From the NCBI GenBank assembly GCA_963965975.1, contig OZ014411.1, positions 14,028,501-14,092,500 of the forward strand: DNA of 64,000 nucleotides. The letters are read 5' to 3'. This DNA is from Xestospongia bergquistia (lineage: Eukaryota; Porifera; Demospongiae; Haplosclerida; Petrosiidae). Each line of letters begins with the position of its first letter. Within the stretch, counting starts at the first letter, position 1. The notes beneath the pieces were generated by a model that saw only the letters and a list, made by a program, of their open reading frames with translations, did no database searches and was not told where the DNA came from. Made by a program: the position numbers and the translations under genes. Below, one piece after another: positions 1 to 64,000 of this stretch.

Positions 1-253
1 TATGCTGAAAAGAGTTTTAAAAAAGATTGTGTCTGCTCATCATGTTGAACTAAGATGAATCTGTTAATTAACCTTACAATATGTACTTTATATACATATT
101 TCAGTATATTATTAGTATGAATAATTGTATATATTGTTTTAAGTGTATATGTTTACATGTACTTCAGTATAGTATTATTAATATTGTTATTGTTCGCATG
201 TACTTTATTATATATTGTACATGTATTTCAGTTTTACTAATGTCTTTTAACAG

Positions 254-336
254 ATGACATATCTAAACAATTGATAGCACTTAAAGAGCTTGTAGAGTAC
301 TTAATGAAAGAAAAAACTCTATATCTGCTATATTAA
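254..336 (+). CDS. Possible last exon of a gene entering from the left
   Basis: A pyrimidine-rich tract ending in AG at 252-253 is followed by an open stretch reading DISKQLIALKELVEYLMKEK and ending in TAA at 334-336. The peptide is charged and helical. It could be the terminal exon of a gene whose body lies left of the window. I do not recognise the family and no upstream exon is convincing in bases 1-250. Confidence 0.25.
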
Positions 337-1325
337 TATGAAGAACCTATAGCAAGATATAGTAAATGTCTAGTTTGTTATTTTTATATATAATAGGCTA
401 TAAAGAACATTCAATTGGCTTGTAAAACACCACCCAAAAGACTACAGCCTAGAATTGTAGCATTTAGTGGGAAAAGTGATACTCAGTACTAACTTGTTTG
501 TTAGGATAAAATACTAGGTAAAATGCTGTCATTAAAAGATGCTCTGTTTACTATATGCTACTGTTTCAATTTAGAGCAACTGCAAATACTAAAAAAATGT
601 CTTTTAATTTGTCAAGATTTTTTATTGGAACATACTGACTCTTCAAAAAATCTGTTGCTTTAGACATAAAACGTAATAAACAGTGCTAACCATGTTCATT
701 ATGTTATCTTATTTTTTGTAAATATACTAGTAACAACATGTATTGTTAATATTTTTTTTCATTTTTTCTATAAAGTTATTGATACCTTTATATGGTGTCT
801 TGATAAGCTGATTTGCATTGCATTGACAACATTTAGTTTAAATGACCTATTTTGTTCATTAAGGTAACTGCAATTTTTTGTCCATTAAACCAACAAGCAA
901 TATAATCAAACCTACTAAGAAAGTGTTTATAATAACCAAAGTACACAAAGTTAAAATAACAGCAATTGTTACTTCAACCACTTACATTAGATGTTACTTT
1001 AACTACATGTACAGGTGTGCATGGGTTGCTTAACCTGAGATGTGGGTTAGTTGAGTTGCAGGTGTTTTGACCCAAAAGGTTGGATAGTTTCTACCCATTG
1101 CTTTTACAGTGTGGACTGTGGAGGCATCATATGGTGTCTATAGACATCATAGTATAATGATACACTGGGCACTGTATATGTACAATTTCACATTTGTCTT
1201 TTATAACAATACATAACTATGCATGGGAAATGATTATTAGTTATACAAAAAGTTAGTTTCTTAATTGAGAATCAAAACTTTGCTCCATCAAAATTACATT
1301 ACATTAATTAATTAATTACATTATC
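337..1325. other. AT-rich intergenic stretch
   Basis: No convincing reading frame, RNA gene or repeat is visible. It lies between the possible terminal exon on the left and the 3' end of the minus-strand chitobiase gene. Confidence 0.5.
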
Positions 1326-2447
1326 TTAGTTCTCTAGAAATACTTCAATAGCTTCCCACATTTCTTGTTGTTGCTTTTTAGCATTAGGTGTTTCACTATA
1401 ATCCAATGTATCGATATTCCAAAATGCTAATCCACGAAGATTCATTGCTTTAGCATACTTGTACTTTATAGATAGACTTTTAGGATTATCAAACCAAACT
1501 TGATGCAAAACACTAACATTTTTATATGTGAAGTAAGGTGATTCAGTAGTTGTATTATAGAGGAGACCTGTAGTCGTTAGTGGAAGAAGGTCACTCAAGA
1601 TGTAAGAATAGTTTATTTCTTTTCCAGCAGCATCACTGCAATTAGCTCCGAGGTAAGGAACTCTCTTTATTTGGCAGACATTATTGTCAGAAACACTAAT
1701 ACATTGATAATCATAGCCATACCATGGCAAGCCCAATACAAGTTTATTTGTTGGGATTCCTAGATTTATGAAGGCTTCAACACCTTCTTGTGTTTGGATA
1801 TAGTTTGAGTTAGCACCAGCAATACATGGACCAGTGAATATTTGACTCCTTTCATCGTAAGCCATTATTACCAGGAAATCTGTGTATTGAGCAAGTGCAA
1901 CGTGATCAAAACAACGTCCATCAATACAATTTGGTGACCAAGCAACATCAAATGTAACTTGATATTTCAGAGTACTAGCTTTGAATATAGTAAATATTTC
2001 TTTCACAGCAGCACTTAGTATTGTTTTTTGAATTGAATTCTTTGCAACAGGATCTTCAGCATCAATATTGACCCCATCCAAAAAATGAGACTGGACATAC
2101 ATGAGGAGGTTAACAGCATATTGATGACGTTCATCTTCATTAATTAACTTCAGTATTTCAGAGCCAATATGTGTTACAACACGAACCTGATGAGCATGAG
2201 CAAAACAGACAAGATCATGAAGGTCACTATCATTCATATTGGTAAATATGGCTATTGTAGTTAATTCAGTCCAGTTATAGCCTGGATTACGCCAATTAAC
2301 TGGACTTATCATAAAACCCAAGATTTCTTTCTCATATGTGACTTGGACAGGCTTACAGAGCTCTTCATTATCACACGGACAGTTTGGTTGAAGGGCATAC
2401 TCCCTTGGAAAGGAAAGGATTAAAGCAATCACTATTATCTTGAACAT
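1326..2447 (-). CDS. CTBS: Di-N-acetylchitobiase (glycoside hydrolase family 18), intronless
   Basis: A 373-residue single-exon gene. It begins with a hydrophobic signal peptide (about 1-19), then a Cys-rich start (PNCPCDNEELC) like the animal lysosomal chitobiases. The GH18 catalytic signature DGVNIDAED sits at residues 124-132, with the presumed acid/base Glu at 131. Downstream landmarks of the family are VTFDVAWSP, VIMAYDERSQ, LVLGLPWYGYDYQC and FWNIDTLDY. Length matches the animal enzyme (about 385 residues). The family removes the reducing-end N-acetylglucosamine from chitobiose cores of asparagine-linked glycans in lysosomes. A CACGTG E-box lies about 70 bp upstream of the ATG. The lack of introns, unlike its neighbours, suggests either retroposition or intron loss. 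Confidence 0.93.
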   Translation of the reverse strand: MFKIIVIALILSFPREYALQPNCPCDNEELCKPVQVTYEKEILGFMISPVNWRNPGYNWTELTTIAIFTNMNDSDLHDLVCFAHAHQVRVVTHIGSEILKLINEDERHQYAVNLLMYVQSHFLDGVNIDAEDPVAKNSIQKTILSAAVKEIFTIFKASTLKYQVTFDVAWSPNCIDGRCFDHVALAQYTDFLVIMAYDERSQIFTGPCIAGANSNYIQTQEGVEAFINLGIPTNKLVLGLPWYGYDYQCISVSDNNVCQIKRVPYLGANCSDAAGKEINYSYILSDLLPLTTTGLLYNTTTESPYFTYKNVSVLHQVWFDNPKSLSIKYKYAKAMNLRGLAFWNIDTLDYSETPNAKKQQQEMWEAIEVFLEN

Positions 2448-2517
2448 GGTATTACAATGTATTAGAATCTGTGCTATATTTAGTAATAGATAATGACATC
2501 ATTAATTATTCGTGGAA

Positions 2518-2523
2518 CACGTG
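2518..2523 (-). promoter_or_regulatory. CACGTG E-box upstream of the chitobiase start
   Basis: CACGTG in the context ACACGTGAT lies about 70 bp upstream of the CTBS start codon. This resembles the core of the TFEB/CLEAR element known from vertebrate lysosomal genes. Function in this organism is inference. The same motif recurs in the duplicated promoter at 3441-3446. Confidence 0.4.
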
Positions 2524-2562
2524 ATGAGACATTTTTAGCGACTTTTAATTGGTATCATTAAT

Positions 2563-2882
2563 CAGGGTTGAGGAACACTGGAACACATTTGAATTTGGGG
2601 GGGGGGGCACCAAAGGAGGGGGTCTGGGGGCACAGTCCCCCAGAAGATGAGGAGTGTTTTTGCTTTTCGCTTACAATTCATTGTATATGTAAATACATAT
2701 ACAATGAATGTGGTAAATACTCAATTGCCACAATTATATTATAATTACAATGAGTGTTTTTCATTGTTCTCTACATATTGCATACTACAGTGTAAAAATT
2801 TTGGGGGGGGGGGCACAATGAGCATGTTGCAATTTTTTGTGGGACACATGCCCCTGGTGCCCCATAGGTTCCACCCCCACTG
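2563..2882. mobile_element. Short non-autonomous hAT-like element (MITE) with 8-bp target duplication
   Basis: The element starts CAGGGTTGAGGAAC and ends in GTTCCACCCCCACTG, so its ends are imperfect inverted repeats of the CAG...CTG type. It is flanked by TCATTAAT (2555-2562) and TTATTAAT (2883-2890), an 8-bp target duplication with one mismatch, as expected for hAT elements. The interior holds G-runs (about 2598-2607 and 2803-2812) and no transposase. Confidence 0.6.
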
Positions 2883-3127
2883 TTATTAATAATTATATTA
2901 TCATTAAATTTAAAGATAACAATGAGGTAAAACCTAGTGTTGTTTTCTTTCCCAATGATTTACCAGATGATTCATTAAGTGCCTCTTTATACAAATTGTC
3001 TTACTGCATGAACGCATGTACTGCTTAATAATATGGTATTAGCAATTACAAGGTATTCTCAACATGAGATAGTGAACATGCAGACTTACATACATGTTTA
3101 CCTTTGCTACTATAATAAGTACTTGTC

Positions 3128-3179
3128 ATTAGCTAGTAAGCATTGTCAGTACTAGTACTGACAATACTTATTAGCTAAT
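3128..3179. repeat. Near-perfect 52-bp palindrome
   Basis: Centred on ACTAGT (3151-3156), the two 26-bp arms read TTAGCTAGTAAGCATTGTCA and its reverse complement with two mismatches and almost no loop. It could extrude as a cruciform. It lies in the intergenic space before the tetraspanin gene. Confidence 0.7.
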
Positions 3180-3282
3180 ACTTCTGAAGCTGGAGGTGAT
3201 TGTCCAGCATTTGTAAGGATAAAAAACAAATATTATGGACATTGATGTATAATGGACACAACATGCCTATTAGCAGTACTAA

Positions 3283-3480
3283 TCATAAAACCCAATATTT
3301 TTTTCTCATGTGTAACTTGGACAGGCCTAAACAGGTCACACGGACAGTATGTTTGAAGGTCATAGTTCCTTCGAAATGAAAGGATTACAGCAATTGCAAT
3401 GTACTATTTTTAGCACAATACGTTATCAATTATTCATTGCCACGTGACACATAAAGGAGTGGCGATCATGTGAATACTCT
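3283..3480 (-). pseudogene. Partial duplicate of the chitobiase 5' end plus promoter
   Basis: This block resembles 2311-2545: the segment matching the first residues of CTBS (ATCATAAAACCCA, then ACTTGGACAGGC, then AAAGGATTA) followed by the upstream sequence with its CACGTG. The coding part has deletions and no intact start, so it is a dead fragment. Its promoter portion now lies directly in front of the tetraspanin gene. Confidence 0.65.
3441..3446. promoter_or_regulatory. CACGTG E-box upstream of the tetraspanin gene
   Basis: CCACGTGAC, about 130 bp upstream of the tetraspanin ATG at 3575, derives from the duplicated chitobiase promoter block. The motif is palindromic, so it could act in either direction. 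Binding is inference. Confidence 0.35.
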
Positions 3481-3574
3481 TTGTCATAAGAGGTCGTAAC
3501 AAGTGAAGGAAGTAGTTTCTTCTTTGCATTCTACGCGCAATCTCCTTTTACTGTTACATTAACGAGGACACAAA

Positions 3575-6500
3575 ATGGGTGAAGGAAGATCATGTCTGGA
3601 TTGTTTCAGGACCTTTCTGCGAGTTATTTTGATCGTAGCGAACGTGGCTGTGCTTGTAAGTTTTTTGTAGTGTTACACTGTATTAACCATGTTGTCAGTA
3701 TTAACAAACTAAGAATACAAAGAAGAGGCAAATATAACTCATTTATTAATAGTTAAGAGTTGATTTATCAAAAATCTAATTTTCATTTATTTGAGCTTAA
3801 CCCTAAAAGGAAATAGTTGAGACCACAGAATAATATTATTTGTTAATAGTTCGTTTGGAATGATAAGAGAGGCCATTACATGTTATAACATTGTGTATTC
3901 CTTAAATCTAACTTCAATCACACCCCTTCCAGTGAGTAAGGTTGTATTATTAGTTCATAGGAACTGTTGAACATAATGATACACTTACAGTACATGTAAC
4001 TATAGTACTGATTATAATGTTATAGCAGTCTTAGAGATAACTATGTACAGCTTTGTTGGATCCCATGTGTCTTCTTTAGTTTGTGTCTATCTTATCTATA
4101 TCATTTTTGTACATATAAGATTGTCAAGTTATTAATATTATAACATTTTTTAGTTATTAATCTATTCAAAAGGTGAGCCAAAAAGCCTTTGTTTTATACT
4201 AGTAGTCTCCTCATGTTGCCAAGTCAGGTTGTGTTGTGTTGAGAGCATACACTTGTTATAAGCTATCAATTCACAATGCCAAAGCAACAACCAGTTTTAT
4301 CTGATGTCTGTATATCCTTTTCAAAGAACTCCAACCCTATTACTACCAAATTATATGACCTGTATTTGAACTACCCTCATGATGATCATATGATAACCTG
4401 AACAATAGTTTATTTAGACCATTGTTCACATGACAGTGAGATAATCTATAGTATTCATAATTTGAGTTTAGTCATACAACCTGGCTACTCCCCACATCAC
4501 ACGAATAATGATAACAGTCTAAAAATATCAATTTATCTTCCCTTAGCATTCCTGTAAATGTTGTTGATACAAGTGACATGTGTTTATAGTCACAAGACAG
4601 ATGCCACAATTAGTTATGTCAATGATAGTGTGCTTACCATGTGAAAAGTGGTAACACATAGTGGTGATGATATTGTGTCGTGTGACTCATGTGATACATT
4701 GTTACTTTAATGTACTGACAAACTTGCCCTGTTTGTTTTTGTACACACACACAGGTTGAGGGTAAAGAGTATTTTGATGTTTATATAGTAATAATACTTG
4801 TACTATTAATGATAAGCTTTTGTTTTTTTTTCTGTAGCTCTTTGGTCTTAGTGTACTGATAGTGGGTATATGGGCTCAGGTAAGATATCCACTGTGAATA
4901 TCAACCTACATGTTTTTGAAGACATTCATTTATTTTACATGCCCTTTCTCTTTTCTCCTCTCTCTCTTTCACACACACACACACACACATACACACACAC
5001 ATAAATACACACACACACACAGGTTGAGGGTAAAGAGTATTTTGATATTGCTGCTAACCAAAAAGTTTTCTCACAAACTCCTGTTCTTCTTATTGTTGTT
5101 GGTACATTTGTTCTATTGCTGGGTATTGTTGGTATTATTGGAAGTATCTTTGCTAACACTGTAGCAGGACGTATCATATTAGGATTGGTAAATACAACAT
5201 ATTGATTTAGCAATAAATGATGTTTTGTTATATTTAGATCTCATTGTAAGTATTAATATTTTTTTTGTTATTTAGTATGGTTTTGTATTGGCATTGTTGG
5301 TGATCATTGAAATAGCTGGTGGTATTGCTGCAGGAGTTGAGAGATCACAGGTAATATTAGTTATCTACATGAGAAAGACCTTTACAATATTATTAATTTT
5401 ACTAATTTTAGTGAATTTAGTGAACATGGTAATAATCACTAAAATTTGGATGCACTAAAAAATTTTTATTTCTCAAATAAATGAATATGACTCCAAATTA
5501 TTAAAATTCAAAAGTGTGGCTGCAAATTTAGTAATTGTAACTATAAGAAGCTTTAAAGTAGATGTAAATTATATATATAAGTAATGCTTGTGACATTGAA
5601 GAAAAGATATTATGATTTACTATTAATTTAATATATTAATTATAACTATTTACTTCATTTATACATTTAGCTTGGGTCTGGTTTTGATTCTAGTGTTAAT
5701 GAAACGTTTCAGAAATACAATACTAGCCAAAGCATTCAAGATACCTGGGATACTGTTCAAAGGAAAGTGAGTATCTATTACATCATTGATACAAGATGAT
5801 TCTCTCTGTGTCTCTGTCTTTCTCTCTGTCTCCCTCTCTCTCTCTCTATCTCTCTCTCTGTCTCTCTAGTTCAAGTGTTGTGGCACTTATAATTATACAG
5901 CATACATCAATGATCTTCATATTAAGGCTCCTCAATCTTGCTGCAAAGATGAAAGTTGTGATACAAATGTCACATCTCAAATTCATACCAAGGTAACCAT
6001 TGTTCAGGTTGTAGTAGTTATCTTGTGTAGTTGAATAATTGAAGCAATTTTGTGATCTGGTTGGTCAGCATAAGTTTTGGATTTAATAAGATTTAGCTAG
6101 CTATGTGCTTCCAAATCTACATTGCATTTTGGACATTGTAAATACACAAAATTATTACAATAGTTTATATACTGTAATAATTTACTTTTAATTACAGGGA
6201 TGTACTCAAGAGATTAGAAATTTTTTGAGTCATAATTTGGGAGTTATATCTGGTGTTGCTATCACATTTGGATTTCTACAGGTATTGTTAACAAATGTTT
6301 AGCTCCATACAATATTGAGTTTGTTTAATTTTTAAAAATGATAGTTTATACTAAGATTCATTTTCACAGAAGCAATGAGTTTGTTTATAATTCAGTACAT
6401 ATTAATTGTTGCTTGATTCATCTGTTTATGGACTCTGGAATTATTAGATACTTTTATAATTAGATAATAAATTGTTTTTATTGATATTTATTATCATATT

Positions 6501-6725
6501 GTCTTTATTATCACTTAAAATGTGTCACAATGAAAATAATCATGGAATTTCTTTAAATTATTGTTATAGTCATTTAAATCTACTGAGTCACACAGTGTGT
6601 CATTCAAATACTATTATAATTAATATCCTTTTATATTTTTATTCCTATAGATTATTGGTATAGTGGTCTCTTGTTTTGTGGCCATTGCTGGACGTAAAGA
6701 AGAGAATAGTTACCAAGTTGTCTAA
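3575..6725 (+). CDS. Tetraspanin, eight exons, about 246 residues
   Basis: Exons by splice signals and frame: 3575-3655, 4838-4879, 5023-5187, 5276-5350, 5671-5766, 5870-5992, 6198-6281, 6651-6725. Every junction is phase 0 and the joined frame is open, ending in TAA. The product has four hydrophobic segments (about residues 14-40, 58-80, 93-112, 204-234). Its large extracellular loop carries CCG (156-158), PQSCC (174-178), C183 and C196, a six-cysteine tetraspanin pattern. Asn-linked glycosylation sites occur in the loop (VNETF, YNTSQ, NYTAY). Tetraspanins organise membrane protein microdomains. The tail ENSYQVV contains a Tyr-based sorting-like motif. Which subfamily it belongs to is not clear. 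Introns 2 and 5 contain simple repeats right up to the acceptor. Confidence 0.92.
4743..4778 (+). repeat. Duplicated acceptor and start of tetraspanin exon 3
   Basis: The CA run plus AGGTTGAGGGTAAAGAG TATTTTGAT copies the acceptor and first 24 coding bases of exon 3 (5023 onward), but lies before exon 2. It then runs into unrelated sequence with a stop. Confidence 0.75.
4971..5021. repeat. (CA)n microsatellite abutting a splice acceptor
   Basis: CA repeats with a few interruptions run directly into the AG acceptor of tetraspanin exon 3, so the usual pyrimidine tract is replaced by a length-variable CA run. Confidence 0.9.
5804..5869. repeat. (CT)n microsatellite serving as polypyrimidine tract
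   Basis: TCTCTCTGTC-type repeats occupy the whole short intron 5 up to the TAG acceptor of tetraspanin exon 6. Confidence 0.9.
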
Positions 6726-7033
6726 ATTGTTGATGTACTGTTAGCTATATAGTCCTGAACATATGATACATGTACATACGTACATATAATTATTTCTAAT
6801 ATAATAGTAATATTGTTGTTTGATCTAATAATACATTGATTATTGTACATGATCTTATACCCTTGTTATTTTAGTTTATTAAATTGATATGTTGTTAGTG
6901 TAAAGCAAAGTTAAAAACTATCTTGTATCGCAAGCAACTAAGTATTAATTTTTATGCCCCCAAGTTAAGTAAAGGACCTAGGGGTTAATTATTTAGTACA
7001 CCTCCCTGCTTTGTTTTATTCAAAGAAATAATT

Positions 7034-10015
7034 ATGGCGATAATGTTAGCAGTGACTACGTTACAAGTTTTCCTTGTTCTCTTCCTTCCGTGGTCTGATG
7101 CTATCGATTATAGCTTTACATTTAAATTAACATCAGGTCAAGAACAATGTTTTTATGAACATGTAAAACAAGGAGCAACTATGGAGTTGGAATATCAGGT
7201 GCGCTTTAATTAGAAAGACTAACAATGCAGTTATTCTATTGCTAAAAGGATGCCATACTTTAATGGGAAATATAGTATATTCTAAGACTCCCACTGTTGA
7301 CTTTTGAACTGAAATGTGTTAATTTTGCGTTAAAGTATATATGGAATTCATTAGTGATCCATAGTTTAGTCATATTTGTCATTGTTCAATATTGTTACTA
7401 ATTACAATAGTACTAGTAGATTGATTTATTGAATTTGTATATATTTGATGGAGTTATTCCATAGATATTATATCCCATGTCTTTAAACATATTTAGTATC
7501 ATAGCTGGTAGTACTGAATAGATTATATTGTATGCACTAATGACCTCAATACTAGTGTATTGATTAGTTGTTAGTGCTTGTAAGTGGTTATTGAATTTAT
7601 AGTGTTTTTGGTTACTTTAATATTTAATGACCAAAATCATGGAGGACAAAAGATAGTTTAGATTAATCGAATGTATCTGACTAAATGTACATATAAAAAT
7701 TTAGTTTAGAATAGTCATTTAATTGAAACATACATAAGAAAATTAATATAGTTAGTATTTTCTAACATAAATAAAAGAATGAGAGTTAGAAAAACATGTT
7801 TTAATTGAGTTTAGTTGATATCTATTGTTCTGACTATTACTAACAAGGTAAAATGATGTGTAATAATGACATCATTAAAATTAATTTGTGTTGATCAATT
7901 TGATTCCATACAACTAGGCTAGTATAGATTACTTTGATAGTTAACTAACTATTACTATTTCTGTTAATTAGGTAATTGAAGGTGGAGAATTAGATGTTAA
8001 TTTTAGAGTAGGAGGTCCAAATAATGAGTTATTAGTTTCTGAGGATCGAAAGATGGATGGTCTTCATTCCTTTGAAATTACAACAACTGGTGATTATTCA
8101 ATATGTTTTGATAACACTTTCAGTCGTATATCTCAAAAACTTGTATTTCTGGATATCATTGTTGATCATGATGATTGTGAGTTGAATTTAACGTAGTCTG
8201 TTAATTGTTGGATTAATTCCTTATTGTATGTTATTCCTTATAACAGCTTAATGTAATGTACTGTCAAATGAAGTGTGTTTTGTAGTTTTGTACTCTAATA
8301 TACTGACAAAAAGCTAGGTCATCAACATGTCATGGGGTGTGGCGTTGTAACTTGATACATTCTATACAAGTTATAATGATCCCTTTTGTTTCTGATATAA
8401 TAATTTTGTCTTAAAAGATATTATCATTAGTGTTATAATATTTTCTGTTGCAGTTACAGAATGACACATCTGATAATTCATTAATAATATATTAACATTA
8501 TGTTCATGTACTTTGTACTTTATATTGGATTTCTATTAGACCACATTTCTACAAAGATATTGCTATAGTTTTGGGATAGATTAAGTATTATTGTAAGGGG
8601 CTATATGTAGGATACAAGAACTACATGTATGACACAAATCATTTTTCTCTTAGCCTAAACTAAAATTTCATGAAATTATTTTTAAACACACATAATTTGG
8701 CATATGTGCCATATATGATTTTACATAATAGGAAACTCCACCCCTAAACCTTCGTAAATCCTAAAGTTTAGATGTGTAATACACTAAAAGTATTATGCTG
8801 TGTGTTCCTTTTTATATTTTGTATAATGTTACAAGATACATTACCAGTAATGTTACATGGTACACTACCTGTAATGTTACATGGTACACTACCAGTAATG
8901 TTATACCAGTAATGTTACATGGTACACTACCTGTAATGTTACATGGTACACTACCTGTAATGTTACATGGTACACTACCTGTAATGTTACATGGTACACT
9001 ACCTGTAATGTTACATGGTACACTACCTGTAATGTTACATGGTACACTACCAGTAATTTTATATGGTACACTACCTGTAATGTTACATGGTACACTACCA
9101 GTAATGTTATACCAGTAATGTTACATGGTACACTATCTGTAATTTTACATGGTACACTACCTTTAATTTTTTTTATTGGTAAGCTACCTGTAATTTTGCC
9201 TAAAGTAATATTTATGGTATCATGTCTATATGTATTGTATTGAAAGATGAATGGTTATTGTATTCCTAAGTGGAAATCATGTTTTTGTTTAGACTATACT
9301 GTAGGGACAATGATGCTTTGTCCTTTTTTAATTAATATGTAATATTTTTTTTGTTCTTTATTTCTTGTAGATAACAATAATTTTGAAACAGATTTTGGTA
9401 CTAATACAATGTCTCCAGACGTTGTTGTCCTTGATATGAAGATGGAGGACTTAAGGGTAAAATTTATCTACTAGTTAATTTAAAGGGCATTAAAAAAAGT
9501 TTGTATGTGTGTTCTGTTTCCTTATAAATTCATAATAGGTTTTGTGTTCATATGTTGAAAGTGAAGATAATGTTTGTTATTGTAAGCATAATGTTTTGTT
9601 ATGACAAGACCTCTGATGCATATGATGGAAGCATGAGTTATATACTACATATGTGTCTAAACTGACATGGCTATATTATTGTTTTTGTATAAGATTGTTT
9701 TTCTTACAACATTGAAGGCAGTGTCTATGTACATATAACTCTATAATATTATATGTATAGTGTGACTGTGATAATGTCATTATTTTATAGGTTCTTCTTT
9801 CTAATGTTACCCATCATTTGAGTAAAGTGGTTGCTACACAACAGTTTTTCAGAGCACGTGAGGCAAGACATCGTTATACTTTAGAGAGCAATAATGCACG
9901 TGTCCTTTTTTGGTCAATAACATACTGTCTGGTTGTAATAACAGTGGGTGTGGTCCAAGTAGTAGTACTGAGAAATCTTTTTCGTACTCGACGTCAGGAC
10001 AAGATTACAACATGA
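7034..10015 (+). CDS. p24/TMED cargo receptor, four exons, 226 residues
   Basis: Exons 7034-7198, 7972-8176, 9371-9456 and 9791-10015 join into one open frame ending in TGA. The product has a signal peptide (1-23), then a GOLD domain with the conserved cysteine pair C39 (GQEQCFYEHV) and C100 (DYSICFDN). A coiled-coil stalk with the family motif R-x-R-E-A-R-H-R-Y-T-L-E-S-N-N-A-R-V follows at about 173-190. The membrane segment is about 191-212 and the short cytosolic tail is RNLFRTRRQDKITT. p24 proteins cycle between endoplasmic reticulum and Golgi and recruit cargo, including GPI-anchored proteins, to COPII/COPI vesicles. The usual FF of the tail appears as LF. Its last two exons were copied into each downstream array unit. 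An AATAAA at 10293-10298 may be the poly(A) signal. Confidence 0.93.
7235..7360. repeat. Diverged foldback related to the element at 55381-55513
   Basis: GATGCCATACTTTAATGGGA in TMED intron 1 resembles the left arm at 55381, and GCGTTAAAGTATATATGGAA about 90 bp later resembles the opposite arm. This is probably an old copy of the same foldback family. Confidence 0.35.
8829..9175. repeat. 24-bp minisatellite in TMED intron 2 (left edge of the array)
   Basis: About a dozen tandem copies of ACATGGTACACTACCTGTAATGTT-type units (24 bp, so open in several frames) with T/A and CTG/CAG variants. The same satellite recurs at 21908-22152 and 34828-35185, exactly where array units join. Confidence 0.93.
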
Positions 10016-10438
10016 AATGTGTTTGATACTTTATTTAATTTTGGTTCATGGCATCAATTTTTGTTTCATTTTTGGTTATGTAAAATTCATAGTTTGAAGA
10101 TTTTACTATCATGAGAATAATGATAAGAACAATGATATTTCTGAGGCAGAAGTATGAAGTACTAGCTAAATATCAATAATGTATTCATACAGGAACTATT
10201 TACACTAATTGATCACTGAATAGTAAATATGTCAGTTTATATAACCATACAGGCTCATGAGTATAAAGTAAATTCATAAATGTTACTGCATGAATAAACT
10301 TATGTTTGTATAATTAAGTATTGTATATTTATTAGAATGCACACCTGTGTAAAAGGACTATATATGGTGTATATATGTTTGTTTAGAAACAAGTTCCTTG
10401 AAATCACACCGTGTAGTTTAAATTGTACTCACTTATAG

Positions 10439-10537
10439 GTTGGGCTAACAGAAAGAATCCACCTGCTAAACTTGGAATGTGCCTTGTAAGCACTTGGTGA
10501 TTTCTTAAAGGCTACATATACACAAGAAAGTGTCCAG
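10439..10537 (+). promoter_or_regulatory. Conserved putative 5' UTR exon of the TRANK1-like gene
   Basis: A segment bounded by TATAG and CAG/GTAAGAG is conserved upstream of all three TRANK1-like copies and in the fourth remnant. A second mini-exon of about 13 nt (10753-10765) lies between TTTTAG and GTAAG. No plus-strand frame continues into the gene, so non-coding leader exons fit best. The minus strand is also open here, so an antisense gene is not excluded. Confidence 0.35.
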
Positions 10538-10795
10538 GTAAGAGAGAATTGTATGTTCAATAGTAACAAGAAACTAACAATATTAATAAGAATCATGTGT
10601 TAGGAGTGTTAGTAGGAAATATGAATGCTATTAGTACTTATTGAATTAGTGTGAATTACTCGTGAATTCTGTTATGAGTAAAGTATTCGAAGCAGAATCA
10701 TTTAGAGTTTGTAGTTACTTGTTGTGAGTGATAGTTCTTACTATCATTTTAGGCTGTACAGAAGAGTAAGTATTAAATCTCTTATAACTATAAGT

Positions 10796-10801
10796 CACGT
10801 G
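10796..10801. promoter_or_regulatory. CACGTG E-box before TRANK1-like copy 1
   Basis: GTCACGTGA lies 30 bp upstream of the proposed ATG. It is conserved at 23781-23786 and 36803-36808 in the other copies. Confidence 0.4.
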
Positions 10802-10830
10802 AGTACTACTGACTATGGATACAACTCCAG

Positions 10831-13800
10831 ATGAAACCATTAAAGTTAGTAAATATCCAATGACTAAACAATTTGATCTTACTTGTTTAATTAGAACATT
10901 TTGTATATTGCAAGATGTTGTAAAGAATGGGGTCTACTATTAAAACAATGGAATGTCAACAACATTGCTCAAAAATTATTGGAAGTGGCAATAACAAAGT
11001 TCTGTTTACGATACTCAGACTTTCCAGAATCTATAGTTGGCCAGAGAATGAATGCTCTCTTTGAAGCTATTGTTATTGCTGTTGAGTATGGTGAGTATAT
11101 TTACACTAAGTCACTGACTTATCATGTACTTTCTTTTATTTTAGAATGCACAGTCCTCCTCCCTGACATACTGGTACCTCAGAACATAGGGACTATTGCT
11201 GCTGAGCTGTCAGTAACTATGCTAACAGTTTTGCCTCATTTATCAAGTCAAGAAATAAAGGAAAAAATGCTTGAATATCTTCTTATTCAAGCTGAGTCTC
11301 CATTAAGTGGTCTTTTATCAAATTTCCCATCCTATGTACCAATTGAATGGTTATTTGATCAAAAGATATCTTCACCTGCAGTGTATAAATCTCTTCAGTG
11401 TCAAAGTGCTTTACATGCTACATCTGATCTGTTAAAAAAATTTATTATATCATTTCAAGATGAACATGTTGAAACATTTTTGATTTTATTTGAGTGTCGA
11501 CAGTCAGTGTCTTGTGAGACACTAGCCAAGTGTGCAGTTGAGAACAGTAAACCACAAATTGCATCTATCATTATGTGCAAACTGAAATCAGAAAAGTGTT
11601 ATGGCTTTTTGAACAAAGTAGTGAGGCAGTTTGATGATAAGCTAATGGCAACATTTGTGTTGAAATGTAGTCCAAAGATGAGAAGAGATTTGATCAAAAT
11701 TGTTCTTTTTTCTAATGAGGACTTTAAGAAGCGAAAAGATATCATAAATATTGTTCTAAAATCAGGTCCAATTGAAACAAATGATCCAATAGATTTTGTA
11801 GATGTTTTACGTCAATCTATGGAATTTCTTCTTTTTGATCCTAACATCTTAGAAACTTTGTTTAAAATTGGCTTTAGCTTTGGAAAATCTTCTAAAGGTT
11901 TGACAAAGTTGATTCTGAAGAAACGAGATCAACTAAAAAGACGTATTTCTATATTGTGTATTCTACTTGAGAATAAAGTAAATATTGATGACTTGTCCAT
12001 TGCCTATAGCTCTAATCAACCTGAGAAGCCAGGTACTCCACTTCATGCAGCCATAGAATTGGCTATTGAAACTGGTTAGTTAATTAGTTATAATAACTAT
12101 AAATTACTTCTAATTATTTTTGTAGGCAACACTCATATTGTATCCCTTGTTTGTAAGCTTCAAAATGATAATAGCTCAGTCTGTGATGCATTTGGTGCTT
12201 CCCCTCTTCATTTTATTGCCAAACAAAGTTTGAATAATTTCACTGTGGAAATATGTCGTATTATTTGTACAGAAACCAGCATTAACCCATTATTAAAAGA
12301 TAACAAGGGAAAAACTGCCTTAGATTACTGCTGTGGTCCAAATGATGAGCGAGTGCAAATTCTCAATGAGGCAGAGAAGTCTTATGATGTCGTAAACACT
12401 TCATTACCAATGTTGGATACAGTTCATTCATTAGTACAAAGTCCTGAAAATGTCCATGGTCATGAAAACAGTATTGAAATTGTAGCACAGGTTTGTACAA
12501 CAAGTGAACACAATACTAGTGATGCTGTTGCTACAAGAGACACTACCATTCATCTAGAAAGTGTACAGAAGTCTTTTTCATTGGAAGACTTACCTGATTT
12601 ACATAATCTCCTAGACTATATTTTAAGTCAAGATATTCTGTACTTCTCATTTAAAAAAAGACTTCATTTGTCTTTTAGCGATCATAATGATCAAGAAGAA
12701 GAAAACACTGTGTTAGATGACAGGGATACAGAAGTACCAGAAACCAACAAAGCAATTGCTGATCAATACGATGTCTTTTATTCACCACTAGCAAAAAAAT
12801 TTCTCCAGTCTGCTAATAAACTTGTTCCAAAAACTCTAAAAATTATTGAAAGGCTTGCATGTGGAGAGTCACCTCATAACTTGTCAAAAAAATTAGTGGG
12901 ACCAAAAGAAAGTATTTATGAAGCCAAACTTGATGAAGCCAAAAGAATTCTTTGGTGTAAAGTTATTGCATACTCTCCATCGAAGAAATGTCACTGCAGA
13001 GTTATCATCATTTTAGACATTGTTCTTGATCACAACAAAATTTCAAAAGCTGCTCAAAATGCTGATAAATGGATTCAACAAGGCAGAATAGAAGGAGGCA
13101 CTTATTCTGTGAAGCTTACAGCAAAAGGTTGTAAAGGAAGTCCATCCTACTACGAGCTTATTCCTGAAAACTTAGAAGATCCTAAAGCAAAAGAAGTACC
13201 ATATATGATGAGAGATGAATATGGAGCTGTTCCTATGTATTCGTTACCTGAATATGTATTAAAGAGTATACATCAAATGCCAAAAGAAGGTATTAAACGT
13301 TTTGGATTACCTCTTCGTCCATCTCATGAAGAACATGAAATAATTGATTTGCTTATTGAAGAAAACAACATCGTGAATATGTCATATCATGTAAAAACGC
13401 TATTAGTTGTTGGTAGAAGTGGAACTGGTAAGACCACATGTTGTCTTATGCGTCTTTGGGAGGAATTTTTACACTATTGGGAAATCGTTAATGATCACAA
13501 GCACCCAATTATTCCTCAAGTAATAATCACTTCTAAAGTACATCAAGAGATGGACCATAGTGAAGAAGCAAAACCATCTACACAGCCTGGGGGTGCAATT
13601 GAAGAACCAGTTTTATTACATGATAAATGCAGCAGAGATTCTGGAGTTGCCACCATTGCTTTAGAAGAGATAGTCCCTATAACTGAGTCCTCTAATGAGT
13701 TATGTAATCACATTCATCAAGTGTTTGTAACCAAGAATCCATATTTGACTCAAGAAGTAAAACGTAGATTCTATGATTTTGTGTCCGGTCATGACAAGTT

Positions 13801-16800
13801 GCAAGATCATTTGTCCTATGAGTCTAAACCACTCCCACTTTCCCTTAAAGATGTAGATGAACTTCATTATCCTCTTTTCATTACATCCAGAGAACTTCTC
13901 ATTTTAATTGATGGCACTTTAGATGGTGAGAAGTTTTTTCGAAGAAAGCAGGATGGCAAGTTAGTAGACAAAATTTACAACTCAGAGTTACCTTTTGATG
14001 ACATTGAATTTGGAGATGTGACATTTGAAGATGTAGATGATGAAGATGAAGATGATGATTATGACAGTGATTATAATGAGAATATTGAACGTGGTGATGA
14101 ACATCATGATGACACTGGTTATCAAATGATAGAAGTTACTTCATCTTACTTTAAAAAGGTCATTTGGCCTGTGATTTCAAAGGGAGATGACAAAGCCAAG
14201 TCAATCGATCCTATACTTGTTTGGCAGGAAATTAAGTCCTTCATCAAGGGTTCTGTGCAAGCATTGAAGTCAGAAGGTGGATATTTATCTCTGGTTGACT
14301 ACAAGAAGGTTGGAAAGAGCAAAGCACCAAATTTCTTTGAATGGAGGGAAATAATTTATGATCTTTTTCTCAAGTATCATAAGTATTGTCATTCACCAGT
14401 GCAGTCTGGGGAGAGATTATTTGATGAAGGTGATCTGTTATTTAATCTTCATAACCGTCTTGAAAATGGACCTGCATTCCCTTGGGTTGTTCATAATTTT
14501 TACATTGATGAAGTGCAAGATTTTACAGAAGCAGAGTTGTATCTTTTGCTTAGTTGCTCCCAGTGTCCAAATGGTAACTTTCTTTGTGGTGACTCTGCAC
14601 AAAGTATAATGCGAGGGGTTTCATTTAGGTTCACAGATGTCCGCTCTCTTTTTCATGAGCTCAAAACAAACATGAAAGTTGCTATTAACATTCCCAATGA
14701 GCCATATTATCTCACAATTAATTACAGGGCACATGCTGGAATTCTCAGAGTTTCTGACAGTGTAATTGAGCTTCTGGGACATTTCTTCAAAGAATCATTT
14801 GATGCTATATCTGAAAAATCTCGAACTTGTTATGGAGATAATGTTCAAAAGCCACTCATTGTATACTATGATGATCCTGAACAGTTGCCTTATATTTTGT
14901 CTGGACATCAACATAAGATGCGAGAAATTGAATTTGGAGCTCATCAAGCCATAATTGTACCATCAGAGGAAGTCAAGAAGAAATTACCCAAATCTCTACA
15001 GGGTGCAATAGTATTAACAGTGCTTGAAGCAAAAGGTCTTGAATTCAATGATGTGTTGTTATTCAACTTCTTTTCAGGTTCAAATGTAAGTAAAAGATTA
15101 TAACTAGATACTATACTGGCATTTCAAATAATTAATTACTCATAATCTAAATATTGTTAATTATTGTTAATTATTTTTTTCTTATAATAGGTTTCTCCAA
15201 AGAGCTGGGAACTAGTTAATGCATACACGTTTGTCGAAATTATGAATTCTTCTGAAAAAATAAGAAAAAAGTATGAGCATAATCTTCAAAGATTCAATGA
15301 AAGTGAAAACAAAGAGCTAAATACTGAATTAAAATATTTATATACTGCCATCACTCGAGCAAAACGAAATTTATGGATTTGTGATCAAGGCGGTTCAAGT
15401 AGTACTGACCAGATACATCCTATGTACAATTTCTGGTTGACCCAGTCTCTTGTCAAAGAAGTTACACTAGAAGACTCTGGTGAGTCATTTCAATCAACTG
15501 CTAGTACACCAGAAGATTGGAAGAAAGCAGGAGATTATCTTTTAGCTAAACATTTGTGGGAACAGGCTGAAAAATGTTACAGAAAAGCTAACTCAGATGC
15601 TCGTGTCAATGAAGTACATGCCTATGTTGAACTAGGCAAGAAAAATTATAAGGATGCAGCAAGATATTTTCTGATAGCTGATAAATGTGAACACGAAAGG
15701 AGACTACTAACTAAGACAGCTGTTTGCTTAAAGGCTGGAAAACTGTACTCTGAATCAGCACAACTATTTGAAAAGCTAGGGAGAGTAAGTTTTTCTATTA
15801 TGACTGACTACATGCATGACTTAACTTAGTAAGTCTTAGTACTTGACATAATCTGTATGTTTTCATTCAAAGTGTTTCTTTTGTTTTTTCACAGATCAAA
15901 CAAGCTAGTGATGCATATCTTCATGCAAAAGATGCTGAAAATTTCATTAGAGTCTGTGAATTAAAGCAAATGTACAGCCGGGTAATCAATGGATTGCGTT
16001 TTTGTGGGTACAAAATTAAAGCTTTAGAGAAAGCTGTGGAATATGGAGATAAGCTTAACTTGAGGGGCTTTCAAATCAATAAATTTGCTTATGAGTGTGT
16101 TAAACATTACACAACTTCTGGGGATAGAGATGCAGTAAAAGTAGCTGTTAACCATCTAGATGATAGCTTCCTTAAAATCAAGTATTTGGGATTAAATGGT
16201 TTCTATGAAGATATCTTACCCATACAAGTTGAGTTAAAGAATTATGAAGATGCATTTCTACTTGTTTTTCATCATGGGTTTTATAGACGTGGAATAGAAA
16301 TTGCAGGAGAATGTGGAAAGAGAAAGCAATTGTTTCAATTTTTGTTGTGTCAAATTTATGCTCAATTAAAACAAGAAGAATTCACTGATGACATAACAAA
16401 CACATTAACATTCATGCAGAATAACTGTAGTGACTTTCCATTTATATTAGCACAGACATTCTTGCTTCAAGGAAAGTTACATCATGATACTGCTGCATGT
16501 CTGAAAGCAAAAGAGCTATTTGAAAAATCACTACATGAAGAATTAAAAGTGGAATCTGGCTTGCTAGAAACAGTTAACACTCTTTTTGAAATAGGTGGTT
16601 ATGAAATGTCTCCAAATGAAGTGTTAGATTACTGTTTAATAGCAGTGAGATTATCAAAAGCTTTTGCCAAAACATCTCAGAATTTAACAGATAATGAAAA
16701 TAGCCAAATTAGCCAGTGCTTCCATTTAAATCAGATACAAAAATTAATTAATGGTCTTTATTTACTTCCACCTTACCAAGCTTATTGGCTTAAACATCCA

Positions 16801-18999
16801 TCATTTAAATTGTCCACAAAACTAACTGAAAAGGAATTATATATACATTGTGAAAAACACTTTTCTCAATATTGCACAGAATGGCTGGAATCCAGTGGAG
16901 CCATATCTAAAACATTGTCAAAGTTTATTCTTCATAAACAAGTGCTGCAACAAGGTTTAATTCCATGGAATGCACGGAATCGTTTTACTCATTATCTTGA
17001 GACACTTAGCATTATTGTAGAACTAAATGAGAGTCTAGGCTGTTATCCTGAATCTAGGGCAATTTTAGTTAATCTTTTCTCTCCACTGAGTGTCATTCAC
17101 AATCATGCCTGGAAGAAACATCATCTTCTTTCACTTCAAAACCTCACTGCTATTAATAACATGTTGAAGATGGAATGTACTAGTATGCTCCAGAACCCAG
17201 CAACAGTAGTGTCTCTTGATGAGTTGATGAAAATGTGGAGACTATGTTTGATAGCTTACAATAACACCAAAGCTTTATATGAACGGTTATCATCTTCATT
17301 TCAATCACCACATTTTGTGACTGGTATAAATAGTAGAAATCCGCGTCACATTTTTTACTATTGGATTAGATCTTGTGATGGAATTGCTTTTGAAGGTAGT
17401 GTCTTGAAAGCTATAGAAATGGTTTATAAGAAGATGCTTACATCAGTAGCCTTTTCAGAGGAAGTACGAGATACCATTTCTGATGATAATCTTCTGTATA
17501 TTGTTATTGTTCAGAGTACTGCCTTATTATATCTTGCTTCTCTTGCATGGAAGAAAATGTTCTTTATCCCTAAAATATTTAAGCATGTCATATTTACTTT
17601 TGATTTATTGAACAATCAAGGTAAATCTTTTTCCCTTATAAAGGCATGTGTAGAAGAAGCTCAACAGAATAAAATTGATTTATCTAGATTAGGTCGCTAT
17701 GCTTTACATCTTTTACAGCAAATTTTAAATTTTTTACTTGGGCAACTTAACAGTGATTGTAATATTTTGGATCGGGCAGTAAACAATGAGAATGAAATAG
17801 TATCAATGTATTACATTGTTTTAATCTTAACAGCAACTGCAAACCTTTACATAGCTAGACCTAACATGGAAAATGAGCCTGTTCACAAATGTTTGGTTTT
17901 GTTACAAACCAAAATGGACAGTTTACAGAGACATACAAGAAAACCAAATTACGCCAACTATGTCTATAGTACACTCAGTTCAATTTCACATGTTCCACAA
18001 TTGTTTGTAATGTCACGCACATTATTGGAAAGAGTGAAAAACTCAGAAATGTGCCAAATTTTTCCATCTCATGATTTGAACTATTTGAATGTTCAGCAAC
18101 TTGACGATGTACGCATATTGCCAAACATTCCATTGAAACCAGTACAAGTGGATTATAGTTTGTTTAAAATGTCTCAAATTGTATTAAAGAAGAAGAAAGA
18201 AGGAGAACAAGAAGGAAAAGTGGAAAGAGGAGGACATCTAGAAAAAGAAGGACAAGGAGAAGAAGACAAAAAGGATGAAAATGAAGGACATGCAAGAGGA
18301 AGAGAAGCAGAAGATGAACCACAAGGAGGTGGACATGAAGAAGAAGAAGAAGAAGAAGAGGAAGAAACAGTTGTATATCCTCCACAAATTAATGAAGGAA
18401 ATGACATTCTAGTGAAATTGAAAGAGAACAAGATTGAAAACAATTTCTGTTGGATATGTAAAGTTAGTATTTCAAGCAAAATAAGTGGAAAAGCTGAGAC
18501 ACAAACTGCTCAAGGTGATTTTGAACGGCAAGATAGCAGCAATGAAAGCGAATATGATAATCACATCAATAGTTCAGAACACAAAGAAAAAAGAGATCAA
18601 TATGAACGCTTCAAGAAACGTGAACAAATATGTTCTAATCTCAAATGGAAGGCAGTAAATTTGATTGAAGATTTAAAAAAGCTGCCCTCATTGTCACCTG
18701 ATGATGATAGTCTAATAACAGCCTGTGAGATACAATTAACCACTCTACATCAAGAGGTTGATTCTATAGTCACAAGTGGGTTTACTTGGCTTAAAATGTC
18801 GATAAAGTTGACTTATCAATGTCAAAAATTTAACGAAGTTTTTCAGAAGTTACGAGGAATTACTAGCAGTCAAGATGAAAGAGAAGAAACATTTGATCTA
18901 CCTGAAATGGAAGATTTCACTGAAGAAGAATACGCATACATTGATGAAATTCTTCCTGATACCAAACTAAGAAAAAAACAGAGAAACAAAAACAAGTAG
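10831..18999 (+). CDS. TRANK1-like: TRANK1-like giant protein, copy 1 (intact): ankyrin, SF1 helicase core, TPR
   Basis: Proposed exons: 10831-10848, 10895-11090, 11145-12074, 12126-15085, 15191-15784, 15895-18999, together 2601 codons including the stop. The start is uncertain: the ATG at 10831 keeps frame through a 46-nt intron, while an ATG at 10815 does not. Domains: helical N-terminal region (1-360); ankyrin repeats about 366-445 (GTPLHAAIELA, GASPLHFIAKQ, GKTALDYC); a RelE/ParE-like segment about 599-703; Walker A GRSGTGKTT near 808; an acidic linker near 1018; DEVQD near 1174; GDSAQS near 1202; NYRAH near 1247; AKGLEFNDV near 1350; YTAITRAKRNLWI near 1418. TPR-like helices follow from about 1478 and an acidic Glu-rich stretch at about 2328-2391. 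The motif order is that of UvrD/Rep superfamily 1 helicases. Function of the animal family is poorly known. A likely poly(A) signal is at about 19036. Confidence 0.9.
11091..11144 (+). other. 54-nt stopless intron in TRANK1-like copy 1
   Basis: GTGAGT...TTTTAG, length divisible by three and without stop codons, so retention would add 18 residues. The matching introns of copies 2 and 3 are 52 nt and would shift frame if retained. Confidence 0.7.
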
Positions 19000-19439
19000 A
19001 TATTATATTTATTAATTAGTAGAATTATAAATTTAAATAAATTGAATAATTCATATTTTTTTAGTTTATACAAACATTTATATGTAGCTTATCTACACAA
19101 TTTGCTTCAATTCTTTTCATCTAGATAGTTAAGAAATTTGTCTTAATTATCAATTAAACCTATATTTTACTTCCTTGTTTGATTTTAAAAACAACAACAA
19201 TAGCTGCAAACTATTATGTACATAGAACCTTTGAAAGTGACAATTAGCCATTCCATTACAGATGTTTGGTTTGTTACATAAGAAGGACATAATGTGACAA
19301 AAATGTAAATTATTCTACTATGTCTCAGTATTATGTACTTCATGTTCAATTATTTTTTATTGCATAAACCTTACTGGGAAAAATTAAAAATAAGGAAATG
19401 TTTTCAATTTGTACTTTTTTGAAATTTGATGTATCTAAT

Positions 19440-20130
19440 ACTATAAATAAAATATTTGTGGTATCATGTCAATGTAAAAGGCAAATGGCTGTTGTGTGCT
19501 TTAGAGAAAAATTGTGTTTATGTTTAAATTACACTGTAATACAGTGATATTTTGTTTATGTTATATTATTTAGTGGAGTAGGAAAAAGGGGAGCAAGCCC
19601 TACCCTTCCAATAATTATACAATAGATGCACATACTATATAGTGGATATACAGGACTTAAGTTTGTAACTCATCTATTAGTTGAATGCTAATTAAAGGCA
19701 GGGCACTAATGATGTCTTGGCAGTAATTGCTCATTAATAAATCAGTTTTGCATTCACATGTTGAAAGTGAAGACAATATATTGTTTATTTTTGTAAGCAT
19801 ACATGTGATGCTATGTTCTGTTCATGTTTACAAGACATCACTTGCTTTTTTGTATGAAGGAGACATGCTAAAGTTGACTTTTATGCTATATGCGTATACA
19901 AGTGTGTGTAATGTGTATAATGTTGTTTCTAAATATTTGATTTTATATTTATAATGTTACATTCTGTTCATGTTTACAAGACATCATCCATTTTTTACAT
20001 ATGAAGAAAGCACAAAAAAGTTGACGTTTATATACATGTGTCATTACTGATGTGTGTATACTATTGTTTTACTTTACTATTGTTTTGAGTCAGTGTACAT
20101 TTAACTCCATAACATTGCATGACAATATTA
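19440..20130. repeat. Ancient ghost copy of TMED intron 2/intron 3 sequence
   Basis: TTTGTGGTATCATGTCAATG and GTTGAAAGTGAAGACAAT followed by TTTGTAAGCATA parallel 9212-9230 and 9555-9590 in the TMED gene, in the same order. TMED exon 3 itself is missing. A TAGTGGAGTAGGAAA piece resembling the hAT end at 46604 lies inside. The equivalent after copy 2 is at about 32355-33045. Confidence 0.55.
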
Positions 20131-20670
20131 CATGTACATGTATACCAGTATTATCTATGTTACAAAAGTAGATATGTGTTAAACTAGTCTCTCTCTCTCT
20201 CTCTCTAACATATATAGCAGTATTACCCTGTGTTACAAATGTTAGATCTGTGTGTCTAATGATAATGTGTGCAATCCTAACTCTCATCTTTGTGTTGACT
20301 ATTATATAAGACTTTATTGATATTATCCAAGTTTATGTTGCTATAAGTTGTGGCACTCAAGAAAATGTTGTGTCATGTCAAGGGTTACCTCATGATCATC
20401 ATAATACTAACATTTACACCATAATTTATTGATGTTTGTATGACATCTCTATAACCTGTCATAGCAGCATGTATATGTCTCAAGGCATACCAACCTTCCT
20501 GAAATTATGATAATAATTAATGACATGAAATGGTATATACTTTATCTAAAGGTTAAATAGGGTGTAAACTAAAGACTTTTTATATGATTAATACATATTG
20601 CTATTTATAATTGATGATATGAACTTTCTAATTTTCTTTTATGGGTCATTCTTCATTATAGTAAGTGTCA

Positions 20671-20807
20671 GTTGATGCCAGCACGTCAGTTGATGTGGCT
20701 AATATTACATCTTCCCATGGTCTGGAGAGAGTCTTTCTCATATCTTGGATGATGGTTCTGAACAGCATGTTAGTTGTTACAGGCTCTACTGGTACAAGAC
20801 TAAGGGT
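20671..20807 (+). other. Conserved open stretch with splice-like borders, unassigned
   Basis: After a TATAG acceptor-like site the plus strand reads VSVDASTSVDVANITSSHGL and on to a GTAAGT-type donor. The copy at about 33580-33720 keeps the frame with few changes. The minus strand is open as well, so direction is undecided. It could be an exon of an unrecognised gene or of a non-coding RNA. Confidence 0.3.
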
Positions 20808-21064
20808 AAGTGTAAAAATTAAATGAGCAGATGTTGGCATTGACCTCTACTTGCATTGTCATTGTAATACCTTTCCTTCCTTACTGACAATTAACTAACA
20901 ATATTATGGAAACAAAAATGACTTCCTTAAATATGACGGAAAGAGGAAAGTATTAATAGGTAAGATTGCTAGCATATTATGGTCACCTTAATGAACTAAC
21001 TAATTACATATGAGGTTACTACTGTCATTAGTAAGATATTTTCTGCCATAATGTATACTGTTGT

Positions 21065-21171
21065 AGTATTGTCCTCATCTTGTCTTCCACATTTGTCAGG
21101 AATGTGGACTTGGTTTGCTAGGCTGTCTTTTGCCCAAGTAGGAGTGACAGGATGAGGACAAGACTAATACT
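21065..21171 (+). ncRNA. Candidate structured element able to fold as a three-way junction
   Basis: Outer stem: AGTATT plus GTCCTCATCTTGTC (21065-21084) pairs with GACAGGATGAGGAC (21146-21159) and AATACT (21166-21171), with a 6-nt bulge. Inside are two hairpins: TCCACATT/AATGTGGA (21086-21093 with 21101-21108) and CTTGG/CCAAG (21109-21113 with 21134-21138). The copy at 33978-34084 keeps these stems apart from one outer-stem change. RNA or DNA function is unproven; a foldback element is the alternative. Confidence 0.4.
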
Positions 21172-21477
21172 GTCGATACACTGTAAACATATAAGAAATT
21201 CTACATATTACTTAATAGGTACAGTAAGTTGAACTAAGAAATAACTGGTTATCAGAAATGATTAACATAACTCATATTTATATCTCCAGGTCAGAGAGGC
21301 ATACATAACAATGTTCACAATCCATCACATAATGTAAGTAGACATTAGATGATTCAACCTATATAATTAAAATTAGTAGTGGAGACATTAACATTACAGA
21401 GGAAACCACATAAGGTGATAAAAAAGATTTTGACCATATTTGGTCATACCTATGGTTGCAACAAAATACTGTATTGC

Positions 21478-21650
21478 ACTATTGTACTACTACTGTACTA
21501 CAATATTGTGGCTATTGTATTATTGTACTACAATATTGTGGCTATTGTATTATTGTACTACAATATTGTGGCTATTGTATTATTGTACTACAATATTGTG
21601 GCTATTGTATTATTGTACTATAATATTGTGGCTATTGTGCTATTGTATTA
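21478..21650. repeat. 30-bp minisatellite, about five units
   Basis: Tandem units of TACTACAATATTGTGG CTATTGTATTATTG type. The equivalent array at 34391-34505 has about three units. Confidence 0.9.
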
Positions 21651-21907
21651 TACAATACCCTAAACTTTACAGAACAATAATATTTATAATAAACAACACA
21701 AGGTAATCTCCAATCATGAATTATATTATACTAAAGACACAAACACAGCAATTTAATTTTGACAGTGGTCTCTAACTACACCACTTAATGCAATTATAAT
21801 GCTATTGATTCACACCCTAACATTAAGTCTTCTGTGAAGTTTACACTATCAATATCATTAAATGTATTTAGTGCTCAGACAATGTATAAATAAATACTTG
21901 GAATGAA

Positions 21908-22152
21908 ATTGATAGTGTACACTACCTGTACTTTTAGATGGTACACTACCTGTAAATATATATGGTACACTACCTGTACTTTGACATGGTACACTACCTG
22001 TAATGTTACACGGTACACTACCTGTAATGTTACATGGTACACTACCAGTAATGTTACGTGGTACACTACCTGTAATGTTACATGGTACACTACCTATAAT
22101 TTTACATGGTACACTACCTTTAATTTTTTTATATGGTGAGGTACCTGTAATT
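21908..22152. repeat. 24-bp minisatellite at the unit 1/unit 2 junction
   Basis: About ten units of the GGTACACTACCTGTAATGTT family, with more variants (TTTAGATGG, AAATATATATGG) toward the left end. Confidence 0.92.
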
Positions 22153-22325
22153 TTGCCTAAAGGAATACTTATGGTATCGTGTCTATATGTATTGTATTGA
22201 AAGATGAATGGCTGTTATATTCGTTAGTGGAAATCATGTTTTTGTTTAGACTATACTGTAGGACAATGATGCTTTGTCCTTTTTTAATTGATATGTAATA
22301 TCTTTATTGTTCTTTATTTCTTGTA

Positions 22326-22970
22326 GATAACAATGATTTTGAAACAGATTTTGGTATAATACAATGTCTCCAGACACTGTTGTCCTTGATATGAAGATGG
22401 AGGACTTAAGGGTAAAATTTATCTGCTAGTTAATTTAAAGGGCATTTAAAAAAGTTTGTATATGTGTTCTGTTTCCTTAATAATTCATAATAGGTTTTGT
22501 GTTCATATGTTGAAAGTGAAGATAATGTTTGTTATTGTAAGCATAATGTTTTGTTATGACAAGACCTCTGATGCATATAATGGAAGCATGAGTTATATAC
22601 TACATATGTGTCTAAACTGACATGGCTATATTATTGTTTTTGTATAAGATTGTTTTTCTTACAACATTGAAGGCAGTGTCTATGTACATATAACTCTATA
22701 ATATTATATGTATAGTGTGACTGTGATAATGTCATTATTTTATAGGTTCTTCTTTCTAATGTTACCCATCATTTGAGTAAAGTGGTTGCTACACAACAGT
22801 TTTTCAGAGCACGCGAGGCAAGGCATCGTTATACTTTAGAGAGCAATAACGCACGTGTCCTTTTTTGGTCAATAACATACTGTCTGGTTGTAATAACAGT
22901 GGGTGTGGTCCAAGTAGTAGTACTGAGAAATCTTTTTCGTACTCGATGTCAGGACAAGATTACAACATGA
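22326..22970 (+). pseudogene. TMED exons 3-4, unit 2 copy, without the 5' exons
   Basis: Exon 3 (22326-22410) reads GGTATAATACAATG where the parent has GGTACTAATACAATG, a 1-nt loss that breaks frame. Exon 4 (22746-22970) is intact, including the stalk and membrane segment. There is no signal peptide or GOLD exon upstream, so it cannot encode a p24 protein on its own. Confidence 0.85.
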
Positions 22971-23780
22971 AATGTGTTTGATACTTTATTTAATTTTGGT
23001 TCATGGCATCAATTTTTGTTTCATTTTTTTGGTTATGTAAAATTCATAGTTTGAAGATTTTACTATCATGAGAATAATGATAAGAACAATGATAATTCTG
23101 AGGCAGAAGTATGAAGTACTAGCTAAATATCAATAATGTATTCACACAGGAACTATTTACACTAATTGGTCAGTGAATAGTAAATATGTCAGTTTATATA
23201 ACCATACAGGCTCATGAGTATAAGGTAAATTCATAAATGTTACTGCATGTACTATGAATAAATATATTTTGTATAATTAAGTATTGTATATTTATTAGAA
23301 TACACACCTGTGTAAATGGACTATATATGGTGTGTATTCAGTTTGTTTAGAAACAGGTTCCTTGAAATCACACCATGTAGTTTAAATTATACTCACTTAT
23401 AGGTTGGGCTAACAGAAAGAATCCACCTGCTAAACTTCCTGGAAGCTGTGATACATGGAATGTGGCTTGTAAGCACTTGGTGATTTCTTGAAGGCTACAT
23501 ACACCCAAGAAAGTGTCCAGGTAAGAGAGAATTGTATGTTCAATAATACCAAGAAACTAATAGTATTAATAAGAATCATGTGTTAGGAGTATTAGTAGGA
23601 AATATGAATGCTATTAAGTTGTTATTGAATTAGTGTGAATTACTCGTGAATTCTATTATGAGTAAAGTATTCGAAGTAGAATCATTTAGAGTTTGTAGTT
23701 GCTTGTTGTGAGTGATAGTCTTACTATCATTTTAGGCTGTACGGAAGAGTAAGTATTAAATCACTCTTATAACTATAAGT

Positions 23781-23786
23781 CACGTG
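23781..23786. promoter_or_regulatory. CACGTG E-box before TRANK1-like copy 2
   Basis: Conserved GTCACGTGA, 30 bp upstream of the proposed start at 23816. Confidence 0.35.
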
Positions 23787-23815
23787 AGCACTACTGACTA
23801 TGAATACAACATCAG

Positions 23816-26800
23816 ATGAAACCATTAAAGTTAGTAACTGTCCAGAGAATAAACAATTTGATCTTAATTGTTTAATTAGAACATTTTGTATATTGCAAAA
23901 TGTTGTAAAGAATGGGGTCTACTATTGAAACAATGGAATATCAATGACATTGCTCAAAAATTATTGGAAGAGGCAGTGACAAAGTTCTGTTTACTATACT
24001 CATACTTTCCAGACACTTTAGTTGGCAAAAGAATAAATGCTCTCATTGAAGCTATTGATGTTGCTGTTGAGTATGGTGAGTTATTTTGGATTTCCAACCA
24101 CATCACAATGCTATTTATTTATTATAGAATGCACTTTTCTTCTTCCTGTAATATCTCCGGGGGTCACAGCTGAACTGTTGGTAACTGTGTTAACAGTTTT
24201 CCCATATCTATACACAAAAGAGAAAGTGCTACAGTATCTTATTACTAAAGTTCAGTCTCCATTAGAGTTACTATGTGATCAGAAAGTATCTTTGCCTGCT
24301 GTATACAGAGTTCTTCTTTGCAAGACTGGTTTACATACTACATCCGATTTGTTGAAAAAATTTATTATATCATTTGAAGATGAACATATTGAAACATTTT
24401 TGATTTTATTTAAATGTCGACAGTCAGTATCTTGTGAGACACTGGTCAAGTTTGCAGTTGAGAACAGTAAACCACAAATTGCATCTATCATTATGTGCAA
24501 ACTGAAATCAGAAAAGTGTTATTACTTTTTGAAGAAAGTAGTGAGGCAGTTTAATGATAAGCTAATGGCAACATTTGTGTTGGAATGTAGTCCAAAGATG
24601 AGAAGAGATTTGATCAAAATTGTTCTTTTTTCTAATGAGGAATTCAAGAAGCGAAAAGATATCATAAGCATGATTTTAAAATCAGGTCCAATTGATACAG
24701 ATGATCCAATAGATTTTGTAGATGTTTTACGGCAATCTATGGAATTTCTTCTTTTTGATCCTAACATCTTGGGAACTTTGTTTAAAATTGGCTTTAGCTT
24801 TGGAAAATCTTCTAAGGGTTTGACAAAGTTGATTCTGAAGAAACGAGATCGACTAGAAAAACGTATTTCTATATTGTGTATTCTACTTGAGAATAAAGTA
24901 GATATTGATGATTTGTCTATTGCTTATAGCTCTAATCAACCTGATAAACCAGGTACTCCTCTTCATGCAGCCATAGAATTGGCTGTTGAAACTGGTTAGT
25001 TTAATTAGTTAGTTACAATAACAATAAATTACTTCTAATTATTTCTGTAGGCAACACTCATATTGTATCCCTTGTTTGTAAGCTTCAAAATGATGATAGC
25101 TCAGTTTGTGATGCATCAGGTGCTTCCCCTCTTCATTTTATTGCCAAACAAAGTTTGAATAATGTCACTGTGGAAATATGCCGTATTATTTGTACAGAAA
25201 CCAGCATTAACCCATTATTAAAAGATAACAAGGGAAAAACTGCTCTAGATTACTGCTGTAGCTCAAATGATGAACGAGTGCAAATTCTCAAGGAGGCAGA
25301 GAAGTCTTATGATGTTGTAAACACTTCATTACCAATGTTGGATACAGTTCATTCATTAGTACAAAGTCCTGAAAAAGTCCATGGTCATGAAAACAGTATT
25401 GAAATTGTAGCACAGGTTGGTACAACAAGTGAACACAATACTAGTGATGCTGTAGCTACAAGAGACGCTAACATTCATCTAGAAAGTGTACAGAAGTCTT
25501 ATTCACTGGAAGACTTACCTGATTTACATAATCTCCTAGCTGATATTTTAAATCAAGATAGTCTGTACTTCTCATTTAAAAAGACTTCATTTGTCTTTTA
25601 GCGATCATAATGATCAAGAAGAAGAAAACACTGTGTTAGATGACAGGGATACAGAAGTACCAGAAATCAACAAAACAATTGCTGATCAATATGATGTGTT
25701 TTATTCACCACTAGCAAAAAAATTTCTCCAGTCTGCTAATAAACTTGTTCAAAAACTCTAAAAATTATTGAAAGGCTTGCATGTGGAGAGTCACCTCATA
25801 ACTTGTCAAAAAAATTAGTGGGACCAAAAGAAAGTATTTATGAAGCCAAACTTGATGAAGCCAAAAGAATTCTTTGGTGTAAAGTTATTACATACTCTCC
25901 ATTGAAGAAACGTCACTGCAGAGTTATCATCATTTTAGACATTGTTCTTGATCACAACAAAATTTCAAAAGCTGCTCAAAATGCTGATAAATGGATTCAA
26001 CAAGGCAGAATAGAAGGAGGCACTTATTCTGTGAAGCTTACAGCAAAAGGCTGTAAAGGAAGCCCATCCTACTATGAGCTTATTCCTGAAAACTTAGAAG
26101 ACCCTCAAGCAAAAGAAGTACCATATATGATGAGAGATGAATATGGAGCTGTTCCTATGTATTCCTTACCTGAATATGTATTAAAGAGTATACATAAAAT
26201 GCCAAAAGAAGGTATTAAACGTTTTGGATTACCTCTTCGTCCGTCTCATGAAGAACATGAAATAATTGATTTGCTTATTGAAGAAAAAAATATAGTGAAT
26301 ATGTCATATCATGTAAAAACACTATTAGTTGTTGGTAGAAGTGGAACTGGTAAGACCACATGTTGTCTTATGCGTCTTTGGGAGGAGTTCCTACACTATT
26401 GGGAAATCATTAATGATCACAAGCACCCAATTATTCCTCAAGTAACAATCACTTCTAAAGTACATCAAGAGACTGACCATAGTGAAGAAGCAAAACCATC
26501 TACACAGCCTGGGGGTCCAATTGAAGAACCAGTTTTATTACAAGATAAATGCAGCAGAGATTCTGGAGTTGCCACCATTGCTTTAGAAGAGATAGTCCCT
26601 ATAACTGAGTCCTCTAATGAGTTATGTAATCACATTCATCAAGTGTTTGCAACCAAGAATCCATATTTGACTCAAGAAGTAAAACGTAGATTCTATGATT
26701 TGGTATCCGGACATGACAAGTTGCAAGATCATTTGTCCTATGAGTCTAAACCACTCCCACTTTCCCTTAAAGATGTAGATGAACTTCATTATCCTCTTTT

Positions 26801-29800
26801 CATTACATCCAGAGAACTTCTCATTTTAATTGATGGCACTTTAGATGGTGAGAAGTTTTTTCGAAGAAAGCAGGATGGGAAGTTAGTAGACAAAATTTAC
26901 AACTCAGAGTTACCTTTTGATGACATTGAATTTGGAGATGTGACATTTGAAGACGTAGATGATGAAGATGAAGATGATGATTATGACAATGATTATAATG
27001 AGAATATTGAACGTGGTGATGAACATCACGATGATACCGGTTATCAAATGATAGAAGTTACTTCATCTTACTTTAAAAAGGTCATTTGGCCTGTAATTTC
27101 AAAGGGAGATGACAAAGCCAAGTCAATCGATCCTATACTTGTTTGGCAGGAAATTAAGTCCTTCATCAAGGGTTCTGTGCAAGCATTGAAGTCAGAAGGT
27201 GGATATTTATCTCTGGTTGACTACAAGAAGGTTGGAAAGAGCAAAGCACCAAATTTCTTTGAATGGAGGGAAATAATTTATGAACTGTTTCTCAAGTATC
27301 ATAAGTATTGTCATTCACCAGTGCAGTCTGGGGAGAGATTATTTGATGAAGGTGATCTGTTATTTAATCTTCATAACCGTCTTGAAAATGGACCTGCATT
27401 CCCTTGGGTAGTCCATAATTTTTACATTGATGAAGTACAAGATTTTACAGAAGCAGAGTTGTATCTTTTGCTTAGTTGCTCCCAGTGTCCAAATGGTAAC
27501 TTTCTTTGTGGTGACTCTGCACAAAGTATAATGCGAGGGGTTTCATTTAGGTTTACAGATGTCCGCTCTCTTTTTCATGAGCTCAAAACAAACATGAAAG
27601 TTGCTATTAACATTCCCAATGAGCCATATTATCTCACAATTAATTACAGGGCACATGCTGGAATTCTTAGAGTTTCTGACAGTGTAATTGAGCTTCTGGG
27701 ACATTTCTTCAAAGAATCATTTGATGCTATATCTGAAATATCTCGAACTTGTTATGGAGATAATGTTCAAAAGCCACTCATTGTATACTATGATGATCCT
27801 GAACAGTTGCCTTATATTTTGTCTGGACATCAACATAAGATGCGAGAAATTGAATTTGGAGCTCATCAAGCCATAATTGTACCATCAGAGGAAGTCAAGA
27901 AGAAATTACCCAAATCTCTACAAGGTGCAATAGTATTAACAGTGCTTGAAGCAAAAGGTCTTGAATTCAATGATGTATTGTTGTTCAACTTCTTTTCAGG
28001 TTCAAATGTAAGTAAAAGATTATAACTAGATACTATACTGGCATTTCAAATAATTAATTACTCATAATCTAAATATTGTTAATTATTGTTAATTATTTTT
28101 TTCTTATAATAGGTTTCCCAAAAGAGCTGGGAACTAATTAGTGCTTACACATTTGTCGAAATTATGAATTCTTCTGAAAAAATAAGAAAAAAGTATGAGT
28201 GTGATCTTCAAAGATTCAATGAAAGTGAAAATAAAGAGCTAAATACTGAATTAAAATATTTATATACTGCCATCACTCGAGCAAAACGAAATTTATGGAT
28301 TTGTGATCAAGGCAGTTCAAGTAGTACTGGCCAGATACATCCTATGTACAATTTCTGGTTGACCCAGTCTCTTGTCAAAGAGGTTACACTAGAAGACTCT
28401 GGTGAGTCATTTCAATCAAATGCTAGTACACCAGAAGATTGGAAGAAAGCAGGAGATTATCTTTTAGCTAAACATTTATGGGAACAGGCTGAAAAATGTT
28501 ACAGAAAAGCTAACTCAGATGCTCGTGTCAATGAAGTACATGCCTATGTTGAACTAGGCAAGAAAAATTATAAGGAGGCAGCAAGATATTTTCTGATAGC
28601 TGATAAATGTGAACACGAAAGGAGACTACTAACTAAGGCAGCTGTTTGCTTAAAGGCTGGAAAACTGTACTCTGAATCAGCACAACTATTTGAAAAGCTA
28701 GGCAGAGTAAGTTTTTCTATTATGACTGACTACATGCATGACTTAACTTAGTAAATCTTAGCACTTGACATAATCTGTATGTTTTCATTCATAGTCTTTC
28801 TTTTGTTTTTTCACAGATCAAACAAGCTAGTGATGCATATCTTCATGCAAAAGATGCTGAAAATTTCATTAGAGTCTGTGAATTAAAGCAAATGTACAGC
28901 CGGGTAATCAATGGGTTGCGTTTTTGTGGGTACAAAATTAAAGCTTTAGAGAAAGCTATGGAATATGGAGATAAGCTTAACTTTAGGGGCTTTCAAATCA
29001 ATAAATTTGCTTATGAGTGTGTTAAACATTACACAACTTCTGGGGATAGAGATGCAGTAAAAGTAGCTGTTAATCATCTAGAAGATAGCTTCCTTAAAAT
29101 CAAGTATTTGGGATTAAATGGTTTCTATGAAGACATCTTACCCATACAAGTTAAGTTAAAGAATTATGAAGATGCATTTCTACTTGTTTTTCATCATGGG
29201 TTTTATAGACGTGGAATAGAAATTGCAGAAGAATGTGGAAAGAAAAAGCAACTGTTTCAATTTTTGTTGTGTCAAATTTATGCTCAATTAAAACAAGAAG
29301 AATTCACTGATGACATAACAAACACATTAACATTCATGCAGAATAACTGTAGTGACTTTCCATTTATATTAGCACAGACATTCTTGCTTCAAGGAAAGTT
29401 ACATCATGATACTGCTGCATGTCTTAAAGCAAAAGAGCTATTTGAAAAATCACTACATGAAGAATTAAAAGTGGAATCTGGCTTGCTAGAAACAGTTAAC
29501 ACTCTTTTTGAAATAGGTGGTTATGAAATGTCTCCAAATGAAGTGTTAGATTACTGTTTAATAGCAGTGAGATTATCAAAAGCTTTTGCCAAAACATCTC
29601 AGAATTTAACAGATAATGAAAATAGCCAAATTAGCCACTGCTTCCATTTAAATCAGATACAAAAATTAATTAATGGTCTTTATTTACTTCCACCTTACCA
29701 AGCTTATTGGCTTAAACATCCATCATTTAAATTGTCCACAAAACTAACTGAAAAGGAATTATATATACATTGTAAAAAACACTTTTCTCAATATTGCATA

Positions 29801-31915
29801 GAATGGCTGGAATCCAGTGAAGCCATATCTAAAACATTGTCAAAGTTTATTCTTCATAAACAAGTGCTGCAACAAGGTTTAATTCCATGGAGTGCACGGA
29901 AGCGTTTTACTCATTATCTTGAGACACTTAGCATTATTGTAGAACTAAATGAGAGTCTAGGCTGTTATCCTGAATCTAGGGCAATTTTAGTTAATCTTTT
30001 CTCTCCACTGAGTGTCATTCACAATCATGCTTGGAAGAAACATCATCTTCTTTCACTTCAAAATCTGACTGCTATTAATGACATGTTGAAGATGGAATGT
30101 ACTAGTATGCTCCAGAATCCAGCAACAGTAGTGTCTCTTGATGAGTTGATGAAACTGTGGAGACTATGTTTGATAGCTTACAGCAACACCAAAGCTTTAT
30201 ATGCACGACTATCATCTTCATTTCCATCACCACATTTTGTGACTGGTATAAATAGTAGAAATCCACGTCACATTTTTTACTATTGGATTAGATCTTGTGA
30301 TGGAATTGCTTTTGAAGGTAATGTCTTGAAAGCTATAGAAATGGTTTATAAGAAGATGCTTACATCAGTAGCCTTTTCAGAGAAAGTACGAGATACTATT
30401 TCTGATGATAATCTTCTGTATATTGTTATTGTTCAGAGTACTGCCTTATTATATCTTGCTTCTCTTGCATGGAAGAAAATGTTCTTTATCCCTAAAATAT
30501 TTATACATGTCATATTCACTTTTGATTTATTGAACAATCAAGGTAAACCTTTTTCTCTTATAAAGGCATGTGTAGAAGAAGCTCAACAGAATAAAATTGA
30601 TTTATCTAGATTAGGTCGCTATGCTTTACATCTTTTACAGCAAATTTTGAATTTTTTACTTGGGCAACTTAACAGTGATTGTAAGATTTTGGATCGGGCA
30701 GTAAACAATGATAATGAAATAGTATCAATGTATTACATTGTTTTAATCTTAACAGCAACTGCAAACCTTTACATAGCTAGACCTAACCTTGAAAACGAGC
30801 CTGTTCACAAATGTTTGGTTTTGTTACAAACCAAAATGGACAGTTTACAGAGACATACAAGAAAACCAAATTACGTCAACTATGTCTATGGTACACTCAC
30901 TTCAATTTCACATGTTCCACAATTGTTTGTAATGTCACGCACATTATTGGAAAGAGTGAAAAACTCAGAAATGTGCCAAATTTTTCCATCTCATGATTTG
31001 AACTATTTGTATGTTCAACAACTTGACGATGTACGCATGTTGCCAAACATTCCATTAAAACCAGTACAAGTGGATTATAATTTGTTTAAAACATCTCAAA
31101 TTGTATTAATGGAGAAGAAAGAAGGAGAACAAGAAGGAAAAGTGGAAAGAGGAGAACATCTAGAAAAAGAAGGACAAAGAGAAGAAGACAAAAAGGATGA
31201 AAATGAAGGACATGCAAGAGGAAGAGAAGCAGAAGATGAACCACAAGAAGGTGGACATGAAGAAGAAGAAGAAGACGAAGAAACAGTTGTATATCCTCCA
31301 CAAATTAATGAAGGAAATGACATTCTAGTGAAATTGAAAGAGAACAAGATTGAAAACAATTTCTGTTGGATATGTAAAGTTAGTATTTCAAGCAAAATAA
31401 GTGGAAAGGCTGAGACACAAACTGCTCAAAGTGATTTTGAACGGCAAGATAGCAGCAATGAAAGCGAATATGATAATCACATCAATAGTTCAGAACACAA
31501 AGAAAAAAGAGATCAATATGAACGCTTCAAGAAACGTGAACAAATATGTTCTAATCTCAAATGGAAGGCAGTAAATTTGATTGAAGATTTAAAAAAGCTG
31601 CCCTCACTGTCACCTGATGATGATAGTCTAATAACAGCCTGTGAGATACAATTAACCACTCTACATCAAGAGGTTGATTCTATAGTCACAAGTGGGTTTA
31701 CTTGGCTTAAAATGTCGATAAAGTTGACTTATCAATGTCAAAAATTTAACGAAGTTTTTCAGAAGTTACGAGGAATTACTAGCAGTCAAGATGAAAGAGA
31801 AGAAACATTTGATCTACCTGAAATGGAAGATTTCACTGAAGAAGAATACGCATACATTGATGAAATTCTTCCTGATACCAAACTAAGAAAAAAACAGAGA
31901 AACAAAAACAAGTAG
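23816..31915 (+). pseudogene. TRANK1-like: TRANK1-like copy 2, two compensating frame lesions with a stop between
   Basis: Collinear exons: 23816-23833, 23880-24075, 24128-24994, 25051-28007, 28113-28706, 28817-31915. All splice sites are kept. An A-run of five (25578-25582) replaces seven in copy 1, which creates a stop at 25599-25601. A lost C near 25750 then restores the frame, so about 170 nt are out of frame and the rest (RelE-like segment, Walker A, DEVQD, motif VI, TPR, tail) is open and nearly identical to copy 1. Exon 3 is 63 nt shorter than in copy 1. It is either a very young pseudogene, two separate products (about 540 and 2000 residues), or an assembly error in a homopolymer. Confidence 0.75.
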
Positions 31916-33977
31916 ATATTATATTTATTAATTAGTAGAATTATAAATTTAAATAAATTGAATAATTCATATTTTTTTAGTTTATACAAACATTTATATG
32001 TAGCTTATCTACACAATTTGCTTCAATTCTTTTCATCTAGATAGTTAAGAAATTTGTCTTAGTTATCAATTAAACCTATATTTTACTTCCTTGTTTGATT
32101 TTAAAAACAACAACAATAGCTGCAAACTATTATGTACATAGAACCTTTGAAAGTGACAATTAGCCATTCCATTACAGATTTTTGGTTTGTTACATAAGAA
32201 GGACATAATGTGCCAAAAATGTAAATAATTCTACTATGTCTCAGTATTATGTACTTCATGTTCAATTATTTTTTATTGAATAGACTTTACTGGGAAAAGT
32301 TAAAAATAAGGAAATGTTTTCAATTTGTACTTTTTTGAAATTTGATGTATCTAATACTATAAATAAAATATTTGTGGTATCATGTCAATGTGAAAGGCAA
32401 ATGGCTGTTGTGTGCTTTAGAGAAAAATTGTGTTTATGTTTAAATTACACTGTAATACAGTGATATTTTGTTTATGTTATATTATTTAGTGGAGTAGGAA
32501 AAAGAGGAGCAAGCCCTACCCTTCCAATAATTATACAATAGATGCACATACTATATAGTGGATATACGGGACTTAAGTTTGTAACTCATCTATTAGTTGA
32601 ATGCTAATTAAAGGCCGAGCACTAATGATGTCTTGGCGGTAATTGCTCATTAATAAATCAGTTTTGCATTCACATGTTGAAAGTGAAGACAATATATTGT
32701 TTATTTTTGTAAGCATACATGTGATGCTATGTTCTGTTCATGTTTACAAGACATCACTCGCTTTTTTGTATGAAGGAGACATGCTAAAATTGACTTTTAT
32801 GCTATATGCGTATACAAGTGTGTGTAATGTGTATAATGTTGTTTCTAAATATTTGATTTTATATTTATAATGTTACATTCTGTTCATGTTTACAAGACAT
32901 CATCCATTTTTTACATATGAAGAAAGCACAAAAAAGTTGACGTTTATATACATGTGTCCTTACTGATGTGTGTATACTATTGTTTTACTTTACTATTGTT
33001 TTGAGTCAGTGTACATTTAACTCCATAACATTGCATGACAATATTACATGTACATGTATACCAGTATTATCTATGTTACAAAAGTAGATATGTGTTAAAC
33101 TAGTCTCTCTCTCTCTCTCTCTAACATATATAGCAGTATTACCCTGTGTTACAAATGTTAGATCTGTGTGTCTAATGATAATGTGTGCAATCCTAACTCT
33201 CATCTTTGTGTTGACTATTATATAAGACCTTATTGATATTATCCAAGTTTATGTTGCTATAAGTTGTGGCACTCAAGAAAATGTTGTGTCATGTCAAGGG
33301 TTACCTCATGATCATCATAATACTAACATTTACACCATAATTTATTGATGTTTGTATGACATCTCTATAACCTGTCATAGCAGCATGTATATGTCTCAAG
33401 GCATACCAACCTTCCTGAAATTATGATAATAATTAATGACATGAAATGGTATATACTTTATCTAAAGGTTAAATGGGTATAAACTAAAGACTTTTTATAT
33501 GATTAATACATATTGCTATTTATAATTGATGATATGAACTTTCTAATTTTCTTTTATGGGTCATTCTTCATTATAGTATGTGTCAGTTGATGCCAGCACG
33601 TCAGTTGATGTGGCTAATATTACATCTTCCCATGGTCTGGAGAAAGTCTTTCTCATATCTTGGATGATGGTTCTGAACAGCATGTTAGTTGTTACAGGCT
33701 CTACTGGTACAAGAGTAAGGTTAAGTGTAAAAATTAAATGAGCAGATGTTGGGATTGACTTCTACTTGCATTGTCATTGTAATAGCCTTTCCTTCCTTAC
33801 TGATAATTAACTAGCAATATGGAAACAAAAATGACTTCCTTAAATGTGACAGAAAGAGGAAAGTATTAATAGGTAAGATTGCTAGTATATTATGGTCACC
33901 TTAATGAACTAACTAATTACATATGAGGTTACTACTGTCATTATTAAGATATTTTCTGCCATAATGTATACTGTTGT

Positions 33978-34084
33978 AGTTTTGTCCTCATCTTGTCTTC
34001 CACATTTGTCAGGAATGTGGACTTGGTTTGCCAGGCTGTCTTTTGCCCAAGTAGGAGTGACAGGATGAGGACAAGACTAATACT
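33978..34084 (+). ncRNA. Second copy of the candidate three-way-junction element
   Basis: It differs from 21065-21171 by A-to-T in the terminal outer stem (AGTTTT) and T-to-C in the loop of the second hairpin. The long outer stem and both inner hairpins are unchanged. Confidence 0.4.
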
Positions 34085-34390
34085 GTCGATACACTGTAAA
34101 CATATAAGAAATTCTACATATTACTTAATAGGTACAGTAAGTTGAACTAAGAAATAACTGGTTATCAGAAATGATTAACATAACTCATATTTATATCTCC
34201 AGGTCAGAGAGGCATACATAACAATGTTCACAATCCATCATATAATGTAAGTAGACATTAGATGATTCAACCTATATAATTAAAATTAGTAGTGGAGACA
34301 TTAACATTACAGAGGAAACCACATAAGGTGATAAAAAAGATTTTGACCATATTTGGTCATACCTATGGTTGCAACAAAATACTGTATTGC

Positions 34391-34505
34391 ACTATTGTAC
34401 TACTACTGTACTACAATATTGTGGCTATTGTATTATTGTACTACAATATTGTGGCTATTGTATTATTGTACTACAATATTGTGGCTATTGTGCTATTGTA
34501 TTATA
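34391..34505. repeat. 30-bp minisatellite, about three units
   Basis: Same unit as at 21478-21650 with two fewer repeats. Confidence 0.9.
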
Positions 34506-34827
34506 CAATACCCTAAACTTTACAGAAAAATAGTATTTATAATAAACAACACAAGGTAATCTCCAATCATGAATTATATTATACTAAAGACACAAACACA
34601 GCAATTTAATGTTATCACTAATGACCAACAACCTGTAGGGTTTTCTTCAAGCAAACCTTCTGGGTGCGATATTTTGACAGTGGTCTCTAACTACACCACA
34701 TAATGCAATTATAATGTTATCGATTCACACCCTAACATTAAGTCTTCTGTGAAGTTTACACTATCAATATCATTAAATGTATTTAGTGCTCAGACAATGT
34801 ATAAATAAATACTTGGAATGAAATTGA

Positions 34828-35185
34828 TAGTGTACACTACCTGTACTTTTACATGGTACACTACCTGTAAATATATATGGTACACTACCTGTACTTTGAC
34901 ATGGTACACTACCTGTACTTTGACATGGTACACTACCAGTAATGTTATATGGTACACTACCTGTAATGTTACATGGTACACTACCAGTAATGTTATATGG
35001 TACACTACCTGTAATGTTACATGGTACACTACCAGTAATTTTACATGGTACACTACCAGTAATTTTATATGGTACACTACCTGTAATGTTACATGGTACA
35101 CTACCTGTAATGTTACATGGTACTTTACCTGTAATTTTACATGGTACACTACCTTTAATTTTTTTTATTGGTAAGCTACCTGTAA
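34828..35185. repeat. 24-bp minisatellite at the unit 2/unit 3 junction
   Basis: About fourteen units of the same satellite as at 8829 and 21908, with alternating ACATGG/ATATGG and CTG/CAG variants. Confidence 0.92.
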
Positions 35186-35362
35186 TTTTGCCTAAAGTAA
35201 TATTTATGGTATCATGTCTATATGTATTGTATTGAAAGATGAATGATTATTGTATTCCTAAGTGGAAATCATGTTTTTGTTTAGACTATACTGTAGGGAC
35301 AATGATGCTTTGTCCTTTTTTAATTGATATGTAATATCTTTATTGTTCTTTATTTCTTGTAG

Positions 35363-36008
35363 AGAACAATGATTTTGAAACAGATTTTGGTATAATACAA
35401 TGTCTCCAGACACTGTTGTCCTTGATATGAAGTTGGAGGACTTAAGGGTAAAATTTATCTACTAGTTAATTTAAAGGGCATTAAAAAAGTTTGTATATGT
35501 GTTCTGTTTCCTTATAAATTTATAATAGGTTTTGTGTTCATATGTTGAAAGTGAAGATAATGTTTGTTGTTGTAAACTAATGTTTTGTTACAACAAGACC
35601 TCTGATGCATATGAAGGAAGCATGAGTTATATACTACATATGTGTCTAAACTGACATGACTATATTATTGTTTCTGTATAAGATTGTTTTTCTTACAATA
35701 TTGAAGGCAGTGTCTATGTACATATAACTCTATATGTATAGTGTGACTGTGATAATGTCATTATTTTATAGGTTCTACTTTCTAATGTTACCCATCATTT
35801 GAGTAAAGTGGCTGCTACACAACAGTTTTTCAGAGCACGTGAGGCAAGACATCGTTATACTTTAGAGAGGAATAACTCACGTGTCCTTTTTTTGGTCAAT
35901 AACATATTGTCTGGTTGTAATAACTGTGGGTGTGGTCCAAGTAGTAGTACTGAGAAGTCTTTTTCGTACTCGACGTCAGGACAAGATTACAACATGAAAT
36001 GTGTTTGA
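35363..36008 (+). pseudogene. TMED exons 3-4, unit 3 copy, frameshifted
   Basis: Exon 3 (35363-35447) shares the 1-nt loss with the unit 2 copy. Exon 4 (from 35772) has seven instead of six T after GTGTCC (about 35885), so the membrane segment is lost and the frame ends at 36008. Confidence 0.85.
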
Positions 36009-36802
36009 TACTTTATTTAATTTTGGTTCATGGCATCAATTTTTGTTTCATTTTTTGGTTATGTAAAATTCATAGTTTGAAGATTTTACTAATAATGATA
36101 AGAACAATGATATTTCTGAGGCAGAAGTATGAAGTACTAGCTAAATATCAATAATGTATTCATACAGGAACTATTTACACTAATTGATCAGTGAATAGTA
36201 AATATGTAAGTTTATATAACCATACAGGCTCATGAGTATAAGGTAAATTCATAAATGTTACTGCATGTACCATGAATAAACTTATGTTTGTATAATTATG
36301 TATTGTGTATTTATTAGAATACAAACCACCTGTGTAAATGGACTATATATGGTGTGTATTCAGTTTGTTTAAAAACATGTTCCTTGAAATTACACCATGT
36401 AGTTTAAATTATACTCACTTATAGGTTGGGCTAACAGAAAGAATGCACCTGCTAAACTTCCTGGAAGCTGTGATACATGGAATGTGGCTTGTAAGCACTT
36501 GGTGATTTCTTGAAGGCTACATACACCCAAGAAAGTGTCCAGGTAAGAGAGAATTGTATGTTCAATAATACCAAGAAACTAATAGTATTAATAAGAATCA
36601 TGTGTTAGGAGTATTAGTAGGAAATATGAATGCTATTAAGTACTTATTGAATTAGTGTGAATTACTCGTGAATTCTATTATGAGTAAAGTATTCGAAGTA
36701 GAATCATTTAGAGTTTGTAGTTGCTTGTTGTGAGTGATAGTCTTACTATCATTTTAGGCTGTACGGAAGAGTAAGTATTAAATCACTCTTATAACTATAA
36801 GT

Positions 36803-36808
36803 CACGTG
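36803..36808. promoter_or_regulatory. CACGTG E-box before TRANK1-like copy 3
   Basis: Conserved GTCACGTGA, 30 bp upstream of the ATG at 36838. Confidence 0.35.
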
Positions 36809-36837
36809 AGCACTACTGACTATGGATACAACATCAG

Positions 36838-39800
36838 ATGAAACCATTAAAGTTAGTAACTGTCCAGAGAATAAACAATTTGATCTTACTTGTTTATTTA
36901 ATTAGAACATTTTGTATATTGCAAGATGTTGTAAAGAATGGGGTCTACTATTGAAACAATGGAATATCAATAACTTTGCTCAAAAATTATTGGAAGAGGC
37001 AGTGACAAAGTTCTGTTTACTATACTCATACTTTCCAGACGCTTTAGTTGGCAAAAGAATAAATGCTCTCATTGAAGCTATTGATGTTGCTGTTAAGTAT
37101 GGTGAGTTATTTTGGATTTCCAACCACATCACAATGCTATTTATTTATTCTAGAATGCACTTTTCTTCTTCCTGTAATATCTCCGGGTGTCACAGCTGAA
37201 CTGTTGGTAACTGTGTTAACAGTTTTCCCATATCTATACACAAAAGAGAAAGTGCTACAGTATCTTATTACTAAAGTTCAGTCTCCATTAGAGTTACTAT
37301 GTGATCAGAAAGTATCTTCGCCTGCTGTATACAGAGTTCTTCTTTGCAAGACTGGTTTACATACTACATCTGATTTGTTGAAAAAATTTATTATATCATT
37401 TGAAGATGAACATATCGAAACATTTTTGATTTTATTTAAATGTGGACAGTCAGTATCTTGTGAGACACTGGTCAAGTTTGCAGTTGAGAACAGTAAACCA
37501 CAAATTGCATCTATCATTATGTGCAAACTGAAATCACAAAAGTGTTACGACTTTTTGAAGAAAGTAGTGAAGCAGTTTGATGATAAGCTAATGGCAACAT
37601 TTGTGTTGAAATGTAGTCCAAAGATGAGAAGAGATTTGATCAAAATTGTTCTTTTTTCTACTGAGAACTTCAAGAAGCGAAAAGATATCATAAGCATGGT
37701 TTTAAAATCAGGTCCAATTGATACAGATGATCCAATAGATTTTGTAGATGTTTTACGTCAATCTATGGAATTTCTTCTTTCTGACCTGAACATTTTAGAA
37801 ACTTTGTTTAAAATCGGCTTTAGCTTTGGAAAATCTTCTAAAGGTTTGACAAAGTTGATTCTGAAGAAACGAGATCGACTAGAAAAACGTATTTCTATAT
37901 TGTGTATTCTACTTGAGAATAAAGTAGATATTGATGACTTGTCTATTGCTTATAGCTCTAATCAACCTGATAAACCAGGTACTCCACTTCATGCAGCCAT
38001 AGAATTGGCTGTTGAAACTGGTTAGTTTAATTAGTTACAATAACAATAAATTACTTCTAATTATTTTTGTAGGCAACACTTATATTGTATCCCTTGTTTG
38101 TAAGCTTCAAAATGATAATAGCTCAGTTTGTGATGCATCAGGTGCTTCCCCTCTTCATTTTATTGCCAAACAAAGTTTGAATAATGTCACTGTGGAAGTA
38201 TGTCGTATTATTTGTACAGAAACCAGCATTAACCCATTATTAAAAGATAACAAGGGAAAAACTGCTCTAGATTACTGCTGTGGCCCAAATGATGAGCGAA
38301 TGCAAATTCTCAAGGAGGCAGAGAAGTCTTATGATGTCGTAAACACTTCATTACCAATGTTGAATGCAGTTCATTCATTAGTACAAAGTCCTGAAAGTAT
38401 CCATGGTCATGAAAACAGTACTGAAATTGTAGCACAGGTTTGTACAGCAAGTGAACACAATACTAGTGATGCTGTAGCTACAAGAGACACTAACATTCAT
38501 CTAGAAAGTGTACAGAAGTCTTATTCACTTGAAGACTTACCTGATCTCCTAGTCTATATTTTAAGTCAAGATAGTCTGTACTTCTCATTTAAAAAAGACT
38601 TCATTTGTCTTTTAGCGATCATAATGATCAAGAAGAAGAAAACACTGTGTTAGATGACAGGGATACAGAAGTACCAGAAACCAACAAAGCAATTGCTGAT
38701 CAATACGATGTCTTTTATTCACCGCTAGCAAAAAAATTTCTCCAGTCTGCTAATAAACTTGTTCCAAAAACTCTAAAAATTATTGAAAGGCTTGCATGTG
38801 GAGAGTCACCTCATAACTTGTCAAAAAAATTAGTGGGACCAAAAGAAAGTATTTATGAAGCCAAACTTGATGAAGCCAAAAGAATTCTTTGGTGTAAAGT
38901 TATTGCATACTCTCCATTGAAGAAATGTCACTGCAGAGTTATCATCATTTTAGACATTGTTCTTGATCACGACAAAATTTCAAAAGCTGCTCAAAATGCT
39001 GACAAATGGATTCAACAAGGCAGAATAGAAGGAGGCACTTATTCTGTGAAGCTTACAGCAAAAGGTTGTAAAGGAAGCCCATCCTACTACGAGTTTATTC
39101 CTGAAAACTTAGAAGATCCTAAAGCAAAAGAAGTACCATATATGATGAGAGATGAATATGGAGCTGTTCCTATGTATTCCTTACCTGAATATGTATTAAA
39201 GAGTATACATCAAATGCCAAAAGAAGGTATTAAACGTTTTGGATTACCCCTTCGTCCATCTCATGAAGAACATGAAATAATTGATTTGCTTATTGAAGAA
39301 AAAAACATCGTGAATATGTCATATCATGTAAAAACTCTATTAGTTGTTGGTAGAAGTGGAACTGGTAAAACCACATGTTGTCTTATGCGTCTTTGGGAGG
39401 AGTTCCTACACTATTGGGAAATCGTTAATGATCACAAGCACCCAATTATTCCTCAAGTAACAATCACTTCTAAAGTGCATCAAGAGACGGACCATAGTGA
39501 GGAAGCAAAACCATCTACACAGCCTGGGGCTGCAATTGAAGAACCAGTTTTATTACAAGATAAATGCAGCAGAGATTCTGGAGTTGCCACCATTGCTTTA
39601 GAAGAGATAGTCCCTATAACTGAGTCCTCTAATGAAGTATGTAATCACATTCATCAAGTGTTTGTAACCAAGAATCCATATTTGACTCAAGAAGTAAAAC
39701 GTAGATTCTATGATTTTGTGTCTGGTCATGACAAGTTGCAAGATCATTTGTCCTATGAGTCTAAACCACTCCCACTTTCCCTTAAAGATGTGGATGAACT

Positions 39801-42800
39801 TCACTATCCTCTTTTCCTTACATCCAGAGAACTTCTCATTTTAATTGATGGCACTTTAGATGGTGAGAAGTTTTTTCGTAGAAAGCAGGATGGCAAGTTA
39901 GTAGACAAAATTTACAACTCAGAGTTACCTTTTGATGACATTGAATTTGGAGATGTGACATTTGAAGATGTAGATGATGAAGATGAAGATGATGATTATG
40001 ACAATGATTATAATGAGAATATTGAACATGGTGATGAACATCGTGATGACACCGGTTATCAAATGATAGAAGTTACTTCATCTTACTTTAAAAAGGTCAT
40101 TTGGCCTGTGATTTCAAAGGGAGATGACAAAGCCAAGTCAATCGATCCTATACTTGTTTGGCAGGAAATTAAGTCCTTCATCAAGGGGTCTGTGCAAGCA
40201 TTGAAGTCAGAAGGTGGATATTTATCTCTGGTTGACTACAAGAAGGTTGGAAAGAGCAAAGCACCAAATTTCTTTGAATGGAGGGAAATAATTTATGATC
40301 TTTTTCTCAAGTATCATAAGTATTGTCATTCACCAGTGCAGTCTGGGGAGAGATTATTTGATGAAGGTGATCTGTTATTTAATCTTCATAACCGTCTTGA
40401 AAATGAACCTGCATTCCCTTGGGTAGTACATAATTTTTACATCGATGAAGTACAAGATTTTACAGAAGCAGAGTTGTATCATTTGCTTAGTTGCTCCCAG
40501 TGTCCAAATGGTAACTTTCTTTGTGGTGACTCTGCACAAAGTATAATGCGAGGGGTTTCATTTAGGTTTACAGATGTCCGCTCTCTTTTTCATGAGCTCA
40601 AAACGAACTTAAAAGTTGCTATTAACATTCCCAATGAGCCATATTATCTCACAATTAATTACAGGGCACATGCTGGAATTCTCAGAGTTTCTGACAGTGT
40701 AATTGAGCTTCTTAGACGTTTCTTCCAAGAATCATTTGATGCTATACCTGAAATATCACGAACTTGTTATGGAGATAATGTTCAAAAGCCATTCATTGTA
40801 TACTATGATGATCCTGAACAGTTGCCATATATTTTGTCTGGACATCAACATAAAATGCGAGAAATTGATTTTGGAGCTCATCAAGCCATAATTGTACCAT
40901 CAGAGGAAGTCAAGAAGAAATTACCCAAATCTCTACAGGGTGCAATAGTATTAACAGTGCTTGAAGCAAAAGGTCTTGAATTCAATGATGTATTGTTGTT
41001 CAACTTCTTTTCAGGTTCAAATGTAAGTAAAAGATTATAACTAGATACTACTGGCATTTCAAATAATAATTACACATAATCTAAGCATTTTTAATTACTT
41101 TTCTTTATAATAGGTTTCCCAAAAGAGCTGGGAACTAGTAAACGCTTACACATGTGTAGAAGTCACAAATTCTCTTGAGAAAAAAAGACCAAAATATGAG
41201 CACGATCTCAAAAAATTCGATGAAGTTCAACATAAAAGTCTCAATACTGATTTAAAATATTTATATACTGCCATCACTCGAGCAAAACGAAATTTATGGA
41301 TCTGTGATCAAGGCAGTTCAAGTAGTACTGACCAGATACGTCCTATGTACAATTTCTGGTTGACTAAGTCTCTTGTCAAAGAAGTTACACTAGAAGACTC
41401 TGGTGAGTCATTTCAATCAACTGCTAGTACACCAGAAGATTGGAAGAAAGCAGGAGATTATCTTTTAGCTAAACATTTATGAGAACAGGCTGAAAAATGT
41501 TACAGAAAAGCCAACTCAGAAGCTCGTGTCAATGAAGTGCATGCCTATGTTGAACTAGTCAAGAAAAATTATAAGGAGGCAGCAAAATATTTTCTGATAG
41601 CTGATAAATGTGAGCATGAAAGAAGACTACTAACTAAGACAGCTCGTTGCTTAAAGGCTGGAAAACTGTACTCTGAATCAGCACAACTATTTGAAAAGCT
41701 AGGCAAAGTAAGTTTTTCTATTATGACTGACTACATTCATGACATAACTTAGCAAGTCTTAGTACTTGACATAGTCTGTATGTTTTCATTCATAGTCTTT
41801 CTTTTGTTTTTTCACAGATCAAACAAGCTAGTGATGCATATCTACATGCAAAAGATCCTGAAAATTTCATTAGAGTCTGTGAATTAAAGCAAATGTACAG
41901 CCGGGTAATCAATGGGTTACGTTTTTGTGGGTACAAAATTAAAGCTTTAGAGAAAGCTGTGGAATATGGAGATAAGCTTAACTTGAGGGGCTTTCAAATC
42001 AATAAATTTGCTTATGAGTGTGTTAAACATTACACAACTTCTGGGGATAGAGATGCAGTAAAAGTAGCTGTTAACCATCTAGATGATAGCTTCCTTAAAA
42101 TCAAGTATTTGGGATTAAATGGTTTCTATGAAGATATTTTACCCATACAAGTTGAATTAAAGAATTATGAGGATGCATTTCTACTTGTTTTTCATCATGG
42201 GTTTTATAGACGTGGAATAGAAATTGCAGAAGAATGTGGAAAGAAAAAGCAACTGTTTCAATTTTGTTGTGTCAAATTTATGCTCAATTAAAACAAGAAG
42301 AATTCACTGATGATATAATGAGTACATTGACAACTATGCAGAATAATTGTTATGATTTTCTATTTATAGTAGCCCAGACATTTTTGCTTCAGGGAAAGGT
42401 CTATCAAGATGCTCAAGCATGCCGAAAAGCAAAGGAACTATTTCAAGAATTATTGGATAAAAAACTAAAAGTAGAATCTGGTTTACTAGAGACTGTTAAT
42501 ATTCTTCTGAAAATGGAAGACTGTAAAATATCTCCAAATGAAGTGTTAGCGTACTGCTTAAAGGCGTTGCGATTGTCTAGAGCATTTTGCAAAAAATCTC
42601 AAGATTTGACAGATGACGAGAATAGCCAGATCAGTTATTGTTTTAAGTTAAATCAAGTGCAAAAGCTAATTAATGGTCGCTATTTAATTCCACCTTACCA
42701 GGGTTATTGGCTTGAGCTTCCATCATCTGAAGTCTTCATTGAGCTGAATGAAGAAGAATTGTATGCTCATTGTGAAAAGCATTTCTCGCAATATTGTATG

Positions 42801-44869
42801 GAATGGTTGCAATCCAGTCGAGCCATAGCTAAATCTTTGTCAGAGTTCAGGCTTCATGAGAAAGTTCTGCAACAAGGTTTAATTCCACGGAGTGGGCAAA
42901 TACCTTTTACTGAGTATCTCCAGACACTTAGTGTTATTGTAGAATTAAATGAATTTTTGAATTGTTACCCAGATTCCAGGAAAATTTTAGTTAATCTTTT
43001 CTCTCCACTGAGTGTCATTCACAATCATGCTTGGAACAAACATCATCTTCTTTCACTTCAAAATCTCACTGCTATTAATTATATGTTGAAGATGGAATGT
43101 ACTAGTATGCTCCAGAATCCAGCAACAATAGTGTCTCTGGACAATTTGATAAAAACATGGAGACTATGTTTGATAGCTTACAGTAACACCAAAATGTTAT
43201 ATGAACAACTATCATCTTCACTTCAATCACCACATTTTGTGACTAGTATAAATAGCAGAAACCAACGACACATTTTTTTCTATTGGATTAGATCTTGCAA
43301 TGGAATTGCTTTTGAAGGTAATGTCTTGAAAGCTATAGAAATGGTTTATAAGAAGATGCTTACATCAGTAGCCTTTTCAGAGGAAGTACGAGATACCATT
43401 TCTGATGATAATCTTCTGTATATTGTTATTGTTCAGAGTACTGCCTTATTATATCTTGCTTCTCTTGCATGGAAGAAACAATTCTTTATCCCTAAAATAT
43501 TTAAGCATGTTATATTTACTTTTGATTTATTGAACAATCAAGGTAAATCTTTTTCCCTTATAAAGGCATGTGTAGAAGAAGCTCAACAGAATAAAAGTGA
43601 TTTATCTAGATTAGGTCGCTATGCTTTACATCTTTTACAGCAAATTTTGAATTTTTACTTGGGCAACTTAACAGTGGTTGTAATATTTTGGATCGGGCAG
43701 TAAACAGTGATAATGAAATAGTATCAAGGTACTACATTGTTTTAATCTTAACAGCAACTGCAAACCTTTACATAGCTAGACCTAACCTTGAAAATGAGCC
43801 TGTTCACAAATGTTTGGTTTTGTTACAAACCAAAATGGACAGTTTACAGAGTCTTACAAGAAAGCCAAATTATGCCAACTATGTCTATAGTACACTTACT
43901 TCAATTTCACATGTTCCACAATTGTTTGTAATGTCACGCACATTATTGGAAAAAATGAAAAACTCAGAAATGTGCCAAATTTTTCCATCTCATGATTTGA
44001 ACTATTTGTATGTTCAGCAACTTGACGATGTACCCATGTTGCCAAACATTCCATTGAAACCAGTACAAGTAGATTATAATTTGTTTAAAACATCTCAAAT
44101 TGTATTAAAGAAGGAAAAAGGAGAGCAAGAAGGAAAAGTTGAAAGAGAAGAACAAGGAGAAGACAAAAAGGATGAAAAGAAAGGAGATGAGCCACAAGGA
44201 GGTGGACATGAAGAAGAAGAAGAGGAAGAAGAAGAGGAGGAAGCAGTTGCATATCCTCCACAATTTAATGAAGGAAATGACATACTAGTCAAATTGAAAG
44301 AAAACAAGATTGAAAACAATTTCTGTAGGATATGTAAAGTTAGTATTTCAAGCAAAATAAGTGGAAAATCTGAGACACAAGCTGCTCAAGGTGACTTTGA
44401 ACGGCAAGATAGCAGCAATGAAAGTGAATATGATAATCACATCAATAGTTCAGATCACAAAGAAAAAAGACATCACTATGAAGACTACAAGAAAAGTCAA
44501 CAAAAATGTACTGATCTCAAATTGAAGGCAGTAAATTTGATTGAAGGTTTGAAAAAGCTGCCATCATTGTCACCTAATGACGATAGTACAATCACAGCCT
44601 GTGAATTACAATTAGCAACTATACATCAAGAGGTTGATATAATTGTCACAAGTGGATTTACTTGGGATAAAATGTCAACAGATTTGACTTATCAATGTGA
44701 AATGTTTGAAAAAATTGTTCAGAAATTACAAGGGATTACTAGCTGTCAAGATGAAAGAAAAGATAGACTTGATCTACCTGAAATGGGAGATTTGACAGAA
44801 GAAGAAGACATTGATGAAATTCTTCCTGATACCACGCTAAGAAAAAAGCAAAGAAACAAAAACAAGTAG
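36838..44869 (+). pseudogene. TRANK1-like: TRANK1-like copy 3, four disabling lesions, mosaic divergence
   Basis: Exons: 36838-36855, 36906-37101, 37154-38020, 38073-41022, 41114-41707, 41818-44869. Lesions: six A instead of seven at 38591-38596 (frame lost, stop at 38651-38653); TTG TGG changed to TTA TGA (stop 41480-41482) in the TPR region; one T lost at 42262-42265; one T lost at 43652-43656. Walker A, DEVQD and motif VI remain readable. Most of the gene is nearly identical to copies 1-2, but about 41140-41260, 42300-42980 and 44100-44870 are clearly diverged. Unless these are sequencing errors it is a pseudogene. Confidence 0.85.
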
Positions 44870-45699
44870 ATATTGTATTCATTAGTTAGTAGAGTATAAA
44901 CTTTAATAAATTGAATAATTCATATTTTTATATTTCATACAAATTTTATATATAGCTGGTTTATACAATTTACTTCCAATTTTTCTGTCTAAGATAGTCA
45001 AGATGTTATTAATTATTATTTTGCCTCCTTATTTTGATTTTAACACAACAACAACAACAACAGCTGCAAACCACTATGTAACTAGATAATCTAACCTTTG
45101 AAAGTGACAATTAGCCATTCCATTACATATGTTTTATTTGTTACATAAGAAAGACATAATGTGACAAAAATATAAATTATTCTACTATGTCTCGGTATTA
45201 TGTACTTGATGTTCTTTGATTATTTTAATTGCACAGAACTTACTGCTAATAACAAGGAAATATTTTAAATTTGTCCTTTTTTTGAAATTTGATTTATCTA
45301 ATAAAAATAGAATACTTATGATATCATGTCAATGTAAGGATGAGTGGCTGTTGTTTGCTTTGGAGGTGCAACTTATCTATTAGTCAAATGTTTATTAAGG
45401 GGTGGGCACTAATGATGGGCTTGTGCCTTGTGATAATTGTTCATGAATAAATTAAAATTTTTGGCTCGCATGTTGAAAGTTAAGATAATGTATTGTTTAT
45501 TTTGTAAGACATCGTCCTCATTTTGTATATGAAGGAAGAATGAAAAATTTAATTTTTATACTATATTATGTGTCCATATACCAGTATGTGTGTGTATACA
45601 GTTGTTTCTAAGACTATTTTTAAGGCAGTGTACATGTAATCCTATAACATTACATATGGTTACAAGTATAATATTACGAATACATGAATTCTATAATAT

Positions 45700-46230
45700 T
45701 ACATGTACATGTAATATATTGTGGTCATTGTATAGTTTCAACTTGCTAGAGTTACCCATAATTGAAATAAAATAGCTGTAATAATAGTAAATTTTCAGAG
45801 CACGTGAGACAAGATATCATTGAGCAATTGATAAGTGAATAAGAAATATGTAAGTTTATATCAATATGCAGTCTTATGAGTATAAGCTGAATTCATGTAT
45901 GTGTTTATAGCATGCTATATTTACTATAACACACATCTTTGTAAAATAATTATGGTTTATATGCATGTTTGTTAAGAAAACAAGTTCCTTAAAAAAACAC
46001 CATGTAGTCTGCATTATATCGTGATGTATAGGTTGGACTAAGAGATAGAATGCAATGTTTCTGAAATGTATAATACATGGAATGAGCCCTGTAAGCACTT
46101 GATAATTTCTTGAAGGAAGCGTATACCCAATATATATAGTATCCAAGTAAGAGAGAATTTTAGCATCAAGAAACTACTTGTACTAACTAGTATGTCTTTG
46201 GAGCATTAAACAACACAAGAAGCTAACAAT
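45700..46230 (+). pseudogene. Remnant of a fourth array unit (TMED exon 4 and leader region)
   Basis: GAGTTACCCATAATTGA and TTTTCAGAGCACGTGAGACA match TMED exon 4. Next come TTATGAGTATAAGCTGAATT and the leader-exon block with GGTTGGACTAAGAG and CCAAGTAAGAGAGAAT. Homology ends just before where a TRANK1-like start would lie. The exon is truncated and non-coding. Confidence 0.65.
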
Positions 46231-46577
46231 AAGATGACTCATTTGTAGTAGAAAACCTTGGACTATATCCCTCATTGTTCTTATTAGTGAATAAACCTTA
46301 ATCCCATTTTCTAAATTGTGCTATATCTAGTTAAAGTATAAAGGTAAAATTGGATATATAATATTAAAACCAGAGATAAATTGTGATATACAATACGTCT
46401 AAGACCTATAATCATCTGTAACTTGTTTTAATCAATCTTTAGACCTATACTATATATAAATGGTTTTTAATATGTCTATATAGCTAGTTTACTTGTACTA
46501 CTTTAATTGAACTAGATATTATACATTCTACTTTCTATAACTAAATGACTAGTATTCATGTACAATTACACTCTATT

Positions 46578-46620
46578 CAGTGGAGTAGGATGCTGTATTT
46601 TTTCAGTGGAGTAGGAAGCT
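46578..46620. repeat. Doubled hAT-type terminal sequence
   Basis: CAGTGGAGTAGGA occurs at 46578 and again at 46604, 26 bp apart. This suggests one element inserted next to or into the end of another, or a local duplication. Confidence 0.5.
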
Positions 46621-48392
46621 ATATAATTTTTATGGCCCCCCCAAAGTGAAATATATTTCACTTTGGGGGGCCATAAAAAATTACTATAATACATGCATGT
46701 CTGTGCTTTCAACTAGTTTGCCATAATTTATTTTAAAAAAATAAATCAGAAATTGAATCTTCCAAAAAAAACTTTTCTTCTGACATTTCTTTCAATGAAA
46801 TTTTGAGCTATCTCTGTAAACTCAAATTTGTCAGTCTTGTCACAATGAATATGTAAAATCATGTAATGGTTCAAATGGTGCTGACTCATAGAATTCTGTA
46901 AATATGTCTTTATACGTTTCAGGGTGGAAAACCTCTTTCTGCAGTTGCTGTTGTGACTGGTATTAAGATCAACAAGAGCTTGTGTATTTCAGACAGTTAA
47001 GACTGGATTGTTCATTGAAAATATCACAAATGGTTTGTACTTTGGTAACTTTTTGAATATGAATGTCATGTAATGGTACAGCTTTTATGGCAGTGTTTAC
47101 AGCTTTTAGCTTCTGAGCTTTTCAAAGTCAATATCAGATTCATATATTGTGCATACTTCCTGAGGAATCAGAACTTCCTTGCCATTAGCACTTTCAACAA
47201 GCAAATGTTTGACCTTTCTAACAAGTAAAAAGCTTTCTTGCTTAAAACGATTCTCTAAAACTCCTATGATATTGTCAATTGCTTGAAAGTACTCCTTTTT
47301 ATAGAACTCTTCTATGGAGTTATATACATACTGAGGAGTACCATCATCAACTAATCGTGGTAGTCGTCTCTGACGTGGAAGAACAGGTGGGTCACACATT
47401 CCTATAATGCTTCTTCCTTTACTGAATCAAAAAGCTTTTGAAAGCTGCTGTCTGTTCTCAATTTCTGAATAGCTTGAAGGCACATATCTACAATGAAATA
47501 ACTATCTGCTATGGTAGTTTCTTTTTTTTTGTAAATGTATAGACATTTGTTCAATAATACTAAACACTAAGATAGAAAACTTAAGACAAAAATATATTGA
47601 AAAACGATCCATTAATGCCAACATACAATTAGCTTTTCGTGAGCAGTCATCCAGAACCATGTGATGAGGCTTCCATTCCAAAAGCAGGATCAGGCTTTGT
47701 GCCAACTCTCACTTGTAAGTTACTCGCTGCTATTTTTACAATAATAGCAAAATACTTTAAAGCTTGAGCAACATAAGTGAGTCCATGGAAACTGGTTGTA
47801 CCAAGAGGATAAAAAGCACCTCTTATGGGGATTTTTACCTGATCTGTACAACCTTTTGGTCTTCTTCAATACTATAGGATCTGTTGTTTGAGACATTTGA
47901 TCAGTAGAATAACATGGCTTATTGCATCTATTTCTGCCTTGAATAAGAAATGAATCTGAAGTTGTACTAATGTTATCAGGACTGAGATTGGAGGAAATTA
48001 AGTCATCATGATCATCTTCATCATAGGAGCTTGTACTGCACTCAACATCTGAGTCAACTATAATGATGTAAATACATGTAGTCACTTCTAGTTTAATATA
48101 ATTTATTATTAATACTTACATTCAACTTGTGTTCTTTTAGGAAAAAAGGAAAGAATATTAAACTGCTCAGATACCTTTCTTTTGGACATTCCAGAGAAAA
48201 TACTAAAATTCACTGAATCATGTACTCAGTGCAGCTGGAAAATGTATCACTTTATGGTTCACTGAGCAAATAAAATAATCATTATGTGCATATTTTATTT
48301 GGGGGGGGGGAGGGGCCAGGCTCCCCCTGGAATATTTTTGGGGGCCACTGGGCCCCCTGGCCCCCCTGGCCCCCCCTGTTCCTACTCATATG
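46604..48392 (-). mobile_element. Decayed hAT transposon with TTF-type zinc finger
   Basis: Left end CAGTGGAGTAGGAAGC; right end CTGTTCCTACTCATATG is its degenerate inverted counterpart. On the minus strand, 47720-48085 includes a TTF-like stretch (SSWYNQFPWTHLC...VFCYYCK). 47106-47399 reads as a catalytic-domain fragment (YKKEYFQAIDNIIGVLENRF). About 46750-46960 reads RFSTLKRIKTYLQNSMSQHH and on to LHIHCDKTD, the hAT dimerisation domain. The frames are broken by several stops and shifts. The family resembles the ZMYM1/DUF4371 branch. Low-complexity G/C runs occupy the right end (48301-48377). Confidence 0.8.
46625..46682. repeat. Near-perfect 58-bp foldback
   Basis: AATTTTTATGGCCCCCCC AAAGTGAAAT is followed directly by its reverse complement, centred on ATAT at about 46652. 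It lies just inside the left end of the hAT element. Confidence 0.8.
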
Positions 48393-48660
48393 AGCCAAGA
48401 TGTATCATCAAAGTGAGTGAAATTTCCTCTTAAAAGTGCTTCTCAGAAAATTCATACACTGTCAATTAATCAAACAAATGGCAATCCAAAACAATCAATA
48501 TAAAAGTAACATCAACAGATCTTTAAATTTTCTTCTGGAGACGTGTTATTTAGATTTATAACGACTTCTCTTCCTGTTAACTTTCAAACACCTATAATTA
48601 TTAGAAGGTGTTGTTTGTGTGAGTCAAAGTCTCAAACTTACCAACGTGGTTTCAAAAGCA

Positions 48661-49709
48661 ATGGATGGTGATTTATATGACAATTTTAATAATAACATAG
48701 GACTAGAGCTAGGCAGTAACAAGAGTGATGATGAGGACAAGAGAGGGAACATTCTGACGGAATGGTAAGGTTTTCTTGTAATAACATATGATCTTGTATA
48801 AGATGAATTAGATGAGAGAAAAGATGGCAAAGTTATGGAAACTGAGAAGATGCTCTTGATTTCCTGAGACCTGAAGAAGTGTACGGATCTGATGTTAAGG
48901 TAAGCATTAATTAGACTATTGCCTTATTTGGACATATTTTAGATGATAATACAAGAAGATACTCAACCACTTACTGGTTAGTTTATGTTTGTTACTATAG
49001 TAACCTGACCGCACCTCCTTTAGAACCCTCCTGTTAAAAAGTGAATTTTTTTTACCAAGAGATGGAGTTAACATGTAGTAACAACATACAAAATAAATTG
49101 AGTTAAACAGGTTTGCAAATAATCTCTAACTTGTCTGACAGGTTTTAGTTGATATAATTGATAGTCCAGAGTTAATTCAAAATGTGTCTATTATAAGACA
49201 TCATCATTACAAGGTAAGTGTTACATGTCAATATGTACATGTTTAAATGTTTTGTTTATTGACAAGGTTTTATTTCTAATGTGTTTGTAGGAGGCAATAA
49301 AAATATGAGTTGTATAATTATATTGATAATTAAAGGAGTTTGTAGCATTGTGATTAGTTGAGATACACTGTTCACAATACAAGAGGTTAGTATTTCAGAT
49401 ACCACCCCCTCAATAATTAACATATAAATTCTAGCATGGAGTTAGTATAAAGTGTGTGCCCCTCTCATTAGTTCCACTTGATTCTAAAGACAAGTCATGT
49501 CTCATCAATGTATATGACACTCCAGGTCAGTAGGTGTGGTTATTTATATAATCATGTCATGGTCAATATAATGCTCTCTAACTATGTGATGATCTACAAT
49601 TAATGCTAATATTAATATCAACAGATTAATTATCACTGTATTAATTTGTATTTACATGTCATAGTCACCTGATGAACACGTTAATGTAAAAGTCACATGA
49701 CTTGTCATG
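48661..49709 (+). pseudogene. EFTUD2-like: U5 snRNP GTPase (EFTUD2/Snu114) 5' part, decayed copy A
   Basis: Exon-like pieces in order: 48661-48767 (MDGDLYDNFNNNIGLELGS then an acidic stretch, like the family start MDTDLYDEFGNYIG); about 48860-48899 (EEVYGSDVK); 48950-48979 (IIQEDTQPLT); 49142-49213 (VLVDIIDSPELIQNV); 49435-49525 (GVSIKCVPLSLVPLDSKDKS through YDTPG, the GTPase G3 motif). Homology to copy B stops at about 49709, before the next exon. The second piece is internally deleted and frames do not join. The G1 P-loop exon (HHGKT) is not found. The protein remodels RNA helices in the spliceosome. Confidence 0.75.
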
Positions 49710-50704
49710 ACATGTCAATCTATCTATACCCAACCATTTGAAAATCATAAAACCTGTAATAATGATTTGGGCTACTGTTAACAATAAGAAGTTCAACCTT
49801 CTGTGGTCCATTACCCATTATATGAGCAGTTATATCTAATAAAGAGGAAAAAACCTTATTCACTATGTATAAATGCACTTTTCAAACAGAATGATATAGT
49901 AGATGTAAACAATGTGATAAAGTAATGAGTTATTGCCTGTTAACAGTATTATGAATAATTAATTAGTAATGTCTGGTGGGTGGAGCTAATTATTGATGTG
50001 GTTTGTTCTAATAAATATAGCAATTGTTTTCAAAATAAATTTAGAATGAGTCTCTGCACAATGGGAGGGACATGTCAAATGATTAGAAGGAAAATTAAAA
50101 CAATATGAAAGTGAAACTGTTAGAAGTCGTAAGTTTGGTAGGTGTGGTTAAAATCTTAATCCATTTCATCATTTGTTATGTTCTACTATGAATCCATTTA
50201 ACATATCATACATCCATTCAACATACCATACATCCATTAATATACTATATATCCATTCAACATTACATTTGTCCATTTAGCTGTCATCTGACTCAGCATA
50301 TGACAAGAGACTAACAAAACTAAAAGAGACAATAGAAAAATTATATTCTGTTCTAGAGGCTAAAGACTCAGTCCTGGGCACCAAGGAATGAGAACCCGTA
50401 GAATGTAAAAATCATATCACAGCACTAGAGAACCAGTTAGTGAAGTATGCTACCATGAAGAATGACCAACATAATGTAAGGTAAGTGTGTTGCTAGTAAT
50501 GATTCATTCCTATGTTTCATTCTGGTTCCATAAATTTCATTATTTGATTCTCATGGTTCAGAACAATCTTTTCAAGTTATTTTTCAATCTCACATCATCA
50601 CAAACACATCACTATACTAAAATATTAAAATTATATCAAAATGCTGTAGAGTTCTCTAAGAAATAATAAAGAATTTCAAGAGAAACTGTCTACATTTGAA
50701 ACAA

Positions 50705-51095
50705 ACCTCAATAGGTATATATACATATACATATAATATGGTAATAAAGGTATTGAAGCTACCCTCAATAAGTACAAGTACTTGTACATGTAATATGGTA
50801 GTAATGGTATGGGACTATCCTCAATAGATATACATATATATGTAATCAGGTAACAAGCTATCCTCAATAGGTGTACATGTACATATATATGCAATAAAGT
50901 ATGGAAACTAGCCTCAGTAGGTGCACATATACATTTAATATAGTAATAACGGATGGAAGCTGCCCTCAATACCTATGGAGGGTAGCTTGCATACCATATT
51001 ACATATACATGTACCTATTGAGGGTAGCTTGCATATCAATATTACCATATATACAATATGTACATGTACCTAGGTACACGTACATGTACATGTAA
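50705..51095. repeat. About 60-bp minisatellite that switches orientation
   Basis: Units of the type GAAGCTACCCTCAATAGGTA followed by ACATGTACATGTAATATGGT run forward to about 50970. From 50977 the reverse complement appears (ACCTATGGAGGGTAGCTTGC, CCTATTGAGGGTAGCTTGCA). A long hairpin is possible. Confidence 0.75.
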
Positions 51096-51114
51096 TTTGC
51101 TTATAAAGAAAGAA

Positions 51115-51232
51115 TGACAAATTGTAAGTTTAATGCAAAGATGTGCAGGTTGAAAAGTAGCTAATTATGTTCCAGTTTTAAATTCCATTTCCCTCTCTTT
51201 CATTCTGATAACCTCACTTGTATAGAATGGTT
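51115..51232. repeat. Duplicated block, partner at 54983-55097
   Basis: Both blocks contain AAGTTTAAT-CAAAGATG and TTTTAAATTCCATTTCCCTC TCTTTCATTC and end at a similar acceptor-like TATAG/TACAG followed by AATG. Confidence 0.7.
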
Positions 51233-51762
51233 CACAATATATGGCAGAATGAAGGCAGCAGCTTCTGCTAAGGGTGGAAAAATCAGAATTCAAACGACTT
51301 CCATTTAAATGTTATAGGTGAGTACATATAATACAACTGGTGTGATAATATTGTGTCTAGTTTATCTCTTCAGCCATTTGAACATCAATAGCTGTCTCCT
51401 TCATATCTATACTACTTTCACTAATTCATAATATATACAAACATATTATGATAGGACATTTCAGACTTTATGTTTGTCTGTACAACCAATACTAAAAATC
51501 AATAAACAAAACCAAGCTATATATATACAACACAACAACCAATCAAAATACAAACATATTGTTATAGAAAAAGCTGAAACTGCTAAACTGTTTAGTTTGG
51601 AAGTTTCTGATAGAATATATTATATCTTTTATTGTATATGCACATTGCTTTAAAACTATATTTCTTTCTACTAACAACTTGTAGAATGTTAAAACTACTT
51701 GTATATTTTGAAGATTTCAATTAGTTGTTAATCAAATCAATTAAAAATCAATTAATGTTGAT

Positions 51763-51785
51763 CACGCGTGTACTTGTTTCCCGCC
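51763..51785 (+). promoter_or_regulatory. ACGCGT box plus E2F-like site
   Basis: ACGCGTGTACTTG TTTCCCGCC: an ACGCGT box followed by a perfect E2F consensus TTTCCCGCC. A short open exon (ATG at 51829, MTRFLDNIKVLHFPYFNYK, then GTGAGT) begins about 45 bp downstream. No gene product is recognised. Confidence 0.4.
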
Positions 51786-51828
51786 AAATTTGTCACAAGC
51801 TTGTGTTGACAGGTTGTCAATTTGAAGC

Positions 51829-51885
51829 ATGACGAGATTTCTTGATAATATAAAAGTACTTCATTTTCCATACTTTAATTATAAG
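51829..51885 (+). CDS. Possible short first exon downstream of the E2F-like cluster
   Basis: ATG at 51829 opens MTRFLDNIKVLHFPYFNYK and reaches AAG/GTGAGT. No following exon could be assigned. The intron start (CTCTCCATCCATCTATCTCA and on) is repeated near 52796-52886. Confidence 0.25.
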
Positions 51886-52203
51886 GTGAGTTATCTCTCC
51901 ATCCATCTATCTCACATCTATTCAGCAGTTGTTACAAATAACTCTCTTTTTCTTCCTCTATGTTCTCTACAATTCGCCTCATCGTTGGATCATCTCATAC
52001 TTCGTTGGATCAACTCGTCTCAACGTTGGATAACCTCTCGTCGCTGGATCATCTTTTTCATTTTAGTTATGTCATCTTTATCTTTTTTTTTTTGTTCTCA
52101 AAGTTTTTAGTTTTATTTTATAATTTTTGTCAATTGATTTTTTGAATTTTTAAATAAAGTTTTCCTTTCACTTCGTTTCTACAGGACTCAACTGTTCTTC
52201 TCT

Positions 52204-52400
52204 GACGTCTTCTGATGATCTTGACTGTTCTGCTCTGATGTCTTCTGATGTTCTTGACTGTTCTTCTCTGATGTCTTCTGATGTTCTTGACTGTTCTTCT
52301 CTGATGTCTTCTGATGTTCTTGACTGTTCTTCTCTGATGTCTTCTGATGTTCTTGACTGTTCTTCTCTGATGTCTTCTGATGTTTTTAACTGTTCTTCTC
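52204..52400. repeat. 33-bp minisatellite, about six units
   Basis: Units of TCTGATGTCTTCTGATGTTC TTGACTGTTCTTC type, open in frame as an 11-residue repeat (MSSDVLDCSSL). It is probably not protein-coding. Confidence 0.9.
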
Positions 52401-52568
52401 TGACGTTCTCTAGATGTAAAAGATGAGTCGCTCTCCTGCTTGGTCTCTTCTGTCTTCCTTCAAGCCTTCTTTCCTCTTCTTTTTTTATTTTTATTTTTTA
52501 AATTTTATTTTGGGCTATTCAGTCCATACATCATACACACACTCATACAAATCCTATTAATTATCTCC

Positions 52569-52636
52569 TCCCTGCCGCTCGGCGGCCCAAAAATTTTTTT
52601 TTAATATCTCGGGCCGCCGAGTGGCGGGGAGGAGCT
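52569..52636. repeat. GC-rich 24-bp inverted repeat
   Basis: CTCCTCCCTGCCGCTCGGCG GCCC pairs with GGGCCGCCGAGTGGCGGGGA GGAG across a loop of about 22 nt rich in T. It is one of very few GC-rich spots in an AT-rich region. Confidence 0.8.
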
Positions 52637-52795
52637 CTGATCTTCTAGGGTGCGTGTGTGTGTGCTGTGTGTGTATGTATTGTTGGTCCCTTTTCACTTC
52701 CTCTGTCTCTCTTCACTTTCTATCCATTCATTGTCTTCATCAGTTCAGTTAATAACTACTTTTTTCTTTCCTTGCAGGAGCAGCACTGTTGAAGA

Positions 52796-52886
52796 AGGTG
52801 AGCTATTTCTCCATCCATTCATCTCATTCACTCTTTAGCAATCCAGTTGTTACAACTAACTCTCTCTTTCTTTCTCTATGTTCTCT
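52796..52886. repeat. Duplicate of the sequence at 51885-51970
   Basis: AAGGTGAGCTATTTCTCCAT and on to CAGTTGTTACAACTAACTCT with CTATGTTCTCTAC matches the donor and intron start after 51885. Confidence 0.65.
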
Positions 52887-53314
52887 ACTTGTGGAGTTAC
52901 TGGACTCTTGTGGACTTTCATCTACTAAAACTGTCTTATTTTAAGTTTTTTTTTTCATTTTTATTGTATTTTTTATGTTTGGAGTTTGTTAGTATGTTGG
53001 TAGTACCAAAAAATATTAATTTTTTTACTAAAATTTGTCAAAAGTCAATTACCTTAATTTCAGTTATATTTTAGCTTGATTAACTTTAGAGAATCACCAA
53101 CTTAGAAATTTTGATTCTAGATTTAATGTAACTTTGAAAACTGAATCAATTTTAATCTTTACTAAACAACTACAATCATACTGAATGAATTCTTATCAAT
53201 TATTTTATCATTACTATTTTTTTAACCAAAAGTTAAATTATTTCATTAATTTTTTTAATAATTAAAATAAAAACCTATTAAAAGTGTTTTGCTGTTCTTG
53301 TAAGCTTTTTGCTG

Positions 53315-53384
53315 AACGCGTGTGCTGCTGTTATGTTTTCCCGCCATAATGTCATATTTTCCCGCCATAATGATAGGTCACGCG
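53315..53384 (+). promoter_or_regulatory. Second ACGCGT/E2F-like cluster (two E2F sites)
   Basis: ACGCGT near 53316, TTTCCCGCC at 53337-53345 and 53358-53366 (each followed by ATAATG), and another ACGCGT near 53379. It has the same combination as 51763-51785. Confidence 0.4.
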
Positions 53385-53529
53385 TTTGCTGTTCCTCACT
53401 AGTCGTGTGCTGATAATCTAGTAATAGATTCTCTGCAGACCCTCGTTGATTGAACTCTTCACCAATTGAAATTTTAATTTCTGTTTCAGCGTTATTTTTA
53501 ATTAAGTTTTTTCAGGTAATTATTTTTTA

Positions 53530-54480
53530 TTCTTGATTTTAATCATTAAAATAAATGTTTATTTGTCATTTAACTTGTTTGTTGTATTTTACAAAGTTCA
53601 GTACTTTCACAAGATATCAACAAACTGGATGAGATCAATAGAGATTAGAGAGACTGCATAATCACTGTCAACTTCCAACTCAAAGATCTTCCTCTCTGTA
53701 TATTAAGTGTTACTACTTGATGATATATACTAGTATAATGCAGTAACATGTCTAAATAACAAATATACAATTTTATTTATGGTAAATATAAAAATGTAAA
53801 GTTTGGCAATAAAACAGCTTTATTTGGAATCGTATTAAATGATACATTTTAAAGTACAGAGTGTTGACCATTTGTGGTTAAAGAGTGCAGTTTATGGTCA
53901 ATGAATTGGGTATGCCCAAATGATGTTGTACTTGACTAGTTGGTATTGGTGATAAAACAAATGTCTCAACTTGATGATACACACAACATATCTTCTAGAC
54001 AAAATGTACCAGTACTGTCTGGACAGTGGTAGGATTTGTCACCAATGTCATAAGAATAAATACAATGAGTCATAATGTTACAATCAGTACTATAGTCACA
54101 TGATGACATAGAGGACACTGGAAAGTATTGATTGTTTAGATGATCAGTTAATATAGTTGAGTTAGGACATGTCTTATTACAGCCACTTACAAGATAACAA
54201 GAATTTTCTGTTAGATGACATATTCAGTGAGGACCACCAACCATATATGGTGCATAGCATAATAATTAACTAGATCTCCACCTACTATTTATAAGTATTA
54301 TTAATAGTTATATATTTGTGACAATCAATAGATACTGGTATCAATGGAGTGTCCTGATAGTACATTTTGTCACAACAATTTTATTGACTTTGTAGTCATA
54401 ACATGTGTTTATACTGTCACTACTATTTTCATACAATAGTCATCTCTGCATTAATAATTTTTGTTCAAACAAAATCAATG
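53530..54480. other. No gene recognised
   Basis: AT-rich sequence with short open stretches only. I see no repeat structure, splice-consistent exon or RNA gene that I can support. Confidence 0.4.
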
Positions 54481-54579
54481 GGACCAGTCTATATGAAATA
54501 TTAATAATACACAAAGCTTTGGTCTTCAAAGAATAATCCAATTACTCTTTAAATTTTGGATTACCTTTATTCCATTCCA

Positions 54580-54912
54580 TGTCCTCGACGTTACTCTATG
54601 ATCACCATGACAAGCATACCTCTAAGCATGAGTCTCTGCATAAGTTTTATATCGTATTGTCTCACATACGTAAGGAATTAACTTATTCTGCTGTAGTATA
54701 CACAAATATCATTTTAATGATTTTGGGTTGACTTTCTTTGTCGACACTTTAGCGGCAGTAGCTCCAAATTCACCAGATGCCACAGTCTGACTTATTGTCT
54801 CCCAGAACTGATCAATACAGGAGATATGTCTGAATATCAACCATTTGCCTAATGTTGGTCCTCTGGCATTGCAGTGAGCTGCACCATTGACATAATACCC
54901 TGGGGATCTTCA
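54580..54912 (-). pseudogene. UPF0696/C11orf68-like (DUF1917) fragment
   Basis: The minus strand from 54912 to 54709 is open for more than 60 codons: GYYVNGAAHCNARGP, then GKWLIFRHISCIDQFWETIS, then GEFGATAAKVSTKK and a TGA. The order GKWLIF...ID.FW..I...V..G.FG..AKVS is what I recall of the UPF0696 family. A second piece at about 54580-54680 reads IRYKTYAETHA, a stop, then RYACHGDHRV, like the family's YKT..T..G.Y part. A stop and the missing flanks argue for a decayed copy. The function of the family is unknown to me. Confidence 0.45.
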
Positions 54913-54982
54913 TTAAAGTAGGCGGGTCTTTACTTTTTAACTCCTTTTTCAATTGTCCCTTGTGTAAGAAGCAGCGTTAAAA

Positions 54983-55097
54983 GACAATTTATAAGTTTAA
55001 TACAAAGATGAACAGGTCTGAAAGTGGCTTGTTTATGTTCCTATTTTAAATTCCATTTCCCTCTCTTTCATTCAAATACTTCACTTCTACAGAATGT
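54983..55097. repeat. Duplicated block, partner at 51115-51232
   Basis: See 51115-51232: the same pyrimidine-rich stretch and acceptor-like end. Confidence 0.65.
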
Positions 55098-55380
55098 TGT
55101 AAGTTATTATTAATTAACCACCTTGTTACTATGACAACTGTTGCTGTAGTAACCCTATCTCTTGGCTCATTATTCAATAGGAGCTGTAGCATAGTCCTTT
55201 ACATCTATGATATCTACTTCAGTAACAGAGAATGGAGCTGCTAATAGAAGAGTAATACACTGTATGTACATGTACATGTATATCATTACATGTAACCAAC
55301 TATAGCCATTAATGAGTGAATTGTTTATATATAATAATTGTTACTGGCTATACAGTAGTAATAGTTACATGTTGTGTATA

Positions 55381-55513
55381 AAAGTGCCAGTAATTGAATG
55401 CCATACTTTAATGTGAAATTAATACATTTAGGTTCCAATGTTTAAGGTTTAGGGTCTAGAGTATATAATATTAATTTCACATTAAAGTATGACATTCTAT
55501 TACTGGCACTTTA
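55381..55513. mobile_element. Foldback MITE, about 133 bp with 43-bp arms
   Basis: AAAGTGCCAGTAATTGAATG CCATACTTTAATGTG starts a 43-bp arm whose reverse complement ends at 55510 (TACTGGCACTTT) with two mismatches. The loop is about 47 nt. No clear target duplication. A diverged relative lies at about 7235-7360. Confidence 0.75.
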
Positions 55514-55591
55514 GACACTGCCATAATTATATGTCATTGTAAATATAACATTGATTTTTATTCTGTTCTTGTTTCATGATCATTGAACTCA

Positions 55592-55652
55592 ACATAGTGA
55601 TACTCTCAAACAACTACAGTGTGAAATTGAGAAACTTAAATTAGAGAACAAA
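55592..55652 (+). pseudogene. Coiled-coil exon fragment
   Basis: After ACATAG the frame reads DTLKQLQCEIEKLKLENK and meets GTAATG. It resembles the coiled-coil pieces at 50280 and 61086. Confidence 0.35.
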
Positions 55653-56225
55653 GGTAATGTTACTGTATTCCATTATATATGTGATATTGATGTCTTTGTT
55701 TAGAGTTAAATTTTAAACTAGTCATGTGCAGGTGTGGTCAAACACAATCAAATTAGATTACTAGTTATTGAATGTATTTTACATGTAACTGGGTCAATGT
55801 AGATTGTGACTACCCACATTTGTATATACATACTTCAGACTGTGTTCTCTAACTATTATAGACTTTTCAGACTAAGTCTTTTCTATAGCTACAAAGAGTA
55901 GACAGAGTTATATTGAACTGCTTTAACTCGGCAAACACAGCACTGATAGCCACCAAACTATTGTGGACAGTAGAAGAATTTCTGTACTTCTTAAGAATAC
56001 TGCCAAAAGGAGCGTCAAACGAACAAAAAGCTTACAAGTCTGAATAACCTTTGAAAAAAAGCACAGCTTTCAGTGAAGACTCGAGAATTCATTAAAAACC
56101 TCTTGCATATAGGTTATGACATTTTCTAAATTTAAAAAAAAACTTTAAAAAATTAGTTTATCAATTTAGACAGTACATTTCAAGTGATGACTTACCTGGT
56201 AAATGGCTAATTGTAGAATGTACAT

Positions 56226-56318
56226 ATAAATTATATTAACTATTTATTAACTATATATTAACTATTTATTAACTATATAATAACTATTTATTAACTATAT
56301 ATTAACTATATATTAACT
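56226..56318. repeat. AT-rich tandem repeat
   Basis: TATATTAACTATTTATTAAC-type units of 20-22 bp, about four copies with changes. Confidence 0.8.
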
Positions 56319-56885
56319 TGGTAGCATGTTAGGCCTGGGCAGATTATTCCCAAATTTTAACCCATTATTCTATTCCCTTATTCCTAGTAAACTATCCTAT
56401 TATTCCCTTATACATAGCTAGTATTACCAATTATTCTCAATAATTATGATGTTTTCACATTTTCTGTTATGTTGAAGAATTTTTTTAAGAAGAGGTAGAA
56501 ACATACAAAATTATCTGTTAAACTGTGACATTAAGGAGGCTTCCACATAATCACAGAGAGAAGCATCTTGCACGTTGCAGAAAGTGTTATTTAGTAAAGA
56601 GAAGCAGATATTAAAATGGAATCTGAATCCATCCAGTAGCCACTGTCATCCATTTCTGTTAGTCTACACAACGAACACGTGTTAGCTCATGTGATTAATT
56701 AAACTGCCTATCCAGTAGGCCAGTGGCCCAGTACCCACCTATTTGAAAATATGAAAATTCCTAAGTCTAGTGTATATATGTGGACATAACTGAGAGTGTA
56801 TGAGATTTCAGCTTCATGTCAGACCCCTTGATTCCACATTATAAATCTAATTTACATATTTACATTATTTTAATTACTATTATAG

Positions 56886-57014
56886 TGAGGATGATGTAGT
56901 TGTTCCCTCACTATCACATTATGATGATTTTACTGAACAAGTTAAAAAAGAGATGATGTTTGAGTTTGAAGCAAGTAAAATTATGAAATTCCAACAAAAT
57001 TTTGTATTATATAG
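56886..57014 (+). CDS. Isolated open exon-like stretch, unassigned
   Basis: Following TATAG the frame reads EDDVVVPSLSHYDDFTEQVK and continues with KKEMMFEFEASKIMKFQQNF to a GTAC site. It is charged and helical with no stop. I do not recognise it. Confidence 0.3.
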
Positions 57015-57545
57015 TGGTACAGTATAATGTTATTATTTCACAATGATAGTCTTCTTAAATCTACATACAAATTATAATTGAATAATTTGCTGTATTAGTA
57101 GATATTGATATTTCAGGTAAACCATGTGTCATTTATACTTAATTACTAGTTCCCCTGTCCTTGTCCATAACATGTGTGTCATGTACTGTAGTTTATTCCA
57201 CATTTCAATATTTACTAGAGGACATGACTGATGATATTAAATATGAATTGTTTACTACTACAGTGTAATTCCATATAATAATTATATTATTATAATTATA
57301 TAGGTCTATATAAAACTAGGTACTTTACTAACATAAAGATGATACCAATGAGTAAGTAATCTATTGTATTCTCTAATTAATAGTATTATGTATTTTAAAT
57401 ACAATAGAAGTTACAGATTGGTACTATACATTTGTCAGAGGTGGAATATTAAAAATTTAAAACCTACCAAATAAGTAAATTGAACACATCTCTTGTGAAG
57501 CTTGTCTGTTGAATTTTTTTTAATTTTGACAATAGAAAATTTTGA

Positions 57546-60500
57546 CAGAAAACGTACATCAAGTTATGGAAATTGAGAAGATGCTCTTGATTTACAAGTA
57601 CCTGAGACCCAAGCTATTGTATTGTTTGAAGATAATGTTATTATCCAACAACTGAAGAAGTGTATGGACCTGATCTTGAGGTAAGCATTAATTAGACTAT
57701 TACCTTATTTGGGCTTATTTTAGATGATAATACAAGAAGCCACTTACTGGTTAGTTTATGTTTGTTTCTATAGTAACCTGACCACACCTCCTTTAGAACC
57801 AGTCATTGCTCCTGTTTAAATTTAATTTTTTTCACCAAGAGGAGGAGTTAACATGTAGTAACAACATACAAAATAAATTGATTTAAACAGGTTTGCAAAT
57901 AATCTTTAACTAGGTTTTTAGTTGATATAATTGATAGTCCAGAGTTAATCCAAAATGTGTCTATTAAAAGACATCATCATCATTACAAGGTAAGTGTTAC
58001 ATGTCAATATGTACATGTTTATATGTTTTGTTTGTTGACCAGTTTTTATTTAGACTCATCTTAATATGTTTGTAGGAGGAAATAAAAATATGAGTTGTAT
58101 AATTATATTAATAATTAAAGGAGTTCATTTCATTGTGATTAGTTGAGATATATGGATACACTGTTCACAGTACAAGAGGTTAGTATTTCAGATACCACCC
58201 CCTCAATAATTAACATGTAAATTCTAGCAAGGAGTTAGTATAAAGTGTGTGCCCCTCTCATTAGTTCCACTTGATTCTAAAGACAAGTCATGTCTCATCA
58301 ATGTATATGACATTCCAGGTCAGTAGGTGTGGTTATTTATATAATCATGTCATGGTCAATATAATGCTCTCTAACTATGTGATGATCTACAATTAATGCT
58401 AATATTAATATCAACAGATTAATTATCACTGTATTAATTTGTATTTGCATGTCATAGTCACCTGATGAACATGTTGTTAATGTAATAGTCACATGATATG
58501 TCATTTATAGGTCATGTGAACTTTTCTGATGAGGTGAAGCAGTCTCTGTATTGCGTGATAATAATAATAGATACATCATAAGAAGTCAGTCACTCCTATT
58601 AATATATTCTAATAATATATTATCAGGTTATGATGAATATAGAGAGACTATTAAAACATGTTGTACAAGAGATGTTAGCTATTACAATATGTATTAATAA
58701 AAGTGGTATGTTTATGTGAAGGAGCCTATATCCTCACAAAGAAGCCTTCTTTGTAAGTCTATAGGTTTCTAGTATATGATATATTGTTATGTAGACTGAT
58801 ATTGATATACCTCCTCTTAATGTTTATTGTAAACTCAAATATACTTTGGAGGAAATAATCACTTTATTAATTAAAGTTAGTAAATTTATGAGATGACTCC
58901 TGTTATTAATATATTTTATTAGCTTATACTCAGAGTCATTAGAAGGTTTAGTCACCTCTCCACTGCTAGTCAACATCTGTTTTAGTTCCAGTCAATATGA
59001 CTTGTTTTAAACTTGAATCTTTTGTTAAACCTTTATGTTGATATGTATTGTAAGGACATGATATAGTTTTTAAGGAAATGTCCCGAAATGTCTAATGTCT
59101 AATCTAATAAATGTCTACTGCCATAATGTCTACTTCCATAATGTCTAATCCCATAATGTCTACTTCCATAATGTCTAATCCCATAATGTCTACTCCCATA
59201 ATGTCTAATCCCATAATGTCTACTCCCATAATGTCTAATTCCATAATGTCTACTCCCATAATGTCTAATCCAATAGTGTCTAATTCCATAATGTCTAATC
59301 CCATAGTGTCTAACAGATGATAACTGAGTGATAATGAATTGATTGTAATTAGCTATCTAATCTAAAAAGTATACCTAAAATCTGAATGAAACAACACAGT
59401 GTCTAATTGCAGAAACTCTTGTTATATTAAAACCTCAGTTATCACCTGTTAGATATTATGGGATTAGACATTTTGGGAATGACTCGAAGACATGTACACT
59501 TTGTATATGTGGAGGTTTTTTAGTAGTGGAATTTGCTAAGAGACTGTAGATTTAATTTTATAAAACAAAGTTATTTATTATAACAAAATATCATATTATG
59601 TATGTATTATATTTTTAGGTATACATTACAAGAAACAACCTTCAACTGAATAATTTGTTGAATTTATCTCAGAATCTCTGTAAATCATTAGTTTGTTGCT
59701 ATAGTAACCATCATGTGACCTCATTTAGATACATGATATTTGCTCAGACAGTATACAATTTTACCTCAAGTTGAGGAAACTATTGATCATTACTCTAATT
59801 TAATGGGTGTGGTCTTGTATAGGTATATATTTGAGTAAAGGAGGAGTCCAGATAAATATTATGTCATTATTTTGTTCAATATGTCAATGATTCTTTAGTA
59901 AAACAAGAGGTATGTTATTATAAAATAGATTATATCTGTAATATAATAATTATCATATTATTAGATCTAATTATCATTTGTATTAATATATCCTTACACC
60001 TGTTTATGGAACTAAGACAAAAGTGTCCATCCATTATATTATTGTGTGTCTATTTTCCTTTTTTATGTATCTATTGTACTTTGTGTATCTATTTATTATA
60101 GATGGAGCAGAGATCTTTAGATGTTCTTGATAAGGAGTTAGGAGAAACCATGTTATCAAATGATCACAATGGACCTCTTATGGTACATATCACTAAATTG
60201 TATCCAACACAAGATGCTACAAAATTCCATGCTTTTGAAAATGTTATTAGTGGAACATGTGAGTAATCATGTGACTGATAAATGCTGTAATATATAGTAG
60301 TAAAGGTGTTAGGTGAGAACTATATAATAGAAGATTAAAAGGTGTGTTCTGTTGGACCTCTTTGGGTTACTGTGGTGAGGTAGGTGGAGCTGTTTAATTG
60401 ATGTTGTTTTATTAGAGTGGTGGATATTCTGTTGAAATCAATTTAGCTCTAGCTGGTAATTTTGTTCTTATTAAAGGAGTTGATCCTGCAATTACCATGA

Positions 60501-60812
60501 CAGCAATAATCACGCAAATCAGTAGTTGCAATGATGTTAGAGTTTAAAGGTCATGTTGTAATAATATCAATTTTATTATAATAGGTCCAGATATTTGGTT
60601 GCTTAGGCAATTATTAAAATAGATGCTGAACAAGGAAATTTAATGTGAGCTATCCTTTACTTGTTAAAATGTTAGTAATATATTATGATAACAATAGATG
60701 TATGTGTGTTTAGGTTGAGGAGAGTGGTGAACATGTGATATTAGGGACGGGAGAACTGTACTTGGATTGTGTGATGTATGACTTGTGTAATATTTATTTT
60801 GAAATTAGTAAG
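57546..60812 (+). pseudogene. EFTUD2-like: U5 snRNP GTPase (EFTUD2/Snu114), decayed copy B
   Basis: Pieces in family order: 57590-57680 (frameshift, then YYPTTEEVYGPDLE); 57724-57749 (truncated IIQE); 57914-57989 (SPELIQNVSIKRHHH, +1 T shift); 58228-58318 (GVSIKCVPLS... with YDIPG where G3 should be DTPG); 58511-58579 (HVNFSDEVKQSLY then stop); 58627-58706 (MMNIERLLKHVVQEMLAITI, INKSG where G4 NKID is expected); 58797-58877 (IPPLNVYCKLKYTLEEII); 58924-59020 (SPLLVNICFSSSQY then stops); about 59620-59690 (FVEFISESL with stops); 59822-59900 (IYLSKGGVQINI); 60102-60258 (NGPLMVHITKLYPTQDATKF); 60419-60540 (INLALAGNFVLIKGVD); 60717-60808 ([20 protein letters not shown]). Multiple stops and lost GTPase residues mark a pseudogene. 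Confidence 0.85.
59075..59490. mobile_element. MITE-like element carrying a 15-bp minisatellite
   Basis: Ends AATGTCCCGAAATGTCTAAT and (reverse) AATCCCATAATATC / TCATTCCCAAAATGTCTAAT are inverted relatives. Inside, 59110-59310 holds about a dozen CCCATAATGTCTAAT or CTACT units, the same motif as the ends. It sits in an intron position of EFTUD2-like copy B. Confidence 0.55.
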
Positions 60813-60889
60813 CCTCTCCTAATTAAATAGTTATTCCCCTCATTAGATATTAAAAAACACTGATCTGGTATTTTTATTTTGTGCAACAG

Positions 60890-60985
60890 TTGGAACAAAC
60901 ACAGACCCAATTTCTCAAGACAATTTACTCTTTAGACTGATGCATCTGACAGAGGTGTCAGACTAGTAACTAGACCGTCTCAATG
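60890..60985 (+). mobile_element. Small retroelement-like scrap (RNase H motif)
   Basis: The frame reads FTL, a stop, then TDASDRGVRLV, close to the RNase H start TDASDxGxGAVL of Ty3/gypsy-type polymerases. Nothing else of the element is seen. Too short for certainty. Confidence 0.25.
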
Positions 60986-61085
60986 AAAACAACTCAAGGC
61001 TAACTAGGTGAGTTTGGCTTTGCAACCATTCCAATTTGAAGTGTCACTGTGCTTGTGTCAAGCTTGTACTGAAGTCATCATTCTA

Positions 61086-61180
61086 CAGCTACAGGAAAGA
61101 TTACACAAAGCTAAAGACAAAAGATAGTCCAAAGAGAAGAGAAGATAAAATTACTGAAAGATGAGCTTACTAATGGTAAT
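61086..61180 (+). pseudogene. Coiled-coil exon fragment with frameshift
   Basis: After CTACAG the sequence reads LQERLHKAKDKR, a stop, then in another frame QREEKIKLLKDELTN before GTAAT. It is probably another piece of the coiled-coil gene seen at 50280 and 55592. Confidence 0.35.
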
Positions 61181-61199
61181 AAAACTATTAACTTGTACA

Positions 61200-62492
61200 T
61201 TTCTGCAATTAGACACTATGTTGTGTCATTTGGTTTTTAAGTATACTTATTCAAATTACACAGCCAAAAATTTACAAGCTGAGTCAATCCTGTATTAAAT
61301 ATAATATTAATTCAACAATGTGCTACAGTGTTGTATCATCTTGGATGAAAATCAATAACTTTAACAGTATTGCATTTTGATATTGTAGCAGATGTGACCT
61401 GCAATGATGATCCATGGAGTCTTTCCACTATTGATACATGATGGAAAAGAAATTTAAATATCACTTTTATTAGAAAATATGGCAGCCAATAATAGTATTG
61501 AAGATAAATAGATAATCTATTTGTGATTATAATTACTACTTTAATTACTGTTATAAGTGTATTTCAGACTTAAGTAAGCTTTAAAAAATTACAAAGGACA
61601 TTCTTGAAAAAGTAGACTTGTAAGAATCATTTTTCTCTCTAAATATATTTTAAAAGAGATGACATTGTGTGTAATTCTTTTAGGTTAGAATGAAGACTTG
61701 TATCATGTAAAAATAGGTATATTCAATAAGCTATATAAACTTGCCTAATGATTAATTGTATATTAATTGCAGCAGTACTAGTATTCAATAACCACTATCT
61801 GAGCTCTCTAATAATGCCCAGACCATTGTTAAGTTAATTACATGAAGTGTTTGGTTATATATTATTTATTCCTTGAAGTACACAACAATCAGACCTACTG
61901 CCCCCACAAAAACATAGTCAGTTTCATTATGAAATCAAAGATGGATGGATATTCAGGTATATACTATAGTTCATTTAATTATATTGATAACTGTTACCAT
62001 ACAGAGTTGAAGAAAACAGTTTTGTTTATTTATAATGGTAGTAGTTCATTGACCCTATCAAAGTATCTAGTCAGCGACCAGAAACAACAGTGGCATCCAT
62101 AGTGTTACTAGTAAGATTAATTTAATGAATTAATTTTAAAATGTCATAGAAATTTACAAAAAAGAAAGAAAGAGACATCCTTGTTCTGTTTGCAAAAGGT
62201 ATGATACCTTGACTTAGTTAAATTGTTTTTCATTGAAAGTAGTGGTATTCAAGCACTGGTACTGAGCAACTATCATCAAAAAAAGAAGACAGTGATTATT
62301 CTGTATAGAAAATATTACTTCCTGACAGTGATTAACAAATACCAAATAAGTGATTACAATATCAAATGTGAACAAGTTACAATATTGGATATTTTGTATC
62401 TAATATGATAAATGATAAGATTAATATTATGAATATTAATAGCAGTGGTTAAATAGGTTGGGTTAAATGAGCAATAATAGTAATTAGGCAGG
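61200..62492. other. AT-rich stretch without an assignable gene
   Basis: An 86-codon open frame at 61842-62102 (starts MKCLVIYYLFLEV) has low-complexity composition and no recognised motif. No other structure is supported. Confidence 0.35.
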
Positions 62493-62729
62493 CTAACTAG
62501 TGCGGTTCCCCATCAAATTCAGTGAAGACTTCTCTACATCTTTCTGGTATGGAGAATTGTAAACAATTTCCTCTTCAATTTCACTGTCAATCCACTCAAA
62601 TTGTGAGTGATAGTCAAATCTGTTGTCTTCATCTAAGATTGTCTGCCATTCATAATCAGAGGGAATGCTGTCTGTGTAATTAGTTTTCAACCACTCTCTG
62701 AATTTGACATAAATGTCTTTATTTGCCAT
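62493..62729 (-). CDS. Small acidic hypothetical protein, 78 residues
   Basis: ATG-initiated frame MANKDIYVKFREWLKTNYTD followed by an acidic, aromatic-rich segment (EWIDSEIEEEIVY). Balanced composition makes it look like a real or recently decayed protein or first exon. No family recognised. Confidence 0.4.
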   Translation of the reverse strand: MANKDIYVKFREWLKTNYTDSIPSDYEWQTILDEDNRFDYHSQFEWIDSEIEEEIVYNSPYQKDVEKSSLNLMGNRTS

Positions 62730-63250
62730 GTTCTCTGTATGACAAAACTTTCTCTACATTAAGGTATATGATTACATATTAATCAAATAATACACTCACA
62801 AGAATAGCAAGACTTTTGCAATATCCTTCTAAAGTCTACTTTCAATATTGCTAAGAACCTTGTGACAAATTTTTTGGTTATATATTGAGAATTAGTTGTA
62901 TTAGGTTTTTGTCCAAATACCTACATTGATGTAATATGTTAAAGAAACTACTATATATGCTACCCTTCATTTTTCATCACTTTTCCAATCAGTGAATTTT
63001 TGCTTAATGTATGTATATCTTTGTACTGTTAGATATGTATCTTTCTGTGATATCAGTAGCAGTCAATATTTCCTATTTTGACATAGTGAACTAAAGTGAC
63101 TAAAATCAGTAACCTTTCTCATTATTACCTTTATCTGTTGGTTAGTTAACTCTCAAGATAAATTTGAGCAAAATGGTTGACCATCATCTGCCAAGAACCC
63201 TATCTAATTCACTTATAAATAGATGATAATGAACGTTATATTCCTTAACC

Positions 63251-63548
63251 TGATGTGGGTAGTCTGTATTTTTAAATGACCTTTCTCTTGTTCTTTAATA
63301 GTTCTTTGTAGTTTTTTTATCATCTCATCAGCACGTTCTTGTTGGTCATAAATAAGAGATATTCTCTGGTGAATAGTTTTGACCTCATTCGTCAGCTCTT
63401 GAAAAAATGGATGAGGTCTGCTGGTGCTACTCAAAGTGACGGATGTATTCCTGTTGCTACTTGAAATTCTTTGTACTTGGGCTAACTGAATGTTAGGTGT
63501 AGATTGGTTATAAGGAGATGATCTCGCTTGACCTTGACTTTGACCTCG
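63251..63548 (-). CDS. Coiled-coil exon of an unrecognised minus-strand gene
   Basis: The minus frame opens RGQSQGQARSSPYNQSTPNI (Gln/Ser rich), then HPFFQELTNEVKTIHQRIS and DQQERADEMIKKLQRTIKEQ, a probable coiled coil. It ends at CAG/GTTAAG. An ATG at about 63566 (MFSGL) is in the same frame but is followed at once by TAA, one base from CAA (Gln). Either the true start is elsewhere or the gene has just acquired a nonsense change. The arrangement resembles coiled-coil nucleoporins, but I cannot assign it. Confidence 0.5.
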
Positions 63549-63677
63549 TTAAAGACCAGAAAACATTACTACAGATTTTCCCTCCAAATGGCGCTAATTC
63601 CAATATTACTATTTGTTAATTATTATTAAATTTTATTAATAGTACAAAGTTTAATTGATATTCAAAATTCACACAAT

Positions 63678-64000
63678 ATGGCGAGTTATAGTTGTGATGT
63701 TTGCGATCTCCGATTTCCCTTCAAATCTCATCTAGAAAGGCATTTAATGAGTGAGAGTCATCGTTAAAATTGTTCGTGATTACAAAAAAACACTTAAAAC
63801 CTGAAATGGACCGTGACTGAATCACTTGAAATATATTGTATTGACGATAAGATGTTGTCTGATCAAGTTAGTTTACCTTGTACTGTTCAAAACGTACTGC
63901 CTTAATGATGATACTAATAATGGAGATGAGAGTGAAAGTAGCATATCAGAGGACTTCAGTGATAACTCACTGGATATTTGTATATATTGGAATGCATACT
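63678..64000 (+). CDS. C2H2 zinc-finger gene start, runs off the window
   Basis: ATG at 63678 gives MASYSCDVCDLRFPFKSHLE then RHLMSESHR: one finger with C-x2-C-x12-H-x5-H, as in U1-like C2H2 fingers. TAA follows unless a GTTAAA donor at about 63764 is used. From about 63902 a second open stretch is acidic (NDDTNNGDESESSISEDFSD) and continues to the edge. A nucleic-acid-binding protein is likely. The start lies about 110 bp from the opposing gene, so a shared promoter is possible. Confidence 0.5.

Follow-up and report, generated by a model that had tools for sequence, protein, structure and literature searches.

In prokaryotes, the Gabija defence system pairs the UvrD helicase GajB with the nuclease GajA. 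In animals, the closest described protein is TRANK1 (TPR and ankyrin repeat-containing protein 1), whose vertebrate gene is listed as interferon-stimulated; to our knowledge, its biochemical role is not known. The abstract of PMC8724122 describes TRANK1 as a bipolar-disorder risk gene, and a part of PMC8195618 names a TRANK1 transcript in the mollusc Aplysia. A TRANK1-like tandem array or expansion was the subject of no title among the literature matches listed, which is a weak negative.

The window, i.e. the whole 64-kb stretch of DNA that was analysed, contains a helicase array. Self-BLAST resolved three collinear head-to-tail units with starts at 8824, 21917 and 34832, confirming the proposal of the earlier note that TRANK1-like giant helicase genes are arrayed here in differing states. 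Each unit opens with a minisatellite, followed by the last exon of a TMED/p24 gene and then by a UvrD-type (SF1) helicase gene of the TRANK1 kind with six exons. Unit number and lesions are given as read from one assembly. The features are as follows.

6989..10012, forward strand: TMED/p24 (GOLD) gene, with its last exon (9791-10012) inside unit 1
8824..9167, no strand assigned: 24-base minisatellite at the 5' edge of unit 1 (TRF, self-BLAST)
10815..18999, forward strand: copy 1, TRANK1-like helicase gene, open, 2604 aa (six-exon gene model)
21917..22127, no strand assigned: 24-base minisatellite at the 5' edge of unit 2 (TRF)
22746..22967, forward strand: passenger TMED last exon of unit 2, open, 98.6% protein identity to 9791-10012
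23800..31915, forward strand: copy 2, same six exons as copy 1, two frameshifts in exon 4
34832..35162, no strand assigned: 24-base minisatellite at the 5' edge of unit 3 (TRF)
35772..35994, forward strand: passenger TMED last exon of unit 3, frameshifted by one extra base in a T run relative to units 1 and 2
36822..44869, forward strand: copy 3, with the six exons and the splice dinucleotides of copy 1, three frameshifts and a nonsense codon
45826-46208, forward strand: 5' remnant of a further unit, non-coding and decayed, with about 67% identity (match to the unit 5' flank)

The TMED gene was recognised by two ORFs, 7972-8193 and 9791-10012, scoring 56 and 62 bits against PF01105 EMP24_GP25L (cut-off 25.9); a candidate first exon lies in ORF 6989-7210, by eye from the translation only. 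The minisatellite at 8824..9167 sits between the second and the last recognised TMED exons. Units 1 and 2 keep the last exon open, whereas that of unit 3 is frameshifted. Every unit starts at a minisatellite beside this exon, and therefore each duplication took along a TMED tail as a passenger. The array probably grew by unequal exchange between units, possibly driven by the minisatellites, as their position suggests. A second, older cluster with the same TMED tails was found about 0.14-0.17 Mb downstream of the window array. In the stretch that matched, its three tails contain 3, 3 and 9 stops; four places in this cluster match the unit 5' flank. The TMED tails mark a common origin of both clusters. 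As a whole, the family comprises 7 near-full loci, with relics in at least 5 places; all of these lie on contig C1.

Regarding the end of the array, the earlier note had counted three genes and a fourth truncated unit. The three genes stand, and the fourth unit is real, but it consists of a decayed non-coding 5' piece only. This piece matched the unit 5' flank (copy-1 positions 10207-10611) with 171-183 bits depending on the unit; the best score among 300 dinucleotide shuffles of 45366-46500 was 46.8 bits. Searches by tblastn with five copy-1 pieces gave no match in the window past 44866, and with copy-1 pieces against 45366-49000 none at E values up to 1.

Copy 1, previously described as fully open, does contain 2604 codons without a break, though distributed over six exons (10815-10844, 10895-11090, 11145-12074, 12126-15085, 15191-15784 and 15895-18999) rather than in one ORF. 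Its introns are GT-AG introns of 50-110 bases, and no frameshifts were seen. Open reading and alignment gave 0, 2 and 4 lesions in copies 1, 2 and 3, exactly as first reported. Copy 2 keeps the start codon and 5 of 5 splice dinucleotide pairs. Its exon 4 has lost bases at two sites, following copy-1 positions 12652 and 12826, and neither deletion is a multiple of three. These had been called compensating, and the deletions indeed sum to a triplet; a stop lies between them, however, and translation from the ATG ends at 547 aa. No intron concealing these lesions was evident in the alignment, inspected by eye only. In the case of copy 3, the frameshifts are single-base deletions, one in exon 4 and two in exon 6, the nonsense codon is a TGG-to-TGA change at 41480 in exon 5, and translation from the ATG ends at 557 aa.

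The nature of these frameshifts raises the question of whether they are assembly errors, in which case copies 2 and 3 would work apart from the copy 3 nonsense codon. All five are losses of one or two bases in single-base runs (one run being only two long). Among non-coding indels, 4 of 15 (pair 1-2), 7 of 20 (pair 1-3) and 5 of 14 (pair 2-3) are of this kind; constraint like that of copy 1 in copies 2 and 3 also fits such errors. However, such errors would need to be concentrated in copies 2 and 3: no frameshift was seen in copy 1, nor in the inspected core and C-terminal exon frames of the further family loci L011, L012 (cut at the stretch end), L013 and L014. L011 is a separate gene of the second cluster; it is open for 1755 codons on the aligned exons, in support of the gene model. 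Its two nonsense codons, like that of copy 3, are in-frame substitutions. Additionally, a change in run length occurs also as a gain, in the TMED tail of copy 3. Altogether, we regard assembly error as a possible but rather unlikely account of the frameshifts.

Private changes bear the mark of purifying selection in each of the three copies. The omega values of these changes were 0.35, 0.37 and 0.46 for copies 1, 2 and 3 (bootstrap 95% intervals all below 0.7), and those of the helicase core 0.20, 0.20 and 0.31. Neutral evolution of all copies, which the earlier note had named as evidence against its reading, was not what omega indicated: neutrality of the private changes was rejected for copies 2 and 3, with p of about 1e-5 and 5e-5. 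Exonic non-triplet indels numbered 2, 3 and 4 for the pairs 1-2, 1-3 and 2-3, compared with 25, 77 and 52 expected from non-coding sequence, and are thus more than 10-fold rarer than the non-coding rate. These results bear on a further explanation, in which only one gene of a plainly decaying array is still live, copies 2 and 3 being established pseudogenes. The six lesions of this pair, with products cut so short, are in its favor, but the rejected neutrality and the non-triplet indels far below neutral expectation make it improbable. Because all copies are constrained and exonic non-triplet indels are rare, the lesions of copies 2 and 3 are probably very recent, segregating, or assembly errors. 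Of the ‘different stages of life and death’ proposed earlier, the lesions are confirmed, but no copy looks long dead, the purifying signature of copies 2 and 3 being nearly that of copy 1. Frame-breaking lesions in a near-identical array can thus be mistaken for old pseudogenes.

Identity varies along the units. Self-BLAST gave 97.3% identity between 11352-21587 and 24272-34500, 92.4% between 21917-32422 and 34952-45365, and 93.2% between 11352-18236 and 37298-44154. From 18.7 kb to the unit end, identity between copies 1 and 2 is about 97-100% in each block, which does fit recent duplication or exchange there. Elsewhere, blocks at 66-80% identity adjoin blocks at 97-100%, and in the copies compared stretches of about 3% divergence adjoin blocks with a synonymous divergence of 0.55-0.72. 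The 787 informative sites fell into 252 runs, whereas 5000 shuffles gave 462 on average and never fewer than 415, and the site patterns 12, 13 and 23 were all present in clustered blocks. Two mosaic blocks stand out.

11090..11480, forward strand: mosaic block of copy 1 at the start of exon 3 (divergence from copies 2 and 3)
42273..43172, forward strand: mosaic block of copy 3 in exon 6, copy-1 positions 16351-17250 (identity by block)

Over 11000-11480, copy 1 has a dS of 0.57 to copy 2 and 0.55 to copy 3, and opposite this stretch copies 2 and 3 are close to L011. A DNA search for a donor of this N-terminal block gave 5 matches: copy 1 matched itself, and all the others were pieces of copies 2 and 3 at 70-81%. 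The block of copy 3 is mostly 74-84% identical to copies 1 and 2, and 84-90% identical to L011. Between copy 2 and L011, dS jumps from 0.10 to 0.97 between adjacent blocks. Block averages of omega were 0.10-0.79 and below 1 in every block tested; being averages, they leave room for single positively selected sites. Diversifying selection was considered for both mosaic blocks and was rejected on average, with dN/dS of 0.32-0.33 for the N-terminal block of copy 1 against copies 2 and 3, and 0.21-0.22 for the C-terminal block of copy 3 against copies 1 and 2. In general, conversion from a functional copy can give a broken copy a purifying-looking signature.

The near-identity of the copies had been taken as a sign of recent amplification. 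The high-identity stretches fit this in part, but identity is patchy and the divergent blocks are old. Because of this patchiness, with high-dS blocks beside stretches of about 3% divergence, the array is an older one homogenised by gene conversion and not simply a fresh amplification. The heterozygosity of some marine animals reaches the range of 3% divergence, so that copies 1 and 2, at 97%, could also be two haplotypes falsely laid end to end. Such an artefact is very unlikely given three units with private lesions, the 66-80% blocks beside the 97-100% ones, the clustered site patterns, and a second cluster organised in the same way.

We therefore favor, as the probable history of this TRANK1-like tandem array, a combination of unequal exchange, conversion and long purifying selection, with breaks in copies 2 and 3 that are recent or exist only in the haplotype or assembly. 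Exchange among the copies and with the second cluster would keep the core alike, with blocks that are older and divergent persisting in both arms, N- and C-terminal. Purifying selection would have acted on every copy through most of its past, and the breaks in copies 2 and 3 would have arisen lately, unless they belong to the sequenced haplotype or the assembly alone. Intact, broken and relic copies together with mosaic blocks amount to birth-and-death with gene conversion, the breaks being taken as assembled. Of the ‘rapid birth and death’ claimed in the earlier note, the turnover part is in keeping with the 7 near-full loci and the relics.

As for function, copies 1-3 contain in order the peptides GRSGTGKTT, DEVQDFTEAE, GDSAQSI, TINYRAHAG, TVLEAKGLEF and YTAITRAKRNLW, which we take to be the UvrD/SF1 motifs I, II, III, IV, V and VI. 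From these motifs, the protein is expected to be an ATP-driven nucleic-acid translocase with scaffold arms. Because vertebrate TRANK1 is interferon-stimulated, an immune function of the window genes would be plausible, as a fair lead only. By the same analogy, we tentatively suggest that a role in the innate response to nucleic acids or viruses may be likelier than any other single role. It is hardly to be expected that the broken copies serve as a reservoir of arm blocks, with conversion diversifying the recognition arms of the live gene around a uniform core in an innate immune locus.

Compared with TRANK1, the genes appear to share the giant size, an N-terminal arm (here with a weak ankyrin match), a UvrD-type core and a long C-terminal arm. 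The motif order and a C-terminal cysteine/histidine element presumably agree with human TRANK1. Unlike TRANK1, the family here has multiple copies, arranged in two clusters and containing converted blocks; the ankyrin likeness of copy 1 is below the cut-off and no TPR match was found. In detail, copy 1 fell below the curated cut-offs of the ankyrin, AAA and UvrD Pfam models, its N-terminal arm scored 24.5 bits against Ank_2 (cut-off 27.3), and Pfam gave no TPR match in its exon 6; TPR_2 in L012 reached 23.9 bits (cut-off 27). With bacterial SF1 helicases of the UvrD/Rep/HelD type, the family shares the helicase core, a likeness at superfamily level: L012, 40% identical in the core, passes PF00580 with 41.6 bits (cut-off 23), and copy 1 is not among the four PF00580 matches of the genome. 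Against solved structures (PDB chains), copy 1 gave one weak match (E 0.76) and profile A1 four weak matches to helicase IV and PRP43, with 22.5 bits for DNA helicase IV.

In the case of Gabija, PADLOC gave weak GajB matches to the family, the best being 39.5 bits for L013, with 22.9 bits for copy 1. A UvrD helicase would match GajB by default, since PADLOC holds defence proteins only. In a search for prokaryotic or viral relatives with profile A1, 145 pattern stretches on viral contigs and 105 on genome contigs yielded none confirmed by tblastn, a weak negative because each scan used two short peptide patterns. Identity with GajB was rejected for a multi-exon eukaryotic gene with only weak GajB matches and no confirmed prokaryotic or viral relative.

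Overall, the array is a good instance of gene-family turnover and not a novel type of system. The multi-copy TRANK1-like family, with the TMED tails as a yardstick, offers a place to study selection on helicase versus arms. Birth-and-death clusters with conversion, such as the IFIT, IFITM and defensin families, share tandem copies, pseudogene-like members and mosaic exchange with the locus described here. Unlike immune-type diversifying families, this locus has an average omega below 1 in every block tested.

Self-BLAST of the window (OZ014411.1:14028501-14092500, in a searched genome of 146 Mb and 21 contigs) and alignments of its repeats bore out the tandem array of TRANK1-like helicase genes described in an earlier note, the fourth, relic piece included. 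Three head-to-tail units of ~13 kb each were found by self-BLAST. Every unit starts with a 24-base minisatellite at its 5' edge, followed by the terminal exon of a TMED/p24 gene. Genes are interrupted by short GT-AG introns, as in a eukaryote, and the presence of TMED and TRANK1-like genes would point to an animal.

Features of the window (positions within the window)
1329-2498, minus strand: GH18 chitinase-like gene, single open exon (PF00704, 99.2 bits)
3236-3403: possible relic of the preceding GH18 chitinase-like gene, seen by eye, without Pfam match
5005-5455, plus strand: tetraspanin-like exon; Pfam match of 5005-5202 sub-threshold (22.3 bits, cut-off 32.1), with 5276-5455 an apparent continuation seen by eye
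Start 8824: minisatellite, unit 1
10815-18999, plus strand: helicase gene, copy 1
Start 21917: minisatellite, unit 2
23800-31915, plus strand: helicase gene, copy 2
Start 34832: minisatellite, unit 3
36822-44869, plus strand: helicase gene, copy 3
48871-49708 and 57652-58504: repeat pair, 90% identity (self-BLAST)
54712-54909, minus strand: Bles03 exon (PF08939, 33.7 bits, cut-off 23.1)

The six-exon gene model was backed by a four-way alignment of copies 1-3 and L011, a related gene in a second cluster on the same contig. All four genes retain the start and stop codons and the dinucleotide pairs of the five introns. Copy 1 is open over 2604 codons. The aligned exons of L011 are open for 1755 codons from its ATG, which constitutes a separate check of the model.

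The upstream TMED exons are present before unit 1 only, in 6989-8193. In the second cluster (around 14203000-14246000 of the contig), the 5' flank of the units was matched at four places, and the TMED exon was recognisable at three of these, with the following stops over the matched stretch.

Stops in the three TMED tails of the second cluster
First tail: 3 (TAG 1, TAA 2)
Second tail: 3 (TAG 1, TAA 2)
Third tail: 9 (TGA 2, TAG 4, TAA 3)

None of the 8 TMED-tail matches lay near L012, a single family member at 24.28 Mb. Since the 5' flank and the TMED tails occur in both clusters, these would, judged from sequence, most simply derive from one unit of TMED tail and helicase gene. The second cluster (L018-L022) is an older, TRANK1-like one, in which L011 carries two nonsense codons, two further genes, L013 and L014, are open in the inspected exons, and three relic fragments are found. 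By eye, ORFs resembling those of copia retroelements were seen between L014 and L013. Ser/Thr-rich, repeat-like open frames were likewise seen by eye, a long one upstream of and within the core frame of L013 (L021/L022) and a shorter one upstream of the helicase core of L014.

Genome searches with the cores of copy 1 (10 candidates, 9 matches) and L012 (13 candidates, 13 matches) gave at least seven near-full loci, namely copies 1-3, L011, L013, L014 and L012, as well as relics at 14.92 Mb and, more weakly matched (E 1.6e-5 and 3.4e-4), at 19.47 Mb; all counts are lower bounds. The near-full loci and relics found are all on this contig. The open-frame check of L012, L013 and L014 covered the core and C-terminal exons, with L012 incomplete at the end of its stretch.

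An identity scan in 200-column alignment steps showed a mosaic. Copies 1 and 2 share 93-100% identity per step, except for three steps from 10886 to 11486, with values of 90, 66 and 80%; over the second and third of these steps, copies 2 and 3 share 91-97% identity with L011. Between copy-1 positions 16350 and ~17150, copy 3 has 74-84% identity to copies 1 and 2, against 86-90% to L011. Informative sites in 9258-19000 (433, 234 and 120 for patterns 12, 23 and 13) are strongly clustered, with 252 runs versus at least 415 in 5000 shuffles. For copy 2 and L011, two adjoining blocks have dS values of 0.10 and 0.97; L013 and L014 are similarly patchy (0.21, 0.06 and 0.53 over three segments). Gene conversion or unequal exchange, both within and between clusters, would leave such a pattern in the sequences. 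Hot spots of positive selection were considered as a cause of the divergent blocks, whose dN/dS of 0.21-0.33 speaks against this on average and indicates that the blocks are, on average, old constrained sequence.

Regarding the fourth unit, 45826-46208, located 3' of copy 3, shows ~67% identity to the units' non-coding 5' flank, at 171-183 bits versus a best score of 46.8 bits in 300 dinucleotide shuffles. Similarity is weaker in 45367-45821 (81-95 bits), some of which resembles the TMED-tail region of the units and some the sequence flanking copies 1 and 2 on the 3' side. By tblastn, this region gave no helicase exon. The piece exists, as an old, non-coding relic rather than a recent truncation.

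Selection on the copies was described by the omega of private changes, each assigned to the branch of its copy in an unrooted trio without outgroup polarisation. Over 1837 of the 2604 codons (mosaic blocks and gapped codons excluded, sites showing three different bases uncounted), omega (bootstrap 95% interval) was 0.35 (0.23-0.53), 0.37 (0.24-0.56) and 0.46 (0.31-0.69) for copies 1, 2 and 3. When codons gapped in L011 were also excluded, values were 0.36, 0.36 and 0.44, and 0.20, 0.20 and 0.31 in the helicase core, with neutrality rejected in every such test (p 5e-6 to 9e-4). Non-triplet indels in exons numbered 2, 3 and 4 for pairs 1-2, 1-3 and 2-3, versus 25.1, 77.2 and 52.0 expected from the non-coding rate of the units, a set that contains the TMED tail exon, with mosaic blocks kept in. 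Constraint and rare frameshifts together say that the copies would have been functional during most of their separate history, although a working copy that donates sequence by conversion can produce the same signature. The slightly higher omega of copy 3 would fit a slightly earlier break, with overlapping intervals.

The lesion counts of 0, 2 and 4 in copies 1, 2 and 3 were right, as read off alignment and translation. In exon 4 of copy 2, two bases are deleted in an A run and one in a CC pair; the frame from the ATG stops after 547 codons, and another open frame of 1857 codons follows downstream. Copy 3 has single-base deletions in one A run and two T runs and a nonsense change (TGG to TGA at 41480), and its frame ends after 557 codons. 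All five frameshifts fall in single-base runs, as opposed to 4 of 15, 7 of 20 and 5 of 14 non-coding indels of any length, which points to slippage or consensus error. The absence of frameshifts from copy 1 and the inspected frames of L012, L013, L014 and L011 (core and C-terminal exons for the latter) speaks against error, as does the fact that the nonsense changes are substitutions. The breaks in copies 2 and 3 are either young, or confined to this haplotype or this assembly. Altogether, of the recent amplification with dead copies put forward in the earlier note, the array and its lesions hold, but the array is older, gene-converted and under purifying selection, and its breaks are young or doubtful.

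The tested SF1 helicase motifs were found in all copies; signals in the arms were weak (ankyrin in copy 1, TPR in L012). In the literature, a published table of interferon-stimulated genes (PMC6880163) and an interferon-beta signature (PMC12231911) both include TRANK1. Its expression is raised in virus-positive chicken cells (PMC10269786), it was measured alongside genes of the interferon response in goat cells (PMC12989410), and it is listed with SAMD9 and DTX3L in an Aplysia co-expression module (PMC8195618). By analogy with these interferon and virus associations, a role in innate defence may be put forward as the leading, albeit tentative, guess for the helicases of the array. GajB of the Gabija system gave weak matches to the family, which most likely reflect the helicase superfamily.
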